From positions 23,229,744-23,293,743 of the forward strand of contig OX637393.1 in NCBI GenBank assembly GCA_951799425.1: a stretch of DNA of 64,000 bases, read 5' to 3'. This document shows positions 1-64,000 of the stretch, piece after piece. Position 1 is the first letter of the stretch; the number at the start of each line of letters is the position of its first letter. A model generated the notes under the pieces. It saw only the letters and a list, made by a program, of their open reading frames with translations. It had not been told where the DNA came from and made no database searches. Position numbers and translations under genes: made by a program. Source of the stretch: Ilex aquifolium (taxonomy: Eukaryota; Streptophyta; Magnoliopsida; Aquifoliales; Aquifoliaceae).

Positions 1-2010
1 AATCATTTCCAAATATTTACATGCCCCAAAATCAAGTTTTCATAATAATTTTACAAAACTCAAAATAAAGCCACATCTCGGCTTTTCCTCCTCCTTAAGG
101 GCCTGAATGAGAGTCGTCCACCAGCGTATGTCCCGCACCTGAAATGTTTTCCCATATAGGGTGATCCACGCTCAATAGGGTATCTCCTAAAGAGGCTACT
201 CCCCAACCTAAGTGCATATGAAATGTCTAATGCAATTTCAACAAGCAACATACATTCCAAACAAGAATATGCAATTCAATGTTGGAATTCTACCATGCCA
301 TGTCATGAAATGAGATGAGACTCACTCATGCATTTTAACCCGAGCCCTCACTGGCTCCCATAACACAATGCAATGCCAATGTGTGATAAATCCGCCATTG
401 ATGAATTATATCCAATGATCATTTTAAAATAAAAGTCACGTGTTTATAAAACCAAATCGTTGTTAGATGTTACACATCGAATGACTATTTTATAGAACAA
501 AATCATGTGTCTTTGTTGGGTATCGAATTTTGGAATCACACCGCCGGTTCCGTACACCATTACACTTTTCCAGAATTTCACCTCAGGGGAGTGTATGAAC
601 CAAGTAGCCGAGTCTTGCACCCGAGGGAGAATCTAGCCCTGCTTGCTATACCCGACACAAATTTTTCATGCAACCATGCGACTTAGTCGAACCATCGGCC
701 CAACTATCCCGAGCCCACTTATCAACCACCAAGAATGGTGTTTGATCAACCATGCACACACACTCACACTCATGCATCATGCCCATGAATGTGATGCCTC
801 CGTACAATGCAATGTAATGAGCAATTGCAACATCAATATCATATCCATATGTAATGAATGTCATATGGATTATTTCTACCACATTTCAATACATACCATG
901 AACAATTACATCCTAAGCATATAATCTCTATAAATCATCACAATGTCAATATATCACAAACACATATCAACATTTACATTTCCAATTGTAATTCACATCA
1001 TAAGCATATGATTTCAATTTACCACATCATCCAAGCATGTTATTTCAATTTCATCAAAACAATAACTTCAATCATTCAAGGCAATTTATCAAACACCTTC
1101 AAGGCACCACTCATGTAAACGCTTAACATGCCCAAAATTCAACATTTCTCAAGGAATTACATTAAGCAATTTCTAACACCCAATTTAAGATAGAATTTAT
1201 TCTACCCGTTTATAATACTCATTCCATCAATTAAACCACAATAGGCAAATGTTAAATCTCTAACAACCTACTCATCTCATATAAACATCCTAGGTTGAAA
1301 ATAAACCTAAGTAGGAGGAAACCCTACCTCTTGAAGCGTAAACACGAGTTGTAGAACACCTCAAGAACACCACCCAAGCTCTACCTTGATTTTCCCAAAT
1401 TTTCTTTTTTCAAACCTTCGGTGAAAGCCTTCGTTTTTTGGTATGGCTGTGTAGCCCTCGACGAGGAGATGAACTTTAACTCTTGGCTTGAGTCGATTGG
1501 AGCGACGTAGCGGCGTAGATCGTAGAGAGAAGGTAGAGTTTCCTTCTTTTCTTTTCTCTCTCTTTTCTCACGTGAAGAAGGCTGAACAATGGGGAGAAAT
1601 CAGATTTTCTCCCCCTATTTATACTCTTTAATTGCTTGGTCCACAACGCGCCACAAGTCCTCCTTTTTCGGGTCCGTTTTAGCTCCAAAACGATTAAATT
1701 TCGCCTCGGTTCAAGTTCAAAATATTTTTTATTTCAACTTGCTTTAAATTATTTTCCAAATTTTGAAATTTTATTTAAAATTTCGTTTTTGAGTCACCCA
1801 AGCCCAATCACCTCGTAAAACGTGAAAAATCCAACTATCTCGGAATTCGACGAAATTTGACAGTGTAACTAGATTTCGCGAGACGAATCTAACGGTGAGG
1901 TCCGTTTCATCATCCGAGCTCTAAAAAATTTCAGGTTTGCAACCCATATCGTAGTGGCAAATTACCGTTTTGCCCTTTTTCAGAAAAGTTCAAATTTACC
2001 CGAATTTTAG
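1..2010 (-). mobile_element. Del/Tekay-type gypsy element, 3' LTR (cut by window edge)
   Basis: This stretch reappears almost unchanged about 6.5 kb downstream (6504 onward), so the two are the LTRs of one element. The element is read on the minus strand, so this copy is the 3' LTR. Its outer end lies before the window. Its inner end is at about 2010, where the two copies stop matching and a C-rich run (a polypurine tract on the minus strand) begins. Compared with the other LTR it keeps about 200 bp (1121-1322) that the other has lost. Differences are scattered and mostly transitions, suggesting a fairly recent insertion. Open frames inside it occur in both LTRs at the same place and are not genes. 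Confidence 0.9.
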
Positions 2011-2025
2011 ATTCTCCCCCCCTTA
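2011..2025 (-). other. polypurine tract of the Del/Tekay element
   Basis: On the minus strand this reads AAGGGGGGGGAGAAT and abuts the start of the 3' LTR, where plus-strand DNA synthesis of a Ty3/gypsy element is primed. It fixes both the element's orientation and the LTR edge. Confidence 0.8.
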
Positions 2026-2109
2026 AGAGAATTTCGTCCCCGAAATTCACACACACATACACACTTAACCGCATGCATATGCAACAATTAATACTATACT
2101 TAAAATTGT

Positions 2110-4690
2110 AAACATGTACCTCCATCCTCGAATAAGAAAGGATAACTGGTACGTATAGTGTCCTCAAGCTCCCATGTCGCCTCTTCCGCGCCTCGGTGCT
2201 GCCACGGTACCTTCACTAGCCTCACGGTCTTGTCTCACAAAACCTGCTCACGGCTATCCATGATGCGCACCGGTCCCTCCTCAAAGGTCTCATCTGCATC
2301 AACAATCAGCTCACCTCAATCCACCATGTGTGTCGGATCTGGAGTATACTTCCGGAGCATAGCGACATAGAATACCGCGTGAGCACCCGATAATTTGGCA
2401 GTAACACCAATCGAAAGCAATTGTACCAACTCTCTCGAGTACCTCAAAGGGTGCGATAAACCTCGGTAACAGCTTTCACCGCTTGCCGAATCTGACCATT
2501 CCTCTCTTAGGCATCACCTTCAAGAAGACATGATCTCCCACCTCAAACTCTAGAGGTCGCCACCATCTGTCGGCGCAGTTCTTCTGTCGGCTCTGAGCCG
2601 TGAGAAGACGCTTCGTATTAAATCCACCTTTTCTGAGGTGTCTCTAACCAGCTCCGAACCCGTAGAGGGTCTCTCTCCAACCTCCGTCCAACAAACCGGA
2701 GAACGGCATGGCATCCCATAAAGTGCCTCATAGGGTGCCATCCGTATGCTCGCTTGATAATTATTGTTGTAGGCAAACTCCACTAAGGGTAAGTGTTCTT
2801 CCCAACTACCCTTGAGGTCTAGGACGCATGCCCATAACATGTCTTCTAGAATCTGGATGGTCATCTCTGACTGACCGTCAGTCTGGGGATGAAAAGTCGT
2901 GCTCATCATCAATTGTGTCCCCATGGCCCTCTGGAAACTCTCCCAAAAATGGGTCATGAACCTGGGATCCCGATCCGATACTATTGATACGGGTATCCCA
3001 TACAACCGGACTATCTCCCGTATGTACAGCCTACAGAATTCCTCTAGTGTAAAGGTCATCTACACTGCCAAAAGTGTGCTGACTTTGTAAGCCGGTCCAC
3101 TACCATCTACACCACGTCATGTCCCCGCGATGTCCGTAGCAAGTCGGTCACGAAATCCATCGTGACATGCTCTCACTTCGACTCAGCCACCTCCAAAGGC
3201 TGGAGTAGCCATGCCGGTCGTTGGTGCTCAGCCTTGACCTGCTGACACGTGAGACATCGGCTAACAAAGTCTCCGACGTGTTTCTTTATTCCACTCTAGT
3301 AATACTGACGACGAAGATCGTGGTACATCTTCGTGCCACCTGGATGAACCACAAAACAAGAGCAATGGAACTCCCTGAGGATCTCCTCTCTTAGATCCGC
3401 CGATTGGGGAACCACAACCCTTCCCCTATACCGAAGACTACCTCCACATGGTTCAGCCCTCGTCACCTGTACCTGACTATACTCAATCCCTGATGGACAA
3501 TATCTCTGTGCCCTGCCCCTGGGACTCAATCACCCTGCTCAGTAGGGAAGGCATAGCCACTAAACTCCTCATCATGCCCTGAGCTTGACTCATGTAATGT
3601 AGCTCGAACTGTCTCATAGTCTCTGGCATCCGCCACTTATGGGAAGCCACACTAGCCAAGACCCCCCGTGACTTCCGGCTGAGTGCATCAACCACCACAT
3701 TTACCTTACTAGAATGGTAATGCAAAGTGAAGTCGTGTTCCTCCAAATACTCCATCCACCTACGTTGTCTCATGTTGAGGTCCCGCTGAGTGAAGATGTA
3801 TTTCAGACTTTTGTGGTCTGAAAACACCTCGAACTGCTCACCATATAAATAGTGGCGTCAAACCTTCAAGGCAAAGACAATAGCCGCCAACTCCATATCA
3901 TGCGTGGGGTAGTTCTGCTCGTGATTCTTTAATTTTCGATAACCATAAGCCACCACCCTCCCGGACTACACCAACACGCATCCAAGTCCGTCCTTGGAGG
4001 CATCACAGTACACTGTGTACCTCTGTCCCCTCTCCAGAACTACTAGAATAGGAGGTGAAGTAAGTCTCCTCTGTAATTTTGGCGAATAGTACCGAAGCGC
4101 CCCAAGGTGAAGCATTTGGTCTAACGAAGCCCTTGTTCAATAATTCTTGTAATTGGACCTAGAGTTCTCGCAACTCTACCGGTGCCATTCTATGCGGAGT
4201 CATAGAAATGGGTGATGTACCGGGGTGCAACTCAACAGTGAAGTCTACATCTCGATGTGGAGGTAATCCCGGTAGTTCGTCCGGAAGAACATCCTCATAC
4301 TCACAACTCACCCAAGGTAGACCTTACTTATGTCTCGTCGCATCCTCCATGTTAAGGCTTGCTAGCCAAACTATCAACTGCCCGTCCCATCAAGAGTCAT
4401 ACACAGTCTAGGGTAAAACATCATGTTTTTCCCCTTGAAACTCAAAACAAACACGGTCCGGTGTCTAGGCCATGACCTTCTTCTGATCACAATCACTGAC
4501 GACTCGATGTGCCGCCAACAAGTCCATCCCAAGGATGACATCAAACTCCGACATGTCCATGACCCTTAGGTCCATGGTGAGTAGAATTTCCCGAGATCTC
4601 TAACTCACACCCCGACATATCTGATCAATACGTAGCCTAGTTCCTAGGGTTGAATTTACCCATAAGGATTCCTCTAGGTTTGTGATTCCT
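2110..4690 (-). pseudogene. Del/Tekay chromovirus pol remnant (protease, RNase H, integrase, chromodomain; RT core deleted)
   Basis: Read on the minus strand, the pieces come in Ty3/gypsy order. Near 4500-4600 is the protease end motif FDVILGMDLLAAHR. At 4080-4200 is the start of reverse transcriptase (RMAPVELREL, then a stop, then [14 protein letters not shown]). This joins directly to [18 protein letters not shown] at the RT/RNase H border, so the RT palm with its YVDD site is missing. RNase H spans about 3480-4080 ([30 protein letters not shown]). The H2C2 zinc motif is at 3230-3360. The integrase core is at 2550-3060 (GIPVSIVSDRDPRF, HPQTDGQSE). A chromodomain-like tail (EEATWELEDTIRTSYPFLF) is at 2115-2200. 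Frameshifts and stops occur throughout, including a TGA in the tail. It cannot make active enzymes. The chromodomain and LTRs over 2 kb point to Del/Tekay. Confidence 0.88.
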
Positions 4691-5003
4691 AAATCTATAT
4701 CATGCACACAAACGTGAAATGACAGTATCTGACATGCTTGAATCAAATAACACATGTGTTCATAAACAAGGAAGTAAGAAATGTATCGGTGGTTGCCGAC
4801 TTATCCGTCGGCTCATTTTACGGTGCAACGTCGAAGACCGTCTCCTGGGTCCCCGATGTTGCCGCCTACAAGTCCTATCCATGGTCTTGGCCCATGTCCT
4901 GGCTCATTCGGCCTGATTGCAGAGTCCCCGCACGTGAAGTACTAGGGGCTTGTGGAAGTCCTACGGACGACTAAGATTGAGGCATTTCGAAACTCTGTGA
5001 GTT
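4690..5003 (-). other. gag-protease linker of the Del/Tekay element, degraded
   Basis: This holds the remains of the gag-to-protease linker, with no clean frame. The short plus-strand frames here are antisense to the remnant. Confidence 0.5.
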
Positions 5004-5495
5004 TTACCTCACGGGACAATTCTTCTTCACATGGCCCAGCTGTCGACAATATAAGCATGTCCGTGGATGCCCCACCAATGACTGGGACTGTAACATCCCA
5101 TAGTCCTGGGATCCCTGCCTCTGAGGACAATCCCGTCTCTTGTGACTTGGCTGGTGGCAATAGATACATGTCCTCTGCCCTACTTGGCTAGAAACCCTGA
5201 AGTGTCTCCTGCCTTGAGAGGATTGACCTTGGTCTTGGCCTTGATAGCCGCGACCCTGTCCTAGTGATCCCTGTGGGCTCAAAGTTTTTTGCTTTTTCCA
5301 TGGACGTTGGTGGTCCACGAAACTCAGACTCTTTTGGATAGCTTGAGCCCCTTGGCTCATATTGGCGTTTGCCTGTGCTAGGTTAGCAATCATTGTACCC
5401 ATAGCCTCTATAAAGGCTTGTTGGTCAGAGGCCAGTGGTGGTTGGTTGTTGTTCCACCCACCTCCTCGACCACGTCCTCTTTTTCTATTTGCCAT
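5004..5495 (-). pseudogene. Del/Tekay gag remnant with two CCHC zinc knuckles
   Basis: A 163-residue open frame starts with MANRKRGRGRGGGW and a Q/N-rich segment, which is how gag of this lineage begins. It then passes straight to a basic region (WKKQKTLS) and two CCHC zinc knuckles: CIYCHQPSHKRRDC and CLYCRQLGHVKKNC, about residues 110-160. Both have C-x2-C-x4-H-x4-C spacing and bind RNA in retroelement nucleocapsids. The usual capsid core of roughly 200 residues between the N-terminus and the knuckles is absent, so this is an internal deletion rather than a full gag. It sits between the primer-binding site and the protease remnant, as expected. Confidence 0.85.
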
Positions 5496-5919
5496 CTACA
5501 CACATGTAAAATAGCAATAGAGTATTAATTTAGTATCCCAAAGTAGGGACCAAAGTTGAACATTTGAGATTTCTCTCATTGTCTCACTAGTAGAGCTTGT
5601 GTCACTACTAGTAGACATTTACACCCTGAACCATCCCGTTCATTCTCTTTCCAATCCCCAAGGTTATGTTCTCTAACCCTAGTGTCTCTTTTCCATATAC
5701 ATTTCACCATGCATATAATTCACATAACATATAACACATAACATGTAGCATTTAAAGCACAAAACACGTAATGCACAATGAATGCAATGGTCTAGACCCA
5801 TGCCCTCAATCCCTAGTTAAATCGTATACTTATGCTCCAATACCAAGCTGTGACACCCCAAAATTCGGGTGTCCGTAATTAACCCATGATTAACTCGAAT
5901 TAAACTAAGATATCAATAC
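5496..5919 (-). other. untranslated leader of the Del/Tekay element
   Basis: This is non-coding sequence between the primer-binding site and gag. It has A/C-rich short repeats around 5700-5790 (CACATAACATATAACACATAAC-like) and holds the duplicated PBS/LTR edge listed separately. Confidence 0.6.
5833..5880 (-). repeat. duplicated primer-site plus LTR-edge module
   Basis: TGACACCCCAAAATTCGGGT followed by GTCCG at 5851-5875 is identical to the LTR edge at 5937-5961. Just before it, GCTCCAATACCAAG resembles the primer-site segment GCTCTGATACCAAG at 5920-5933. A PBS-LTR junction therefore occurs twice, about 86 bp apart. The inner copy is shortened and looks like a replication or recombination scar. 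Confidence 0.75.
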
Positions 5920-5931
5920 GCTCTGATACCA
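5920..5931 (-). other. primer-binding site (initiator tRNA-Met type)
   Basis: On the minus strand this reads TGGTATCAGAGC, the usual plant LTR-retrotransposon site complementary to the 3' end of initiator tRNA-Met. It lies 5 nt inside the 5' LTR edge at 5937. Confidence 0.9.
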
Positions 5932-6237
5932 AGTTTTGACACCCCAAAATTCGGGTGTCCGTTGTCAACCCGTTCATCATCCATCAACCCGCGGAAATAC
6001 CCGTGAGTGCCGCATAACCTGACACCACGGCACAACAATAAAAGGTTTGGACAGAGTCTCCCTTGTGTCGGGAACTCCCAAATGCATAACCTGTGTATAT
6101 TTAAACCACGTGACCCATTCGAGATCCAATATACATCAATTTATACTCCATTATTGTCCATTTACATCATTTGTATAAAAGGACTCCAAGCCCAGAACCA
6201 TAGGAAAGCATTCTTAAAATTTCAGATTTTTTGAAAA

Positions 6238-6384
6238 CATTCCGGAAGGTTTTTGTCGACCTTCCGGAAGGTTTTGCCCACTGGAAAAATTCCTTCCGGA
6301 AGGTTTTGGTCGACCTTCCGGAAGGTTTTGCCAGCTGGAAAAGTTCTTCTGGAAGGTTTTCACCGACCTTCCGGAAGGTTTTGC
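6238..6384. repeat. cluster of six CTTCCGGAAGG palindromes
   Basis: Six near-identical palindromes (full form ACCTTCCGGAAGGT) have CCGG centres at 6242, 6264, 6296, 6318, 6349 (mutated to CTGG) and 6371. Spacing alternates about 22 and 32 bp, giving three units of about 53 bp with two palindromes each. The cluster lies inside the Del/Tekay LTR and precedes a minus-strand TATA-like site. Confidence 0.9.
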
Positions 6385-7913
6385 TTGTTTTCCTACGATT
6401 CATTCCTCCTTCAATTCTAATCCATTCCAAACTCATTCAAAACCATCCCAACACATGTATAATGAAGTTTTTCATATAAGACATGGTTCATAAGTTCTAT
6501 TACAATCATTTCCAAATATTTACATGCCCCAAAATCAAGTTTTCATAATAATTTTACAAAACTCAAAATAAAGCCACATCTCGGCTTTTCCTCCTCCTTA
6601 AGGGCCCGAATGAGAGCCGTCCACCGGCGTATGTCCCGCACCTGAAATGTTTTTCCCTATAGGGTGATCCACGCTCAATAGGGTATCTCTTAAAGAAGCT
6701 ACTCCCTAACCTAAGTGCATATGAAATGTCTAATGCAATTTCAACAAGCAACATACATTCCAAACAAGAATATGCAATTCAATGTTGGAATTCTACCATG
6801 CCATGCTATGAAATGAGATGAGACTCACTCATGCATTTTAACCCAAGCCCTCACTGGCTCCCATAACACAATGCAATGCCAATGTGTGATAAATCCGCCA
6901 TTGATGAATTATATCCAATGATCATTTTGAAATAAAAGTCATGTGTTTATAGAACCAAATTATTGTTGGATGTTGCACATCGAATGACTATTTTATAGAA
7001 CAAAATCATGTGTCTTTGTTGGGTATCGAATTTTGGAATCACACCGCCGGTTCCGTACACCATTACACTTTTCCAGAATTTCACCTCAGGGGAGTGTATG
7101 AACCAAGTAGTCGAGTCTTACACCCGAGGGAGAATCTAGCACTGATTGCTATACCCGATACAAGTTTTTCATGCAACCATGCGACTTAGTCGAACCATCG
7201 GCCCAACTATCCCGAGCCCACTTATCAACCACCAAGAATGGTGTTTGATCAACCATGCACACACACTCACACTCATGCATCATGCCCATGAATGTGATGC
7301 CTCCGTACAATGCAATGTAATGAGCAATTGCAACATCAATATCATATCCATATGTAATGAATGTCATATGGATTATTTCTACCACATTTCAATACATACC
7401 ATGAACAATTACATCCTAAGCATATAATCTCCATAAATCATCACAATGTCAATATATCACAAGCACATATCAACATTTACATTTCCAATTGTAATTCACA
7501 TCATAAGCATATGATTTCAATTTACCACATCATCCAAGCATGTTATTTCAATTTCATCAAAACAATAACTTCAATCATTCAAGACAATTTATCAAACACC
7601 TTCAAGGCACCACTCATGTAAACTCTACCTCTTGAAGCGTAAACACGAGTTGTAGAACACATCAAGAACACCACCCAAGCTCTACCTTGATTTTCCCAAA
7701 TTTTTGTTTTTCAAACCCTCGGTGAAAGCCTTCGTTTTTGGTATGGCTCTGTAGTCATCGACGAGGAGATGAACTTTAACTCTTGGCTTGAGTCGATTGG
7801 AGCGACGTAGCGGCGTAGATCGTAGAGAGAAGGTAGAGCTTTCCTCTCCTCTTTTCTCTCTCTTTTCTCACGTGAAGAAGGCTGAACAATGGGGAGAAAT
7901 CAGATTTTCTCCC

Positions 7914-7926
7914 CCTATTTATACTC
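7914..7926 (-). promoter_or_regulatory. candidate TATA box of the Del/Tekay LTR
   Basis: The minus strand reads GAGTATAAATAGGGGG. The equivalent site in the other LTR is at about 1612-1626. Both are followed by the same C/T-rich tract, which would form the transcript start region. Assignment rests on the motif only. Confidence 0.55.
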
Positions 7927-8318
7927 TTTAATTGCTTGGTCCACAACGCGCCACACGGTCTCATTTCCTTGGTCCATTTTCGCTCTAAAACGATTAAATT
8001 TCGCTCTGGTTCAAGTTCAAAATATTTTTTTATTTCAACTTACTTTAAATTATTTTCCAACTTTCAAAATTTTATTTAAAATTTCATTTTTGGGTCACCT
8101 GAGGCCCGATCACCTCGTAAAACGCGAAAAATCCAACTATCTCGGAATTCGACAAAATTTTACAGGGTAACTAGATTTCGCGAGACGAATCCAACGGTGA
8201 GGTCCTTTTCATCATCCGAGCTCTAGAAAATTTCAGATTTGCAACCCATACCGTAGTGACAAATTACCGTTTTGCCCTTTTTCTAAAAATTTCAAATTTA
8301 CCCGGATTTTACAAAATT

Positions 8319-9860
8319 TGTGTGCGTGCAAAAGTGCTCCCCAGGCGTAGAGAGACTTGCAATTTTCGTGTTTTCCTTGGAATGGGTATTCCAAGGTCGT
8401 CTCCTCAGGGAAGGAAGATTGAATTGTGGTGAAGGTAATTTTGTAAAGTAATGAAAAGTGTAAATTCTTGTAATTGTGTGTTTTGGTGAGTAGAGTTTTT
8501 GATAAAAGTACGATGAAAATAAGGTTGGCTAATCCGAAGAGGTCATTCCAATGGGAATGTCAAATCAACTCAAAACATTCTACCAATTGTGTCTCTGTAC
8601 TTGATTATTCGTAGGAAATGGGGGACTAATGTGGAGGTGTAGGCTCAAGCATACCCCGTGACAAGTCTACAATGTATCAAGAGCTCATAACCACGTTCGC
8701 ACTCAACCTAGTCAAACCAAACACCTTACACTACGAGAAAGAATGACGGAGAGTTGATTAAGCATACCCAAGAGGAAATCTCCCTTGGATTAGCCAACTA
8801 AAAACTTAGCTATCCATAGTCAAAGTAAAAATATTCATAATGCAAAGAGACATGATGAAGAAATGAAACATGGAACTTGTATTAATGCAAGGGAAGAGTT
8901 AAACTACAAGAGAAAATGCATTCATAGTCAAAATACAAAGATTGGAAACCAATACCCAAATGTAAAACTTGAAATGCTAGGAAATGTAGTTAAACTTGAA
9001 TACACTTGAAATAAAGGAGATTAAAGTGCAAGAAGTAAAGATTACAAGTGATTTAAAGCTTACTACAACTGAAATAGAGAAGAAAATGCAAAAAACCTAA
9101 CTTTCTCTCTCTAGAACTTCATCTTCTTCCTTGGGACCTTCTCTCTCTAAAAGCTTGTGTAGCTGAATAATAATGAAAGAATGCTTCATTTTCCTCCATC
9201 ACCCCCCTAGGGTCTGTGTGAGCTGACTTCCCAGCATGGGAAAGGGGTTGGACACTTACACAGGCAAGGACAGGTCATGCCTGCAACCCCACCATGCTTC
9301 CATCTTTCTCTCTCTTCCTCTTACATGCTCTTTCTTTCAAAATCAGATTCTAGGTCTAGGGAGGCATGCTTGTATGTAGAATATGTCAAGGGATGTGTGG
9401 GAGAAGAAGAGGTGGGCCCACGAAGCAGTTGGAGTTGAGATTGCAGCTTTCTGGCATTTCTGGGCAAAGGCTACCGGTAGAACGTCATCAAAACCTACTG
9501 GTAGGTTTTTTCTAGTAGGCAAAACCTACTAGTAGGTTTTGGCAGGGGTAGCAATAGAAGATTTCCAATTTACAAAACCTACCGGAGGAACGTCACAAAA
9601 CCTACCGGTAGGTTTTCACCTGTTTTGACTTTTTCTTAATTTCTTGATATCCTGAGCCATCCGTTAAGCCTCCACTCCTTCTTCATTGTCTTTAAGCACT
9701 TGATAGAAGGCTTAATACGTGTCATTACTCACTCATTACCGACAATCACACAAAACTCCATTAATTGATAGATTAAATGCAATTTCCCCCATTTTTCCAC
9801 AAAAGCAAGTATAAAATGGGTGCAAAGAGACAAATGATGTGCAATATCCTACACTCATCA
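8319..9860 (-). mobile_element. Athila-type gypsy LTR (solo or remnant)
   Basis: In sense (minus) it starts TGATGAGTGTAGGATATTGC at 9860. Its downstream two thirds align with 52756-53760 on the other strand, where the same sequence is followed by an Athila primer site and gag. Conserved stretches include the segment with TTGGCTAATCC and the one with GACTTGTCACGGGGTATGC. No polypurine tract precedes the 9860 end, so it is probably a solo LTR or 5' LTR rather than a 3' LTR. The Del/Tekay element begins 6 bp from its other end, apparently inserted just after the LTR's CACACA-rich end, so the true boundary and target duplication cannot be checked here. Confidence 0.75.
9471..9616. repeat. paired CCTACCGGTAGG palindromes in the Athila LTR
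   Basis: It contains two perfect 20-bp palindromes, AAAACCTACTAGTAGGTTTT (9521-9540) and AAAACCTACCGGTAGGTTTT (9597-9616), plus four shorter or imperfect versions. They form about three pairs with centres roughly 18-23 bp apart. The cluster is 240-390 bp into the LTR in sense orientation, in the U3 promoter region. Confidence 0.9.
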
Positions 9861-11480
9861 ATTACAAGAAAAGTAAAATTACTCGGGTGCAAGAAATAAG
9901 TATAAGATAGGTTGATTGTGTGCAGAGTTTGTGTGTTTGATCGTGGATCCTTTCTTAGTGACCTAGCCTTTGCTATTTATAAAGATGTCCTTCAATTGTT
10001 GACCCATCTTTTCCAACCATTGTGTGGACGTACATTGAACCGACGAATTGGTGGCTCATGATGTCACGTTTTCTCATTTTCTGGGCCTGCAAGAGTCATA
10101 TTTCTCTAATTGTTCTATCAATCATGGACTCTCACAAACTCCTTTATGATTTTTGGATCCCTTACACGTGTTTCCCTTTGATCTTGTTATTTTTGGGTGT
10201 AAACAAATTCTATCACTACTTAAAAATCAAATCAACCCCTGCAATAGAAACTAAATTGCAAGACCTTTAACCCCAAGTCGAACAATTGGAACAAACCCAT
10301 AACATTGGACACTTATCCAAAACAACTAAATAGCAAAAACCCAGATCCAAAATCACTGTTCAGCATCAAATCCTTCAAGCACGAAACACAATCCATCAAG
10401 AAGAACCCTAGAAAATGGTCCAAAAAATATGTGGTAAAACTCAAGAACAGAGCATAAAATCTTTGGTAAATATAAGTGACCAGAATGTGCATGTAGGTAT
10501 GGTTCTAGGGGTCAACTGGGCATAATATATTCTCAAAATTTGTGGGTTGCATGGAAATGCTCTCCCTCCAATTTTCCTTTCTCTCATACTTTCCTTTAAT
10601 ACCAAACAATGGAAAATCTTTCCATCCACCCAAACTTTCTTTCCACCATTTTTCATCCACCCAACTTTCCTTCAAATCAAATAGGGCATTGCTCTGTCAA
10701 GGTGGAAACTACGGGTTTGAACTTCATCTGCCCAGAGAGGTTCAGGTACGATTCTTAAAAGGAGAAAATATAAAATGGGACAATTTTTTTCAGTTTATTT
10801 CTCCAACTTTCCCTCTCTTGTTTCCAATATTTTTCTCAATTATTATAGATGACGACACATTCTAATTGTATTAAATGATTTCAAAATCTAGTCTTCCATT
10901 CTTTTAAAAGTAATTGCAGTAGTACATACTAGAGTTTCTATAGTTTCAATCATTATTTTCGTGCAAAATATAATTTCTTTACATTTTTCTTGTTCATAAA
11001 TTTCCTTTAGATGCTTCCTTCTCATGTGATTACCCAATTTTTCCTTTTTTTAAATTTTTTTCTTCTCTTATCTTGGGCCTAAAATTGTGGTGAGCACTAG
11101 TCCAATCCCTTTGCATGACCTTAAGATTAGTTATCTCTATCAGGATGAAAATGCCTAGTCGGCCATCATGGGGCCATCATTACAAGGAAAAACGAAGGCT
11201 TCGCAGTAGTGGGGGATTAGTATTTTCTTTGTTTCATGGAAAATCTAATCATTATGACTCATCTTCAAATTTCCTTCAAAATTTCGTTGGTTAGTTTGAA
11301 TTTAAGCCGTCTTTTTACATCTTCTTGGAGAGGTACATATAAATGTACCAAAAAAAAACTAGTTTTTCAAATTTTTATCTCTCCAATGCTTCCCTTATGA
11401 GATTGTTACTATAATTTTTTCTTTTTTCCTGGGCAAATATACCATGGGAGGTGAAGGGGGTTTAGAATGTCTGATCATGA
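9861..11480. other. no recognisable gene
   Basis: This is AT-rich non-coding sequence. A minus-strand TATA-like motif (CTTTATAAATAGC, about 9973-9986) suggests a further LTR fragment. A short stretch at 10685-10746 reads as a possible exon (NYGFELHLPREVQ followed by GTACG), but no family could be named and no partner exon was found. T-rich tracts dominate 10950-11430. Confidence 0.4.
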
Positions 11481-11539
11481 TTTGATAATTAGATCTAGAC
11501 ACGTGACAAATGACACATGCTAGAATGATTTGACTTGGT

Positions 11540-11745
11540 CATAATCGAGCAAGTAAAGGCTTGCTCGAGCAAATAAAGGCTTAACCGAACAGAGCTATAG
11601 CTAGGTCGAGAAGATTTTGGTCTTCAGCCGAGCAAATTGAATAAAAGCCCAACCATGAAAAAAAATAATCAAAAGTATTCTGCTTGGTGGAAAGCATTCC
11701 CGAGCAAGAAAGTGTGTGTCGAGCAGAGCCTAATGAAGTATGCTC
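11540..11745. repeat. dispersed TCGAGCAA repeats
   Basis: TCGAGCAAG or close variants recur six or seven times, one as the palindrome core TTGCTCGAGCAA, together with a repeated AAATAAAGGCTT. The style resembles the LTR palindrome clusters elsewhere in the window, but no LTR edges were found around it. Confidence 0.5.
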
Positions 11746-11810
11746 AAAAAGAGATACTACCAGGCTAGAATTTGAATAAGAGTCTGACTCTATTCTCTAG
11801 AGATTAAGCC

Positions 11811-13300
11811 CTATCTGAATAAGTGTCTATCGCATACACTCAAATCTGAATAAGTGTCTGATGCATCATCAATTAAATCTGAAACATCAAAAATTTCAGG
11901 ATCGAAAATAAGTAACGGATCCTCTAAAATTTTAATCTCGGCATAGTCAGGATATAAATTATCAATTTTTGCATACTCGATTGCATCCAAAAAATAAAGC
12001 AAACGTTACACCTGATTAATTTCACATCCAAGCCTTGCTATGATCTCGTTATGGTTATTTGAGTTTCTTGGATGGTTTAAATCAGTCGAACAAGTCTTCA
12101 GTACCGCTAGTCCATATCAACAACAATATACTTCAAGTTCACAACGTTTGTCATATAACTCTCGCCATCTTTGTGTGGGTTCAATATGAGCACCCAGAGG
12201 CGGATTGTAGGTCGCAGGCCCAACAATTATGTGTCCAACAAGCCCTAATGAGTTGTAAGTGTCGATGGGCTCATTGCGGAACTCACACTTTCATCCATAC
12301 CACGTTACACTATTAGAATCTATATATGATCCAATAGAAGGAATTATGTTCCACAATGTTGGTCGTTCAGTTGAGCATTGATGTTCGTTGGTTGATGATG
12401 AACTATGTTGTTCATTGCATGATGAAGAACTTTCAGTGGTTTGGCTGGATTGCCTATTTGGTATGTGCCTAGACATTTTTTCCAATGATTTACACAGTTA
12501 TGAATGATAATTTATATAGGCATACTTGTGCATTTTAAAATTACAATGATATTAAAAAGAATTTTGAAATGACATCACACAACCAAGTTGTGACTTAACA
12601 CTAATAAAGTAATGAATTGACTTGACACTGATAAAGCAATAAAATGACTTGATACTATTGAAGTTGTGATATGACAATACACTAATAAAGAAATGACATG
12701 ACGTGACAATGTCAAAGTTGATATGACAATACACTGATTGCACTGATAAGGCTATGAGATTGCTTAACACTAATTACCACTAATAAAGTTACGAGATAGA
12801 CACAACCATTTTGACATTGATTATACTTGTTAATATTCCTCAGACATATAACCATTTGATAGGTATTATTCAGTAAACAAGACAATAGTTCGCTCAACAG
12901 TGTCAACGCTTTTCCATATGCAGTTTCCACCATGTCTGTTGCTAGTTGGAACATATAATATTGACACCTACGCACCATCATCCTATTATTATCTTTTCAT
13001 ACACTTTTAACTGCTGATTCATACTCCAACTCTATTTCTTCATTGCATCATAAGTGAACATCTATGTGGCACCCGGTATGCCAAGTTCTCTTAGATCTAT
13101 GCATAATTCATGTGATTCATTAGCATGAAAAGTCCACTTTCATCGTAGTCCTGCATAATAATCTTTTGGATCGAAAAATCTCCCACTTTTGTAATTATTG
13201 TTTCGCTCTTTTAACAACCAAACTCATTGATGTTTGCGATTGTTATCGACTGTAAATCCTCTTGATGTAGACGTAATGTTCAATATATGCTATATCAATC
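11811..13300 (-). pseudogene. decayed unrecognised coding region
   Basis: Several minus-strand segments have protein-like composition but are broken by stops and frameshifts. From upstream to downstream they are: 13020-13300, containing YKSGRFFDPKDYYAGLR and ELCIDLRELGIPGAT; 12290-12485, Ser-rich (SSSSCNEQHSSSSTNEHQC) and then TWYG; about 12120-12300, containing DTYNSLGLVGHIIVGPATYN; and 11811-12002, acidic (FDPEIFDVSDLIDDASDTYS). They may be parts of one old gene, because direction and order agree, but a degenerate repeat at 12552-12810 separates two of them. No family was recognised. It lies downstream of the MULE/PMD pair on the same strand, so an accessory ORF of that transposon is possible but unproven. 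Confidence 0.35.
12552..12810. repeat. degenerate tandem repeat
   Basis: Units of roughly 27-36 bp share the theme TGACTTGACACTGATAAAG or TGACAATACACTAATAAAG, repeated about seven times with heavy divergence. Related words (TGTGTAGTCAC and its complement) recur at 13480 and 15340-15530, on both sides of the solo LTR. Confidence 0.55.
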
Positions 13301-13592
13301 ACCCCTTCATGTGTTTATATAGTGGTTTCAATGGATGATTGCACACAATTAGTGGTTTGTTAATTCATCAAACGACTTTCTTAAAAGATGTGCAACAGAG
13401 ATAGCATGCAAGCTATGGCAATAGTTTGTAATAACACAATGTTCAGTAAACGGGTCTATATTCACATGATGAGAGGCTCAAATCACCAGTGTGTAGTCAT
13501 GTCACGTCCCAATGTTGTATCAATTCAAACAGTAACGTTGCAAAGGCATTCATAAGGCCATAAAGTGTCAACAGTCTATAATGACACATGTG
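13301..13592. other. no gene seen; left flank of solo LTR
   Basis: This non-coding stretch matches the repeat-rich style of 15331-15700, from which it was separated by the insertion of the LTR at 13598. Confidence 0.5.
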
Positions 13593-13597
13593 TGAGG
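13593..13597. repeat. target-site duplication TGAGG (left)
   Basis: TGAGG here and at 15326-15330 flanks the LTR exactly, the 5-bp duplication expected of LTR-element insertion. Confidence 0.9.
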
Positions 13598-14857
13598 TGA
13601 CTTGATCCGAAATGTGTACACCCAAGTGCAGGCGGTCAAGCTGTAGTAATAATCCGGTTTGAGTTCGGAGTCGAATCCACAGGGAGCTTTTGTTGGTGTT
13701 TTGAGATAAGCAGTGGTGGAGACCTAATGATTGTAACCCTTGAGATTTGAAGTTGTGTGATGTACGAGATTTCCTGGACAGAATATAAGATTCTTTCCAA
13801 GAGAATTTTCTAAGCAAAATGTTGGATAAGTTCTAAAAAAGTCACTCTTTAGTTCAAGGATATGGACATGTAGTTAATTATCCGGTTTGTTATACTTGTG
13901 CTTAATAACTCAATTAACCCCCATGTCAACAGCAGGTTAATCGGAAGATAAAGGTGGGTTAGGAGAATTAAGGACATGATTCCGATGTCTTTCTAGAAGT
14001 TTACAAGAATTGTCTGTGCCGAAACTTAACCCGTCTACAAACAAGCAAGTGCTTCTACAAGACATCCAATCATGACATCAATATCCCATTTCCATTCTTT
14101 AACTGAAACACAATAATAGGGAAGATTGAAGGGTAGTCATGAAGATCTAGCTGGGGTACTTGCCTTGAACTCATGAACCTTTCTATGCAAGAGTCATCTG
14201 TGTCATAGAAGGGACCCATGGTTATACAAAGTACCTTAGCTTTGCTAGATGCAATCAATCATCCAATAAGTAAGGGGAATATTCAATATTAAGCATAAGA
14301 ACAATGCACAAATATAACTTCCGGATAATTTATACATGCCCTTCACCTCTTACTAAAGAGTGAATGAGAAACTACTCACTCTTCATGACTTTGGTAAAGC
14401 TAGAAAAGTGAGTGATGCTCATCCCTCCAAGTAGAGGACTTAGAAAATAAAATACACTAAACAAGGAGCCGATCTTCAACGAAGAATGAGTGAATCACGT
14501 TCCACCCTTCATGGCTTTGGTAAAGCTCTAGAAAAGTGAAAGAGTTTCACTCCTCTAAGAAAGAAGAAAGCTCAAGCAATGGAAGTGAAAGATATGAAAC
14601 ACAAATTAAAAGTAGAAGAAAAGTAGTCACTTTTGGAGGGTGATCCACAACCAAAAGTAATCTATCTTTCTTCTAGACATGAAATTAAAAGAGGCAAACT
14701 ACAATAAAAGAAGACAATACTTCAATTAAAAGAGAGCAACAATATAATAAAGCAACAAAGAAAGAAATTACTTTTGGAGGGTTTTCCACAACCAAAAGTT
14801 CTCTCCAAGAAAATGATACAAATAAAAAAGTGATGCCCTTTACAAGACCCAAGGGGT

Positions 14858-14872
14858 GGGTATTTATAGGCA
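14858..14872 (-). promoter_or_regulatory. TATA box of solo LTR A
   Basis: The minus strand reads GCCTATAAATACCC. The same box with the same flanks occurs in the two related LTRs near 55457 and 59921, which supports it as the core promoter. Confidence 0.65.
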
Positions 14873-14888
14873 ACCAAAAAAATAGTCT

Positions 14889-15074
14889 TTACAAACTTCA
14901 AGGGATAACATTTACAAATCCCAAAGATGCCATTCACAAGCCCAAGGGATGACATTCACAAGCTTCCAAAAGTTGTCATACAAGCTTCCAAAAGTTGTCA
15001 TTCACAAGCTTCCAAAAGTTGTCATTCACAAACTTCCAAAAGTTGTCATTCACAAACTTCCAAAAGATGGCATT
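14889..15074. repeat. tandem repeats of about 24 bp upstream of the LTR A TATA box
   Basis: Seven units of the form ACAAGCTTCCAAAAGTTGTC plus ATTC are arranged head to tail. The central four are nearly identical and the outer ones diverge (CCCAAGGGATGACATTC). They occupy the place where related LTRs have paired GTTCGAAC palindromes. Confidence 0.85.
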
Positions 15075-15325
15075 TGGATTACTTTAATCTCTCTTTGTTT
15101 AGAGCTTTAATAATTGTCATCCTAGAATTTGTAGCTTTGTCACAATTGGCTCCCCGGTAGTTTGTAGTTTTGACGCATAAAACCCTGAAAAGAACAACAA
15201 TTAATGCATTATCCCTAATTCACACACTAACCCTAATAAGGCTTATTTTGACTAGTTTAACTTTATTTAACTAACACAATTGTCTTATTCACTTAATTAA
15301 ATTATGCACTAACTAGGTCTAATCA

Positions 15326-15330
15326 TGAGG
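15326..15330. repeat. target-site duplication TGAGG (right)
   Basis: Partner of 13593-13597. Confidence 0.9.
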
Positions 15331-15730
15331 TCCTATCACTAGTATGTAGTTACTTCATCACTGAATCATAGTGTTAATCAATATTAGCAGTGTGTAGTCA
15401 CTTTATAAGTTGATGCACATGTCCTCGCCGCATCAATTTTTATAACAAATCAAGGTTTTGTCACTTCAGCACATTGTTTGCTGAAAAGCTCAACATACTA
15501 GAGTTTCATTATGACTACACACTAGTAGGGTCTCATTCATTAAAGTGTTGTCAATTCAGCATCAATTTGTTTGAATCAGGATTGAGTCATTTCATTCCTA
15601 TGGTTTGCTGAATAACCATGCAACTGCAACATGACAAACATTTCATTGTGACTATTTATTCAACGTGTGTTGAATGCCTCATTACACACACTTCATCTCA
15701 AACAATGAATTATAGTCCTTGAACATTGTT
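15331..15730. other. no gene seen; TGTGTAGTCA-type degenerate repeats
   Basis: This is the right flank of the solo LTR. It contains direct and inverted copies of a CACTAGTATGTAGT-like word (15337, 15397, 15513). Confidence 0.4.
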
Positions 15731-15739
15731 CGAAAGTCT

Positions 15740-16142
15740 GGGTCATCATTAGGCATTTGAGGATGAGTTCTTCTATCAATTGAATCCTCATTTATGTTAT
15801 TCAAGTAGGGCCAGAAGCACAATAATAGCCGAATGGAAATATCATTTGACGGAAACGGAAAATCTAATTGAAGATTTGCGCACTTGCAATATATGAAGGT
15901 CTCGACAAATTGTCATTCAAATGCCAATTGACACTCCTCAAGAATTGGAGCGAGCATTGTTTCATGTTCGTGCTGAGAAAAATCGCATGGCAATCCATTT
16001 AAATTAGTATAACCTCCTTCGCATCATGCGAGACTGTGCTGAAAAAGGGTTGATATAAGAAGATCTTTTAAGTTTCTGCTTGAGGGGGAAGGTGGATATA
16101 TTTCTGATGTCGAGATGTCTGACGAAGATGTAGACCCATGAA
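15740..16142 (+). pseudogene. decayed unrecognised ORF with acidic tail
   Basis: Plus-strand segments are protein-like in two frames: AEWKYHLTETENLIEDLRTC, then PIDTPQELERALFHVRAEKN, then LRIMRDCAEKGL, ending LEGEGGYISDVEMSDEDVDP and TGA at about 16140. Stops and at least one frameshift break it. Helical, charged composition and an acidic C-terminus are all that can be said. It runs convergent to the PMD gene at 16510-21860. Confidence 0.35.
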
Positions 16143-16500
16143 CCATAAATAAGTGTTATGTTATTATTGTGTTGTAACATCTGGATAATATTGTCATTGT
16201 TCTGTTTATATTATGTTGGCTTCTTATGTTTCTATTAAATGTGTTGTTGCAAACTTATTGTTATTTGTTTTTATTAAGTAAATTGTGTTGAAATTGGTTT
16301 AAACTTGTTGCAGACAATATTGATTTTCTAGTTGACAACATGATTAAACATAAAAATTGAAATTAATATTTATTATATTCATGTGACATTGGGATGACTA
16401 TGGAGTAATGTATCTAACATAAAAATATAAATGACAAAAAATTTGTTATATACATCATGATAAAAAATACAAACAAAAGATAACAAAAAATAGACTGTCC
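16143..16500. other. AT-rich spacer, no gene
   Basis: This very AT-rich sequence lies between two convergent decayed genes and shows only T- and A-rich tracts. Confidence 0.5.
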
Positions 16501-16509
16501 CACATGGTG

Positions 16510-17632
16510 GCGGCTTCCTCTATCGCTTGGGTCACTGCCCCTCAGGAGGATCTGTCATCTCATGCGGCACTCCACCATCTACAGGATCATGTGCATGCTA
16601 CCCACGACCCTTAAATCCACACCAAACTCATGCTCTAACCCCTCCTCTGGGTCGCCCTCTGTGGAAAAGCGATGGCTCATGAGTAACTCCCCTCAATACA
16701 ACCCTCATCATCTCCTATAGAGTCCTCATATGGAATAAGAGAGGTAGGTCCATGGGGCATTGGTCAAATAGTTGAGGCAATACAAGGCACATCAAACAAT
16801 GGTGTATCTGCCTGAGCATCTACACGTGTCACATCTCCTACATGAACTACCTTCTAAAAAGGTGTGCGTGGTGATACTGCTGTAGGCATGCATGGAGAGG
16901 TCAGTGATGGCAAAATCAATGTGACTATAGGTGTCTATAACATAGGGTCAATGGATGGTGGAGTGCCATGATCAACAACGAGGACAACTAATGTAGGTGG
17001 TGGACACGAGCTGGTGGTGTGGGGACCAAATGAAGATGGCGAGTTTGCATGTAATGAGGTCAAAACAGTATCCATGGCCAATGTGGAGGTCTGGCCAAGG
17101 GCTTGTGAAGCAGCCGTCCACCGCAGAATATGTACACCATGCTAAGGTATTGGAACTAGTGGTGCAATTGGTGGCCACCTGTTGTCTGATTGTGCTTGTA
17201 CGAGACGGTGATGCTGATGAATAGCTGACAAACACCTGGAGCTAACATCCTCAATTCGGCCCATAGTCGCAAACCAAGTACTCAAGTCTGGTTGGCCATT
17301 AACGGTATTATCTATTGTGTGATATATCTGTGTAAGTGTCTACTCCTGCATAACCATATTATTATGGTATTAGTATAATATAAAGTACATTAGCTAACAT
17401 GTAAATATTAACTAACAATTTAGGAACACATACCAACAACTCGATGATATTACCGACAGTTTGGAAACCGACATCAAGTTGTGAAATAGGTGGTCTGATA
17501 AGGAGACGAGTAATTACGCTGGTACCACTCCATGTATGGATCAGTGAGATCCATCGGACCAATGCTGGACTCCCCTACGATAATAGTGTCCCATTGATGA
17601 TCCCACAAGGTGATATATCGATTATGAGTAGT
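16510..17632 (-). pseudogene. PMD/MAIN-like gene, downstream part (C-terminal region)
   Basis: This is the downstream side of the plant-mobile-domain gene whose core is at 19992-21860; the solo LTR at 17638-19986 separates them. The minus strand gives short conserved-looking pieces such as HYYRRGVQHWSDGSH near 17540-17610, then a low-complexity Pro/Gly/Arg-rich tail (HRGRPRGGV, PHEMTDPPEG) that ends near 16530. Such tails are usual at the end of transposon-borne PMD proteins. It is full of stops and frameshifts. The assignment of this half rests partly on position. Confidence 0.5.
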
Positions 17633-17637
17633 AATTC
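17633..17637. repeat. target-site duplication AATTC (left)
   Basis: AATTC at 17633-17637 and 19987-19991 flanks the LTR exactly. Confidence 0.92.
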
Positions 17638-19339
17638 TGTAACACCCCAAATACCACCCTGGACGGCATTACATTCTAAAACATTCACATCATGAGAGCA
17701 CTAAATATATATCCATCAAATAAGAAACATTCTTAATTTTAACAAAATTTGGGCAGAGTCTCCTTTGTACAGGAAGCTCCACCCAAGAATCACAACCTGT
17801 GCAATTCTATTAACTTGACCACACAGGGTTCATTTAACCATCCAATAACAATAAAATTTATATTTACCATCTATACTATCCTTAACATTATCCCAAAAGA
17901 ATAGACCAGATATGGCAATTACATTCCCCAAAAGAATTACATGAATATATCGCAGCGGAGTTTCAAAAGAATCTAGACTTTACATTGTTCAGAAATAAAT
18001 CCCCTAGTCTAGAGCAAAATAAGCTATATCTCTAGATGTCCCATTCGGGATCTAGGTACCCCTCCAAGGAAGCTTCCCCAAGGCCCGGCTCATTCACACC
18101 GAGCTCTTCCTCTAAAGCCAAATCTGAAAAATATTAATTGTAGGGGATGAGCACGAAGCTCTGTAGCAAAATCTTCTCAAACTCAAACAAGGTTTATAAA
18201 AACATATAAAATGGCCGGTCTCATTTTACAAATAGCATACATAATCTTTGAAGTAAAACAGGGACATTTTAAAATGGATCTCAAGTTTAAGTAGCAACAG
18301 TAATTTACATAAACAGTAAAAGAAACCAAGATCCAATACATATCCATTTTCCAAAATCTAAACCATTTTCCCACAAGACCTTGTGGAATCCCATACTCCC
18401 ACAAGTCCTTGTAGGAAACCATTTTTCACAATAATACAACAATCCATCAATATGTATATGTATCTCAAACATGATGTAAGGCAAACCCCATGAATCGACA
18501 CATTGAGTAATATCTAACCCACACACACCCACACAAATCTTATCAAATATATCCATCCTTTAGGAAGGGCGTATGTCACACCAATGGCAGTGACGTATCC
18601 AACCCAGGTATTAGTATACTAACTCTTTTACACGGCACCCGTGAGCAATAGCGGTTTAGTCTTACCAAAGCACTAACCCCACTACGAGTGGTAGGAGAAA
18701 TGCCAACCCTCACGGAGCAAGCAACACGTCTACCCACTCTACGATATCTCGTCAAAGGCCACCCATGGTCATCCCACACTCATAAGAGATACAATACCAA
18801 ACCCAATTTCACAATTTACAAGAATATCTTAAAAATCCCCAATTTAAGCATGTGACATTTTCAATAACCAACTAAGAAAATGCAAGAGATCACAACAATA
18901 TCATTTTATTACTCCACACAAAACACTATGGTTTCGAAATCAAGAATAAAGGAAGAGTTCAAGAGGAAAACCCATCACTCTTGAAAACTAGGGTTTTTCA
19001 AACCAAAAAGAGATTTCATGGGTATTCAACCCTAACTTTGTGTAAAACATGTTAACAATTGCAAAAGAACCAAGAAACAATGGAGCCATAGCAAATACAT
19101 ATCATTAAGAATCAAAACATACATATTTATTAACCCTAACATCAATGTAAGAAAAAGAGAAGAAATCCCCTACCTTATGCTCTTGAAGAAACCTAGGGTT
19201 TGAGTCTTGGATCACTTGTGAACCCTTTGTCTTTCCTTTTGATCTTGAGTTTTATCTTTCTCTCTTTCTCTCTAAGGGTTTCTAGGAGGGTTAGGGTAAG
19301 AGGGAGATGAAAAAATGGGGCAAATGGGATGTGGGATGG

Positions 19340-19348
19340 GTTTTATAA
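19340..19348 (-). promoter_or_regulatory. candidate TATA box of the solo LTR
   Basis: The minus strand reads TGTTATAAAACCC, about 50 bp downstream in sense of the GTACCGGTAC cluster. Motif evidence only. Confidence 0.45.
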
Positions 19349-19394
19349 CACAAAAATCCCGACTTTTTAACTGTTTAGCGGCGTCAGACGGATC

Positions 19395-19487
19395 GTACCG
19401 GTACCCAGTACCGGTACTCAGTACCGGTACCCCAAGCCTTCTGGAGTCGAAGTACCGGTACACAGTACCGGTACTCAGTACCGGTAC
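19395..19487. repeat. six GTACCGGTAC palindromes in two triplets, 13-bp period
   Basis: Perfect 10-bp palindromes start at 19395, 19408 and 19421 and again at 19452, 19465 and 19478. Within each triplet the period is exactly 13 bp, with a 3-nt spacer (mostly NCA). The triplets are 57 bp apart. The regularity and sequence identity exceed anything else in this otherwise diverged LTR. Confidence 0.95.
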
Positions 19488-19986
19488 ACTTTGTCTGCTG
19501 CAACTTCCAGGGCAGTTTTGACCCATTTAGATGTTGAATTGGAAAATTTTCATGAGACACACTTTTGTAGCCCTAGATGTCTACTATCTACTGTAAAAAT
19601 ATCAGATCAATTGGACTTAAGGATAAAAAGTTATGGCCAAAACACTAAGTAGTGTCCAGGACCCATTTTACCCAAATTCTCTCTAAAGTGTGTTTTAACT
19701 CCGGGACACTTCCTAACTTCTAATACATCTCTATTACCTCTCTCAATGTTTTTCGACCTTCCGGATTCAATGGAAGCATTATTTTGACCTAAAAACCTTT
19801 AGAAACTTGTCTATTCACCCTTTCCAAGTTTAAACATCTTCGACACGTAAACTTCCCCATCAAATTATCTCCATAGTATTTATTCCTACGGTTTATTCTT
19901 ATGTCACTGCATATATCCACATTTTTAAAACAATTATTTACTATATATTTATATACATATATAAAAGAAAAATGCGGGGTGTTACA

Positions 19987-19991
19987 AATTC
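19987..19991. repeat. target-site duplication AATTC (right)
   Basis: Partner of 17633-17637. Confidence 0.92.
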
Positions 19992-21860
19992 AGTCATACC
20001 CATGCCTGCTATGCCTGTTAGTGACATGTAGCTCCCTACCTGAATCACACATCGCTGGTATCTTCTATGTCAAACCAACAATGTCTGAGAACATGGTTGG
20101 GGAAATGGCACTCAACCACATCGAAACATATGAGTGGTGACTATGTCCTCTGTACATCTCGTCCCAACACACAATAATCAGGTAGGCTAGCCAACACATC
20201 CGTTGTGAAAGGCTGCCATATATCTGCAATATAAGAATGTTATGAGATATTCAATAGTCTCTCCTAAAAATATGAACCCATAAAAATTGAACCAATTTAG
20301 AATTTTACCAAAACAACTATGACATATTACAGTGCATTAATTAACTGCAACCACTACAAAACAACCTAACAACCTATTTATAAAAATTTCTGCAAAGTTT
20401 CTTCTAAATATGCATTATCCAAAAAAATAATAACCTAATTACAATTTACAATAACCAATCACCAAACATAAAAACCAACCAAGAAACATCTAAACCAACC
20501 ACCAAACATCCACTAACCACAAACCTACCACAAAACACCAAAACCAACTCCATAAAAAAAAAAAAACTAAAATGCAAAAAACTCGATCCCATAGGCTAAA
20601 GTGTTATTATACCTACTCATCACGCATCTGGTTAAACTGATCTCTAAAATGTCTCAGAACATGTGTAGGGTTGTGCAGCTCTAAAAATGCCACATCCCAA
20701 TTGTAACAATAAAAAAATGCAAATGTAATAAGTTAGTAAGAATAACAAGTAGCACATGAATTGTTCAACAATTTATTGTCTTAGCTACACCCATTAGGGC
20801 CTGCAGGCAACATATCAAGTGCAACAACATCATGTGGTGCAACTTGTGCAACATTTGCATCATTATGTGGTGCGAGCTCCTTTGTATGTACCTCTCATCC
20901 ATCAAGTGCTCCATGGGCTAAAGAGACACATGGGAGCAATCTCTATGGATGGATGTGTGCCTAACGCTCTCACACCCACAACTACACACATAAGAGAAAC
21001 ATTAATTATGTTAGTATGCATATCACATTACAATGAATTTATACTAAAATCTTCAAAAACTATATGATGGTTGAAGTATACCTTAAGCCGATCAAGCAAG
21101 CCTCCTATGTCCTTAGCATCACGTCTAGTCACAAAGCACATCTCTCGGTATAGCCAGGTTAATGTCGTGCAACCCCAACTGTACTAGCTGGCAATACTAA
21201 GATCAATGAGCAAGGAAAAGTATATCAGCTTAACCTTGCTCGATGACTTGTCTATGAAAAAATATGCTCCAATAAATAGCATGATTTATTCTCTAGCATA
21301 ACATGCTATGAAATCCTCAGTTGCATCGTAGGGGACTCCTCCATCCAAATGGGCTCACAAAGCGCTGAGTCTAAGGAGAGTCGTTTATAGGTCCCGCAGT
21401 AGGTGCAAAACTAAGAAACTCCTGGCAGAGTATTGGCCAAGTCGTGCCCTTTAGGTAGTTATCCCTGCCACACACTACCATACCATCAATCGGCAAACCA
21501 ATGAGTAGCGCAACATCTTGCAGTGTGATAGTGGCCTCACCTACAAGGAGGTGGAACTTGGGCGCCTCAATACACCACCTCTCAAATAGGGGCTATGATG
21601 AGATGCCAATCCAGTCGCTTCGATGCAACCTTGTGAACCCTATAAAACCCCACTGTAAGCAAATGCTAGAGGACTCGCTCATCAGTGACATGTAGCTATC
21701 GAAAGGTACAATCACTACGTCTACACTGCTGGGGGGGGAGGATCTGCGCCCTGCCATATATCCTCGGAATGATGCTCTGCCTACAATGACAACACTGCAT
21801 GGTCATCTAGACCGGGATGTAATAACTTCTATCATCAGTCTCCATGGCTAGAAATAAAAT
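19992..21860 (-). pseudogene. plant mobile domain (PMD/MAIN-like) gene, core, broken
   Basis: The minus strand encodes the typical PMD core: GFYRVHKV, then RLDWHLI, then ERWCIEAPKFHLLVGEAT, then ITLQDVALLIGLPIDGMVVC (about 21480-21660). The match to the family pattern of a GFYG-type start, DWHLITALIERW, FHLPVGE and TLQDVAILLGLPIDG is strong. Further on, near 20060-20140, PLICFDVVEWHFPNHVLRHC matches the late domain block. PMD proteins occur as host silencing factors (MAIN, MAIL1) and as cargo of Mutator-like and other transposons. Several stops and frameshifts, plus the inserted solo LTR, make this copy dead. It lies about 200 bp downstream of the MULE transposase on the same strand, so the transposon-borne form is the likelier origin. 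Confidence 0.8.
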
Positions 21861-22053
21861 CTGCAAAATAAAGTAAAATACTATCAATAACAAATTAAGA
21901 TGTCAACATAGTATATAAGATATCATTCAAACAATAGATTCATATAGTAAATAAGGTTTTAATAAAGCCCAAATTTAAAATTACAAAGAGGTTGAAAGAA
22001 CATACAAGATATCACACAATTAATATTACAACAAATAATATTTAAAACGTTAC

Positions 22054-24709
22054 CTAAAACCTTTTACGACATATCACACATTTTAAAAGATCCACTTCAA
22101 ACTTTATTATAACATAGTAGAAGTTAAAAAAAAATACAAATCTACAGATTTTTAGTGACGATGAAGCTCTATTGTTTGTGAATGGACATTTCTGACAATT
22201 GTGACCCGTTTTGCCATACAACCCACAATGTATGTGATTATGACCCTCAGGTGGGAAGTTCATCTCATTGCGTATGCGGAGGTCTTTGGATGACCAATCA
22301 AGTCTCACCGTTGGTCGCGATCAGGGACTAACTTGGGACATTCAGGATTATCCCAATAATCTTCATACTCAAGAGGAAACATTTCGCGCGCCCATGTGTT
22401 CTCTAAATAACTGATGTTGTAAACGGTATTTATAAAATCTTGAAAACCAACTTGGGAAAAAGAGCATACAACCAATACATGCGAGCAAGGAATTCTATAT
22501 ATTGTCCATTTTTCGCATGTGCATGAATGATCAACAAGACAAACAACTTGCTTATTACCACCTCCCGTCACCAAATCTGTACCAAACCCATTTTTTTCCA
22601 TTTTACCGCCTCATCTCGACGTCCATAATGATACTTAGTCACCCGATAAAAGATCGATTGCACACAAGCATTAATGGGAAAAAAACCTTGTACCTTGAAG
22701 AACACTATTAAAAACCTCAGAAATGTTGGTCGTCATTATGTCATATTGTCATCCACTGTCATAGGCTACTGTCCATTGCTGCACTGGTATCCTATTCAAG
22801 TACTCACTTGCCCCTTCATGTGCAGCGCTTATCTGCGTCATCATCGACTCAAACTTTAGTACCTGTCGCTTTTTACCATCTCTCCACATTAGATCGTACA
22901 AGTGGGCATCCTTGAACTTGGAATTAAATTTATTGCACACGTGCCTACGACAAAAGCGATGATAAGCACGTGGCGAATACCAACCAGAATCTTCCATATT
23001 TACCACCAAAATTATTCCCTTGTACATATCGAAAATCAAATATATCCCTTCCCGAACCCTCACGAAAAATTGCCTAAGGTAATATAGGAAAAAAGCCCAA
23101 CTATCACGATTCTCCTCTTCGACGATAGCAAATGCAATGGGGTTTAGTTGCTTATTAGCATCAAATACCGTCGCAAGTAATAGCATCCCCTTCTACTTGC
23201 CCCGGAGGAAGATCCCATCAATACTAATAACGGGTTGGCAACGTGCAAACCCATAAATGCTCACTTTGAATGCCCAGAATACTTAGGAAAACACATTTTG
23301 CCCATCAGATTCAAAGGCGTATCGCCACTTCACAATCAAGCCAGGGTTATACTTATTTATGACGCCCATAGATTTTGGCAACATGTCATACGACGAGTCT
23401 CAATCATAAAAAATTATGACAATGGTCTTGTTCCTTGCAATCTAGGCCTTCTTATAGGAGATATCATACTCAAACTTATCCTTTATATGTTTTTGAATAG
23501 CTGACATTTTCAATTGCAGGGTATCACGAACAAGACCCTGTATACTATGAGATATAAAGTCCGAATCAAGCTTCCTGTGGTCACGACTCATTCGAGGGTA
23601 GAAATAGGTATGAGGTCCATCATATTTCATGATCTAAAATATATTTGGTTTTCTCCTAAAACAAGTACGTAGTTTCCACTTGTAGTTAGACTACAAATAC
23701 ATCTTGCATTGTACGACCCAAACTGTTGTCTTGGCCTCCACCACCACATAATCCTGATTCATCTTGATGGAATACCATTGTACTGCTCAAAACAACGCAA
23801 CTTTATCCCTGAAAACCATACCTTTCACCAACTCCATCTTTGTCAGATCCCACAAATTCAATTCAGTAAACGATGCTAATCTATTGGCTTCAGAATAATC
23901 ACCAAATTCAATGTTTGTGAAGACAAGGGAGTAAGGGTCATGCATATAAACCTCGTCACCAGCCTTATTGGGTTAACTAAATCCATCATCATCATTCGAG
24001 TCATGAAGCAATAATTCTTCATACTCTTCTTCTTCTTCATTTGAGACATCTTTGTGATCATTCGCGCATATTTCTTTATATTTCCAGATTGGCCTCTGTT
24101 GCATAAGTGATTGGTGGACATCATCTACTTCACTCAAATCAATCCCCTCTTCACCCATTTGAAAAATCTGACTCATTGGGGTAGAATATCCACCATAGGT
24201 ACCAGGTCTATAATGTGGGTGGGTAGAGTTATAGTGGCAATACTCTTCCATTAACTAAATCCCCGCGGGGGTAAACATTCACCTATCACTTTGGAAGTTG
24301 GAATTATCGAGGAACCTATCTCTTGTCTTAGCAAATCAGTGTAAGACATTCTACTAGTGGTTAGACACCCCCTGGTCTGACTCCCGCCTACGAATGCATT
24401 GATGTCCTCCGTCTCCACATACAAAGCAACACTAGGCATGGTGTGGTTGTCGACTACCACATCAAACATAGCACCCACAAGTTTATTGTTCCCACTTTTT
24501 AGTTTGACATATATACTTGTGTTTGGTCCAATTGTTACGGGATATCTACATATCAATCTCAACTTGTGATGCAACTTGTCCAATCCCATTACAGTATAAA
24601 TCTTACTTAACAACTCCGAGAGTTTTGTGCCCCGGTTTATAACAATTTCTCCTTTAGGAGGGGAATCGTAATATAACCCCTTCGATCCATATTGCATTTC
24701 CCGCCCCAA
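22054..24709 (-). pseudogene. MuDR/FAR1-class MULE transposase, broken
   Basis: Pieces in order on the minus strand: an N-terminal region (24251-24709, 152 residues, GTKLSELLSKIYTVMGLDKL); an acidic linker (23970-24250, NEEEEEYEELL); the MuDR DNA-binding-type block (about 23440-23760, KYDGPHTYFYPRMSRDHRKL); the catalytic domain (22749-23250, QPVISIDGIFL with the first Asp, then VFDANKQLNPIAFAIVEEEN, LIFDMYKG with the second Asp, and YHRFCRRHVCNKFN); a SWIM zinc finger (CTCEKWTIYRIPCSH, 22500-22540); and a final zinc knuckle, CGLYGKTGHNCQKC, in which Tyr replaces the second Cys. A stop follows the first Asp motif (GK then TAG), and frames shift between pieces. Terminal inverted repeats were not located. 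It is non-functional but recently enough broken to be read throughout. Confidence 0.9.
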
Positions 24710-24944
24710 TACAATAATATAGTAACTTGATTTCCCGCCATTTCAAACAATATACATTGTCAAATAAGCACTGAAATAACAAGTACCTAGGGATAGATAT
24801 GGACACAGTTAGAGTACATATGCTTCACAAACAGAGCTTACATATGGACACGTTAGAGTACGTATGATTTCTAGGCCCAAAACTAATGTTTGGTCCTTTT
24901 TAAGTCAAAAAATAGACTTAAATATGTTAGCTGTTTAATAAGTC

Positions 24945-25002
<58 letters not shown>

Positions 25003-26946
25003 ACTTGTTAATAAGCCATCTATAACCTACAACTTCCTTAATTTCGTATATCGCTAACAGCTCAACTAAATTATTTATCTTGCTAACAATGATGTATAGA
25101 AAAAAATCAATTCTACAGCACATAACTGATCCTCAACAAAGAATTGATAAATTTGAATGCATTGCCACCACTTGAACCTGGGACCGAGCAAAACCACAAT
25201 CTATAGATCATGTTCAAAGTTTCAGCTTTAAAGTTCAATCATAGCCCATTAAAGAAAACTAAAAATACATGTTTAATCACAACCAAAAAAGCATCCCAAA
25301 TATTCATGTTTAGTAGTTAAGCCTAATCTACATGTTTAACAACCCAAATATATGCATCGGCGAGTCACCGTTTGTGAAGTTCTATTGTATCTCATATTGG
25401 TGTTTGTAATTCATAGATTAGACAATAGATTTTTATTTCGATTCACTAAATGGCACCAACAGAGATTCATCTTCACATAAAAAGATAATACTTTTGGTAG
25501 CGTATGTACACAATATAAATTTAGAGGGAAAAACCAATATTTATTCACAAAATCATAGTAGAAATGCGTGACACCAAATGATTCTCATCAACAACATCAG
25601 GGAGAATAATAACATTAGCACATAATTAATCGAATTAGGACGGCGTTAAATCGTAGTCTTTAATCTTTATGTTTTGTACGCAATCTGAACTGGGTATCCT
25701 AATTTTCAAAAGAGCGTATCTTTATTATTTACTCTTTTCAATGACTATGTGTGAATTAAGCAAAAAGGCCCAAAGAGCCGTGGATGTAACTTAAACCATT
25801 GAATTAACACAAAAATAAGCTAAAGAATAGATAAAATTATCTTGCTAGAACCTCAAAAAAACCCCTGATTGTAGTAGCTGGAATTCGATCATTGGGAGGA
25901 ATCTTAGTCAAAAAATAAAATCTTGGCTTTGCAATGTCAACGTGGTCGTCGCAAACACAGTTAATTTGCGTGAGAACCGCTTTGATTTGGGTAAATAATC
26001 AACGGTGATAATTCTCAAATGGAGCGAAGACGATGTTCGAAAATTGTGGGAGATATAGTATAGAGATAGAGAAAGACAAATATCGTTCATAATGAATCTG
26101 AATCGCTGGATTTGGGGTTTTCAGAGCAACGGGGATGGGTTTACTGGTGGTGGTACTCTAGTGGCTTCAATGGCGGTGGTGATTCGGTGGAGGAGGATAG
26201 TGGTGGTGGCATGCTCCGGTGGCGTGTTCTTCTGGCTCTCGTCTGGTTCTCAACGGATTAGGGGGATGGGGAGTAGTGATGGTGGGTTTTGGTGATGTGG
26301 TTTTCGGATGGTGGTGGTGGTGATTTCGAATGGTTGTGGGGTTTGGGGAGTTAGGGGAGTTAGGGGATTTGGGGAGAAGGTAGAGGTGGTCGCCGGAGGT
26401 TGCTGGTGGTCACTGGAGGTTGCTGATGGACGTTAGTGGTTGATGGTGGTGGATAGTCGGATTAGGGATTGCAGAGGAAATAAAGGGGGAAAATAAGAGG
26501 GAAGGAAGGAAAAGAGAAGAAAAGGGAAGTCTGGGAGTGCTGTAAATGTTAAAAACGTCAATGTAATTGACATTTTTATTGAAGATGTCTAACCAAATGA
26601 TGTTTTATAAACTCCACAAAAATATTATTTTTAAAACTAACTGGATTTGAGAATTACTTCCAAGTCACCCGATTTTGGGTAAAAGCTCAGCCTTGAAATG
26701 AGGCAGAATATTTTTGCTATTTGATTGCATGCATGCATGGAAATTTCTCATCCTCTTTATCTACACATTGTCCTTGGGCAAAATATCACTTTTCTCCTAC
26801 TGCATTTTACTATAGGCAGGTGTCTTGCACAAGATCTACGAGTTTTTATTTATATTTTTGTTGTGTGTGTGCATGTTTGGTGTAAGCTAATGGTATTGAA
26901 TTCGCTATTTGATGGGAATTAGCTAATAGTATTTCCCATTTCGAAG
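24710..26946. other. no gene seen; spacer between MULE and host gene
   Basis: It contains a GA microsatellite and a G-rich stretch (26100-26480, many GGTGGTGG) with a short plus-strand frame that looks compositional. The host gene's exon 1 should lie upstream of 26947, but no start with a signal-anchor segment was recognised here. The MULE's outer end is probably in this interval. Confidence 0.5.
24946..25000. repeat. (GA)27 microsatellite
   Basis: An uninterrupted GA dinucleotide run of about 54 bp, upstream of the MULE transposase start. Confidence 0.97.
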
Positions 26947-27091
26947 GTCCAAATTCCAGCCACATCAAGTGTTCAATATGATGTAATCAAGGTATCAAAG
27001 CAAAGCATTGTCAAACTTTCTGGTGCGAGTCAAGGGCCTTGGAAAGAACATGGTGGAGCTCTAAAACCTTGTTGGAAGAAGCCATCTATAA
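26947..27091 (+). CDS. O-fucosyltransferase-family gene (MANNAN SYNTHESIS-RELATED-like), exon 2
   Basis: This is the first recognised exon of the window's host gene. It begins after an AG at 26946 and ends before GTGAGC. It encodes SIVKLSGASQGPWKEHGGAL and then KPCWKKPSI, matching the region just after the N-terminal membrane anchor in MANNAN SYNTHESIS-RELATED (MSR) proteins. Those are Golgi type II proteins of the plant O-fucosyltransferase-like family, linked to mannan synthesis; their exact reaction is not settled. Frame and phase continue correctly into exon 3 (split codon A+AA, Lys). The first exon, expected to carry the start codon and signal anchor, was not found upstream in the window. 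Confidence 0.82.
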
Positions 27092-27211
27092 GTGAGCTCT
27101 ACTTTTTCTATTGATTGAGATTAATCAGGCACTTGGCACAATCGCCATACAGTAATTTTCAACTGTCCTTTAGTACTCACTTTTTTTTTTTTTTTCATTT
27201 TTTTCCTATAG

Positions 27212-27282
27212 AATGGAGAGAGCCTTCAAATGGTTTCATCTTATTCTCATTGACTAATGGCCCTGAGTATCATGTCTCCCAG
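27212..27282 (+). CDS. O-fucosyltransferase-family gene, exon 3
   Basis: The exon lies between a T-rich tract ending in TATAG and the donor GTACTATG. It encodes WREPSNGFILFSLTNGPEYH and then VSQ, the hallmark FSLTNGPEYHxSQ motif of this subfamily. The next intron is enormous (27283-46445). Reading continues with IADAIKVARYLGATL in exon 4, exactly the residues that follow in the family, so these distant pieces belong to one gene. Confidence 0.9.
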
Positions 27283-27664
27283 GTACTATGTACACACGAT
27301 TTATCTATCCATAAATACATGTTACTGTAGAGTTTTTACTTCGAATCCATTTATTAGTACTTTGCTCAGAAAAAAAAAAAAGTACTTTGCTCGGCTAACC
27401 TAATTATGAGTAAGCTGATGTAGAACAATTTTAGAAGGTTATTTATTTTTTTATGGTGGCAGTATCTTCTATTTTATTCTAGAATGATAAAAGTTGCCTA
27501 AATCATGTCAATTTTTCTAAACTATAAACGACATATTTTTGTTCTTTTTAGTAACGTCCGTAAAACTAGGAATGTGTTTCCATTTTCGGGAATATTTAGG
27601 GTTTTCGGTATCTCTTTTTTTTTTTTTTGATCTGATGAAGGCGGTATCTCTATAAATTGTACCC

Positions 27665-28245
27665 ATGTTAAATGAGATTTATTTTTCAATTCTATTAATA
27701 ATATTTTAGAAATTTTATTCTCTTTTTCTATATGGATTCAAAGTCGTGTGTTTTTCAATACACAAAGAAACGTTTATTTCTTTGTATCTTCCGTTACCAT
27801 TACATTAGTTGGTATCCGAACCTTGAGTGACCTGGCATGATTGATAATCAACGAAGTGGTAACAACTTTTTCTAGTAATGGTGATCATGAGGAAATGGTT
27901 CTTCCAAGAATAAAGTTCATTAGTTCTTGGTGTGGGAAGCAAAACTATCATGATTTCCACGATCCCGTCGCTCACTCAATACTTAGAAACAAATTCAGGC
28001 TCATGTTCAACCTCCATGCAGGACTACAAAAAGTTTAGTCTCAAATATAAATCTAAGTAGACAAATGCAAGCATATCGAGTTGATTTAAGTATAGCCAAT
28101 TACAAACCACATGTGTTTTTTTTTTCTTTTTAATAGAATAATATTTCAGAGAGTTTCTCTTCATTTTTTGTGTGGGTTCAGAGTTGTACATGTGTTTTTG
28201 ATGCATGAAGAAACTATAATTTCTTGTTATATTACGGTATAATTT
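27665..28245 (+). mobile_element. TRIM-like miniature retrotransposon (candidate)
   Basis: Two diverged repeats of about 140 bp (27665-27804 and 28110-28245) share AATAATATTT, TGGGTTCAGAG / TGGATTCAAAG and GAAGAAAC / AAGAAAC blocks. The first ends in CA and is followed after 4 nt by TTGGTATCCGAACC (27809-27822), which resembles the initiator-tRNA primer site. The interior is about 300 bp, with a short frame lacking known domains. Size and layout fit a terminal-repeat retrotransposon in miniature; divergence makes the ends approximate. Confidence 0.45.
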
Positions 28246-28604
28246 CTTCATTTTTTGTTATACTTCGGTATAATTTCTGCATTTTTTGTGTGGATTAGTG
28301 TACCCATTTATGCTGCGGTGTAAGCAAAGATCAATTAGCATGCTTGTTAGGTGCTCCTTGAATTTTTTTTTTTCTGAGACATGTACAAAATCTGTAATTG
28401 ACTAATCTCATCTGAAATTGCTTGATTGTGCTTCATAACTTGCGGGGTTGCTTTGCTGTTCAGTAATAAACTATAGTTCGCTTTTTGCCCTTTAAAGAAA
28501 ATAAATTATGTCTATTAATTTTAGTTTATTTCAGATGGACAACTATTTTTTTCAAAACTATCTTCTTACATCCCAACTTTTATGGTTACAACATAAAGTC
28601 ATGA

Positions 28605-28609
28605 TCGTA
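28605..28609. repeat. probable target duplication of the SIRE-type element (left, TCGTA)
   Basis: TCGTA here versus TTGTA at 45065-45069: 4 of 5 bases match on either side of the whole element. Confidence 0.6.
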
Positions 28610-28885
28610 TGTTGGCCTAAAAGCAACCTAAGAGTCAGGTTGTTTAATTGAATGATTAATTTTGACATACTTTTATTTTTACCAATGATAAAATATAAGA
28701 AATAATTTTGTGATGAAGAAGATAATGTGTATGATGAGTAATGTAATATGAATGATGCAAATAGGTAGGAAAGAAGAAGAAGAAAAACAAACAATATTTA
28801 TAGAGGTTTGACCCAACCACGATGGACTACGTCATCTTTTCCACCTCCTCATCCGAGCTTCTTTTTCACTATCTCAGTTGTTCCA
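28610..28885 (-). mobile_element. SIRE-type copia 3' LTR, left part
   Basis: It starts TGTTGGCCTAAAAGCAACC and aligns with 43438-43720 of the 5' LTR (shared GATGATGCAAATAGGTAG). A later insertion splits this LTR; the rest is at 32648-33929. Confidence 0.85.
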
Positions 28886-29730
28886 GGAGGGAAAACCCGA
28901 TGTGCATTTTTTCTCACAATTATACACATGGAGCAATAGACATTATACCTAGAGGGAGAGGGTGAATAGGTTTTTCAATTTTAAGCTCAATTAAATACCA
29001 ATTAAAATCTAATTGACCACAATTACCTCTTCTCAATTATATATAGAAATTAATGATGAGAACCCTTTTCAATTACCACGATCCCTCAAATCCATGAAGA
29101 TTGATGTTAATTAATATTCAATTAATTGACACAAACACTCAATCTCACGGGGATCCCAAAATTCAAACTCAATGCACAACTATGGATTGATACATAGTTG
29201 ATCAATCATTTTAACAAACACATAGTCCACGAGTGTGTTAACAAATACAAGTGTATACAAATAATTAAGAAATAGCACAAGTAATTTGTTGGAAAACCCT
29301 CCTCGAAAAAACCGAGGGAAAACCTTCTCATTTCACCAAAACCTAATCTACCACTCACAAAGTCAACATACAATTATTCGAGTCTTATACCTCAACCAAT
29401 ACCATGACTAGATTCTCCATTTCTTGTTGTCTATTTGCCAAAGGCCCTCCTTCGACGTTTTGCGTAGCTTCACTTGGGCTCACCGCTGCACGGTTCATTT
29501 AGGCCTCGAGCAATCATAGACACGCCAACGATTCCTAGTATGCACACACCAATAGATTTGGTTCTAAACCATCAAGATCTTCAACTGCAGTTTGTGAGAT
29601 TTGGTAGAATCTCTAGTGGTAGCCTTTAGGTTTAGGGATCTAGGTTAGTGGTAGAAGCTCTCAAGGTAGAAGATTTATTTTCTCTCTTAGAAATCTCAGA
29701 AGATGCTTAACCTAGCTGTGGGAAAGACTC

Positions 29731-29745
29731 TCCCTATTTATAAAT
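29731..29745 (-). promoter_or_regulatory. TATA box of the nested copia-like LTR
   Basis: The minus strand reads TTTATAAATAGGGAG. The GCTCAAGC/GCTTGAGC cluster lies about 140-200 bp upstream in sense. Confidence 0.55.
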
Positions 29746-29874
29746 TCGGAATAAGGGTAATCTTAGTAAACAAGAAAACTCATATTTGTGAACAACCGTT
29801 TGATCGGTGGAAGGGCGGTCATAGGGCGATTTTCGTTGGAATGAAAATCATGTTTAAATCCTGACCAGGAGCAC

Positions 29875-29940
29875 TGACTGCTCAAGCGACCATGAGCCCC
29901 GCTTGAGCGACCATGAAGAACCGCTCGAGTGAGCTCTGTA
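29875..29940. repeat. spaced GCTCAAGC / GCTTGAGC / GCTCGAGTGAGC palindromes
   Basis: GCTCAAGC at 29880, GCTTGAGC at 29901 and GCTCGAGTGAGC at 29923 share the trailing GACCATGA and are 21-22 bp apart. The arrangement parallels the clusters in the gypsy LTRs, with a different core. Confidence 0.75.
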
Positions 29941-29996
29941 CTCTGTCGTGGCCTTTTTCTATTCCCTAAGTCATAAAGAGACCACTCTAGCGAAGG

Positions 29997-30001
29997 CTAG
30001 C
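29997..30001. repeat. target-site duplication CTAGC (left)
   Basis: CTAGC at 29997-30001 and 32211-32215 flanks the nested gypsy element exactly. Confidence 0.93.
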
Positions 30002-30140
30002 TGATAGGAATCGGATTATATTTCGTTATAGTAGGCATAGACGTAGTGATTAGGAGTTATTTGTCATTTCTTTTCAGGGACTTAGTTGTCATTTTGACTA
30101 TTTATTTCTTTTAAGGTTCTTTTGGGATTTGTGCTCTCCC

Positions 30141-30166
30141 TATATATATATATATATATATATATA
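30141..30166. repeat. (TA)13 microsatellite in the LTR
   Basis: A TA dinucleotide run inside the 5' LTR. It is missing from the truncated 3' LTR. Confidence 0.9.
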
Positions 30167-30335
30167 GGGGATATAGTATTTGTTTTGGTAGACTTTGATT
30201 ATTGATTATTGATATTGAATCCTGATATTGCTTATTTCTCAAATTCTCTTAGTTTTCATCCCTTTCTTCTTCTTTTCTCATCCCCTTCTTCTTCCCTTCT
30301 CATCCCTAATTCTTTCATATTACGATCTACATCAA

Positions 30336-30352
30336 TTTGGTATCAGAACCCA
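30336..30352 (+). other. primer-binding site of the nested gypsy element
   Basis: TTGGTATCAGAACC directly follows the LTR end CATCA, complementary to the initiator tRNA-Met 3' end with small differences. Confidence 0.8.
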
Positions 30353-30379
30353 ACTTCGATTCGCACAAAAAAAAAAAAA

Positions 30380-30645
30380 ATACTGTTCATCGTGCGCACT
30401 GTTCATCGGGAAAACACTGTTCATTGCCAAAAAAAAAATTCATTGTTCAGTCTACGACAAGGGCTAACAATCTGGGTTTGCGTCTGCCACTGTTCGTCGT
30501 CATCGTTGAGCCCTGATTGTTGAACCAGTAAAAAAAAAATATTGTTCATTGCGCATTGTTCATCACGACACTGTTCATCGCCACCAACAACTCACTGTCC
30601 AGTAAAAAAAAAAAAAGAACTGTTCATTGCACCTGGTGTTCATCG
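30380..30645. repeat. CTGTTCATCG repeats in the element's leader
   Basis: CTGTTCATCG or a one-base variant occurs about ten times, interspersed with A-runs of 9-14 bases. It looks like amplified leader sequence rather than coding. Confidence 0.8.
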
Positions 30646-30889
30646 TTGTCATGGTCTCCACTGTTCTGGTCTCGTTCCATAAAAAAAAAAAAATTATCAG
30701 ACTTTATCGCTGCTTGTTGATCCAGATCTGCTTCTTCATCGCTGCCAATTGCTTCTTCGTCATCGATCCGTCATCGTTTGGTGATCGATTTCATCGTTTG
30801 CCTCTTCATCTTTGCTTATTCGTCTGTGTTGTCGCTGAGCTTGGTGCTTAGGGCTTTAGTTACAGGCATGATAAAGAAGAAGAAGAAGT

Positions 30890-31135
30890 TATACTGCCAG
30901 AAGTTTCAGGAATTACAAAAATACCCCAGAAAATTTTAGAATTACAGAAACATTCCCAGAAGTTTCAAAAAATTACAGAATCTCCCCGTAAGTTTCAAAA
31001 AATTTCAGAAATACCATCCAGAAACTCTAAAATTGCAGATACATCTCCAACAGATTCAAAAAATTACAGAAATATCACCCCAGAAGTTTCAAAAATTGCA
31101 GAAACACCTCAGAAAGTTCTAGAATTCGTAGGATC
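30890..31135. repeat. imperfect tandem repeat AGAAGTTTCA...AATTACAGAAA
   Basis: About eight units of roughly 30 bp share CCCAGAAGTTTCAAAAAATT and then ACAGAAA, diverged from each other, between the CTGTTCATCG array and gag. Confidence 0.8.
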
Positions 31136-31481
31136 ATCCTCTAAATTGTCAAGTATCCTCTTTGAGTTGTATATAGCACTAGGTACGAGTTCTCTTCGTT
31201 GAGAATTCGTGATTAGTATTTATATTTGTTGGTAAGTAAAAAAAAAAAAGATCTTACCTAAACTTTCTTTCTTTGTTTTTCCCACACACCACCTTCATAA
31301 CTTAGCTTGCCCAATTCCTTGTTAAACTCATTGTTGCTTGTCTCACGTTTATTTGAGTCTCTTCACAATAAGTTTGTTCTTGTGTGTGACCATTTGTATT
31401 GATTTATAGTTTTTATTACTTGGTTTAATTTTTAGTCTAGTCGACATTTTACATTAGCCCAAATTTTATATCACATTCACT

Positions 31482-32049
31482 ATGACCCCTCAAGAGCTTT
31501 CAGAGTCCTATACTGTACTGGAACAAAAATTTGAGACCTTCACCATTGATATGACCGACACTAAACAATCAGTCGACTTATTACGTGAGGAAGTTAAAGG
31601 AATGGGGCAACAACTTTCTCAAGTTACTACTCAACTAGCCCAATTGACTAAGTTTATGGAAAAACGACCAATAGAGTATGACCAGGGTGAGTCACCAGTT
31701 TCACCTAAGTTCAGATAGGCACACCATGTTAGGCACCTGTCTCTCCCGATAGATCTTACTGACTCATGTCAAGGTGTCCTACCCACTCCGCAGGTAGCTC
31801 AGGGGAGCTGAGTTCAGTGTCCAGATAGGAGGCCATCTCCTAATACCGTTTTTGGACGAAATGTAGGTCGTAGGAATTTTTAGGAGGATCCCGCTGAGGT
31901 AGTCATGTCTGACTATTCAGCAGAGGGTGATATGGATGGTTATCGTGAGCCCTTCCGACCACACAAAGAGTCAAAGTGGACGCTCCTAGTTTTGATGGTA
32001 GGTTAGATCCTGTTGTTTTCTTAGATTGGTTGGATGAAATGGATGACTA
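31482..32049 (+). pseudogene. gag fragment of the nested gypsy element
   Basis: A 78-residue open frame starts MTPQELSESYTVLEQKFETF and is coiled-coil-like (EEVKGMGQQLSQVTTQLAQL), the usual gag N-terminus. After a TAG and frame changes the plus strand continues with VDAPSFDGRLDP-type sequence and VFLDWLDEMDDY, the conserved start of the retrotransposon gag core. The frame stops there because the deletion joins it to the LTR. No protease, RT or integrase remains, so the element could move only with help. Confidence 0.75.
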
Positions 32050-32210
32050 TAGTATTTGTTTTGGTAGACTTTGATTATTGATTATTGATATTGAATCCTG
32101 ATATTGCTTCTTTTTCAAATTCTCTCTATTCTCATCTCCTTCTTCTTCTTTTCTCATCCCCTTCTTCTTCCCTTCTCATCCCTAATTCTTTCCTATTACG
32201 ATCTACATCA

Positions 32211-32215
32211 CTAGC
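32211..32215. repeat. target-site duplication CTAGC (right)
   Basis: Partner of 29997-30001. Confidence 0.93.
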
Positions 32216-32647
32216 GAGCATGGATTGGTCCCTACCAGGTTTTAAAGCATAAAATCTAACAAAAAACTGGTCCTCTAGAGCACTAAAGGGTGTTGCTTAA
32301 GAGGGGTCCGGTAATGAACCAATTTATTTTTTCAAAACACAAAATTGTTAAGAAAAACTTTTGTTTTCAAAACACCTAGGAGCCATAATCGGATTTCTTC
32401 CATTTTCATTTTTATCCTAATCATCTTGAGTTAAAATGACTAAGGGTTCAGCTTAGATGTTTAGGTTATTATCTTTGTCCTAAGCATGAAGGTGCATACG
32501 GTGTTTGACTGATGTTGCTTTGATGCTTGATCTCCTCCCTTCAATGATGCTTTCAGATCTTCGACTTGATACCTTCATGACCATGGAAAAATGTTGAGAT
32601 TTACAATAGAATCTACCAAATTAGCCAATTACAACATGTGATCTAAC

Positions 32648-33929
32648 AATCTCAATCTTCTTCAATGGGTAGAGATCAACCTTTTACAAGTTTCGTCTTC
32701 TTCGGTAGGTGATGACACACCCTTACAATCTCAAGCTCAATCAATGAGAGAAATGTTCTTTTATCTACAAGTTCACCCTCAACTATTACAGCAAGAGAGA
32801 ATAATATAAGAACAAACACAATCTCTATTACAAGATAATCACCATTTCAAGCACTATTCAATGTGTTTGCCACTCATTCATAGCCCCAAAATTCTCAAAA
32901 ATTCTACTTTCTTCAAGCCTCGCAATGCCCTTTTACAGTATAAGCCTTTGCACAAGAAAGATAGGCCAAAAAACTAGCCGTCAGAAACTTCAACGGTCAG
33001 TTCTGGTCATCTGGGGCCAAGGTCCGGTTGTCCGGTAAAACATTCTGTCCATAACACAGCAAAACATGATTTTGCCTTCTGGTCATTCAGATTTCTTCAC
33101 CGGTAGGTCGGAGCTGTGCACTGCCCTTAACTTCTAATCTAGTTTGGACCCTCAAAACGTTCGAATCTGACTACACGTATTTCAAACAAAGTTATAGCCC
33201 TTGTAGTCTAATTTTTAAATCTTTTTCAATCACATCAATCGGATATCAGAGTAAAAAGTTATATAATAATTACCAAGCATATGTCTGATTCTCCTGATTG
33301 TTAGCATTTGTGCACTACCTTCAACTGCCATTCTATTTTTCACCTCGACAATGTTTGAAACTGAACATTGATATTTCAGATAAACTTGTCGCCCTTGACG
33401 TTACTTTTCAATCCCACAAGAAGAAATACAATTGAATAATTGAGTTGAAAGTTATGCTCATAATATCGAAACTAAGTCAAATTAACTGATTTAAGCATTC
33501 TTCCTCCCTGACTTGTTTCTTCCACTCCTTTGCTTTAATTCTTCCACTCTTCTTGGAAAGAAACATAATTATACACTTACAATGATCAATCCCACGAGGT
33601 TATTGCATAAGTTTCCATGCTCATTGCCTTTGTTTCTTCGCATCTTCAATCATTCACTTTAGCAATGCTCATTGTCTTACTTTCATTGCATCTTGGATTA
33701 TCCAATTTATCATATAACTCATGCACATCTTCTCCTTTGACGCTTGATATTCGATGTAGCTCATTACTCACTCAACTACCTCTTGTGTCAAACCTGTACA
33801 ACACTTTACAACAAAACTCACATGAAGATGGTTAATTAGAACGAAGTGTTTATTGTCATAAAAACCTTGCTTAGCGAAGCAAAGGGTCAACATTCTTTCC
33901 ACCTTACTTTAGCAAGCATAGGGTCGGCA
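32648..33929 (-). mobile_element. SIRE-type copia 3' LTR, right part
   Basis: It aligns with 43690-45064 of the 5' LTR over its length (shared AGATAATCACCATTTCAAGCA, split here as AGATAATCACC and ATTTCAAGCA; also GGTAGGTCGGAGCTGTGCAC). It ends GGGTCGGCA at 33929, against GGGTCAACA in the 5' LTR. The TATA region near 32935 is altered compared with the 5' LTR. An open frame at 33617-33835 has no counterpart in the other LTR and is not a gene. Confidence 0.85.
32990..33115. repeat. GTCCGG / CCGGTAGG-type repeats in the SIRE LTR
   Basis: Repeats of the form TCTGGTCATCTGG, GGTCCGGTTGTCCGGT and CACCGGTAGGTCGG lie upstream in sense of the TATA position. The 5' LTR has a related set at 44060-44172 (GTCGTCCGATT, CCGATCGTCTGG). 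They are less palindromic than the other families' clusters. Confidence 0.5.
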
Positions 33930-36026
33930 TTCTTTCCCTTTTTGATGATTACAAACACACTAAACCAATGATACATATAATTCATTTTCTAACTGAGCAT
34001 ATGCACATATTCAATGTTACATTCATATATATCAATGAAATATTTCTCCCCCATTTGAAATCATGAAAACTATGTCAATCACATTAAACTAATAGACTTA
34101 GATTCCCCACAAGTATATGAATATCTATCAGTGCTAATATTTCCAATGTGTCTCACTTCTTCCCTTTGACATCATCAAAAATATATCTATTAGCAAAAAC
34201 TTATATCCATTAGACTTAATTGTTTTGACAAATAAACTTATGCTCCCCCTAAATATATCCAAATCCATTGATGTCAACATTTTCAATGTCATAACATGTT
34301 AATGCAACAACATATGCTTCTTTTTATCATATGAATATTCACTAATGTCATCTTAAATCAATGTCTCATTTCTCCCCCCTTATTTACTTAGCATCATTTG
34401 TAACATGAGACGTCAAATTTTACACTTCTCCCCCTTTCTACTTCAATCCATGCTCCCTCCTTTTCAAGCAAATTATGTATATATATCCCAAAACAATGAG
34501 ATCCATCAAGTACTCATTATCCAAGTGTTCATATACCATAAAGATAAACATAATACAAAGCATAACCTAAAGATATATCAATGTAGTATTTGGCCTTTAA
34601 ATCTTTCAAATGCTTGCACATTTAATATAGGTATCCATATAGTTTCACATCAAGTCATCATTAAAACTTTGCTAGCAAGCTCCATTCAATGTCTCCATTT
34701 TGGACATGTTCCTCCCTAAAGATGATGTCACACACTAAAAATTTTCATTTTAGCTTCAAGTTCACATTTTATACACGTGGACTATATCAAAATAGTCTAA
34801 TTAATCTATATCACTAAATGCAATTAAACCACAAGGGCATTCTAAGTCTAATATCAAGATACTTGATATCCTATCAAAGTTCTGGTTCAAGTGTCCTCTT
34901 TAAGTTCCAAATTCACCTATTTTGCGGTTTAATACAAACGGACATCCATGATGTGCTTAAACTATTTAGCAATATAAAAACATCATGAGTTATATGACCT
35001 GCAAGAGTAACACTACTTAAACATAATAACCTAAAAAAAAGTGTAAGCCATATAATTAAGAATACTAATTCATTTTGTGCTTAAATATTTTTTAATTCTA
35101 TACATAAATGTTAATCCAATTAACTATTAATTTGATCTAAGCTTGATTGCTTGCGATGAATAAATCAATGCTTATGAGTAGCCATGCTTTCAATATAACA
35201 TTTATTAACTATTTTCTTCAAGATGCACTTCATTTCTAGGTAGTCATGTTTGACATCCATATCTATCTAAATAAATCCTCTTTAAGCTTAGAAATGTATC
35301 ATCTAAATGATGTGTTTTTTAGGATCATTCTTCCAATTTCATTTCTAGCACACATTAAATCTTTGAGAGAAGGTATCATGTAACAGACAAAGTGCACGTA
35401 AGTTCATGGTCTCAATCCCAAATATTAACTTTTTCCTTCTATTCTTTTAACTGCATATTCCCTCTCTTCGTCATCTCTTAACAAATTTATTCATTTTTAG
35501 TTCAAGAGATGCAATTATTAACCTTTTCAGATAACAACTTTCTATTGAATAAATACATGGTATATAATCTTAGGGAAATATATTTAAAAAAATCAAATCA
35601 TTCCTAATGGTCATGGAGGATTTTTAGTATTCTTTGTACGAGGTAGAATTTTAATTTGTTGAAAGTTTATAAGTTACCATTTTTCAAGTGCTTCCAAGCA
35701 TTGTTAATCCTAGAACCTCTTCTTTCAATCAATTTTTATTTAATCTTCTTGAACTATTTGCTCCTTAGAAAGACTCCCCACATTTGCTTAGCCTAATGAT
35801 TGTTTAAACTTATGCTTCTAATGCCACGACTACTTAGAGAATCAAAAGAAGGTTTACATATTCACAGTGCCTAAACCTTATAATTACTTTGGTTATTTTA
35901 AACTCAAATGTTCATATGTTTTAAAATGCAAGCTAGGCACAAATGGGTCTTACACTAAGTTTCAAAACTTATAACTAAGGTATCCTAAGATGCCCCAAAT
36001 ATAGTGAAGTGCATTCATAAGGTTAT
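33930..36026 (-). mobile_element. SIRE-type element, 3' internal non-coding region
   Basis: AT-rich, with repeated CTCCCCC/TCCCCCT words (34050, 34248, 34375, 34430) that read as GGGGGAG polypurine stretches on the sense strand, usual before the 3' LTR of SIRE/Angela elements. No open frame of size; RT and RNase H could not be found. Confidence 0.55.
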
Positions 36027-36770
36027 TCAATGATACACACATGCACAACAACAATACTTTTCATGCACCCTGTCAGCAACAAAAGACACTGGTGCACCAT
36101 TCAATTTTACAATCTCATCCACATATAGTTTTGCATACCTATCTAATGAAAAATTAGTTTTAACAGCAAGAAAATGAGCAGACTTCGTCAAATGATCTAC
36201 TACCATGCAAATAGAATCATGGTCTTTCGAAATGCAAGGAAGACCTATCATGAAATCAATCGTAATGTGCTCCCATTTCAATTCCAAAATAGGGAGTGGC
36301 TATATTAAACCCACAGGCCGTTAATGCTCAACCTTCACCTGTTAACACTCCAAACATCTTGCCACAAATTATGCAATCTCCCATTTCATTACCATCCACC
36401 AATAATATTCTCATAAGTCTCGGTACTACTCAGTGCTAACTAGGTGCATAACATAAGCTGGATTGTGAGCTTCCTCCAAGTTTTCCTGCTTCAACACCAA
36501 GTTAGGTACACACATACGAGTACCAAAGAAAAGCATATCATCCTATCATATTACAAAATCGGTTCGAAGACATTTCTTAACTTCTTTCACAATTTTCATC
36601 AATTGAGGATTTTGAGCCAGCGCTTCCCGGATATGGTCTATCAATACCAGCCTTACCTTCAATTGAGCTATTAATGTATCAGCTTTAATCAAAGCCAACT
36701 CCAACCCCAAAGATCTCGTATTGGAAAAAGTATCAACTCTAGCACATTGCACACAAGTCGGTTCAAGAAA
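36027..36770 (-). pseudogene. Del/Tekay-like pol fragment (RNase H end to integrase)
   Basis: On the minus strand, LELALIKADTLIAQLKVR-type spacer sequence (about 36580-36700) is followed by the zinc-binding region and then integrase: WEHITIDFMIGLPCISKDHD, VVDHLTKSAHFLAVKTNFSL, YVDEIVKLNGAPVSFVADR. It stops mid-domain at 36060, and the following residues are unrelated. It is a gypsy piece inserted in the copia element. In sense it directly follows the LTR at 36770-38898, so gag, protease and RT were lost. Confidence 0.8.
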
Positions 36771-38898
36771 CTTTGAACAGGTTCAACCCCAATCAGAACC
36801 CTATTCAACTGGTTGAACACATGTTTGAACCGACTCAACTTTAAACCGAGGCTTAAAATACAATTCAAACCCTCTCTTTCACCATCAAAACTCAATTCTA
36901 TTTCCACCCAACCATTACCCACACTACAAGGATACATCTAACAGTTGAAAAACACATAAATTTACAAGAATTCGTTTACCTCTGTTGCGGCTTGATTCCT
37001 TCCAACTCCTCTGAACTCACACTCAAGAACCTAGGGTTTCTTAACTCCTCAATTCACAACCTCCATTCAATTCCTTGTGCACAAGCAAGGATTATGCTAA
37101 CTACAAAGAAGAAATTATATACAAACTCAAGGAAACAAGAAGTTCTTTCCCACCTTTGTTTTCAGTAAAAGAGGTTTAAGGTTTGTTTCAAAACCCTTCC
37201 TCCCCAATTCTCCTCTTCTTCAACTGGTTTATGCCAAAAGGCCCTCTTTAATACCTACCGAGCACAAAGGCTGGAGAAACCCCATGAAGCCGGGTGTCCC
37301 TATTGACTCATCACATTTTTCCTCTATTCACACTAAGTTCCCCCTTTGTTTCTTTTATTCTTACATTTAACACACAAATTTTCCCGTCACTTCCAAAATT
37401 TCATCTAAACACTCTACTACCTTGTAATTCAACAATAAAATTCTTTAATTAAAAGCATACCCAACTTCTCAGGGTTTATTTATCAAAATTTTAACCCCAT
37501 ACAAATATTATCAAATTACACTTTAACCCACTTTATTTATAAAATGGTATGATATGCATGTGTGAGTCTCACAATAAATTTTTAGGAAGGGCGTATCACC
37601 GTAAACAAATAGTGGTTTTGTCCTCACAAGACACCAACTCCACTATGGGTGATAGGAAACCTTCAAACCGCTCAAGGTAACAAAAATATCTAAATACTCT
37701 GCGATATAAATTCGAGTGCAATTAACTTTAATCGCACCCACCCATAGAGATAATTTTCACAACCTTTCCATAAAATTCAACTAAAATCAAAAATCATGGT
37801 TCAATTCAAGAAAACATGTAAGAGATCCCCAAGAAATATCTTTGAACTTATAGTAATCAAGAATTAGGGTTTTTGAAATCAAGAACATGGAACTAGTGAT
37901 GTAAAACATGTGTAGGCTAGGTTATAAATCAAGAATTAGGGTTTTTCAATCTAGAACTGATAAATCTTAGAAGCAAAACATATATTTTGTTCAAGAAACA
38001 GACTATGGATTCAAACAAATGTAAAAACATTGTGGATCAATTATTTATGTCATAATAAAGATGAAAATAATATAAATATATATCCATAATCTCAATGGAT
38101 GAGTTTGAGAAGGAAATCCTACCTTGATCCATAGAAAATTACTCCTAAAGTGTTTTGTGCGATTGCTTACACATTGATGTCCTCAAGAGCAAGCCCAATT
38201 TATTCCTCTTCCTCTTCTTCTTCTCTCCAAGACTCTCCCAGACTTCTTGGGGATGTAAAACATGTATAGGAACCGTAAAATAAGTCCATATGGTATTTAT
38301 AGTGTCAAAATAGGAGAAAACACTCAAAATATGTCAAGGACTGACAAATTCTCTACATCATGCATCCGGGCATGTGTTTTGTCCCATCGAGACACGAGTG
38401 ACTTTTTGGCCAGATTTCTGGTTTGATTTTGACCTAGTTAGAAGCCGATTCACGAAATTTGTGTGAAATACACTTTTGTAGCCCTTGCAGTCTAGTTTCT
38501 ACTCTAGAAAATCAGCTAAACTGGACATCGGGGTAAAAAGTTATAGCCAAAATACGAAGGTAGTATCAAATTCCTTCTACCCAAATTCTCTCCAAAATAG
38601 GTTTTAACTCCGCAATATTTCTAAACTTCTAATACATCCCATATTACCTCTCCCAAAGTTTTTGGACCTCTCAGATTCAATGGTAATATTATTTTTACCT
38701 AAAAACAATTAGAAACTTGTCTAACCACGCTTCCAAAGCTTAAACACTTCTGAAACTAAATTTAATATGAAAATCAATACGCAGGAAATCCAGACTTCAT
38801 GATCAATCTTTCAACAACGATTCAAAGTTTCTATCATTCTTATGGAATTACTCTTAATATCATTTTATCCATCTTAAAATTTTGTATGGGTTCTTACA
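36771..38898 (-). mobile_element. Del/Tekay-like LTR with diverged left part
   Basis: From 37585 rightward it clearly matches the solo LTR at 17638-19986 (TTTAGGAAGGGCGTAT, ACACTTTTGTAGCCCT, CCAAATTCTCTC). In sense it starts TGTAAGAACCC at 38898. Upstream of that start is CAAGGGGATAAAT (minus), a polypurine tract, so this is a 3' LTR. A TATA box is at 38290-38300. Left of 37560 the homology fades. GTTCAA/TTGAAC words recur at 36760-36835, possibly a diverged palindrome cluster. The left end is approximate. Confidence 0.65.
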
Positions 38899-39660
38899 AT
38901 TTATCCCCTTGAAAGAAAGTTTTGTCTTCGAAACTTAATCGTCGAGTTAATCTGTCATTTCAATTGACCAAAAGGTCTCAATGCATATTAATCATTTCAG
39001 CATTAAATTCAAGATCAGAATAAAATATCATATCCTAAATTTTAAATCCATCCCTTCAACTTATACCATCATTGCAGTTAGTTTAGTTCCCAAGTTTACC
39101 TTTATTTACTACTTTTTATTATTCCTTGTACTCAATAATTCTATGCGATTGTCTAAACTAATTACTTACCATGCATAACTACTAGATCATCAACTTATTT
39201 CTTATTCATCATATATCACTTCTCTGTTGAATTTACCAATCCTTTAAGTAAACCTCATGATTGGTTCTTACGTGTAATGTAACTTAACCATATACATATC
39301 AGAACAATCAAATTCAATTTCGTTAATACGATTACTCATCGTTCCTATACTCAAATCATGGTATAACACAAAACTTAGTAATAACATTAATGGTAAGATT
39401 TATCTCAATTGCTGAAATAGATACAGCCTTCTGAATGACTTTATCTCTAAATTGCCTAGAGAAACTCACAATCTTGAAATCCAACAATTATTTGAATTCC
39501 CAATGACACACTCCTACATAAGTCAATATTCCAAGGTCAACTATTAGGTTGCACACCCATGTACAATTTCTCACTTTTCAAGCTTATAGTCTTTACATTC
39601 ACCATTGTAACCATAACTAAGGGTTAATCCCAATAATATTAGATCTAATTGCTACAACTT
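38899..39660 (-). mobile_element. 3' untranslated region of the Del/Tekay-like element
   Basis: It begins with ATTTATCCCCTTGAAAG and TCTTCGAAACTT, parallel to the sequence next to the Del/Tekay LTR at 2011-2045 (CTTAAGAGAATTTCGTCCCC). It has no coding capacity. Confidence 0.5.
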
Positions 39661-39664
39661 TAGA

Positions 39665-40188
39665 ATTGATCAACCAATAGTAGGTTGTCGCGATATAATA
39701 TAATACTCAGAAGTCCGAAGTCGAACCACAGGAAATTAGAAAAACTTAGAATGCAAATAAAAAAATAAAATAAAATTTCTTTAGAGAGTTGAATTTGAAA
39801 AACAGTAAATTTGGTTTTAAAATAATATTATAAAATACTAAAGCATTGAGGATACCCTTTCAATTCCATACAGTAATTATTAATGATCTAGTTTTTGAAC
39901 TCAATTGAGAACATCAAAGGTTTTTCACTTTTCAAAGTACAAAATTATTAATTAAATATTTTTATTAAATTAATGGTAACATATTATTTTTAGTTAATAG
40001 TATGATTAATTTACTTAATCTTTGTTATAACACAATTAATTTGAGGCAAAATTTTATCAATTTTAATTTTTGAAAACTTCTCTTTGTAGAAGTAATTGTT
40101 AAAGGTATGTAAGTAATATATTGTAAGCAAAAATTAACTTAAAAAAATTAACTTTAATATCTAATTTAGTACCTTAATTTAAAAACTT

Positions 40189-40190
<2 letters not shown>
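39665..40190 (-). mobile_element. possible Tat/Athila-like LTR end
   Basis: GAAGTCCGAAGTCGAACCAC and then AGGAAATTAG resembles the GGAGTCGAATCCACAGGGA segment at 13670 and 54430. A following ...GAACTCAATTGAGAAC... region resembles the same LTR family farther in. Very diverged and low confidence. Confidence 0.3.

Positions 40191-40192
<2 letters not shown>

Positions 40193-40219
<27 letters not shown>
40193..40219. repeat. (GA)13 microsatellite
   Basis: A short GA run in AT-rich sequence. Confidence 0.9.
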
Positions 40220-40659
40220 TAATGAATTGGTGATTGTATCTAGCTTTTATGGTTTACACGACAAAAAGTATATTTGGAACTTAAAAATATAATATAATAC
40301 TTTGACCTAAAGATGTTGCATGTATTATTATCCCATAAAAAAGTCTAATAATGATAATAGTAAAAATATTAAAGGTTTTAGAGTTGTTGCAATACCATTT
40401 ATTCCTACCCCTTTGATCTTTGTTTATTATTTTTTATTGAGCATTAAGGTATTTATTTTTATATTGAGAATAATGTTGGATTTAGGTTGGTGGGTGTAGA
40501 TGTATTTTATGTTGTGACAATTTCTAGTTTATTTAAATTTTATGCTAATAAAAAATGACAAATTATTTTGAGTGTTAATATTCAATCCATTATCACTCTT
40601 CAGGGTGACAAAACTAATGAAAAGACCATTCCAACTAAGGCCCAAAAGCCCAAGGAACT

Positions 40660-40980
40660 TTGAAACTAAAGAGTGATGATGTGATTGATATGAACAAGTT
40701 CAATGAGGTTAATGAAATCAATTTCATTAAAATACTTGAGAAAGATCCATTTAATGTGCCATCTACTTTGAATCATTTCCAAGCTTTCCTGATTAATATT
40801 TGTGATGTTAAAGTTGATAAAAATTCTAAAAATACATATTTTGACTATTTGTTGCATTCTTCCCAGATGTTAGGGGTGAATGAGTATTACTTGAGAGTTA
40901 AGGATTTACTACCACATCAAAATGTGATGCCATTAAAATTGGATGGTCGAGCATTGAAGTTTGAATTCAATCCAAATTGA
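40660..40980 (+). CDS. hypothetical 106-residue ORF, possibly a captured gene fragment
   Basis: This intact frame on the plus strand lies within minus-strand transposon sequence. It encodes MKLKSDDVIDMNKFNEVNEI, LEKDPFNVPSTLNHFQAFLI and VNEYYLRVKDLLPHQNVMPL, with balanced composition and no low complexity. An acceptor-like CTTCAG precedes the upstream segment GDKTNEKTIPTKAQKPKEL (about 40605), which is out of frame with it. No family was recognised. It may be a host exon carried in by a transposon, or chance; the stop is TGA at 40978-40980. Confidence 0.3.
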   Translation: MKLKSDDVIDMNKFNEVNEINFIKILEKDPFNVPSTLNHFQAFLINICDVKVDKNSKNTYFDYLLHSSQMLGVNEYYLRVKDLLPHQNVMPLKLDGRALKFEFNPN

Positions 40981-41700
40981 TTGTTAGATTTATTTTTGTT
41001 GTACAGTAGTAGTAGTAGTAGTAGGTTTTAGTTTAAATTTTATTTATTTATATGTTTAAATCTAAATTTATGATATGATCATTAAGGTTTAATGTAAACA
41101 TTAATTCATAGTATCCCTTTTTCATTTAAGCCCAAAAGATATGTAATTTGAAAAATACTAAGTAGAATAATTGCTAATTCGACGATTCTCAAAGAAGTCT
41201 AATACAAAATCATTCAAAACTCATACACCCCCAAGAATTATGTCATTTATCCTATTTAAGAGCATTAGGAGGAGGTTTTGGAGGAAGTAATTTTCGTTTG
41301 CATTTTGAGCTCCTCTTGTTCTATGGTCTTAGATATAGATTCTCCATATAGCATTTTCTATAATACCTTCTTCAACCTATTCACTAGTTCCTCTTAATTT
41401 CTTATATAATAGCATACCTTGTGCTTGTAAAGTCATTTTCGTCTCATAAGTTTTAAGATTTTCTTTCCTTCAACAAATCTATTTTGTGATGATGTTTTTA
41501 GTGCCCAAAAGTATCTAGGTGTATCTATAATACAATGTTCTAGCCTCTCACACCATAACTAAAACATCATCATTCACTATCAATAAGTATTTAATATTTT
41601 GATTTACTAGCCCATATTTATACCAACTTTCATATCATTAAGTAGTAAACCAAATTAGATCATTATACATTCTTCCAACTTTACAATGCAATTTGATTCA
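40981..41700. other. no gene seen within the SIRE interior
   Basis: AT-rich non-coding sequence; a short TAG/AGT trinucleotide run lies at about 41005-41022. Confidence 0.5.
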
Positions 41701-43378
41701 ATTGCAACTCTATGTCATGTAACTAAAATAGCACACTTATTTCGTGTGGTATAAGTCACAATATGCATGTAAAGTAGCAAATAATTCAAATATACATATG
41801 TCGCGATGCATAAAATTTTTCTCCTCAAAGTTCCAATTATGCAAGCCAAGAGTAAACCAAAAATTAATGTTCTTATAAGGTTCATTTTTAATTATGAACA
41901 TGCATTTTATCATGCAAGCCATTTGAATCAATTAATATATATATTTTCAAAACTTTTAACCATAAATAGAATGCAATCATCATTGATATTTTCATATATT
42001 AGCCTCAAATATAAATCTATATCCCTTATCATATAATTTGCTAATACTAAGCAAGGTAAATTTCAACTAATTGAGAAATGCATATTTTTATTAAAAGTAA
42101 GGAACTATATGCCATGCTTTCAATGTCAACTACTTGACCTTTGGCACCTAAATTATTTTACATCCTTTAGAGTCCTTACAGTACATTGAATTTTGATGTG
42201 ATCTTCTAATAGGACAAACATTTGCATAGTATCCATCTTTAGAACAATAAAAATAAGTCACAAAGGAAGTACTTGATTTAGATTCTCTCACAAAGAAACT
42301 TTTGTAAGCTTTTTGTTTTTGGTCATAGTTGTATCCTAATCCGATCTTAGTAAAAACAAATCTTTGACTCAAAAGTAATTTTTCAACTTTTTTACTTCCT
42401 TGAGTCAATTTTGAAACAACAAAATTTAAATCATAATTTTTCTTTCTTAATTCATCATTCTCATTTTTCAATTTACCAATAAGTGATCATGAGATTTTTC
42501 TTCGAAAAATCTTTTTCAATTCTCAATTTTTTATTTTCATTTTTCAAGCTGTCATTCTCATTTTATAAACAAATCAACTTCTTTTTTATATCTTTATGCT
42601 TTTTAAGTATTTCATCATGTAACTCACACGTAGCATTACACATTTCATCATATGATACATTTTCATTTTCATTGATTGAAAGGTGTATCTCAGTTTTGTC
42701 CTCCAAAGCCATGAAGAATATGTTGGAACTATCCTTCGTATGCTCTAATTGATTCATGTCTTTTCAAACCCGCCTCATATGTTATGAGAGATCCAAGGAG
42801 TTCCTCTAATGGTAGAGTCGTGAGATCTTCTGCCTCTTTAATTGTCGTTACCATTTCTTCCTAAGTTCATGGCAAGCATCTAAGAACTTTACTCACAAGA
42901 TCTTTAGTAGAATATGATTTATCAAGATTTCAAAACATTTATAATATTCGTAAATCTAGTGACCTTATCAAATAATAGACTCTTTTGCATCTCATGTATA
43001 AGCATATTAATTTTTGAATTCTTTGACTTGATTGGTGCCTTCATGTGTGACTTCAAGTGTGTATCAAATTTGTTGTGCTGAGTCACAAATACAAATTTGA
43101 TTAAAATCATTTTTATCTAAAGTACAACAGAAAACATTCATAGCTTTAGGCATTTAAAGAGTATAATTTCTTATCTGCGTCATCCCATTTTTTTTATTTT
43201 TTATTTTTGGCTTGGTTGATGCTATATAGCCTTCCTCTATTAAATCTCACACTTCATCATGTAAAGACATCATATAAATTCTTATTCTAGTCTTCCAATA
43301 AGCATAATCACTTCCATTAAAAAATGGAGCTCTAAAAATAAATTGCCCCTTAATTACATTACTGTCCATGGTTGCCAT
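41701..43378 (-). pseudogene. SIRE/Maximus-type copia gag and start of pol, broken
   Basis: Sense starts at about 43378: MATMDSNVIKGQFIFRAPFF then NGSDYAYWKTRIRIYM, the gag start of this lineage, with a TGA in place of a Trp codon soon after. It continues through LPLEELLGSLITYEAGLKRH (about 42780), FFMALEDKTEIHLSINENEN (42700), MKNENDELRKKNYDL (42470), VFTKIGLGYN and a CCHC knuckle, FYCSKDGYYANVCPIR (42200-42240). Past the protease region, LLSISKLYDKGYRFIFEA (about 42010) marks the pre-integrase segment. Integrase, RT and RNase H are not seen. Multiple stops and frame changes; non-functional. Confidence 0.8.
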
Positions 43379-43418
43379 GATCTTTTTACTCTAATGTTGT
43401 TACACAATATAGTTAAAG

Positions 43419-43437
43419 TCCTTGCTCAAATACCAAT
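43419..43437 (-). other. primer-binding site of the SIRE-type element
   Basis: The minus strand reads TTGGTATTTGAGCAAGGAC right after the LTR end, a decayed form of TTGGTATCAGAGC. Confidence 0.7.
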
Positions 43438-45064
43438 TGACAGCCCTAAAGAAACCTAAGAAGCGAGGTGAATTAGGTTGTTTGATTGAGTGACTAATTT
43501 TGACTTTATTGATTTTTACCAATGATAAAAAAAATGATTATGTGATAAAGAAGATAATTTGTATGATGTGTAATGCAATATGGATGATGCAAATAGGTAG
43601 GGAAGAAGAAAAATAAACAAGAATTATAGAGGTTCGGCCCAACTACAATGGTCTACGTCCTCTCTTTTGCCTCCACCTTGGAGCTTCTCTTTCACTATCT
43701 CGATCTTCTTCAATGGGTGAAGCCCTTTACAAGTTTCATTTTCTTCGGTAGGTGAAGACACATCCTTACAATCCCAAACTCAACCGATGCAAGAAATTCT
43801 CTCTTCTCTCTAGAAATTGTTCACTCTCAAAGATTACAACAAGTGAGAATAATAAAAGAGCTAATACAATCTCTATTGCAAGATAATCACCATTTCAAGC
43901 ATTCTTCAATGTGTTTGTAACTCATTCATAGCCCCAAAAAGTCTCAAACAATTTAATTTCTTCAAGCCTCACAATGTCATTTTATAGTATAAGTCTTTGC
44001 ACAAGAAGAATAGGCAAAAAAATTAGCTGTTAGAAACTTCAACGGTCATGTTTGGGGCCAAGCTTTGGTCATCTAGTAAAGCATTCTGTCCAAAATAGGG
44101 CAAAACATGATTGCCTTCTAGTCGTCCGATTTCTTCATCCGATCGTCTGGATTCCTTCATTGGTAGGTCGGAGCTGTGCACTATTCTTAACTTCTAAACC
44201 GATTTTGACCCTCAAAATTTTCGCATATGACCACACTTATTTCAGAAAAAAGTTGTAGCCCTTCAAGTATATAGCCCTTTAAGTATAATTTTCACATCTT
44301 TTTTAATAATATCAACAGACATTGAAGTAAAAAGTTATGTCCAAATTATTGAGAATGTGTCTCATTCTCCTGATTACCAGTATTTGTGCATTACTTTCAA
44401 CTTCCATGCCATTTTTCACTTCAAAAACTTTGAATCTGAACATTTCTATTTCAGAGAAACTTGTAGCCATTGATTTCTACTTTCAATTGAACAAGAATCA
44501 AGTCAATTGAACATCTGAGTTTAAAGTTATGCTCATAATACTGAGACCAAGTCAAATTGAATGATTTTAGCATTTTTCTTCCTTGGCTTGTTTATTCCAC
44601 TCCTTTGCCTTAATCCTTTCATTTTTTTTTTGTCAAGAAACATAATTATATTCTTAACTTGAACAACGGTCATGTAAGTGAGATCATTAACCTCTCAAGT
44701 TCTGCACTTATAACGATCAAACCAACGAGTTTGTTGCATAAGGTTCTCATGCTCATTGCCTTTGCTTCTTCGCATCTTTAATTATTCGCTTTAGGAATGC
44801 TCATTGTCTTACTTTCATCGCATATTGGATCATCCAATTTAGCATTTAACTCACGGACATCTTCTCCTTTGACTCTTTGTATTTGATGTAGCACATTACA
44901 TGCTCAACCATCTCTTCTATCAAGCCTGTTCAATACTTTATAAAAACAAAATTCACATGAAGATGATTAGTCATACAAGAGTGTTTGTTGTCATCAAAAC
45001 CATCATTCACGAAGCATAGGGTCAACATTCTTCCCACCTTGCTTCACCAAGCATAGGGTCAACA
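43438..45064 (-). mobile_element. SIRE-type copia 5' LTR
   Basis: This 1627-bp LTR has TGACAGCCC at 43438 and GGGTCAACA at 45064, against TGTTGGCC...GGGTCGGCA in the 3' LTR. The two LTRs differ by many substitutions and small indels, so the insertion is old. A minus-strand TATA box (CTATAAAATG) lies at 43978-43990. Confidence 0.87.
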
Positions 45065-45069
45065 TTGTA
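45065..45069. repeat. probable target duplication of the SIRE-type element (right, TTGTA)
   Basis: Partner of TCGTA at 28605-28609, with one mismatch. Confidence 0.6.
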
Positions 45070-45757
45070 GTCAGCTCACCAAACAAGCATTTATAGACAA
45101 TATTTTCTCTAGTATGTAGCATTGAATTGAAATGTTTGAAGTCTTCAATGTGATTCAGATTTTTACACTATGGACATGTTCCTTCTTTCTTATTTTGCTC
45201 ATATTCTTTTCCATATTGCAAACCAGTTTAAATTGCCTGACAATGGTTACTCATTTTCTGATAGATCTAATTTCCATTGCTAAACAAACTAGAACCATCA
45301 AAACTATAGTTTCCAATATATTTTACAGTTTACAAGAGCAATGTATTTGTGAGTTGCTTTATTTTTTGAGCCTTGTAATGCATTCAATAACGTTTGATTT
45401 GTACGTGGTTCAGAAAGTTGTGGTTGCTTACGTGAACTCGATGATTTGTTTCTTTTTTTTTTTGTCTCTCTTTTTGTTTGTCTAGGGGAGGCAGGGAAAG
45501 GGTTCTTAAGTTTCTCATTTTGTAACCAACATTTTTGGTGCATCTTTCACGAAAAGAACATTTTTGAAAGAGCTAATTTATTGAACAATGCACAAAAAAT
45601 AGTTTGATGTTAGGCCCCCGACCACATAATGAAGACAATTGCCTAGTGATGTTGATTTTAGATATGGTGTCCTTTCATTTGGTTGGCTTCACTAGTAGAT
45701 CAATGAAAAAATAACATGGAAACAAACTTTGTTGGTTCAATTGTATAGCTCCATGCA

Positions 45758-45871
45758 ATTCATTTACTTGTTTCAGTTGGGTCATACTAGTTGATTTTGG
45801 TTATAGTGGCATCTATTCAAATAAAGATTTAACTACATAATTGAAGGAAAGTAAATAAATAAACAAACCCG
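45758..45871 (+). repeat. duplicated intron segment, copy 1
   Basis: CATTTACTTGTTTCA through ATAAACAAACCC is repeated at 46150-46265 in the same direction with moderate divergence, about 390 bp apart. Confidence 0.8.
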
Positions 45872-46149
45872 ACAGGATGCAAATGTGCCAAAAGGGAATG
45901 TGAATATCGTTTTCTCCTAGTTATTGTGTTATTTCAATTTGGTTGTACCCTGAGTACCCATATAGGAAGCAATAAAAAATATGATCAACTATCCTTTCTA
46001 AGACTTGATCAAGAAAAAGGCAAAAGAAAGTAATCCTTCATAGTGAGAGAATTAAGTTTACGGTAATCAATATACATTCATTATCCCGTAATAACACGAG
46101 TTGACACTAATTTATTTTCATCATTCCTGACTATCGTGGCTCAATGGTA

Positions 46150-46265
46150 GTCATTTACTTGTTTCAATGGGGTCATACTAGTTGATTTTGATTCTAGTAA
46201 TAACTATTCAAATAAAAGATGTAACTACTTAATTGAAGAAAAGTAAAAAAAATAAACGAACCCAT
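46150..46265 (+). repeat. duplicated intron segment, copy 2
   Basis: Direct repeat of 45758-45871, sharing GGTCATACTAGTTGATTTTG. It lies 180 bp before the exon 4 acceptor. Confidence 0.8.
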
Positions 46266-46445
46266 GAATTTTTGCAACTAGCGTTCTTAAGAAGTATAAG
46301 AGAAAATTCAATATTATTTTCACTGATTTGTCCTCCATAACGTAATAATATATAGTTTTTGTGTATCTAATACTAGAATGTTTCATCTTCAATTGGTGTT
46401 GCATCCTTTTCTTACACTAATTATACCTTTGGTTGGGTTCCTTAG

Positions 46446-46531
46446 ATTGCTGATGCAATAAAAGTAGCTAGATATCTTGGAGCAACACTTGTGCTCCCTA
46501 ACATCCAAGGAAGTAAATCAAGCGACAAGAG
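46446..46531 (+). CDS. O-fucosyltransferase-family gene, exon 4
   Basis: After CTTAG it encodes IADAIKVARYLGATLVLPNI then QGSKSSDKR, ending AAGAG before GTTAGTTC. The IADAxxVARYLGATLVLPxI block is strongly conserved and forms part of the GDP-sugar-binding fold in related proteins. Phase matches exons 3 and 5 (Arg codon AG+G split across intron 4). Confidence 0.9.
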
Positions 46532-47473
46532 GTTAGTTCTCAACATGGCACTGAAAGATTATGTCTGCATATTTTGGCTTTATGGTTGTGTCTGGCTTCA
46601 ATAGGGGGTCTTACCAATGTGACATATTTGTGTTTATAAATTTTGTAAACTATAATCAGCTTGGCCACCTAGCACATATACTTATTAGTGATAAGTCTCA
46701 GGTATATGAGGTAAGTCTGTTGTGTTCATGTCTGTCTAATGGTGACCAATTTTTCTCCCATCGGTTTGTTCATCTTGAGAATCCAATCTTAAGGAAGTAC
46801 ACAAAGATTATAAAATCATTGAGTCATTGTAATGCTCAAGATTCATTCTTCATTTCTATTACAGATTAAAAATGCCATGATTAATTTGATCCATTATCCT
46901 GTGATAATATCCTTGTTATTTATTTTTTGTGCTGAAGAAGAAATAATAAAATAAAAAATCTCTTCACCACATAATTGTCTTAATATGGAAAATCCAAACT
47001 GGTTTCAAGCCTAAGCAGATCCTTCTCAATCCCAAGATTTTATGAATTCGTGATTACAGTTTGAAATGTTACTACGCCAACATGTTCAGTGTTTTACTTG
47101 TTATGTTATTTTGAATGGACAGGACTCGATGGGTTAATATACCTTTCAAAACTTCAAGGGTTAATCACCTATGAAGACCAGTATAATGGCCATTGCCATT
47201 TTTGAAATTGTGACTCTATTCATTCTTGTCATAATTACAATTTCATCCTATTCTATTTTATGGCCTATGATTCTTTTTAAATGGATATAGACTTCTCTAA
47301 ATTTTCGTGGGGTTGAAGCAAACATTTCTACAATACAAACCAAGAAAATATATTTTGGCTGATTAGTGGTTAGACAACATGCCATACCTTGATGAATGCA
47401 GGCTGGTTCATAGCCATCAATGAATTCAACGATGAATTCAACAAGAACTTTAACATACTTTCAAATGCTGCAG
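46532..47473 (+). other. intron 4 of the O-fucosyltransferase-family gene
   Basis: 942 bp, starting GTTAGTTC and ending GCAG. Its segment 47247-47387 is also found at 52215-52330 downstream of the gene. Confidence 0.8.
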
Positions 47474-48050
47474 GAACTTTGAGGAAATATATGATGTCGA
47501 GAAATTTATAAGAAGCTTGGATGGCATAATTGAAGTAGCTAGGGATCACCCTGCCCTAGTATCAAGTGAGAAGCTCCCTGTTGTGAGGGTCCCTAACAGG
47601 GTTTTTGAAACTTACATTGCTACAAAGGTTGAACCATTGTTCAGAAGTAAAGGGAACTTGAGACTTGAAATTTACTACCCTTCTTTAACAATGATAAAGG
47701 GAAAAGAGACTAAGTACATGGATCCATATTCATGCTTGGCAATGTTTGAGATTCTGCAGTTGCAACCAAGGTTGCAGCAAGTGGTTAACTCAATGATTTG
47801 GAGGCTAAAAACTTTGAACCAGAAGTCAAATGGTCAGTATATTGCAGTGGATTTGAGGGTTGAGATGCTGGAAAAGAAATGTAAAGGGAATGAAGCTAGA
47901 GGAAGAAAAAGATGTTACAATGCTCAGGAGATTGGTGAATTTCTGAAGAAGGTTGATTTTCAAAAAAACACCACAATTTATTTGACGGAGTCTCGATGGC
48001 ATACTAGCCTTGATGCGCTAAGAGATATCTACCCCAACACATATACAAAG
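47474..48050 (+). CDS. O-fucosyltransferase-family gene, exon 5 (main domain)
   Basis: This 577-bp exon is open throughout. It starts NFEEIYDVEKFIRSLDGIIE and continues with LPVVRVPNRVFETYIA, EPLFRSKGNLRLEIYYPSLT, SCLAMFEILQLQPRLQQVVN, QYIAVDLRVEMLEKK, CYNAQEIGEFLKKVDF and TTIYLTESRWHTSLDALRDI, ending TYTK before GTAAGGGC. IAVDLRVEML corresponds to the conserved DLRxE segment of plant O-fucosyltransferase-like proteins, where the basic and acidic residues line the nucleotide-sugar site. By memory the order and spacing match MSR proteins closely. No stop or frameshift was found, so purifying selection is likely. Together exons 2-6 give 383 residues plus exon 1; the family is usually about 420. 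Confidence 0.93.
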
Positions 48051-48606
48051 GTAAGGGCTTTGGTTTTCTTCAAATGAAATAATCAATCCCATTTGCTTCC
48101 TTAGGTATAGATCTTTTTTCGCGTGTACCTTTTCATTCTGGTATAATCTGAAGACATCTAAATATATACCATCCTGTATAAAGCATCAACTGCATTAGGG
48201 ACTCAGTTTACAAGTTCTTAATTTTCAATTTTAGCGTGAATGTTTATCATAGCATTTGAAACAATTCTCAGTCTCTAAAGGTTTTCGAAGAATTCATATT
48301 GAAAAGGGTTGAAGCGCCATAAATAGGATCAAAATCAGGGATTCAGGTTCAATTTTTTTAGTTTTTTCCAACGCATCATGACAACATTATGCATTTTCGG
48401 GGGTGAACCATTGTACGATCTTGCATAAGAAATTTTCTCAAACAAAGTTTACCAAGGACGAATCTCTATCCTCATTATAGTGTAATATGTTTTAGATTGT
48501 GCCCTTCCATTTCTTGGTAGTGTGTCAAACCCACGTACTAAGGGAAAAAATATGCATTGTCAGCATTGACCCACTAATAATGTCTAAACAAATAAGAAAA
48601 CAAGAA

Positions 48607-48844
48607 AATATTCATTACAACGGTGATACCGTGATGTGGTATTACTAACCAATAATACTAAAACAAATAAGCAGATGGACCCAACAAAAATCAATAATTT
48701 ACCTGTCATGTAAGTAAATAACTCTCCATTTTTCTGCCATGTAAGCCTAAGTGGGGGTTCACCTTTTTTATTTGGGGTTTTATTATTAGTTAGTGATACC
48801 ATGTCATCAATGGTGATATGGTATCACCGTTGTATTCAATATTT
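48607..48844. mobile_element. MITE with long terminal inverted repeats
   Basis: The ends are inverted copies over about 50-60 bp: left AATATTCATTACAACGGTGA, right (reverse complement) AATATTGAATACAACGGTGA, continuing with TACC and TGGTAT blocks and AATAAT. About 238 bp, non-coding, able to fold into a long hairpin. A clear target duplication was not identified. Confidence 0.8.
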
Positions 48845-48869
48845 ACTCTAAGAAAACTGACACCACACA

Positions 48870-49021
48870 AACTAATAACTATCTGTACATGTCCATGTAA
48901 ACCAATAATTACACACTCTTCTTCTATATAAGTCAATAACTATTTAAGTGGGGTTCACTTTGTCCATTTGAAAATTTATTATTGGGTGGTGATACCATCG
49001 TATAACTGGTGCATTGAATAT
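48870..49021. mobile_element. second, partial copy related to the MITE
   Basis: Its right half repeats the MITE's interior and end (ATTATTGGGTGGTGATACCAT, GAATATT) with divergence. Together with the first it looks like a tandem or nested pair. The left end is missing or unrecognised. Confidence 0.55.
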
Positions 49022-49463
49022 TTTCTAGTACTAAAGGGACAACATCCTGGTGTATTCATATTGCAGTTGCAATAATGAGTTAATCTTTCTCTGGGAATAC
49101 TATAATACTGGTATTTTTCTTTTTAAATTCATTTATCTATCATTTTAAAAAAAAACAATTTTAGTAGTGAAGCTTAGAGACAATTCAGTCAATTGACTAA
49201 ATGATGTTAAATATACAGAGCTTTGGCATGCAACGTTAGTGAAAAATTTATCTTCATTTATTGATACGTCAGATCAACTGTAGATTCTCAATTATTAGGA
49301 TCAACTTCAGGTTTGTTTGAATCAATGTAGAAATTTTAGCGAATTAGAAAGATTTCTCTTGGTTTGAACAGATGGGCAGTTGTCTTGCCAAATCATTGCT
49401 TCTTAGTTTTGGACTTTGCATAACTCGATAAGCTTCTCTGTGCATTTCCTGAAATTTTGACAG

Positions 49464-49736
49464 GAAGATATAATGTCTGCAAAGGAAAAGGCAATCTTGC
49501 TCAGCTCGGGAAGTTCTGAACTCGAAAAGGTCATTGACTTCCATATTTGCTCTGAGAGTGATGTCTTTGTGCCTGCCGTTTCCTGCTTGTTCTACGCCAC
49601 CGTAATTGGAAAGAGAATTGCTTCTGGCAAGACACAGATTCTAGTTCCTGCTCAAATAACTTCTCCTTCTCGCAGAGATTATATTTCCCCATATATATCT
49701 GAGAAGAACCACTTGGCTTATTCATGCTTCTGCTGA
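49464..49736 (+). CDS. O-fucosyltransferase-family gene, exon 6 (C-terminus)
   Basis: It starts EDIMSAKEKAILLSSGSSEL and continues EKVIDFHICSESDVFVPAVS, CLFYATVIGKRIASGKTQIL, VPAQITSPSRRDYISPYISE, KNHLAYSCFC, stop TGA at 49734. The DVFVPAxxGLFYAxxxGKRIASG block and the KNHLAYSCFC end are diagnostic of the MSR-like group as remembered. Here the usual Gly before LFYA is Cys (SCLFYA), a deviation worth noting. The frame is intact. Confidence 0.93.
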   Translation, partial: EDIMSAKEKAILLSSGSSELEKVIDFHICSESDVFVPAVSCLFYATVIGKRIASGKTQILVPAQITSPSRRDYISPYISEKNHLAYSCFC

Positions 49737-50046
49737 GTTTCCACAGCCCTCTACTTGTTAAGTATAGGTCCCGTCCAAATATAAATATGTAGTGTTTTGT
49801 ATAAACCCTTGGTTTGGTAACTATTTTACCTTCGTATGTCATTGTAGCTATTGGTTGTGCTTATAATAATATTTTGGTATTTGTGTAGTATGCAATGATT
49901 CCATTCTCTCGTTCCTACTTTGAACTTCCAAATTCCAATCCTTAATGCTCACAAAAGGCCCCTTGTACATGGGGTCGGCTGGATCAATGCATTTGTTTGA
50001 AATTTAACAAGTTTGTCTTGTGGGAGTAATTATTTTGGAGCAATGC
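49737..50046 (+). other. 3' untranslated region and flank
   Basis: Non-coding, T-rich; AATAATATT near 49864 is a possible polyadenylation signal. Confidence 0.5.
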
Positions 50047-50640
50047 TGCATGAACAAGGGCAGAGCCATAAAATTGTTTCGGGATGGGCATTGAATATTT
50101 TAACAAGCTTAATTTTTTCTTGCAATTGATAAACATAGGATAATGTATTTATATTTAATTGCATTCTATTTAATACTTAAAAGTTCATTAAATTTAAAAG
50201 ACTAAAATTGGTAAGCATGGTAGATATAAAAGACAAAAAAAAAAAAAAAACTAATTATATCTTTTTACGAAACAAAGGCTAATCAAAATCATTTATAATT
50301 GATTACGATGAATTTTCATACTTCGAAAGTCTTGTATTAACTTTATTAGTCTTTATATCTACAATCATACTATCACTTAATTATTTATCATTCATTCGAT
50401 TATGCAATCAAATGTATTATCTATCATGTCTGTGATAATTATTAAAATAAATGTCAAAATTACAAGTAAACTGATAGATATATCATGCTTTTTTCTAGTC
50501 TTGACTAAAAAATATGGTGGACACAATTTAAAATATCGAAAAAATACTTAGAATATATATAGACAACTTTAAGAAAAATATTTTGAGGGTGGGCATGTGC
50601 TCCCCCTGGGCATAAGGTGGCTCCGCCCTTATGCATGAAC
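50047..50640. mobile_element. MULE-type MITE with 9-bp target duplication
   Basis: TGCATGAAC at 50047-50055 and 50632-50640 flanks a block of about 575 bp whose ends are inverted: AAGGGCAGAGCCA at the left and TGGCTCCGCCCTTA at the right. A 9-bp duplication is the length made by Mutator-like transposases. The interior is AT-rich and non-coding. The right inner end (GCCCAGGGGGAGCACATGCC on the minus strand) is GC-rich. Confidence 0.85.
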
Positions 50641-52214
50641 TTTATTTAATGATCTTATTTAATTGGGATACAGTATCAATTCAAATTTGAATAAAAAACT
50701 TGATTTTGTTTAGAATACTCTAATTGGCAAACTCAAATATCTACCCATATCTTTTAAAAAATTCTCTTATTATCCCAAAGCTCATTTTTTTGTGTCATTT
50801 CAATCATGAAACCTAATTAAATAAATAAAACATTCATATCTCTCCACAAATGTATAATTCAAAAAAAAAATGAATATGGATACAACACCACATGAGAATA
50901 AAAATAAAAAGAAAATCACTCCAGAATTCTTAGATTGTTCTAATTCTTACCTTCCTCTGCACATCTAGATAAAGAAAAAAAAAGGTAATTACTTTCACAT
51001 GCATCTGGTTTGAAGAACACAAAAAACATATCGTTTTTCAACAAAAATAGATGATTGAAGAAATAAAATGATAAATTTTTTAAATTTTTGGATAATGAAA
51101 GCTTAAAATTTCGGGAAGAATCAGTGGTCTGGAAATACATCACTGATAGTGTTTAACTCGAAGAAATCAAAGCAAAATTTGATGGGTACGCTTAGGGTTT
51201 ATATAGTATAAAAGATGAGTGAGATTAGAATTTTAAAAATTATAAGAAATCAAAAAGATAAAAGATGAAAAGAAAGAAGCTTACTACAGGTCTTCAAGAG
51301 ATATGTGAATGCTTCGGTAGTGGTTGGCGATGAAAGCAGCGTAGAAAAGAGAGTCAGCAAGAGGCAGAAAACAAGTTGTCAAATAAGTCTTTCAGACTTT
51401 TGATAGGGTAAAAAGTTACCGTTGGAAATTTGATATAAAATTTGAGTCTCCCTCAATTTGGGTTCAGAATTTTTTTTTTTGTCATTTGGTATAGATTTGG
51501 GTCTAAAGTTGAACAAAGTTTTTAGACCATTTAAACTCAAACTTAAATTAAGTCTAAATTAGAGTTAAAGTTGGATATGCTCAAAGTCTCCAACTATCTA
51601 GTACCAATCCTCTATGAAAGAGAGGATAAAGGTTGAAAGAAAGGGCGGTTGGGAGAAAGAAAAAAAAGAGTCTAGAAAATAGAGGGGTTAAAAAAAGGGA
51701 AAATAAAGAGCAGAGCAGCAGGTGAAGAAAAAAAGAGAAGGTGGAGTTTGGAAAAGAAAGTCAACAAATAGAGGAGGAGAAATAAGGGGCAACCGATTTT
51801 GAGGGGACCAAAAAAAAAAAAGAAACAAGATCAAAGAGAATTTAGAAAAGAAACAAGATGGTTTATAGCAAAAAAAAGAAAAAAATTAAAAACTGAAGCT
51901 AATTCCGTCAGTAAAAACTGTCTTTCCCTCTCTCTTTGATTTAATCTCTCAAAATTTTGGCTGTAGCATATTGGTTCGAAAGCACAACAACCATAAATAA
52001 TCGCGGCCATCCAAATCCCTACAGAGCCACGAATTTAGGACTTTTTAACTCAACTTCGGTGTCCTGCATGCAAAACCTACAAGAGTTACACTCTTCGTGG
52101 AACCAACAAGAACCTCATTGGCCAAGCAAATGAGGTTGATAAGTAGCTTTTGAATTCAAAAGAAGCCCTCCAAATCTTCTTTTGAATTGGGAAAAATGTC
52201 ACTTCATGGTTACA
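50641..52214. other. no gene seen; AT-rich then purine-rich sequence
   Basis: 50641-51600 is AT-rich with poly-A/T runs. At 51600-51900 the plus strand is almost purely A/G (GAAAGAAAGGGCGGTTGGGA and similar). No frame with recognisable protein features. Confidence 0.5.
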
Positions 52215-52330
52215 TCCTATGCTATTTTATGGCCTATGATTCTTTTTAAATGGATATAGACTTCTCTAAATTTTCGTGGGGTTGAAAAACCAAGAAAATA
52301 TATTTTGGCTGATTAGTGGTTAGATAACAT
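52215..52330 (+). repeat. second copy of a host-gene intron 4 segment
   Basis: It nearly matches 47247-47387 (ATGGCCTATGATTCTTTTTA, GGATATAGACTTCTCTAAAT, ATATTTTGGCTGATTAGTGG), with a 27-bp gap where intron 4 has AGCAAACATTTCTACAATAC. It is immediately followed by a retrotransposon RNase H fragment. Confidence 0.9.
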
Positions 52331-52338
52331 GGCCTATA

Positions 52339-52755
52339 TTATTCCACAACAGAAAAGGAATTGCTTGCTATAGTATTTGCTTTAATAAATTCAGGTCATA
52401 TTTAGTTGGATCATCAGTTGTTGTGTTTACTAATCATATAGCTTTGAAGTATCTGCTCACGAAAAAGAATGCTAAGTCACGTCTCCTCCAATGGATACTG
52501 TTACTTTAAGAATTTAATCTTATTATCAAAGATAAGAAGAGAGTTGAAAATGTTGTAGCTAATCATCTGTCAAGGCTGAATTATGATACAAAAGAGGAGC
52601 TAGTATCGATCAAAGAAACTTTTTCAGATGTGCAATTTTTTGCAATAATTGAGGTACCATGGTATGCAGATATAGCCAACTACTTGGCCATAGATACCAT
52701 TCTTTTTCACTATACCTTGACCAATAAATAGAAATTTTTAAGAGAGGAACGCAAT
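52339..52755 (+). pseudogene. Athila-type RNase H fragment
   Basis: It encodes YSTTEKELLAIVFAL, (frameshift) NKFRSYLVGSSVVVFTNHIA, LKYLLTKKNAKSRLLQWILL, (stop) EFNLIIKDKKRVENVVANHL and SRLNYDTKEEL, then IEVPWYADIANYLA. The order and the VENVVADHLSRL-like motif are typical of Athila/Tat RNase H followed by the pre-integrase spacer. The canonical Asp of the YTDHAALKYL motif is Asn here. It is truncated on both sides and fused to mid-LTR sequence. Confidence 0.85.
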
Positions 52756-53898
52756 TTCTTACACCTAAAGTCTGATTTTGGAAGAGAAAGCATGAGAGAG
52801 GTATGAGAGAGAAGAATGGTGGTTGGTGAAGGCATTGGAGGTGCATGCTTGGCTTGTCCTTGCTTGTTGAAGTGTCTAATCCCTTCCCACTCATTGGAAC
52901 TCAATTCTCACAGACCATGGAAGAAGGATGGATGAATTTGGACGAAGCAATTCACCATAATTCAGTTTTACACAAGCTTTTAGAGAGAGAAGCTCCAAGG
53001 AAGAAGATAAAATTTTAGAGAGAGAAAGTTGCTTTATTTTACTTGTAATTTTCACATCTTACACTTTAATCTCATCTATTTCAAGTTGTAACCAAGTCTA
53101 GCTTAATGTTCATGTATTTCCATTTCTACACTTGGGTTTTCTCTTCAAGCTTTGTTTTTGGGTATTAATGACCTTGTTCTTGTAGTCTAAACTTTTCCTT
53201 GCATCAATACAAGTCTTATGCTTTATTTCACTACCATGTCTCATTACATTATGCTTGTTCTTGTTTTGACTATGAGTAGCTAGACTTTTAGTTGGCTAAT
53301 CCAAGAGGAATTTCCTCTTGGGTATGTGAAATCGACTCTCGTTCATTCTTCCTCGTAGTGTAAAGTGGTTTGGTTTGACTAGGTTGAGTGCGGACGTGGT
53401 TGTGGGCTCTTGATACATTGTAGACTTGTCACGGGGTATGCTTGTGCCTAACACATCCACATTAGTCCCTCACTTCCTATGAATTAATCAAACACCGAGA
53501 CACCATTGGTTGAATGAATTGAGTCGATTTTGCATTGCCATTAGAATGACCTCTTTGGATTAGCCAACCTTGTTTTCTTGCATTTTTATCAAAACACCAC
53601 TCACCAAAACACAATTCAAAAGATTTTCTCATTTTCATTTCTTTACAAATCACCCTTCACAACAATTTGACCTACCTTCCCTGAGGAGACGACCTTGGAA
53701 TACTCAATGCTAAGTAAAACATGACATTGCAAGTCTCTCTTCGCTTGAGGAGCAATTTTGCACACACACATGTTTTTCACACGATTTTACCCATTTCTAG
53801 CATCGAACCCGAGGGAGAGTGACACTCACCTATTCGTATAAGCCATATGCACACAACCGGGATCATGTTTAGAGATTAGGGAAAACGATTCAAGCATT
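52756..53898 (+). mobile_element. Athila-type LTR, 5'-truncated, with leader
   Basis: It aligns, on the opposite strand, with 8319-9350 (CTAAAGTCTGATTTTGGAAG against CTAGAATCTGATTTTGAAAG; also AGCTTTTAGAGAGAGAAG and TTGACTAGGTTGAGTGCG). The first part of the LTR, with the palindrome cluster, is missing: RNase H sequence joins directly to the middle of the LTR. The true LTR end may be near 53765, with the rest leader. Confidence 0.8.
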
Positions 53899-53901
53899 TT
53901 T

Positions 53902-53919
53902 TGTGTCGTTGCCGAGGAA
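53902..53919 (+). other. Athila-type primer-binding site (tRNA-Asp type)
   Basis: TGTGTCGTTGCCGAGGAA is a decayed form of the TGGCGCCGTTGCCGGGGA site used by Athila-lineage elements. Gag follows about 135 bp on. Confidence 0.75.
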
Positions 53920-54054
53920 GGCTAAGCGTCGAATTAGAAGGTGATTTTGGACAACGGAGGTAAGTTCCGTGGTTCTCATCACGGGCTGAGGTACGTTGCT
54001 CCTTTGTACATATTTGTGTATACTTTTTCTTTCAATTGTAGATAGTGTTTTTAT

Positions 54055-54357
54055 ATGTGGGGATGGGTTGATCAAAATAGACTAGTGAGACGTGCCCTAG
54101 GACCAAACATGAATCTAGACCAAGACCCACCAGAGGATGCCGGAGACAATTTCAGGGATGATGGTGCTAATATTCCAAAGGGACGGGGGAATGCAAAACC
54201 CTAGAATGCCAAACCCCCGAATGCAATTCCCCCTCCAAGAAATGAGGGAAATAATATCCCAATTGATCCTCTGGTGAGGTCAATGAGGGATTATCTCCAA
54301 CCAACCTAAAGCACCATGCCTTCGTGCATACTTCTACCGGTCCAAGCCCGTGGCTTC
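54055..54357 (+). pseudogene. Athila-type gag, N-terminal fragment
   Basis: It starts MWGWVDQNRLVRRALGPNMN and has a TAG at about 54202. It continues NEGNNIPIDPLVRSMRDYLQ then PT, stop, STMPSCILLP; the RDYLQPTR-x-S-x-PSCI motif marks Athila gag. The frame ends where LTR copy B has inserted (54358). The rest of gag was not found on the other side. Confidence 0.85.
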
Positions 54358-55456
54358 TGACTTGATCCGAAATGGGTACACCCAAGTGCAAGCGGTCAAG
54401 TTGTAGTTATAATCCGGTTAAGTCCGGAGTCAAATCCATTGGGAATTAATGTTGGTGTTTCGAAGTAAATAGTGACAGAGACCAAAGTGACTGAAACCCT
54501 TGAGATTTGAAGTTATGATGTTTATGGAATTTCCTAGACAGAATATAAGATTCTCTCCAAAGGATTTTTCTAGACAAAATATAATATTCTCTCAAATGTA
54601 AAAGTCACTCTTTAGCTCGAGGATCTGAACATGTAGTTAATCATCCAGTTGTTATATTTGTGCTTGAGAACTTAATTAACCCCTGTATTAACATCAAGTT
54701 AATTGGAGGATAAAGATAGACTGTGAGAATTAAGAGCATGGTTCTGATGTCTTTGTAGAGATTTACAAGAATTGTCTGTGTCGGGACTCAACCCGTCTAC
54801 AACAAGCAAGTAATTCTACAAGTTATCCAACCACTGTGTTAGTTTTCCATTCTTAGTTGAAACATAATAATTGTGAAGATTGAAATGTAGTCACAAAGAT
54901 CTAGCTGGAGTACTTGCAAAGGACCAATGAATCCTCCTATGCCAAGAGTCATCTTGTCTTAGAAAGGACTCATGGTTGTACAAAGTACCTTAACTTTGCT
55001 AGATGCATTCAATCATTCAATAAGCAATCAAAAGATAAAGCATTAAGTATAAATGAAATGCACAAATATAACTTCCAAATGATTTACACATGTCCATCAC
55101 CTCTTACTAAAGAGTGGATGAGAAATTACTCACCCTTCATGGCTTTGAGAAAGCTAGAAAATTGAGTGATTCTCATCCCTCCAAGTAGAGGAGTTACAAG
55201 GTAAAATAAACTACACAATGAGCCTATCTTCAACGAAGAATAAGTGAATTACTTTCCACCCTTCAAGGCTAGAAGAGAGCTAGAAAGGTAGAAGAGTTTC
55301 ACTCCTCTAAGTGAAGAAGGAAGCTTTTACAATGGAAGCTAATGAAACTAATAATGAAAGTAGAAGAAAACTAGTTACTTTTGGAGGGTTTCTTCCTCTT
55401 CCAAAAGATCTCTATCTCTCTCTATCTCTCCCCCCTATACAAGTCCAAAGAGGAGG

Positions 55457-55470
55457 TATTTATAGGCAAG
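55457..55470 (-). promoter_or_regulatory. TATA box of LTR B
   Basis: The minus strand reads TTGCCTATAAATACC, the same as in LTRs A and C. Confidence 0.6.
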
Positions 55471-55566
55471 GAGGAGGGGGTAAAAAAGAGTAAAAGAATA
55501 GTGCTAGGTGCTCAAAGTCCAAGTGAATGCCCCAAGATCCGGATGGAAAATCAACCACTTTACATA

Positions 55567-55925
55567 CTGTCTGGGGAATACGTTTGAACATGGGATGGCG
55601 TTTGAACGTTGACTCCTGTCTTCTGTGATGGGCATTTGAACCCTGACTGGAGTTTGAACGTAATACTCAAGTGGCTTTTGTCTTCCACAGTGAAGAGCTG
55701 CAACTTGCCACGTGTCATCACCCTAGCACTCTTTTGGGGTCCTCAAAAAATTCAAGATAGCGTTCGAACGTAGATTGGCGTTCGAATGTTGTACTCATGT
55801 AGCTCTTTGTTCTTCTTCTCAAGAAATAGCTGCAACACGCCACATGCCATCACCCTAGCACTGTCCTAGGGTCCTCAAATAATTCAAGATATCATTTGAA
55901 CGTGGATTGGCGTTCGAACGTGGAT
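55567..55925. repeat. four pairs of GTTYGAAC palindromes in LTR B
   Basis: The pairs are ACGTTTGAACATGG/GCGTTTGAACGTTG (55577), GCATTTGAACCC/GAGTTTGAACGT (55632), GCGTTCGAACGTAG/GCGTTCGAATGTTG (55758) and TCATTTGAACGTGG/GCGTTCGAACGTGG (55893). Members of each pair lie about 19-21 bp apart, with a GATTGGC-like linker. They lie 100-470 bp upstream (in sense) of the TATA box. Confidence 0.9.
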
Positions 55926-56078
55926 GCCTTGCTTCAAACTTCTCCAATTTTCTTCCAGAACACGTGGGTGTTCCATGAAAATTTGATATTTATTGACTTT
56001 AGGCCCATGTACACTCTTTTTCCCAACATAATTAGTCTTATACAAGCATAGTAACTTGCTAATTTTAACTATTCATCA

Positions 56079-56093
56079 CACCCCCAACCTAAA
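56079..56093 (-). other. polypurine tract of the Tat-like element
   Basis: TTTAGGTTGGGGGTG on the minus strand, adjacent to the 3' LTR start. Confidence 0.75.
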
Positions 56094-57889
56094 TATTGTT
56101 AGTCCCTAGTAATACAACAACAATTGAATGAAAAATTATTTACAATGCCATTTTCGTAGGTCATCCGGTTACATTTAGCATATGCAACAAGCTGTTAATC
56201 CCCTAGGTTTCCCCTAGCGGATGAGTGTTGTCTCGTGAGGGTTTTCAGTGAAGCTACCCATAAACTTCAGTCGAACTGGTGTGTGTATGTGAGATTTCTT
56301 GTTAGAGTGAGTTAGTACCATGGTCGTTGAGACACCCAACCCTCAATTTCGACTTGTCTCCCAAACACTTCTTTTTCATAAGTACGTACTCTATGCAAAA
56401 ATAAACATTTTTTAGATTGGTATATAAAATTATCTATGCAGTAAGAATAATCATTCTAGCGACAGGAATTGTTATATAACAAACACTCTTGTTTACAACC
56501 TTCCATGGATAGTTTTGATTTCACAAACCTCTCTTAGAATGCTCTCAACAAAAATTCCCTCCGATTATAGTGACTTTTCTCTCAAAGGGCATGTGATCAG
56601 AAGAAGGTTAATTGTAAAATCACATGCACAAGTATTACGGGAGTGAAATCTAAGGAAACAGACTAATCATGTTTGGCATAATCTCATGAACGAATATTGA
56701 TACAAATAAAGTAATACTATTAACATACCCTAAACTTTTGGTTGACGACCTACACATGCATCAGACTTGAGATCAATTAGGGCTTTTTCCAGGTTGTAAT
56801 GTGGCCAGGGGTAAGTGGTTAATGAAATGACGGATAAGAAGAGTTCAAAATGGGTTATTCAATTTGGTTATAGTTCTGCACATTCCCTCATTCTTGTCTT
56901 CATCGTAGTCTTTGGAAAATCAGTCGTGCTCCTCTCTTTGTTCTCTTTTCATTTCATTCCCTTTTTTCTTTCAAATCTCAATTCTTTGGCTAGATTGACT
57001 TCTTTTGTATTCTCTTTCTTTGCTCTTTTCATTCTGCCCTTTTGGTTGCCCCCCGTTTTTTTTTCTTTTCATACCCAGGAAGCTCGCGTTTTAGAAAACG
57101 TGCAGTAAAATTAGATAACCCAGGTAGGGATTCAGAATTCTTTTGGCTAGGTCAAAGTCATGGTTGTACCGAAAAGAATTATCATTTGAGGCTCAATCAT
57201 GGCTGACAAGGGATTATGTATCAAAAGAAATAGATAAAGCTAAAAAAAAAATCAATAGATGGCCTAAAATCCTTTCTCAAGTATGTGCACATGTATTTGT
57301 CGTATGAACAGATTCTTTGCGAGATACATCAATAGAATACTGTATATGCGTCAATCAAAACAATAATAATGAGATTATTCAAGGATAGACCGTGAAAAAC
57401 CTTACTTGAGTAAATGTTGATTTTCTCTCAAAAGCATCGCAAGGCTCGAAAACTTACCATGGTATTCTTCGTTATCTCCACTGGTTGTGTTAGGTTTTCA
57501 AAGAATGTCAGATATATATCAATTCCATTTTCAAGCCTGGTCATTCTGTACCTTAAGAATAACAAATACCACTGAACATTTGACATTTAAGCATAGAAAA
57601 AATACCATTTTTCAAGGAAACGTGATTTTAAGTCTGGATTGTTAGGTGATGTGTCAAACCAATCATGTGCCTAGTCACTTTTAGCAAGCAATCTCAATAT
57701 TTACATCTGTTCCATCAATTATTAACAAATAGCAATGTAATGCTAAATCTAACACATGTATTCACGAAGATCAATATAATAAAACTAAATAATTTATTTC
57801 ATAAAATATCATAGTTCAAAACACAAAGACTTAGATTATCCAAAACACAACAAATAGACATCAATCCCTAAGTACAGAAATCACTCTCA
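56094..57889 (-). mobile_element. 3' non-coding region of the Tat-like element
   Basis: No supported coding sequence. The beginning (ACTAACAATATTTAGG on the minus strand) is typical of the region before the 3' LTR in Tat/Athila elements. A 97-residue plus-strand frame at 56815-57108 is Phe/Leu-rich T-driven sequence. Confidence 0.6.
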
Positions 57890-58516
57890 CTATCTCGCCT
57901 CTCCAGAACCTGAAGGTCCTCCAGGTCCAACTCCCAAAAGACTGAGAATCTCCTCTTGCTGTCGGAGAATCTCATCTTGCTTGCCCTCGATGCCAAGCAT
58001 AATATCTCGTAGCGTCCGTCGAGTGTTGGTCTCTACTAGAGCCTCTGCATGGGCCAGTTCAGCCTCTCTCTCCTTCTCAGCGTCCAAGGCATCCTGAACT
58101 TCATCGGTGCCTTGGCCTGGTGGCACATCCTGTCTCGCCGCTGGCCCTCCATTGTGGCCTTTGCTCCTTCGGAACGACACCTTGTTCAAAGCTCCCATTG
58201 GCTTGAGCACCCCCATCTCTGGCCTAACCTTCACTCCCTAATCCAAGCATATCTCTGTCACTATGATCCCACTGAATTCCTCTTTACGTCACATCCCTTC
58301 ATCATCTCAGTCAGTATCAAGGATGGGAGGTCAATGCTTTGGTTCTTGTCTATACCGTATAGCAATCGGGCCATCTCTGGGAGGATCTTGTTCTTGCGTC
58401 CAATGGGGGCAAGGTTCGAGACGGCAATCAAATTTAGCATTTTGTATTTATCCGTCAATTCCCCTTGCCTAAAGAATTACCTTCCTCCCCATGCAAATGT
58501 TGACAATCCCGTCTGA
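57890..58516 (-). pseudogene. putative plant transposon protein ORF of the Tat-like element
   Basis: The minus strand encodes LIAVSNLAPIGRKNKILPEM, ARLLYGIDKNQSIDLPSLIL, TEMMKGCDVKRN. After a frameshift at about 58250 it gives TEICLDxGVKVRPEMGVLKP and a charged tail (EKEREAELAHAEALVETNTR, DEILRQQEEILSLLGVGPGG), stop at 57890. The pattern LLYxIxxxxSIDLxxxI...L...CxxxGV is that of the putative plant transposon protein domain found as an extra ORF in Tat/Athila elements. The tail looks coiled-coil. The 5' part is lost at about 58520, where unrelated plus-strand sequence begins. Function unknown. Confidence 0.7.
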
Positions 58517-58549
58517 TGCAAGTCATAGCACAACTTCAAGGGATCTAGT

Positions 58550-58725
58550 TCAAGTCCCAATTGGGCCGGTTACAAGAGCACGAGCAAGGAAGTTTAAAGA
58601 TGTACTCAAAAGAATTAATTGAAGAGGCATGGACTCAAGCAAATTCGTGGAGGCCCATTGAGCATGATCCACTTGGGCAACAAAGAGTCATCAACATGAT
58701 TCAAGTTCTAGAAGAATTTAGCTAA
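58550..58725 (+). pseudogene. C-terminal end of a gypsy polyprotein
   Basis: The plus strand reads VPIGPVTRARARKFKDVL, then after a 1-bp shift KELIEEAWTQANSWRPIEHD and PLGQQRVINMIQVLEEFS, stop TAG/TAA near 58723. The GPxTRARAKxxKxxL motif is the usual end of certain gypsy polyproteins, right before the 3' LTR. Everything upstream of it is missing. Confidence 0.7.
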
Positions 58726-58966
58726 GGCTAAGCATAAATGGGCATGTTTTAAATTACTCTTTTTTGGGGTCTGATTGTAAGGCTTGCATGCCAATTAATT
58801 TTCTTTTAGGAAAGTAGGGCTTTCCTTGTCCATTTAGGCGTGTGATCAGCCTAGTAAAGGGCTGATTGTCTTTCTTTTTCTTCTTTTAGGCAAGTAAGAG
58901 TTTTAGTCTTTAGTTATTCCTATTTGTGTTTGGATTGTCAAAATATAAACTAAGATTAGAATTTGT

Positions 58967-59030
58967 TTCCTTAGTAGATTAGGATTTGTTTCCTTAGTAG
59001 ATTAGGATTTGTTTCCTTAGCAGATTCGGA
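58967..59030. repeat. three tandem 22-bp units
   Basis: TTTGTTTCCTTAGTAGATTA plus GG, three times, the last with two changes. Confidence 0.9.
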
Positions 59031-59058
59031 TTAATAGGAATTTTCTTTGTAATGGCCA

Positions 59059-59073
59059 GCCTATAAATAGGCT
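59059..59073 (+). promoter_or_regulatory. TATA box of LTR D
   Basis: GCCTATAAATAGGC, itself a palindrome, followed by an AATCAATGAAAAGA leader. Confidence 0.65.
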
Positions 59074-59235
59074 TCTAAATCAATGAAAAGATAGATCAAT
59101 TATTCAGCAAATTGAAGAGTATTTTCTCTGCGGTTCTTTGAAGAACTATTCGAACTTATCGGGATTTCCCGTGGCGTTCACCAGCAACTTATCAAACGGA
59201 ATTTCCACCATCGTTTGTGGCGTCTTCCTTATACT

Positions 59236-59273
59236 GAGGTTCTTGTTTTCGCAATAAACAACGGGTTGAGGTC
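59236..59273 (+). repeat. duplicated LTR segment beside the insertion (left)
   Basis: GAGGTTCTTGTTTTCGCAAT ... ACGGGTTGAGGTC. Nearly the same sequence stands at 61223-61258, right after the inserted LTR, so the host LTR had a tandem repeat here. Confidence 0.75.
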
Positions 59274-59276
59274 ATA

Positions 59277-59281
59277 TATAC
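59277..59281. repeat. target-site duplication TATAC (left)
   Basis: TATAC at 59277-59281 and 61216-61220 flanks solo LTR C. Confidence 0.9.
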
Positions 59282-59463
59282 TGATTAGAACTTAAATTAG
59301 CATATTACTATGCCGTTTTAAGACTAATTGTACTTTGATGGAGTTTAAGTGATGTCATTTCAGGCCCTAAACTGAACAAGGACCCAAGAACAACAAGTAC
59401 CACACTTGGATGCAACACCAACACATTAGAGCCCAAAATTGGAGAAGCTTGGAGCACAGCCAG

Positions 59464-59830
59464 AACGTTCAAACGCCAACTCACGTTCGAACGTCCACAT
59501 TACACTGTAGCAGACTCAACTGCTAAGAGAAGGCATGTTGCAGTTAGGAAAGAAGACTGAAGCTCTGAAGCACTTGAGTGTCACGTTCGAACGCCAACTC
59601 ACGTTCGAACGTGCACTTGAGTTGATTGAAGACCAGACTACTGCATAGAGTTGGAACTGAACTTCACAGAAGACCAACAGACCACTCGAGTGAAAGGGTC
59701 AGAACACATCTGGCGTCCGAACGCCCTTAGTGCAAAAATAGAAGAAACGTTCGAACGGCAGTCAACGTTCGAACGCCCTTAGTGCAAAAACAGAAATAAC
59801 GTTCGAACGCCAACTCACGTTCGAACGTTC
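59464..59830. repeat. paired ACGTTCGAACGY palindromes in LTR C
   Basis: About nine copies of ACGTTCGAACGT/C, mostly in pairs whose starts are about 18 bp apart and joined by CCAACTC: 59465/59483, 59583/59601, 59746/59764 and 59799/59817, plus a single at about 59713. They end about 90 bp before the TATA box. Confidence 0.93.
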
Positions 59831-59920
59831 TCCACAGACTGGCAGCAGAGTTGTTGGCTTTTCACTTGGACTTGGGCGGCAAACACTATTCCTTCACCTC
59901 CTCTTGTCTCCTCCTCTTGC

Positions 59921-59934
59921 CTATAAATACTCCC
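59921..59934 (+). promoter_or_regulatory. TATA box of LTR C
   Basis: GCCTATAAATACTCC, matching LTRs A and B. Confidence 0.65.
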
Positions 59935-61215
59935 CTTGTTGGAGAGCTATGGGAGCCAAGAAAAATAATTGATGGAGGCTTAGACTCCCACTCTCATTGT
60001 AGATTTAGCTTATTTTCCTTGTATGAAGTTTTTATCTTAGAGATTAGTTTGGCTTTAGTCCAACATCTCTTGCTTGTTATAAAAGTAGTTTTATGCTTAT
60101 GCTTTCATTTTACATGCATAGAAGAGAGATAGTTCATCTTTTGGTTGAGGAAGCAACCCTCCAATTCTTGGTTGAGGAAGCCACCCTCCAAATGTGACTA
60201 GCTTTCTTCTACTTTTATTGTTCATGCATTTCACTTCCATTGCTTGAGCTTCTTTCTTTCTTAGAAGAGTGAAACTCTTCCACTTTTCTAGAGCTTTACC
60301 AAAGCCGTGAAGAGTGGAACGTGATTCACCCATTCTTTGTTAAAGATTGGCTCCGTGTTTGTTGTTACTTTATCTTTTAAGTTCTCTACTTGGAGGGATG
60401 AGCATCACTCACTTTTCTAGCTTTACCCAAGCCATGAAGAGTGAGTAGTTTCTCATTCACTCTTTAGTAAGAGGAGAAGGGCATGTATAAGTTATCCGGG
60501 AATCATATTTGTGCATTGTTTTTATGCTTAACGTTTATTTTTTCTTATTATTGGATGATTGATTGCATCTAGCAAAGCTAAGGTACTTTGTATAACTGTG
60601 AGCTCTTTCTATGACACTGATGACTCTTGCATAGAAAGACTCATCAGTTCAAGGCAAGTACCCCAGCTAGATCTTCATGACTACCCTTCAATCCTCCCCC
60701 TTATTGTACTTCATTTAAAGAATGGAATATTAATATCATGATTGGATGTCTTGTAGAAACACTTGCTTCTTTGTAGACGGGTTAAGTCTCGGCACAGACA
60801 ATTCTTGTAAACTTCTAGAAAGACATCGGAATCATGTTCTTAATTCTCACAATCCATCTTTATCTTCCGATTAACTTGCTGTTGACACGGGAGTTAATTG
60901 AGTTATCAAGCACAATTATGACAAACCGGATAACTAACTACATGTCCAGATCCTTGCACTAAAGAGTGACTCTTTTTAATTAGCACTTATCTCCTATTTT
61001 GTTAAAAAAATCCTCTTGGAAAGAATCTTATATTATGTCCAGGAAAACTCATATCTCACAGCAAATCTCAAGGGTTACAATCAATAGGTCTCTACCACTG
61101 CTTGCCTTAGAAATATCAACAAAAGTTCCCTGTGGATTCGACTCCGGACTCAAACCGGATTATTACTACAGCTTGACCGCCTGCACTTGGGTGTACACAT
61201 TTCGGATCAAGAACA

Positions 61216-61220
61216 TATAC
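61216..61220. repeat. target-site duplication TATAC (right)
   Basis: Partner of 59277-59281. Confidence 0.9.
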
Positions 61221-61339
61221 CAAGGTTCTTGTTTGTCGTAAAACAACGGGTCGAGGTCTATCATTCAAATCTGAACATAGAACGATCTTGGGTTCCTTTT
61301 CATTATTGGAACTCGTTTATTTGGCGGGTATTCACATCA
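61221..61339 (+). mobile_element. gypsy LTR D, last part
   Basis: Continues LTR D after the inserted solo LTR, starting with a second copy of the AGGTTCTTG...CGGGTCGAGGTC segment, and ends TTCACATCA before the primer site. Confidence 0.75.
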
Positions 61340-61341
61340 TT

Positions 61342-61353
61342 TGGTATCAAAGC
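61342..61353 (+). other. primer-binding site of gypsy element D
   Basis: TGGTATCAAAGC, one base from the usual TGGTATCAGAGC, 2 nt after the LTR end. Confidence 0.85.
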
Positions 61354-62055
61354 AAAGGTTCTAGTTTAGGTTTGCCTATCTTTAAAAAAAAAAAAAAACC
61401 TTTCTTCTCTTTATTCTGTGTTGTTTACTCCCAAATTCAGTTCACAAATTCTAGTTTAGCCGAATTTCTTTCTTCCCCATTCCGCTCGTATTTTGCTGGT
61501 TCTAGTTTATTACGAAATTTTATTCTGTTACTATCAAAAGATAGTTGCTGATCATCAAAAAAAAAAAAAATAGAAAGGAGTCAAAAAAAAAAGAAGGCCG
61601 ATAGAAGTCAAAAAAAAAAAGAAGAGAAGCCCGAAATTGTTTGGTGCTAGTTATTACAGAATTGGAAATTGTTTGATTATAGTTATTACAAAATTGTTTG
61701 TTTTCATCTTTTTTGTGGAAATCTTGCTATTTTGTGCTTCCGAACAATCTAATCAGCCATGTTCCTTGAATTCTTGCTCTTAAAACCTGAAATTCCTTGA
61801 TGAGTTCTTGGTGAATTGTTGCTGGAAATTTTGAGAATTGTTTGTTTAGTTTCAAAAGAACTGGAAGAGAATTATCGAGGAAAAAAAAGGCAAGAGTGGT
61901 GAGAACATTAGAGGGTTAAAAGCCACGTATTTTTTGAGTAAACACGAGTGTAGAGTGATTCACATTCTAGAGTGTAAACACGTAAGGGAGAGATTTGTGA
62001 GGTCCTTTTATTCCTTTTTATTTTTTATTTTTTTTCTAACCTTGTTTTTGCAGCA
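61354..62055 (+). other. leader of gypsy element D
   Basis: Non-coding, with poly-A runs (61385, 61558, 61590, 61610) joined by GTCAAAAAAAA and AGAAG words, then T-rich sequence before gag. Confidence 0.65.
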
Positions 62056-63130
62056 ATCATGTCTCAACAGTGCTAAGAACATGACCGAAGATGCTACGAA
62101 ATTGGCTAATCCGAAATTTTTATGGAGGTCATGATGAGTGAGATGAGGTGTGTGATGAAGTTGGAATTGGAGCAAGTTCACGAACGGATAGATCAGATGG
62201 AGAATGCACATGAGAGGCAACCACAAAACGTCCCTAATGTGCGTAGAAGGGAAAGAGTTTAACCGAGGGAAGTAAGGGTTGAAGATGAAGAGCCTTATGG
62301 GGCTGGTTTTGATGAAGAAGATGATCGAAATTCTGTTGTTAATAATTGGAGACATGGAGGGTGGTTTAGAGAAGCTAGGAATCGGGAAGATAACAACTTG
62401 GGTGGTATTAAGATGAAGATTCCATCGTTTCAAGGTAGACCCGATCCTGAAGCATACCTTGAGTGGGAGAAGAATATGGAGTTCGTATTTGGCTGCCACA
62501 ACTATTCTGAAGAAAGAAGGTAAAATTAGCGGTGATTGAGTTTTCTGACTATGCTATTACTTGGTGGGATCAGCTTGTTATAAACAAGAGGCGGAATCGA
62601 GAACGACCAATAGAGACATGGGAGGAGATGAAAACGGTGATGAGAAAGCGGTTCATTCCAAGCTACTACTACCGAGAGTTGTACAAAAAGCTAGAAGGTC
62701 TTAGATAGGGAGGTCGGAGTGTGGAGGATTATTACAAGGAGATGGAGATTGCTATGATCCGAGCTAATGTAGAGGAAGATCAAGAGGCTACCATGGCTAG
62801 GTTTTTACTTGGATTAAACCGGGAGATCCAAGATAAGGTAGAGATGCAGCATTATGTGGAGTTGGAAGATATGGTGCACATGGCCATCAAAGTGGAGCAA
62901 CAACTCAAGAGGGGGGTGGGTCACGTGCAGCCCATAACTCTAGTTCTACCTCTTGGAGACCGAGTTATACCAAGCAGCTGGACAAGTCACAAACGCCCAA
63001 ATCCGAGCCCAAGTCCACGAACACCAGCCACGTTCCTCAAGGTAAAACTGACACTTCTACCTCTAGGAATCGTGACATTAAATGTTTTAAATGTCAAGGT
63101 AGGGGACACATAGCAAGTCAATGTCCAAAC
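62056..63130 (+). pseudogene. gag of gypsy element D, broken
   Basis: A coiled N-terminal part (MKLELEQVHERIDQMENAHE) is followed by the gag core: KMKIPSFQGRPDPEAYLEWE, MEFVFGCHNYSEE, VIEFSDYAITWWDQL, RPIETWEEMKTVMRKRFIPS, SVEDYYKEMEIAMIRANVEE, ATMARFLLGLNREIQDKVEM, then the CCHC knuckle CFKCQGRGHIASQC (about 63085-63125). The core matches the retrotransposon gag domain. Damage includes stops near 62259 and 62705, a 1-bp shift near 62518 (EERR then TAA) and a shift in the G-run near 62915. It is preceded by LTR D and its primer site, so this is the 5' part of an element continuing past the window. Confidence 0.88.
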
Positions 63131-63139
63131 AAGCAGGTC

Positions 63140-63694
63140 ATGGTGTTGCAAGACGATGGTGAAATTATGACCGACAATGAAGATTCTGACACCAATGACA
63201 TGCCCCTATTGGAGGACGTTTCTGAGGAGGAATATTTAGCCCCTGATGCATTGACATTGGTGGCGAGGAGAGCATTGAGCGTGTATGCAAAAGAAGTTGA
63301 TGAAGTGCAGCGGGAGAACATCTTTCACACTAGGTGCTACATCAAAGACAAGGTGTGTAGTGTGATTATTGATGGTGATAGTTGTACTAATGTTGCAAGC
63401 ACAATTATGGTGGAGAAATTGGGACTACCCGTGTTGAAACACCCTAAACCGTACAAGTTGCAATGGTTAATTGATAGTGGTGAGATAAGGGTCAACAAGC
63501 AGGTGTTAGTTGCATTTCGAATCGGTAAGTATGAAGATGAGGTGTTGTGTGATGTAGTACCGAGGCAAGCGGGACACTTATTGCTAGGGTGTCCATGGCA
63601 GTTTGATAGGCATGTGAAGCATGATGGTTTTATGAACAAATACTCATTTGTGCTTAATCAACGACCAATCACTCTTGTACCATTGACACCGTAG
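63140..63694 (+). CDS. aspartic protease region of gypsy element D (fragment of a broken polyprotein)
   Basis: This 184-residue open frame follows the zinc knuckle in the same frame. It has an acidic start (EIMTDNEDSDTNDMPLLEDV), then the protease: NIFHTRCYIKDKVCSVIIDG, with the catalytic Asp in IIDGDS, where this lineage normally has IIDGGS; then CTNVASTIMVEKLGLPVLKH, QWLIDSGEIRVNKQVLVAFR, and GHLLLGCPWQFDRHVKHDGF closing the fold. The stop at 63692 (TAG before QVYEDQ) replaces a Lys codon in what would be read-through to RT. The Gly to Asp change beside the catalytic site and the stop suggest loss of function. Confidence 0.85.
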   Translation: MVLQDDGEIMTDNEDSDTNDMPLLEDVSEEEYLAPDALTLVARRALSVYAKEVDEVQRENIFHTRCYIKDKVCSVIIDGDSCTNVASTIMVEKLGLPVLKHPKPYKLQWLIDSGEIRVNKQVLVAFRIGKYEDEVLCDVVPRQAGHLLLGCPWQFDRHVKHDGFMNKYSFVLNQRPITLVPLTP

Positions 63695-64000
63695 CAAGTA
63701 TATGAGGATCAAGTGAGATTGCAAAAAGAGAGTGATCAAAAGAAAGAGAGTGAACAAAAGAAAAAGAGTGAAAATCAGAGAGAGGCCGAGAAATATGAGA
63801 GAGAAAAAGAAAATCAAAATTCGGCCATTAAGAGAAAATCATAGAGAAAACAAAAGAATTTCTATGCAAAAGTGAGTGAAATTAAGCGAGCAATGTTTTT
63901 AAATCAGCCGATGATTGTACTTTTGTACAAAGAGGCATTTTTAAACACTAACGAACTTGACCTTGCTTTGCCTAGTTCTGTTGTGTCTCTTTTGTAGGAG
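63695..64000 (+). pseudogene. protease-RT linker of element D, runs off the window
   Basis: Continues in frame after the stop: a very Lys/Glu-rich stretch (QKESDQKKESEQKKKSENQR), a second TAG near 63842, then KNFYAKVSEIKRAM and LNTNELDLALPSSVVSLL. This is the usual charged linker before reverse transcriptase in this lineage. RT itself is beyond 64000. Confidence 0.7.

Follow-up and report, generated by a model that had tools for sequence, protein, structure and literature searches.

Sireviruses, which are Ty1/copia elements, were described as carrying palindromic LTR boxes that precede the TATA box (n = 13; Bousios et al. 2010, PMC2829016). According to the sections of that paper on these boxes, the RM boxes are clustered, short, dyad-symmetric words that contain CpG, and the word differs in most elements. 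A CGG-CCG signature occurs in 12 of the 13 words, many with intervening bases and not all centered on CG; three of the 13 (CGGTCGACCG, GTCGGACGTCCGAC, and ACAATCGATTGT) are uninterrupted and CG-centered. The same sections report the motif as absent from classic (Ty1/copia) elements. In maize Sireviruses, the LTR holds a variable, palindrome-rich cis-region with strong predicted RNA structure (Bousios 2016, as described in passages of PMC5311732 and PMC10760457), and the conflict of this layout with silencing, including a version of the arms-race idea, has been published for them (same passages). The part of PMC10760457 on maize Helitrons gives the same palindrome as the commonest motif of their structured regions, and further palindromic cis-arrays in other TE families are cited there. 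Our literature search combining gypsy, palindromes, and TATA returned only PMC2829016 and no such report for Ty3 families.

We examined one window, a 64-kb stretch of DNA from a holly-like plant, with about four independent box types. An earlier note had placed palindrome clusters in six LTR stretches of this window, and five of the six proved real both in a blind scan and against shuffles. The arrays are repeated, symmetric words centered on CG and positioned in U3 upstream of a TATA-like box; they are not homologous between families, and among Tat-like LTRs the U3 that carries them has been replaced as a module. What is new here is the Ty3-type carrier, the CG center, and the module swap, as the layout and the conflict with silencing were already published. 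We read the arrays as U3 enhancers in which the CG-centered palindromes would be sites for dimeric host DNA-binding proteins, and we put the probability of this reading at roughly 0.55.

The window holds 24 perfect CG-centered palindromes of at least 10 bp, whereas dinucleotide shuffles averaged 6.3 and never exceeded 13. Twenty-two of them fall inside the six flagged stretches, which make up 1,178 bp (1.8% of the 64 kb), and all but one of the 22 are array words, the remaining one being CACTCGAGTG at 59683. Neighboring palindromes with the same core within 400 bp numbered 16, while 200 dinucleotide shuffles averaged 0.375 and never gave more than 2. We rejected an enrichment of palindromes of all kinds, as AT, TA, and GC centers stayed in the shuffled range. 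The blind scan used palindromic 10-mers without pure A/T words and called a locus wherever 300 bp held at least three near-copies. It recovered five CG loci, which were the Tekay, Athila, solo-LTR, Tat B, and Tat C arrays, and no loci with GC, AT, or TA centers in the 64 kb. Ten shuffles gave 0 CG loci on average and 0.1 to 0.3 for every other center class. The four 10-mer cores, at no more than one mismatch, had 28 of 29 matches in their own arrays. Rfam at gathering thresholds gave no match, and exact-pattern scans of the viral collection found nothing. Searching full texts for the box letters retrieved a single paper, which dealt with immunology. One 16-mer pattern matched 117 stretches of the bacterial and archaeal collection (the 80 listed titles were bacteria or archaea), which we regarded as chance.

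The arrays resemble the Sirevirus RM boxes in being clustered, short, dyad-symmetric, CpG-containing words that differ between most carriers. However, the cores here are CCGG (Tekay, Athila, and solo) or TCGA (Tat and copia-like) at the exact center, and the CGG-CCG signature is not found in them. One carrier is Ty3-type rather than a Ty1/copia Sirevirus; several others are Tat- or Athila-like by the naming of the earlier note, from which we take the names of all carriers but Tekay, the one with a protein-based classification. Five arrays lie upstream of a TATA-like box at a gap of 43 to 112 bp, with the boxes chosen by eye and that of Athila degenerate. Sirevirus boxes come in at least eight copies per element; counted within the LTR, the five arrays here have five to nine units, and only Tat C reaches eight. 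The Sirevirus array is also a CpG island; CpG O/E of the arrays here was 0.47 to 1.03. Comparing each array and its flanking 45 bp with the remaining LTR, we obtained 1.03/0.42 for the solo LTR, 1.03/0.36 for Tat C, 0.84/0.85 for Tekay, 0.73/0.20 for Tat B, and 0.47/0.32 for Athila (copia-like array alone, 0.78). As in the maize Sirevirus LTRs, the palindrome-rich regions here vary and have strong predicted RNA structure; small-RNA data exist for the maize elements (passages of PMC5311732 and PMC10760457), whereas our material is sequence.

The Ty3-type (Del/Tekay-like) 5' LTR occupies 5935-8312 on the minus strand, with outer ends placed by eye, and the LTR pair (1-2009 and 6504-8311) agrees at 92 to 97%. 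The PBS, TGGTATCAGAGC, is at 5920-5931 (minus), and integrase and RNase H are on the minus strand. The integrase is Ty3-type (PDB Ty3-G Gag-Pol, E 2.8e-16; Integrase_H2C2), and the viral collection held no confirmed relative of the RNase H piece. Palindrome scans located six boxes of ACCTTCCGGAAGGT at 6237-6379 (minus; spacing 22/32/22/31/22; TRF period, 54 bp), 88 bp upstream of a TATA-like GAGTATAAATTG chosen by eye at 6137-6148 (minus). The Tekay insertion interrupts an Athila-like LTR at 8313-9867 (minus; start TGATGAGTGTAGG, by eye), of which 8313-9358 is homologous to 52760-53776. Its five boxes of ACCTACCGGTAGGT at 9469-9613 (minus) include one exact 14-mer, one TG-centered unit, and one TA-centered unit that is a perfect 22-bp palindrome (9520-9541). 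The TATA-like candidate at 9372-9387 (minus, by eye) is degenerate and weak. The Tekay and Athila boxes are nearly identical (ACCTWCCGGWAGGT, flanks AAAACC/GGTTTT, spacing 22-24/31-32). The Athila box, ACCTACC/GGTAGGT, can be read as two putative Tto1 13-bp element/AC-I (L-box) MYB sites head to head, a fit not shared by the remaining box types; the boxes presumably resemble TCP as well as AC-I sites. No single known factor suits all cores, an observation that speaks against the enhancer reading.

The solo LTR (TGTAACACCCC...GGGGTGTTACA, by eye) lies at 17639-19988, on the minus strand as inferred from its TATA and leader. Its array at 19394-19488 (minus, palindrome scans) is two triplets of GTACCGGTAC at a spacing of 13/13/31/13/13, and all six units are perfect. 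A TATA-like TGTTATAAAACCC follows 43 bp downstream at 19338-19350 (minus, by eye). A relative at 38292-38750 (minus; 77.7% over 38427-38750) has a TATA-like CACTATAAATACC at 38292-38304 (minus, by eye), and GTACCGGTAC is absent from it even at one mismatch. The translated solo array, used as a protein query for further copies, gave eight candidates, none scored.

Three Tat-like LTRs, all with ends placed by eye, bear on U3 exchange. LTR A (13604-15327, minus) has a 24-bp tandem array at 14919-15074 and a TATA-like box at 14859-14871 in its U3, with CG boxes absent. LTR B (54370-56086, minus; TATA-like GCCTATAAATACC at 55455-55467) carries seven boxes of the ACGTTCGAACGT type at 55580-55921 (minus), with three pairs at 18 bp, four TG centers, and a perfect CGTTCGAACG in two units. 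LTR C (59283-61205, plus; TATA-like box at 59919-59931) carries nine such boxes at 59465-59828 (plus), with four 18-bp pairs and two 34-bp gaps, and seven of the nine units hold a perfect CG-centered palindrome of at least 10 bp. The earlier note had listed ACGTTCGAACGT for both B and C; the exact 12-mer occurs three times in C and never in B. In R-U5, identity is highest between A and C (90.6%, compared to 82.2% for B-C). However, U3 is common to B and C only, and the A-C score is at the shuffled level; the U3 thus acts as a swapped module. Decayed CG boxes in A were ruled out, as its U3 aligns to neither B nor C. The Tnt1 superfamily behaves likewise, with U3 changing modularly while the rest stays related, a pattern that the relevant part of PMC1838419 bases on 453 sequences from three genera, compared to three LTRs here. 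Local alignment of 21 U3 pairs put B-C alone above its shuffles, which supports the claim of a similar layout in nonhomologous U3s. The claimed rapid turnover also stands, given the unrelated U3 of Tat A and the solo relative without its box word. The idea that each family has its own sequence holds only in part, as Tekay and Athila nearly agree and the same box recurs in Tat B and Tat C.

The sixth stretch, in a copia-like LTR, holds three decayed GCTCGAGC boxes, each one mismatch away, which form a weak set at 29880-29930 (minus; spacing 21/22; TATA-like TTTATAAATAGGG at 29732-29744, minus, by eye). A looser scan allowing one mismatch gave similar counts for all centers (CG 6, GC 9, AT 8, and TA 6 loci); therefore, this set by itself is not above chance. 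The short copia LTR at 30002-30334 has no such boxes. Since this LTR, Tat A, and the 38.3-kb relative lack them, the design is not universal.

Among the 36 units counted, centers were CG in 26, TG in seven, CA in two, and TA in one, although the CG share is biased because units were collected by resemblance to CG-centered words. Nine of the 10 non-CG centers are thus TG or CA, the products and the pattern of methylated-CpG decay. Spacing was 13 to 24 bp inside pairs and triplets, and several pairs and triplets are separated by 31 to 34 bp. Each of the six stretches is followed, on the inferred LTR strand, by a TATA-like box (degenerate in Athila), with these boxes chosen by eye in AT-rich DNA without a control for chance occurrence and the solo and copia-like strands partly deduced from the TATA itself. 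The gap between this box and the nearest unit is 43 bp in the solo LTR, 81 bp in Athila (to the degenerate box), 88 bp in Tekay, 90 bp in Tat C, 112 bp in Tat B, and 135 bp in the copia-like LTR. The outer edges reach up to 454 bp. The 31- to 34-bp gap between groups is a post hoc remark, and Tat B and the copia-like set lack it.

Under the enhancer reading, each palindrome would serve a dimeric host DNA-binding protein as a site with two-fold symmetry, present in five to nine copies upstream of the TATA box, and the array would drive transcription of the element through protein binding and activation. Dimeric-protein binding to the boxes is plausible. The central CpG would perhaps make these putative sites methylation sensitive; silenced copies may then decay from CG to TG or CA, and new box types would be favored. 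By analogy with maize Sireviruses, the array transcript could fold into long hairpins and possibly yield siRNAs, adding pressure for replacement. HSFA2 binds the nTTCnnGAAn element of the ONSEN LTR (PMC3907296, section on that element), and the Tekay core TTCCGGAA is the sole box word that fits it, as a pattern match only. The ONSEN LTRs shown in that section have no CG or CHG sites, whereas CpG is central in the box words here.

It is unlikely, in our view, that RNA structure is the selected property, with the U3 of the 3' LTR present in every genomic RNA and hairpins serving processing, packaging, dimerization, or host dicing to siRNAs. Folding energy was scanned in 1,704 windows of 150 nt on both strands (step, 75), and when places had to be 200 bp or more from one another, the three with the lowest energy were the solo array on its inferred sense strand and the Tekay and Tat C arrays on the antisense strand. 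Sense-strand z was -8.0 for Tekay, -6.2 for Athila, -9.0 for the solo LTR, -4.7 and -2.7 for parts of Tat C, -2.5 for part of Tat B, and -1.6 for the copia-like set. However, one of four ordinary LTR stretches likewise had a z of -2.9, and the Athila place was 13th among the 14 lowest-energy places listed. As every palindrome array folds in this way, the fold is not independent evidence for a role in RNA. In maize Sireviruses, small RNAs concentrate at the palindrome clusters (passages of PMC5311732 and PMC10760457), in keeping with such a role, but RNA pairing does not need CG over GC centers, yet all five arrays are CG-centered.

We find it quite unlikely that the arrays are functionless, with a chance palindrome duplicated by slipped-strand or template-switch events. 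Regular TRF periods in three arrays (54, 13/26, and 52) and a 21-bp indel between two SIRE-like LTR copies at the matching place would suit duplication; the Athila and Tat B arrays have no entry in the TRF table. Tat B and C match at 81 of 96 positions in boxes versus 323 of 426 in flanks, so the boxes are only slightly more conserved, as a neutral origin would allow. Yet a palindrome of at least 10 bp occurs in only five of 43 tandem-repeat ranges (taken by hand from the TRF table, with microsatellites omitted and overlapping rows merged), and three of these five are box arrays. The five array LTRs, with nonhomologous U3s, all have CG-centered words upstream of a TATA-like box, and the Tat B and C boxes recur over gaps of 52 to 114 bp, both of which argue against duplication alone.

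It is improbable that the boxes direct an anti-silencing factor with sequence specificity to the LTR, by which each family reopens its own promoter, like VANC-bound VANDAL repeats, and we know of no LTR family that encodes a VANC-like factor. The CpG in the box center would suit such a factor, and VANC targets are family-specific short motifs in fast-changing noncoding tandem repeats (parts of PMC5735166 and PMC10398659), but the VANC21 motif YAGTATTAY is nonpalindromic and arrayed in a single orientation (PMC5735166, same part).

Extending the enhancer reading, CpG-centered arrays might be a general, exchangeable U3 enhancer cassette that serves both superfamilies of plant LTR retrotransposons, a tentative idea on the doubtful side. 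The cassette would have a common geometry, with groups 31 to 34 bp apart and a superperiod of about 52 to 57 bp in four box types. Its words would be swapped or reinvented as silencing catches up, would be read by methylation-sensitive dimeric factors, and would mark promoter type rather than lineage. Should the CG-center rule and module exchange apply across the genome, the promoters of plant retrotransposons would become readable from sequence. Box words would then predict the host factors that activate a family and the places where silencing has to act, the faster evolution of U3 than of the rest of the LTR would be explained, and the Sirevirus design would extend to Ty3-type elements. The CG center, the Sirevirus precedent, and the hairpin potential had not figured in the earlier note.

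In the SIRE stretch, the "weaker CCGG/CCGAT set" noted earlier was not a palindromic array in any scan, and we rejected it as such. Outside this stretch, the second SIRE-like copy has a single loose CG 8-mer locus (33617), which is at the level of noise.

The window is TE-rich DNA of a plant that is probably a holly, with a GC content of 36.8%. With TA runs omitted, it holds 103 perfect palindromes of 10 bp or longer, whereas shuffled sequence averaged 76.6 and reached 103 at most. The class in excess was the CG-centred one (24 versus a shuffled mean of 6.3 and maximum of 13), and AT-, TA- and GC-centred palindromes of this length stayed within the shuffled range. The earlier note had proposed clusters of short palindromes upstream of LTR TATA boxes. 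We found 22 of the 24 CG-centred palindromes inside its six stretches, which make up 1,178 bp of 64,000, and array words accounted for 21 of these 22. Because those stretches had been picked by eye, we ran a blind scan for palindromic 10-mers other than pure A/T words (one mismatch allowed, threshold of three copies per 300 bp). Five loci passed, each of them CG-centred: Tat-like LTR C (59465..59828; seven copies), the solo LTR (19394..19488; six), the Tekay LTR (6237..6379; six), Tat-like LTR B (55580..55921; three) and the Athila LTR (9469..9613; three). GC, AT and TA centres gave zero loci in the window, and ten block shuffles under the same settings averaged 0 CG loci and 0.1 to 0.3 for each other class. 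Taken together, the CG-centred count and the blind recovery of five arrays bear out the proposed clusters at these five loci. A looser scan (8-mers, one mismatch, three within 120 bp) gave an unremarkable CG number (6 loci, with 9 GC, 8 AT and 6 TA), and the highest copy counts still fell at the arrays. The set proposed for the SIRE-like LTR was not upheld; this LTR has no palindromic array, and two copies of it differ by a 21-bp indel at the putative position.

The words were also said to be private to each family. In the window, 28 of 29 matches to four 10-mer cores (one mismatch or fewer) lay inside their own arrays, but the Tekay and Athila boxes are almost one word, differing at a single symmetric base pair and having AAAACC/GGTTTT flanks and 22-24/31-32 spacing in common. 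This likeness reflects either a shared reader of the box word or exchange between the families. Of the 21 U3 pairs scored, 20 did not exceed their own shuffles; the exception was Tat B-C. The Tekay-Athila score of 28 was near, but not above, its shuffled maximum of 29.

We propose, at slightly better than even odds (about 0.55), that the arrays are a U3 enhancer built of repeated dimer sites. Among 36 units, including the copia-like set (29880..29930), centres were CG 26, TG 7, CA 2 and TA 1, with the overall CG share biased by selection of units for resemblance to a CG-centred consensus. Nine of the ten non-CG centres are single-step products of methylated-CpG decay, and the remaining one, TA, is the double product; the excess of TG and CA over other possible centres is less affected by the bias. 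On the strand inferred for each LTR, a TATA-like box (by-eye picks without a chance control) follows the nearest unit after 43 bp in the solo LTR, 81 in Athila (where the box is degenerate), 88 in Tekay, 90 in Tat C, 112 in Tat B and 135 in the copia-like set, and the outermost array edge lies up to 454 bp away in Tat B and Tat C. The Tekay strand and class are supported by an LTR pair, an iMet-type PBS, RNase H and a Ty3-type integrase; the other strands were inferred by eye from the TATA box, the leader and the LTR termini, and the earlier note is the source of the labels Athila and Tat. A gap of 31-34 bp between box groups, about three helical turns, was seen post hoc in Tekay, Athila, solo and Tat C (all four box types) but neither in Tat B nor in the copia-like set. 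At 9412-9421, in the stretch that separates the Athila array from its putative TATA box, the perfect palindrome GTGGGCCCAC resembles a TCP factor site.

R-U5 identity among the three Tat-like LTRs was 90.6% for A (13604..15327) and C, 82.7% for A and B, and 82.2% for B and C. The U3 of A scored at shuffled level against both B and C; A and C, the nearest pair in R-U5, are thus unrelated in U3. B and C had a raw U3 score of 66 (shuffled maximum, 30) and still scored 42 once the boxes were masked (shuffled maximum, 28). These alignments show a clear U3 swap, with turnover by module. In place of the CG boxes of B and C, A has a 24-bp tandem array with AAGCTT (14919-15074). The solo LTR's relative at 38292..38750 (minus strand) retains a TATA-like box and has no GTACCGGTAC at one mismatch or fewer. 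Neutral duplication is a rival source of the arrays. Between B and C, the boxes are only slightly better conserved (81 of 96 aligned positions) than the flanks (323 of 426), which speaks against strong selection acting on just the boxes. Of the 15 differences within boxes, 9 are G>A or C>T in the direction C to B. The flanks of LTR C at 59230-59282 and 61206-61260 look alike by eye (GACCTC.ACCCGTTGTTT...), and it sits as if in a local duplication. The second copy of the Athila-like LTR has an RNase H-like piece (RT_RNaseH, 52324-52506) directly upstream, at the expected place of its U3, leaving no U3 of that copy to compare.

Bousios 2010 (PMC2829016) describes palindromic CpG-containing boxes upstream of TATA in the LTRs of 13 Sireviruses, with words differing in most elements, and states that classic Ty1/copia elements lack such boxes. 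Bousios 2016, as citing papers relay it (PMC5311732, PMC10760457), found Sirevirus palindrome clusters to be variable, fast-evolving small-RNA hotspots. A further rival casts the array boxes here as anti-silencing addresses. PMC10760457 also reports that the maize Copia palindrome is the most frequent motif of Helitron structured regions and describes cis-regulatory regions of various TEs as often repeat arrays, at times palindromic; PMC1838419 describes Tnt1 U3 evolution as modular. The layout and much of the earlier note's arms-race idea are already published. The window adds a Ty3-type carrier, the placing of CG exactly at the centre, its pattern of decay and the clear U3 swap, as well as Tat- and Athila-like carriers, provided those names hold. 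Sirevirus RM boxes (palindromic repeated motifs) have a CGG-CCG signature, whereas the window's arrays do not, and their carriers are Ty1/copia, whereas the single array carrier classified by protein here is Ty3-type. Thus, we do not place the arrays as Sirevirus RM members.

Fold z-scores in the inferred sense were -8.0 for Tekay, -6.2 for Athila, -9.0 for solo, -4.7 and -2.7 for two parts of Tat C, -2.5 for part of Tat B and -1.6 for the copia-like set, compared to -1.8 for the Tat A array and -1.2, -0.3, -2.9 and -0.5 for four ordinary LTR stretches. We also surveyed 1,704 windows of 150 nt drawn from both strands. With places kept 200 bp or more apart, the arrays of the solo LTR, Tekay and Tat C were the three most stable, Tekay and Tat C on the antisense strand. 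Fourth came a place at 676 that is not an array, and the copia-like set and Athila ranked 11th and 13th of the 14 places listed. Palindromes fold by construction, so folding indicates potential rather than function. RNA structure is also a rival reading of the arrays. RNA pairing does not require CG over GC, yet the arrays are CG-centred, which makes the CG centre the strongest point in favour of reading them at the DNA level.

Other elements were seen in the window. A small copia-type element (30002-32210) is bounded, by eye, by a 5-bp target duplication, CTAGC, at 29997-30001 and 32211-32215. It has a (TA)13 run at the expected TATA position, and its 3' LTR is reduced to a 163-bp R-U5-like part 94% identical to 30172-30334. 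MULE transposase pieces with MULE and SWIM domains lie at 22308-23192 (minus strand). An O-fucosyltransferase-like open stretch at 47454-48074, a fragment, matches an Ilex paraguariensis protein at 94% identity across 93% of its length, with the remaining matches listed at 64% identity or less.
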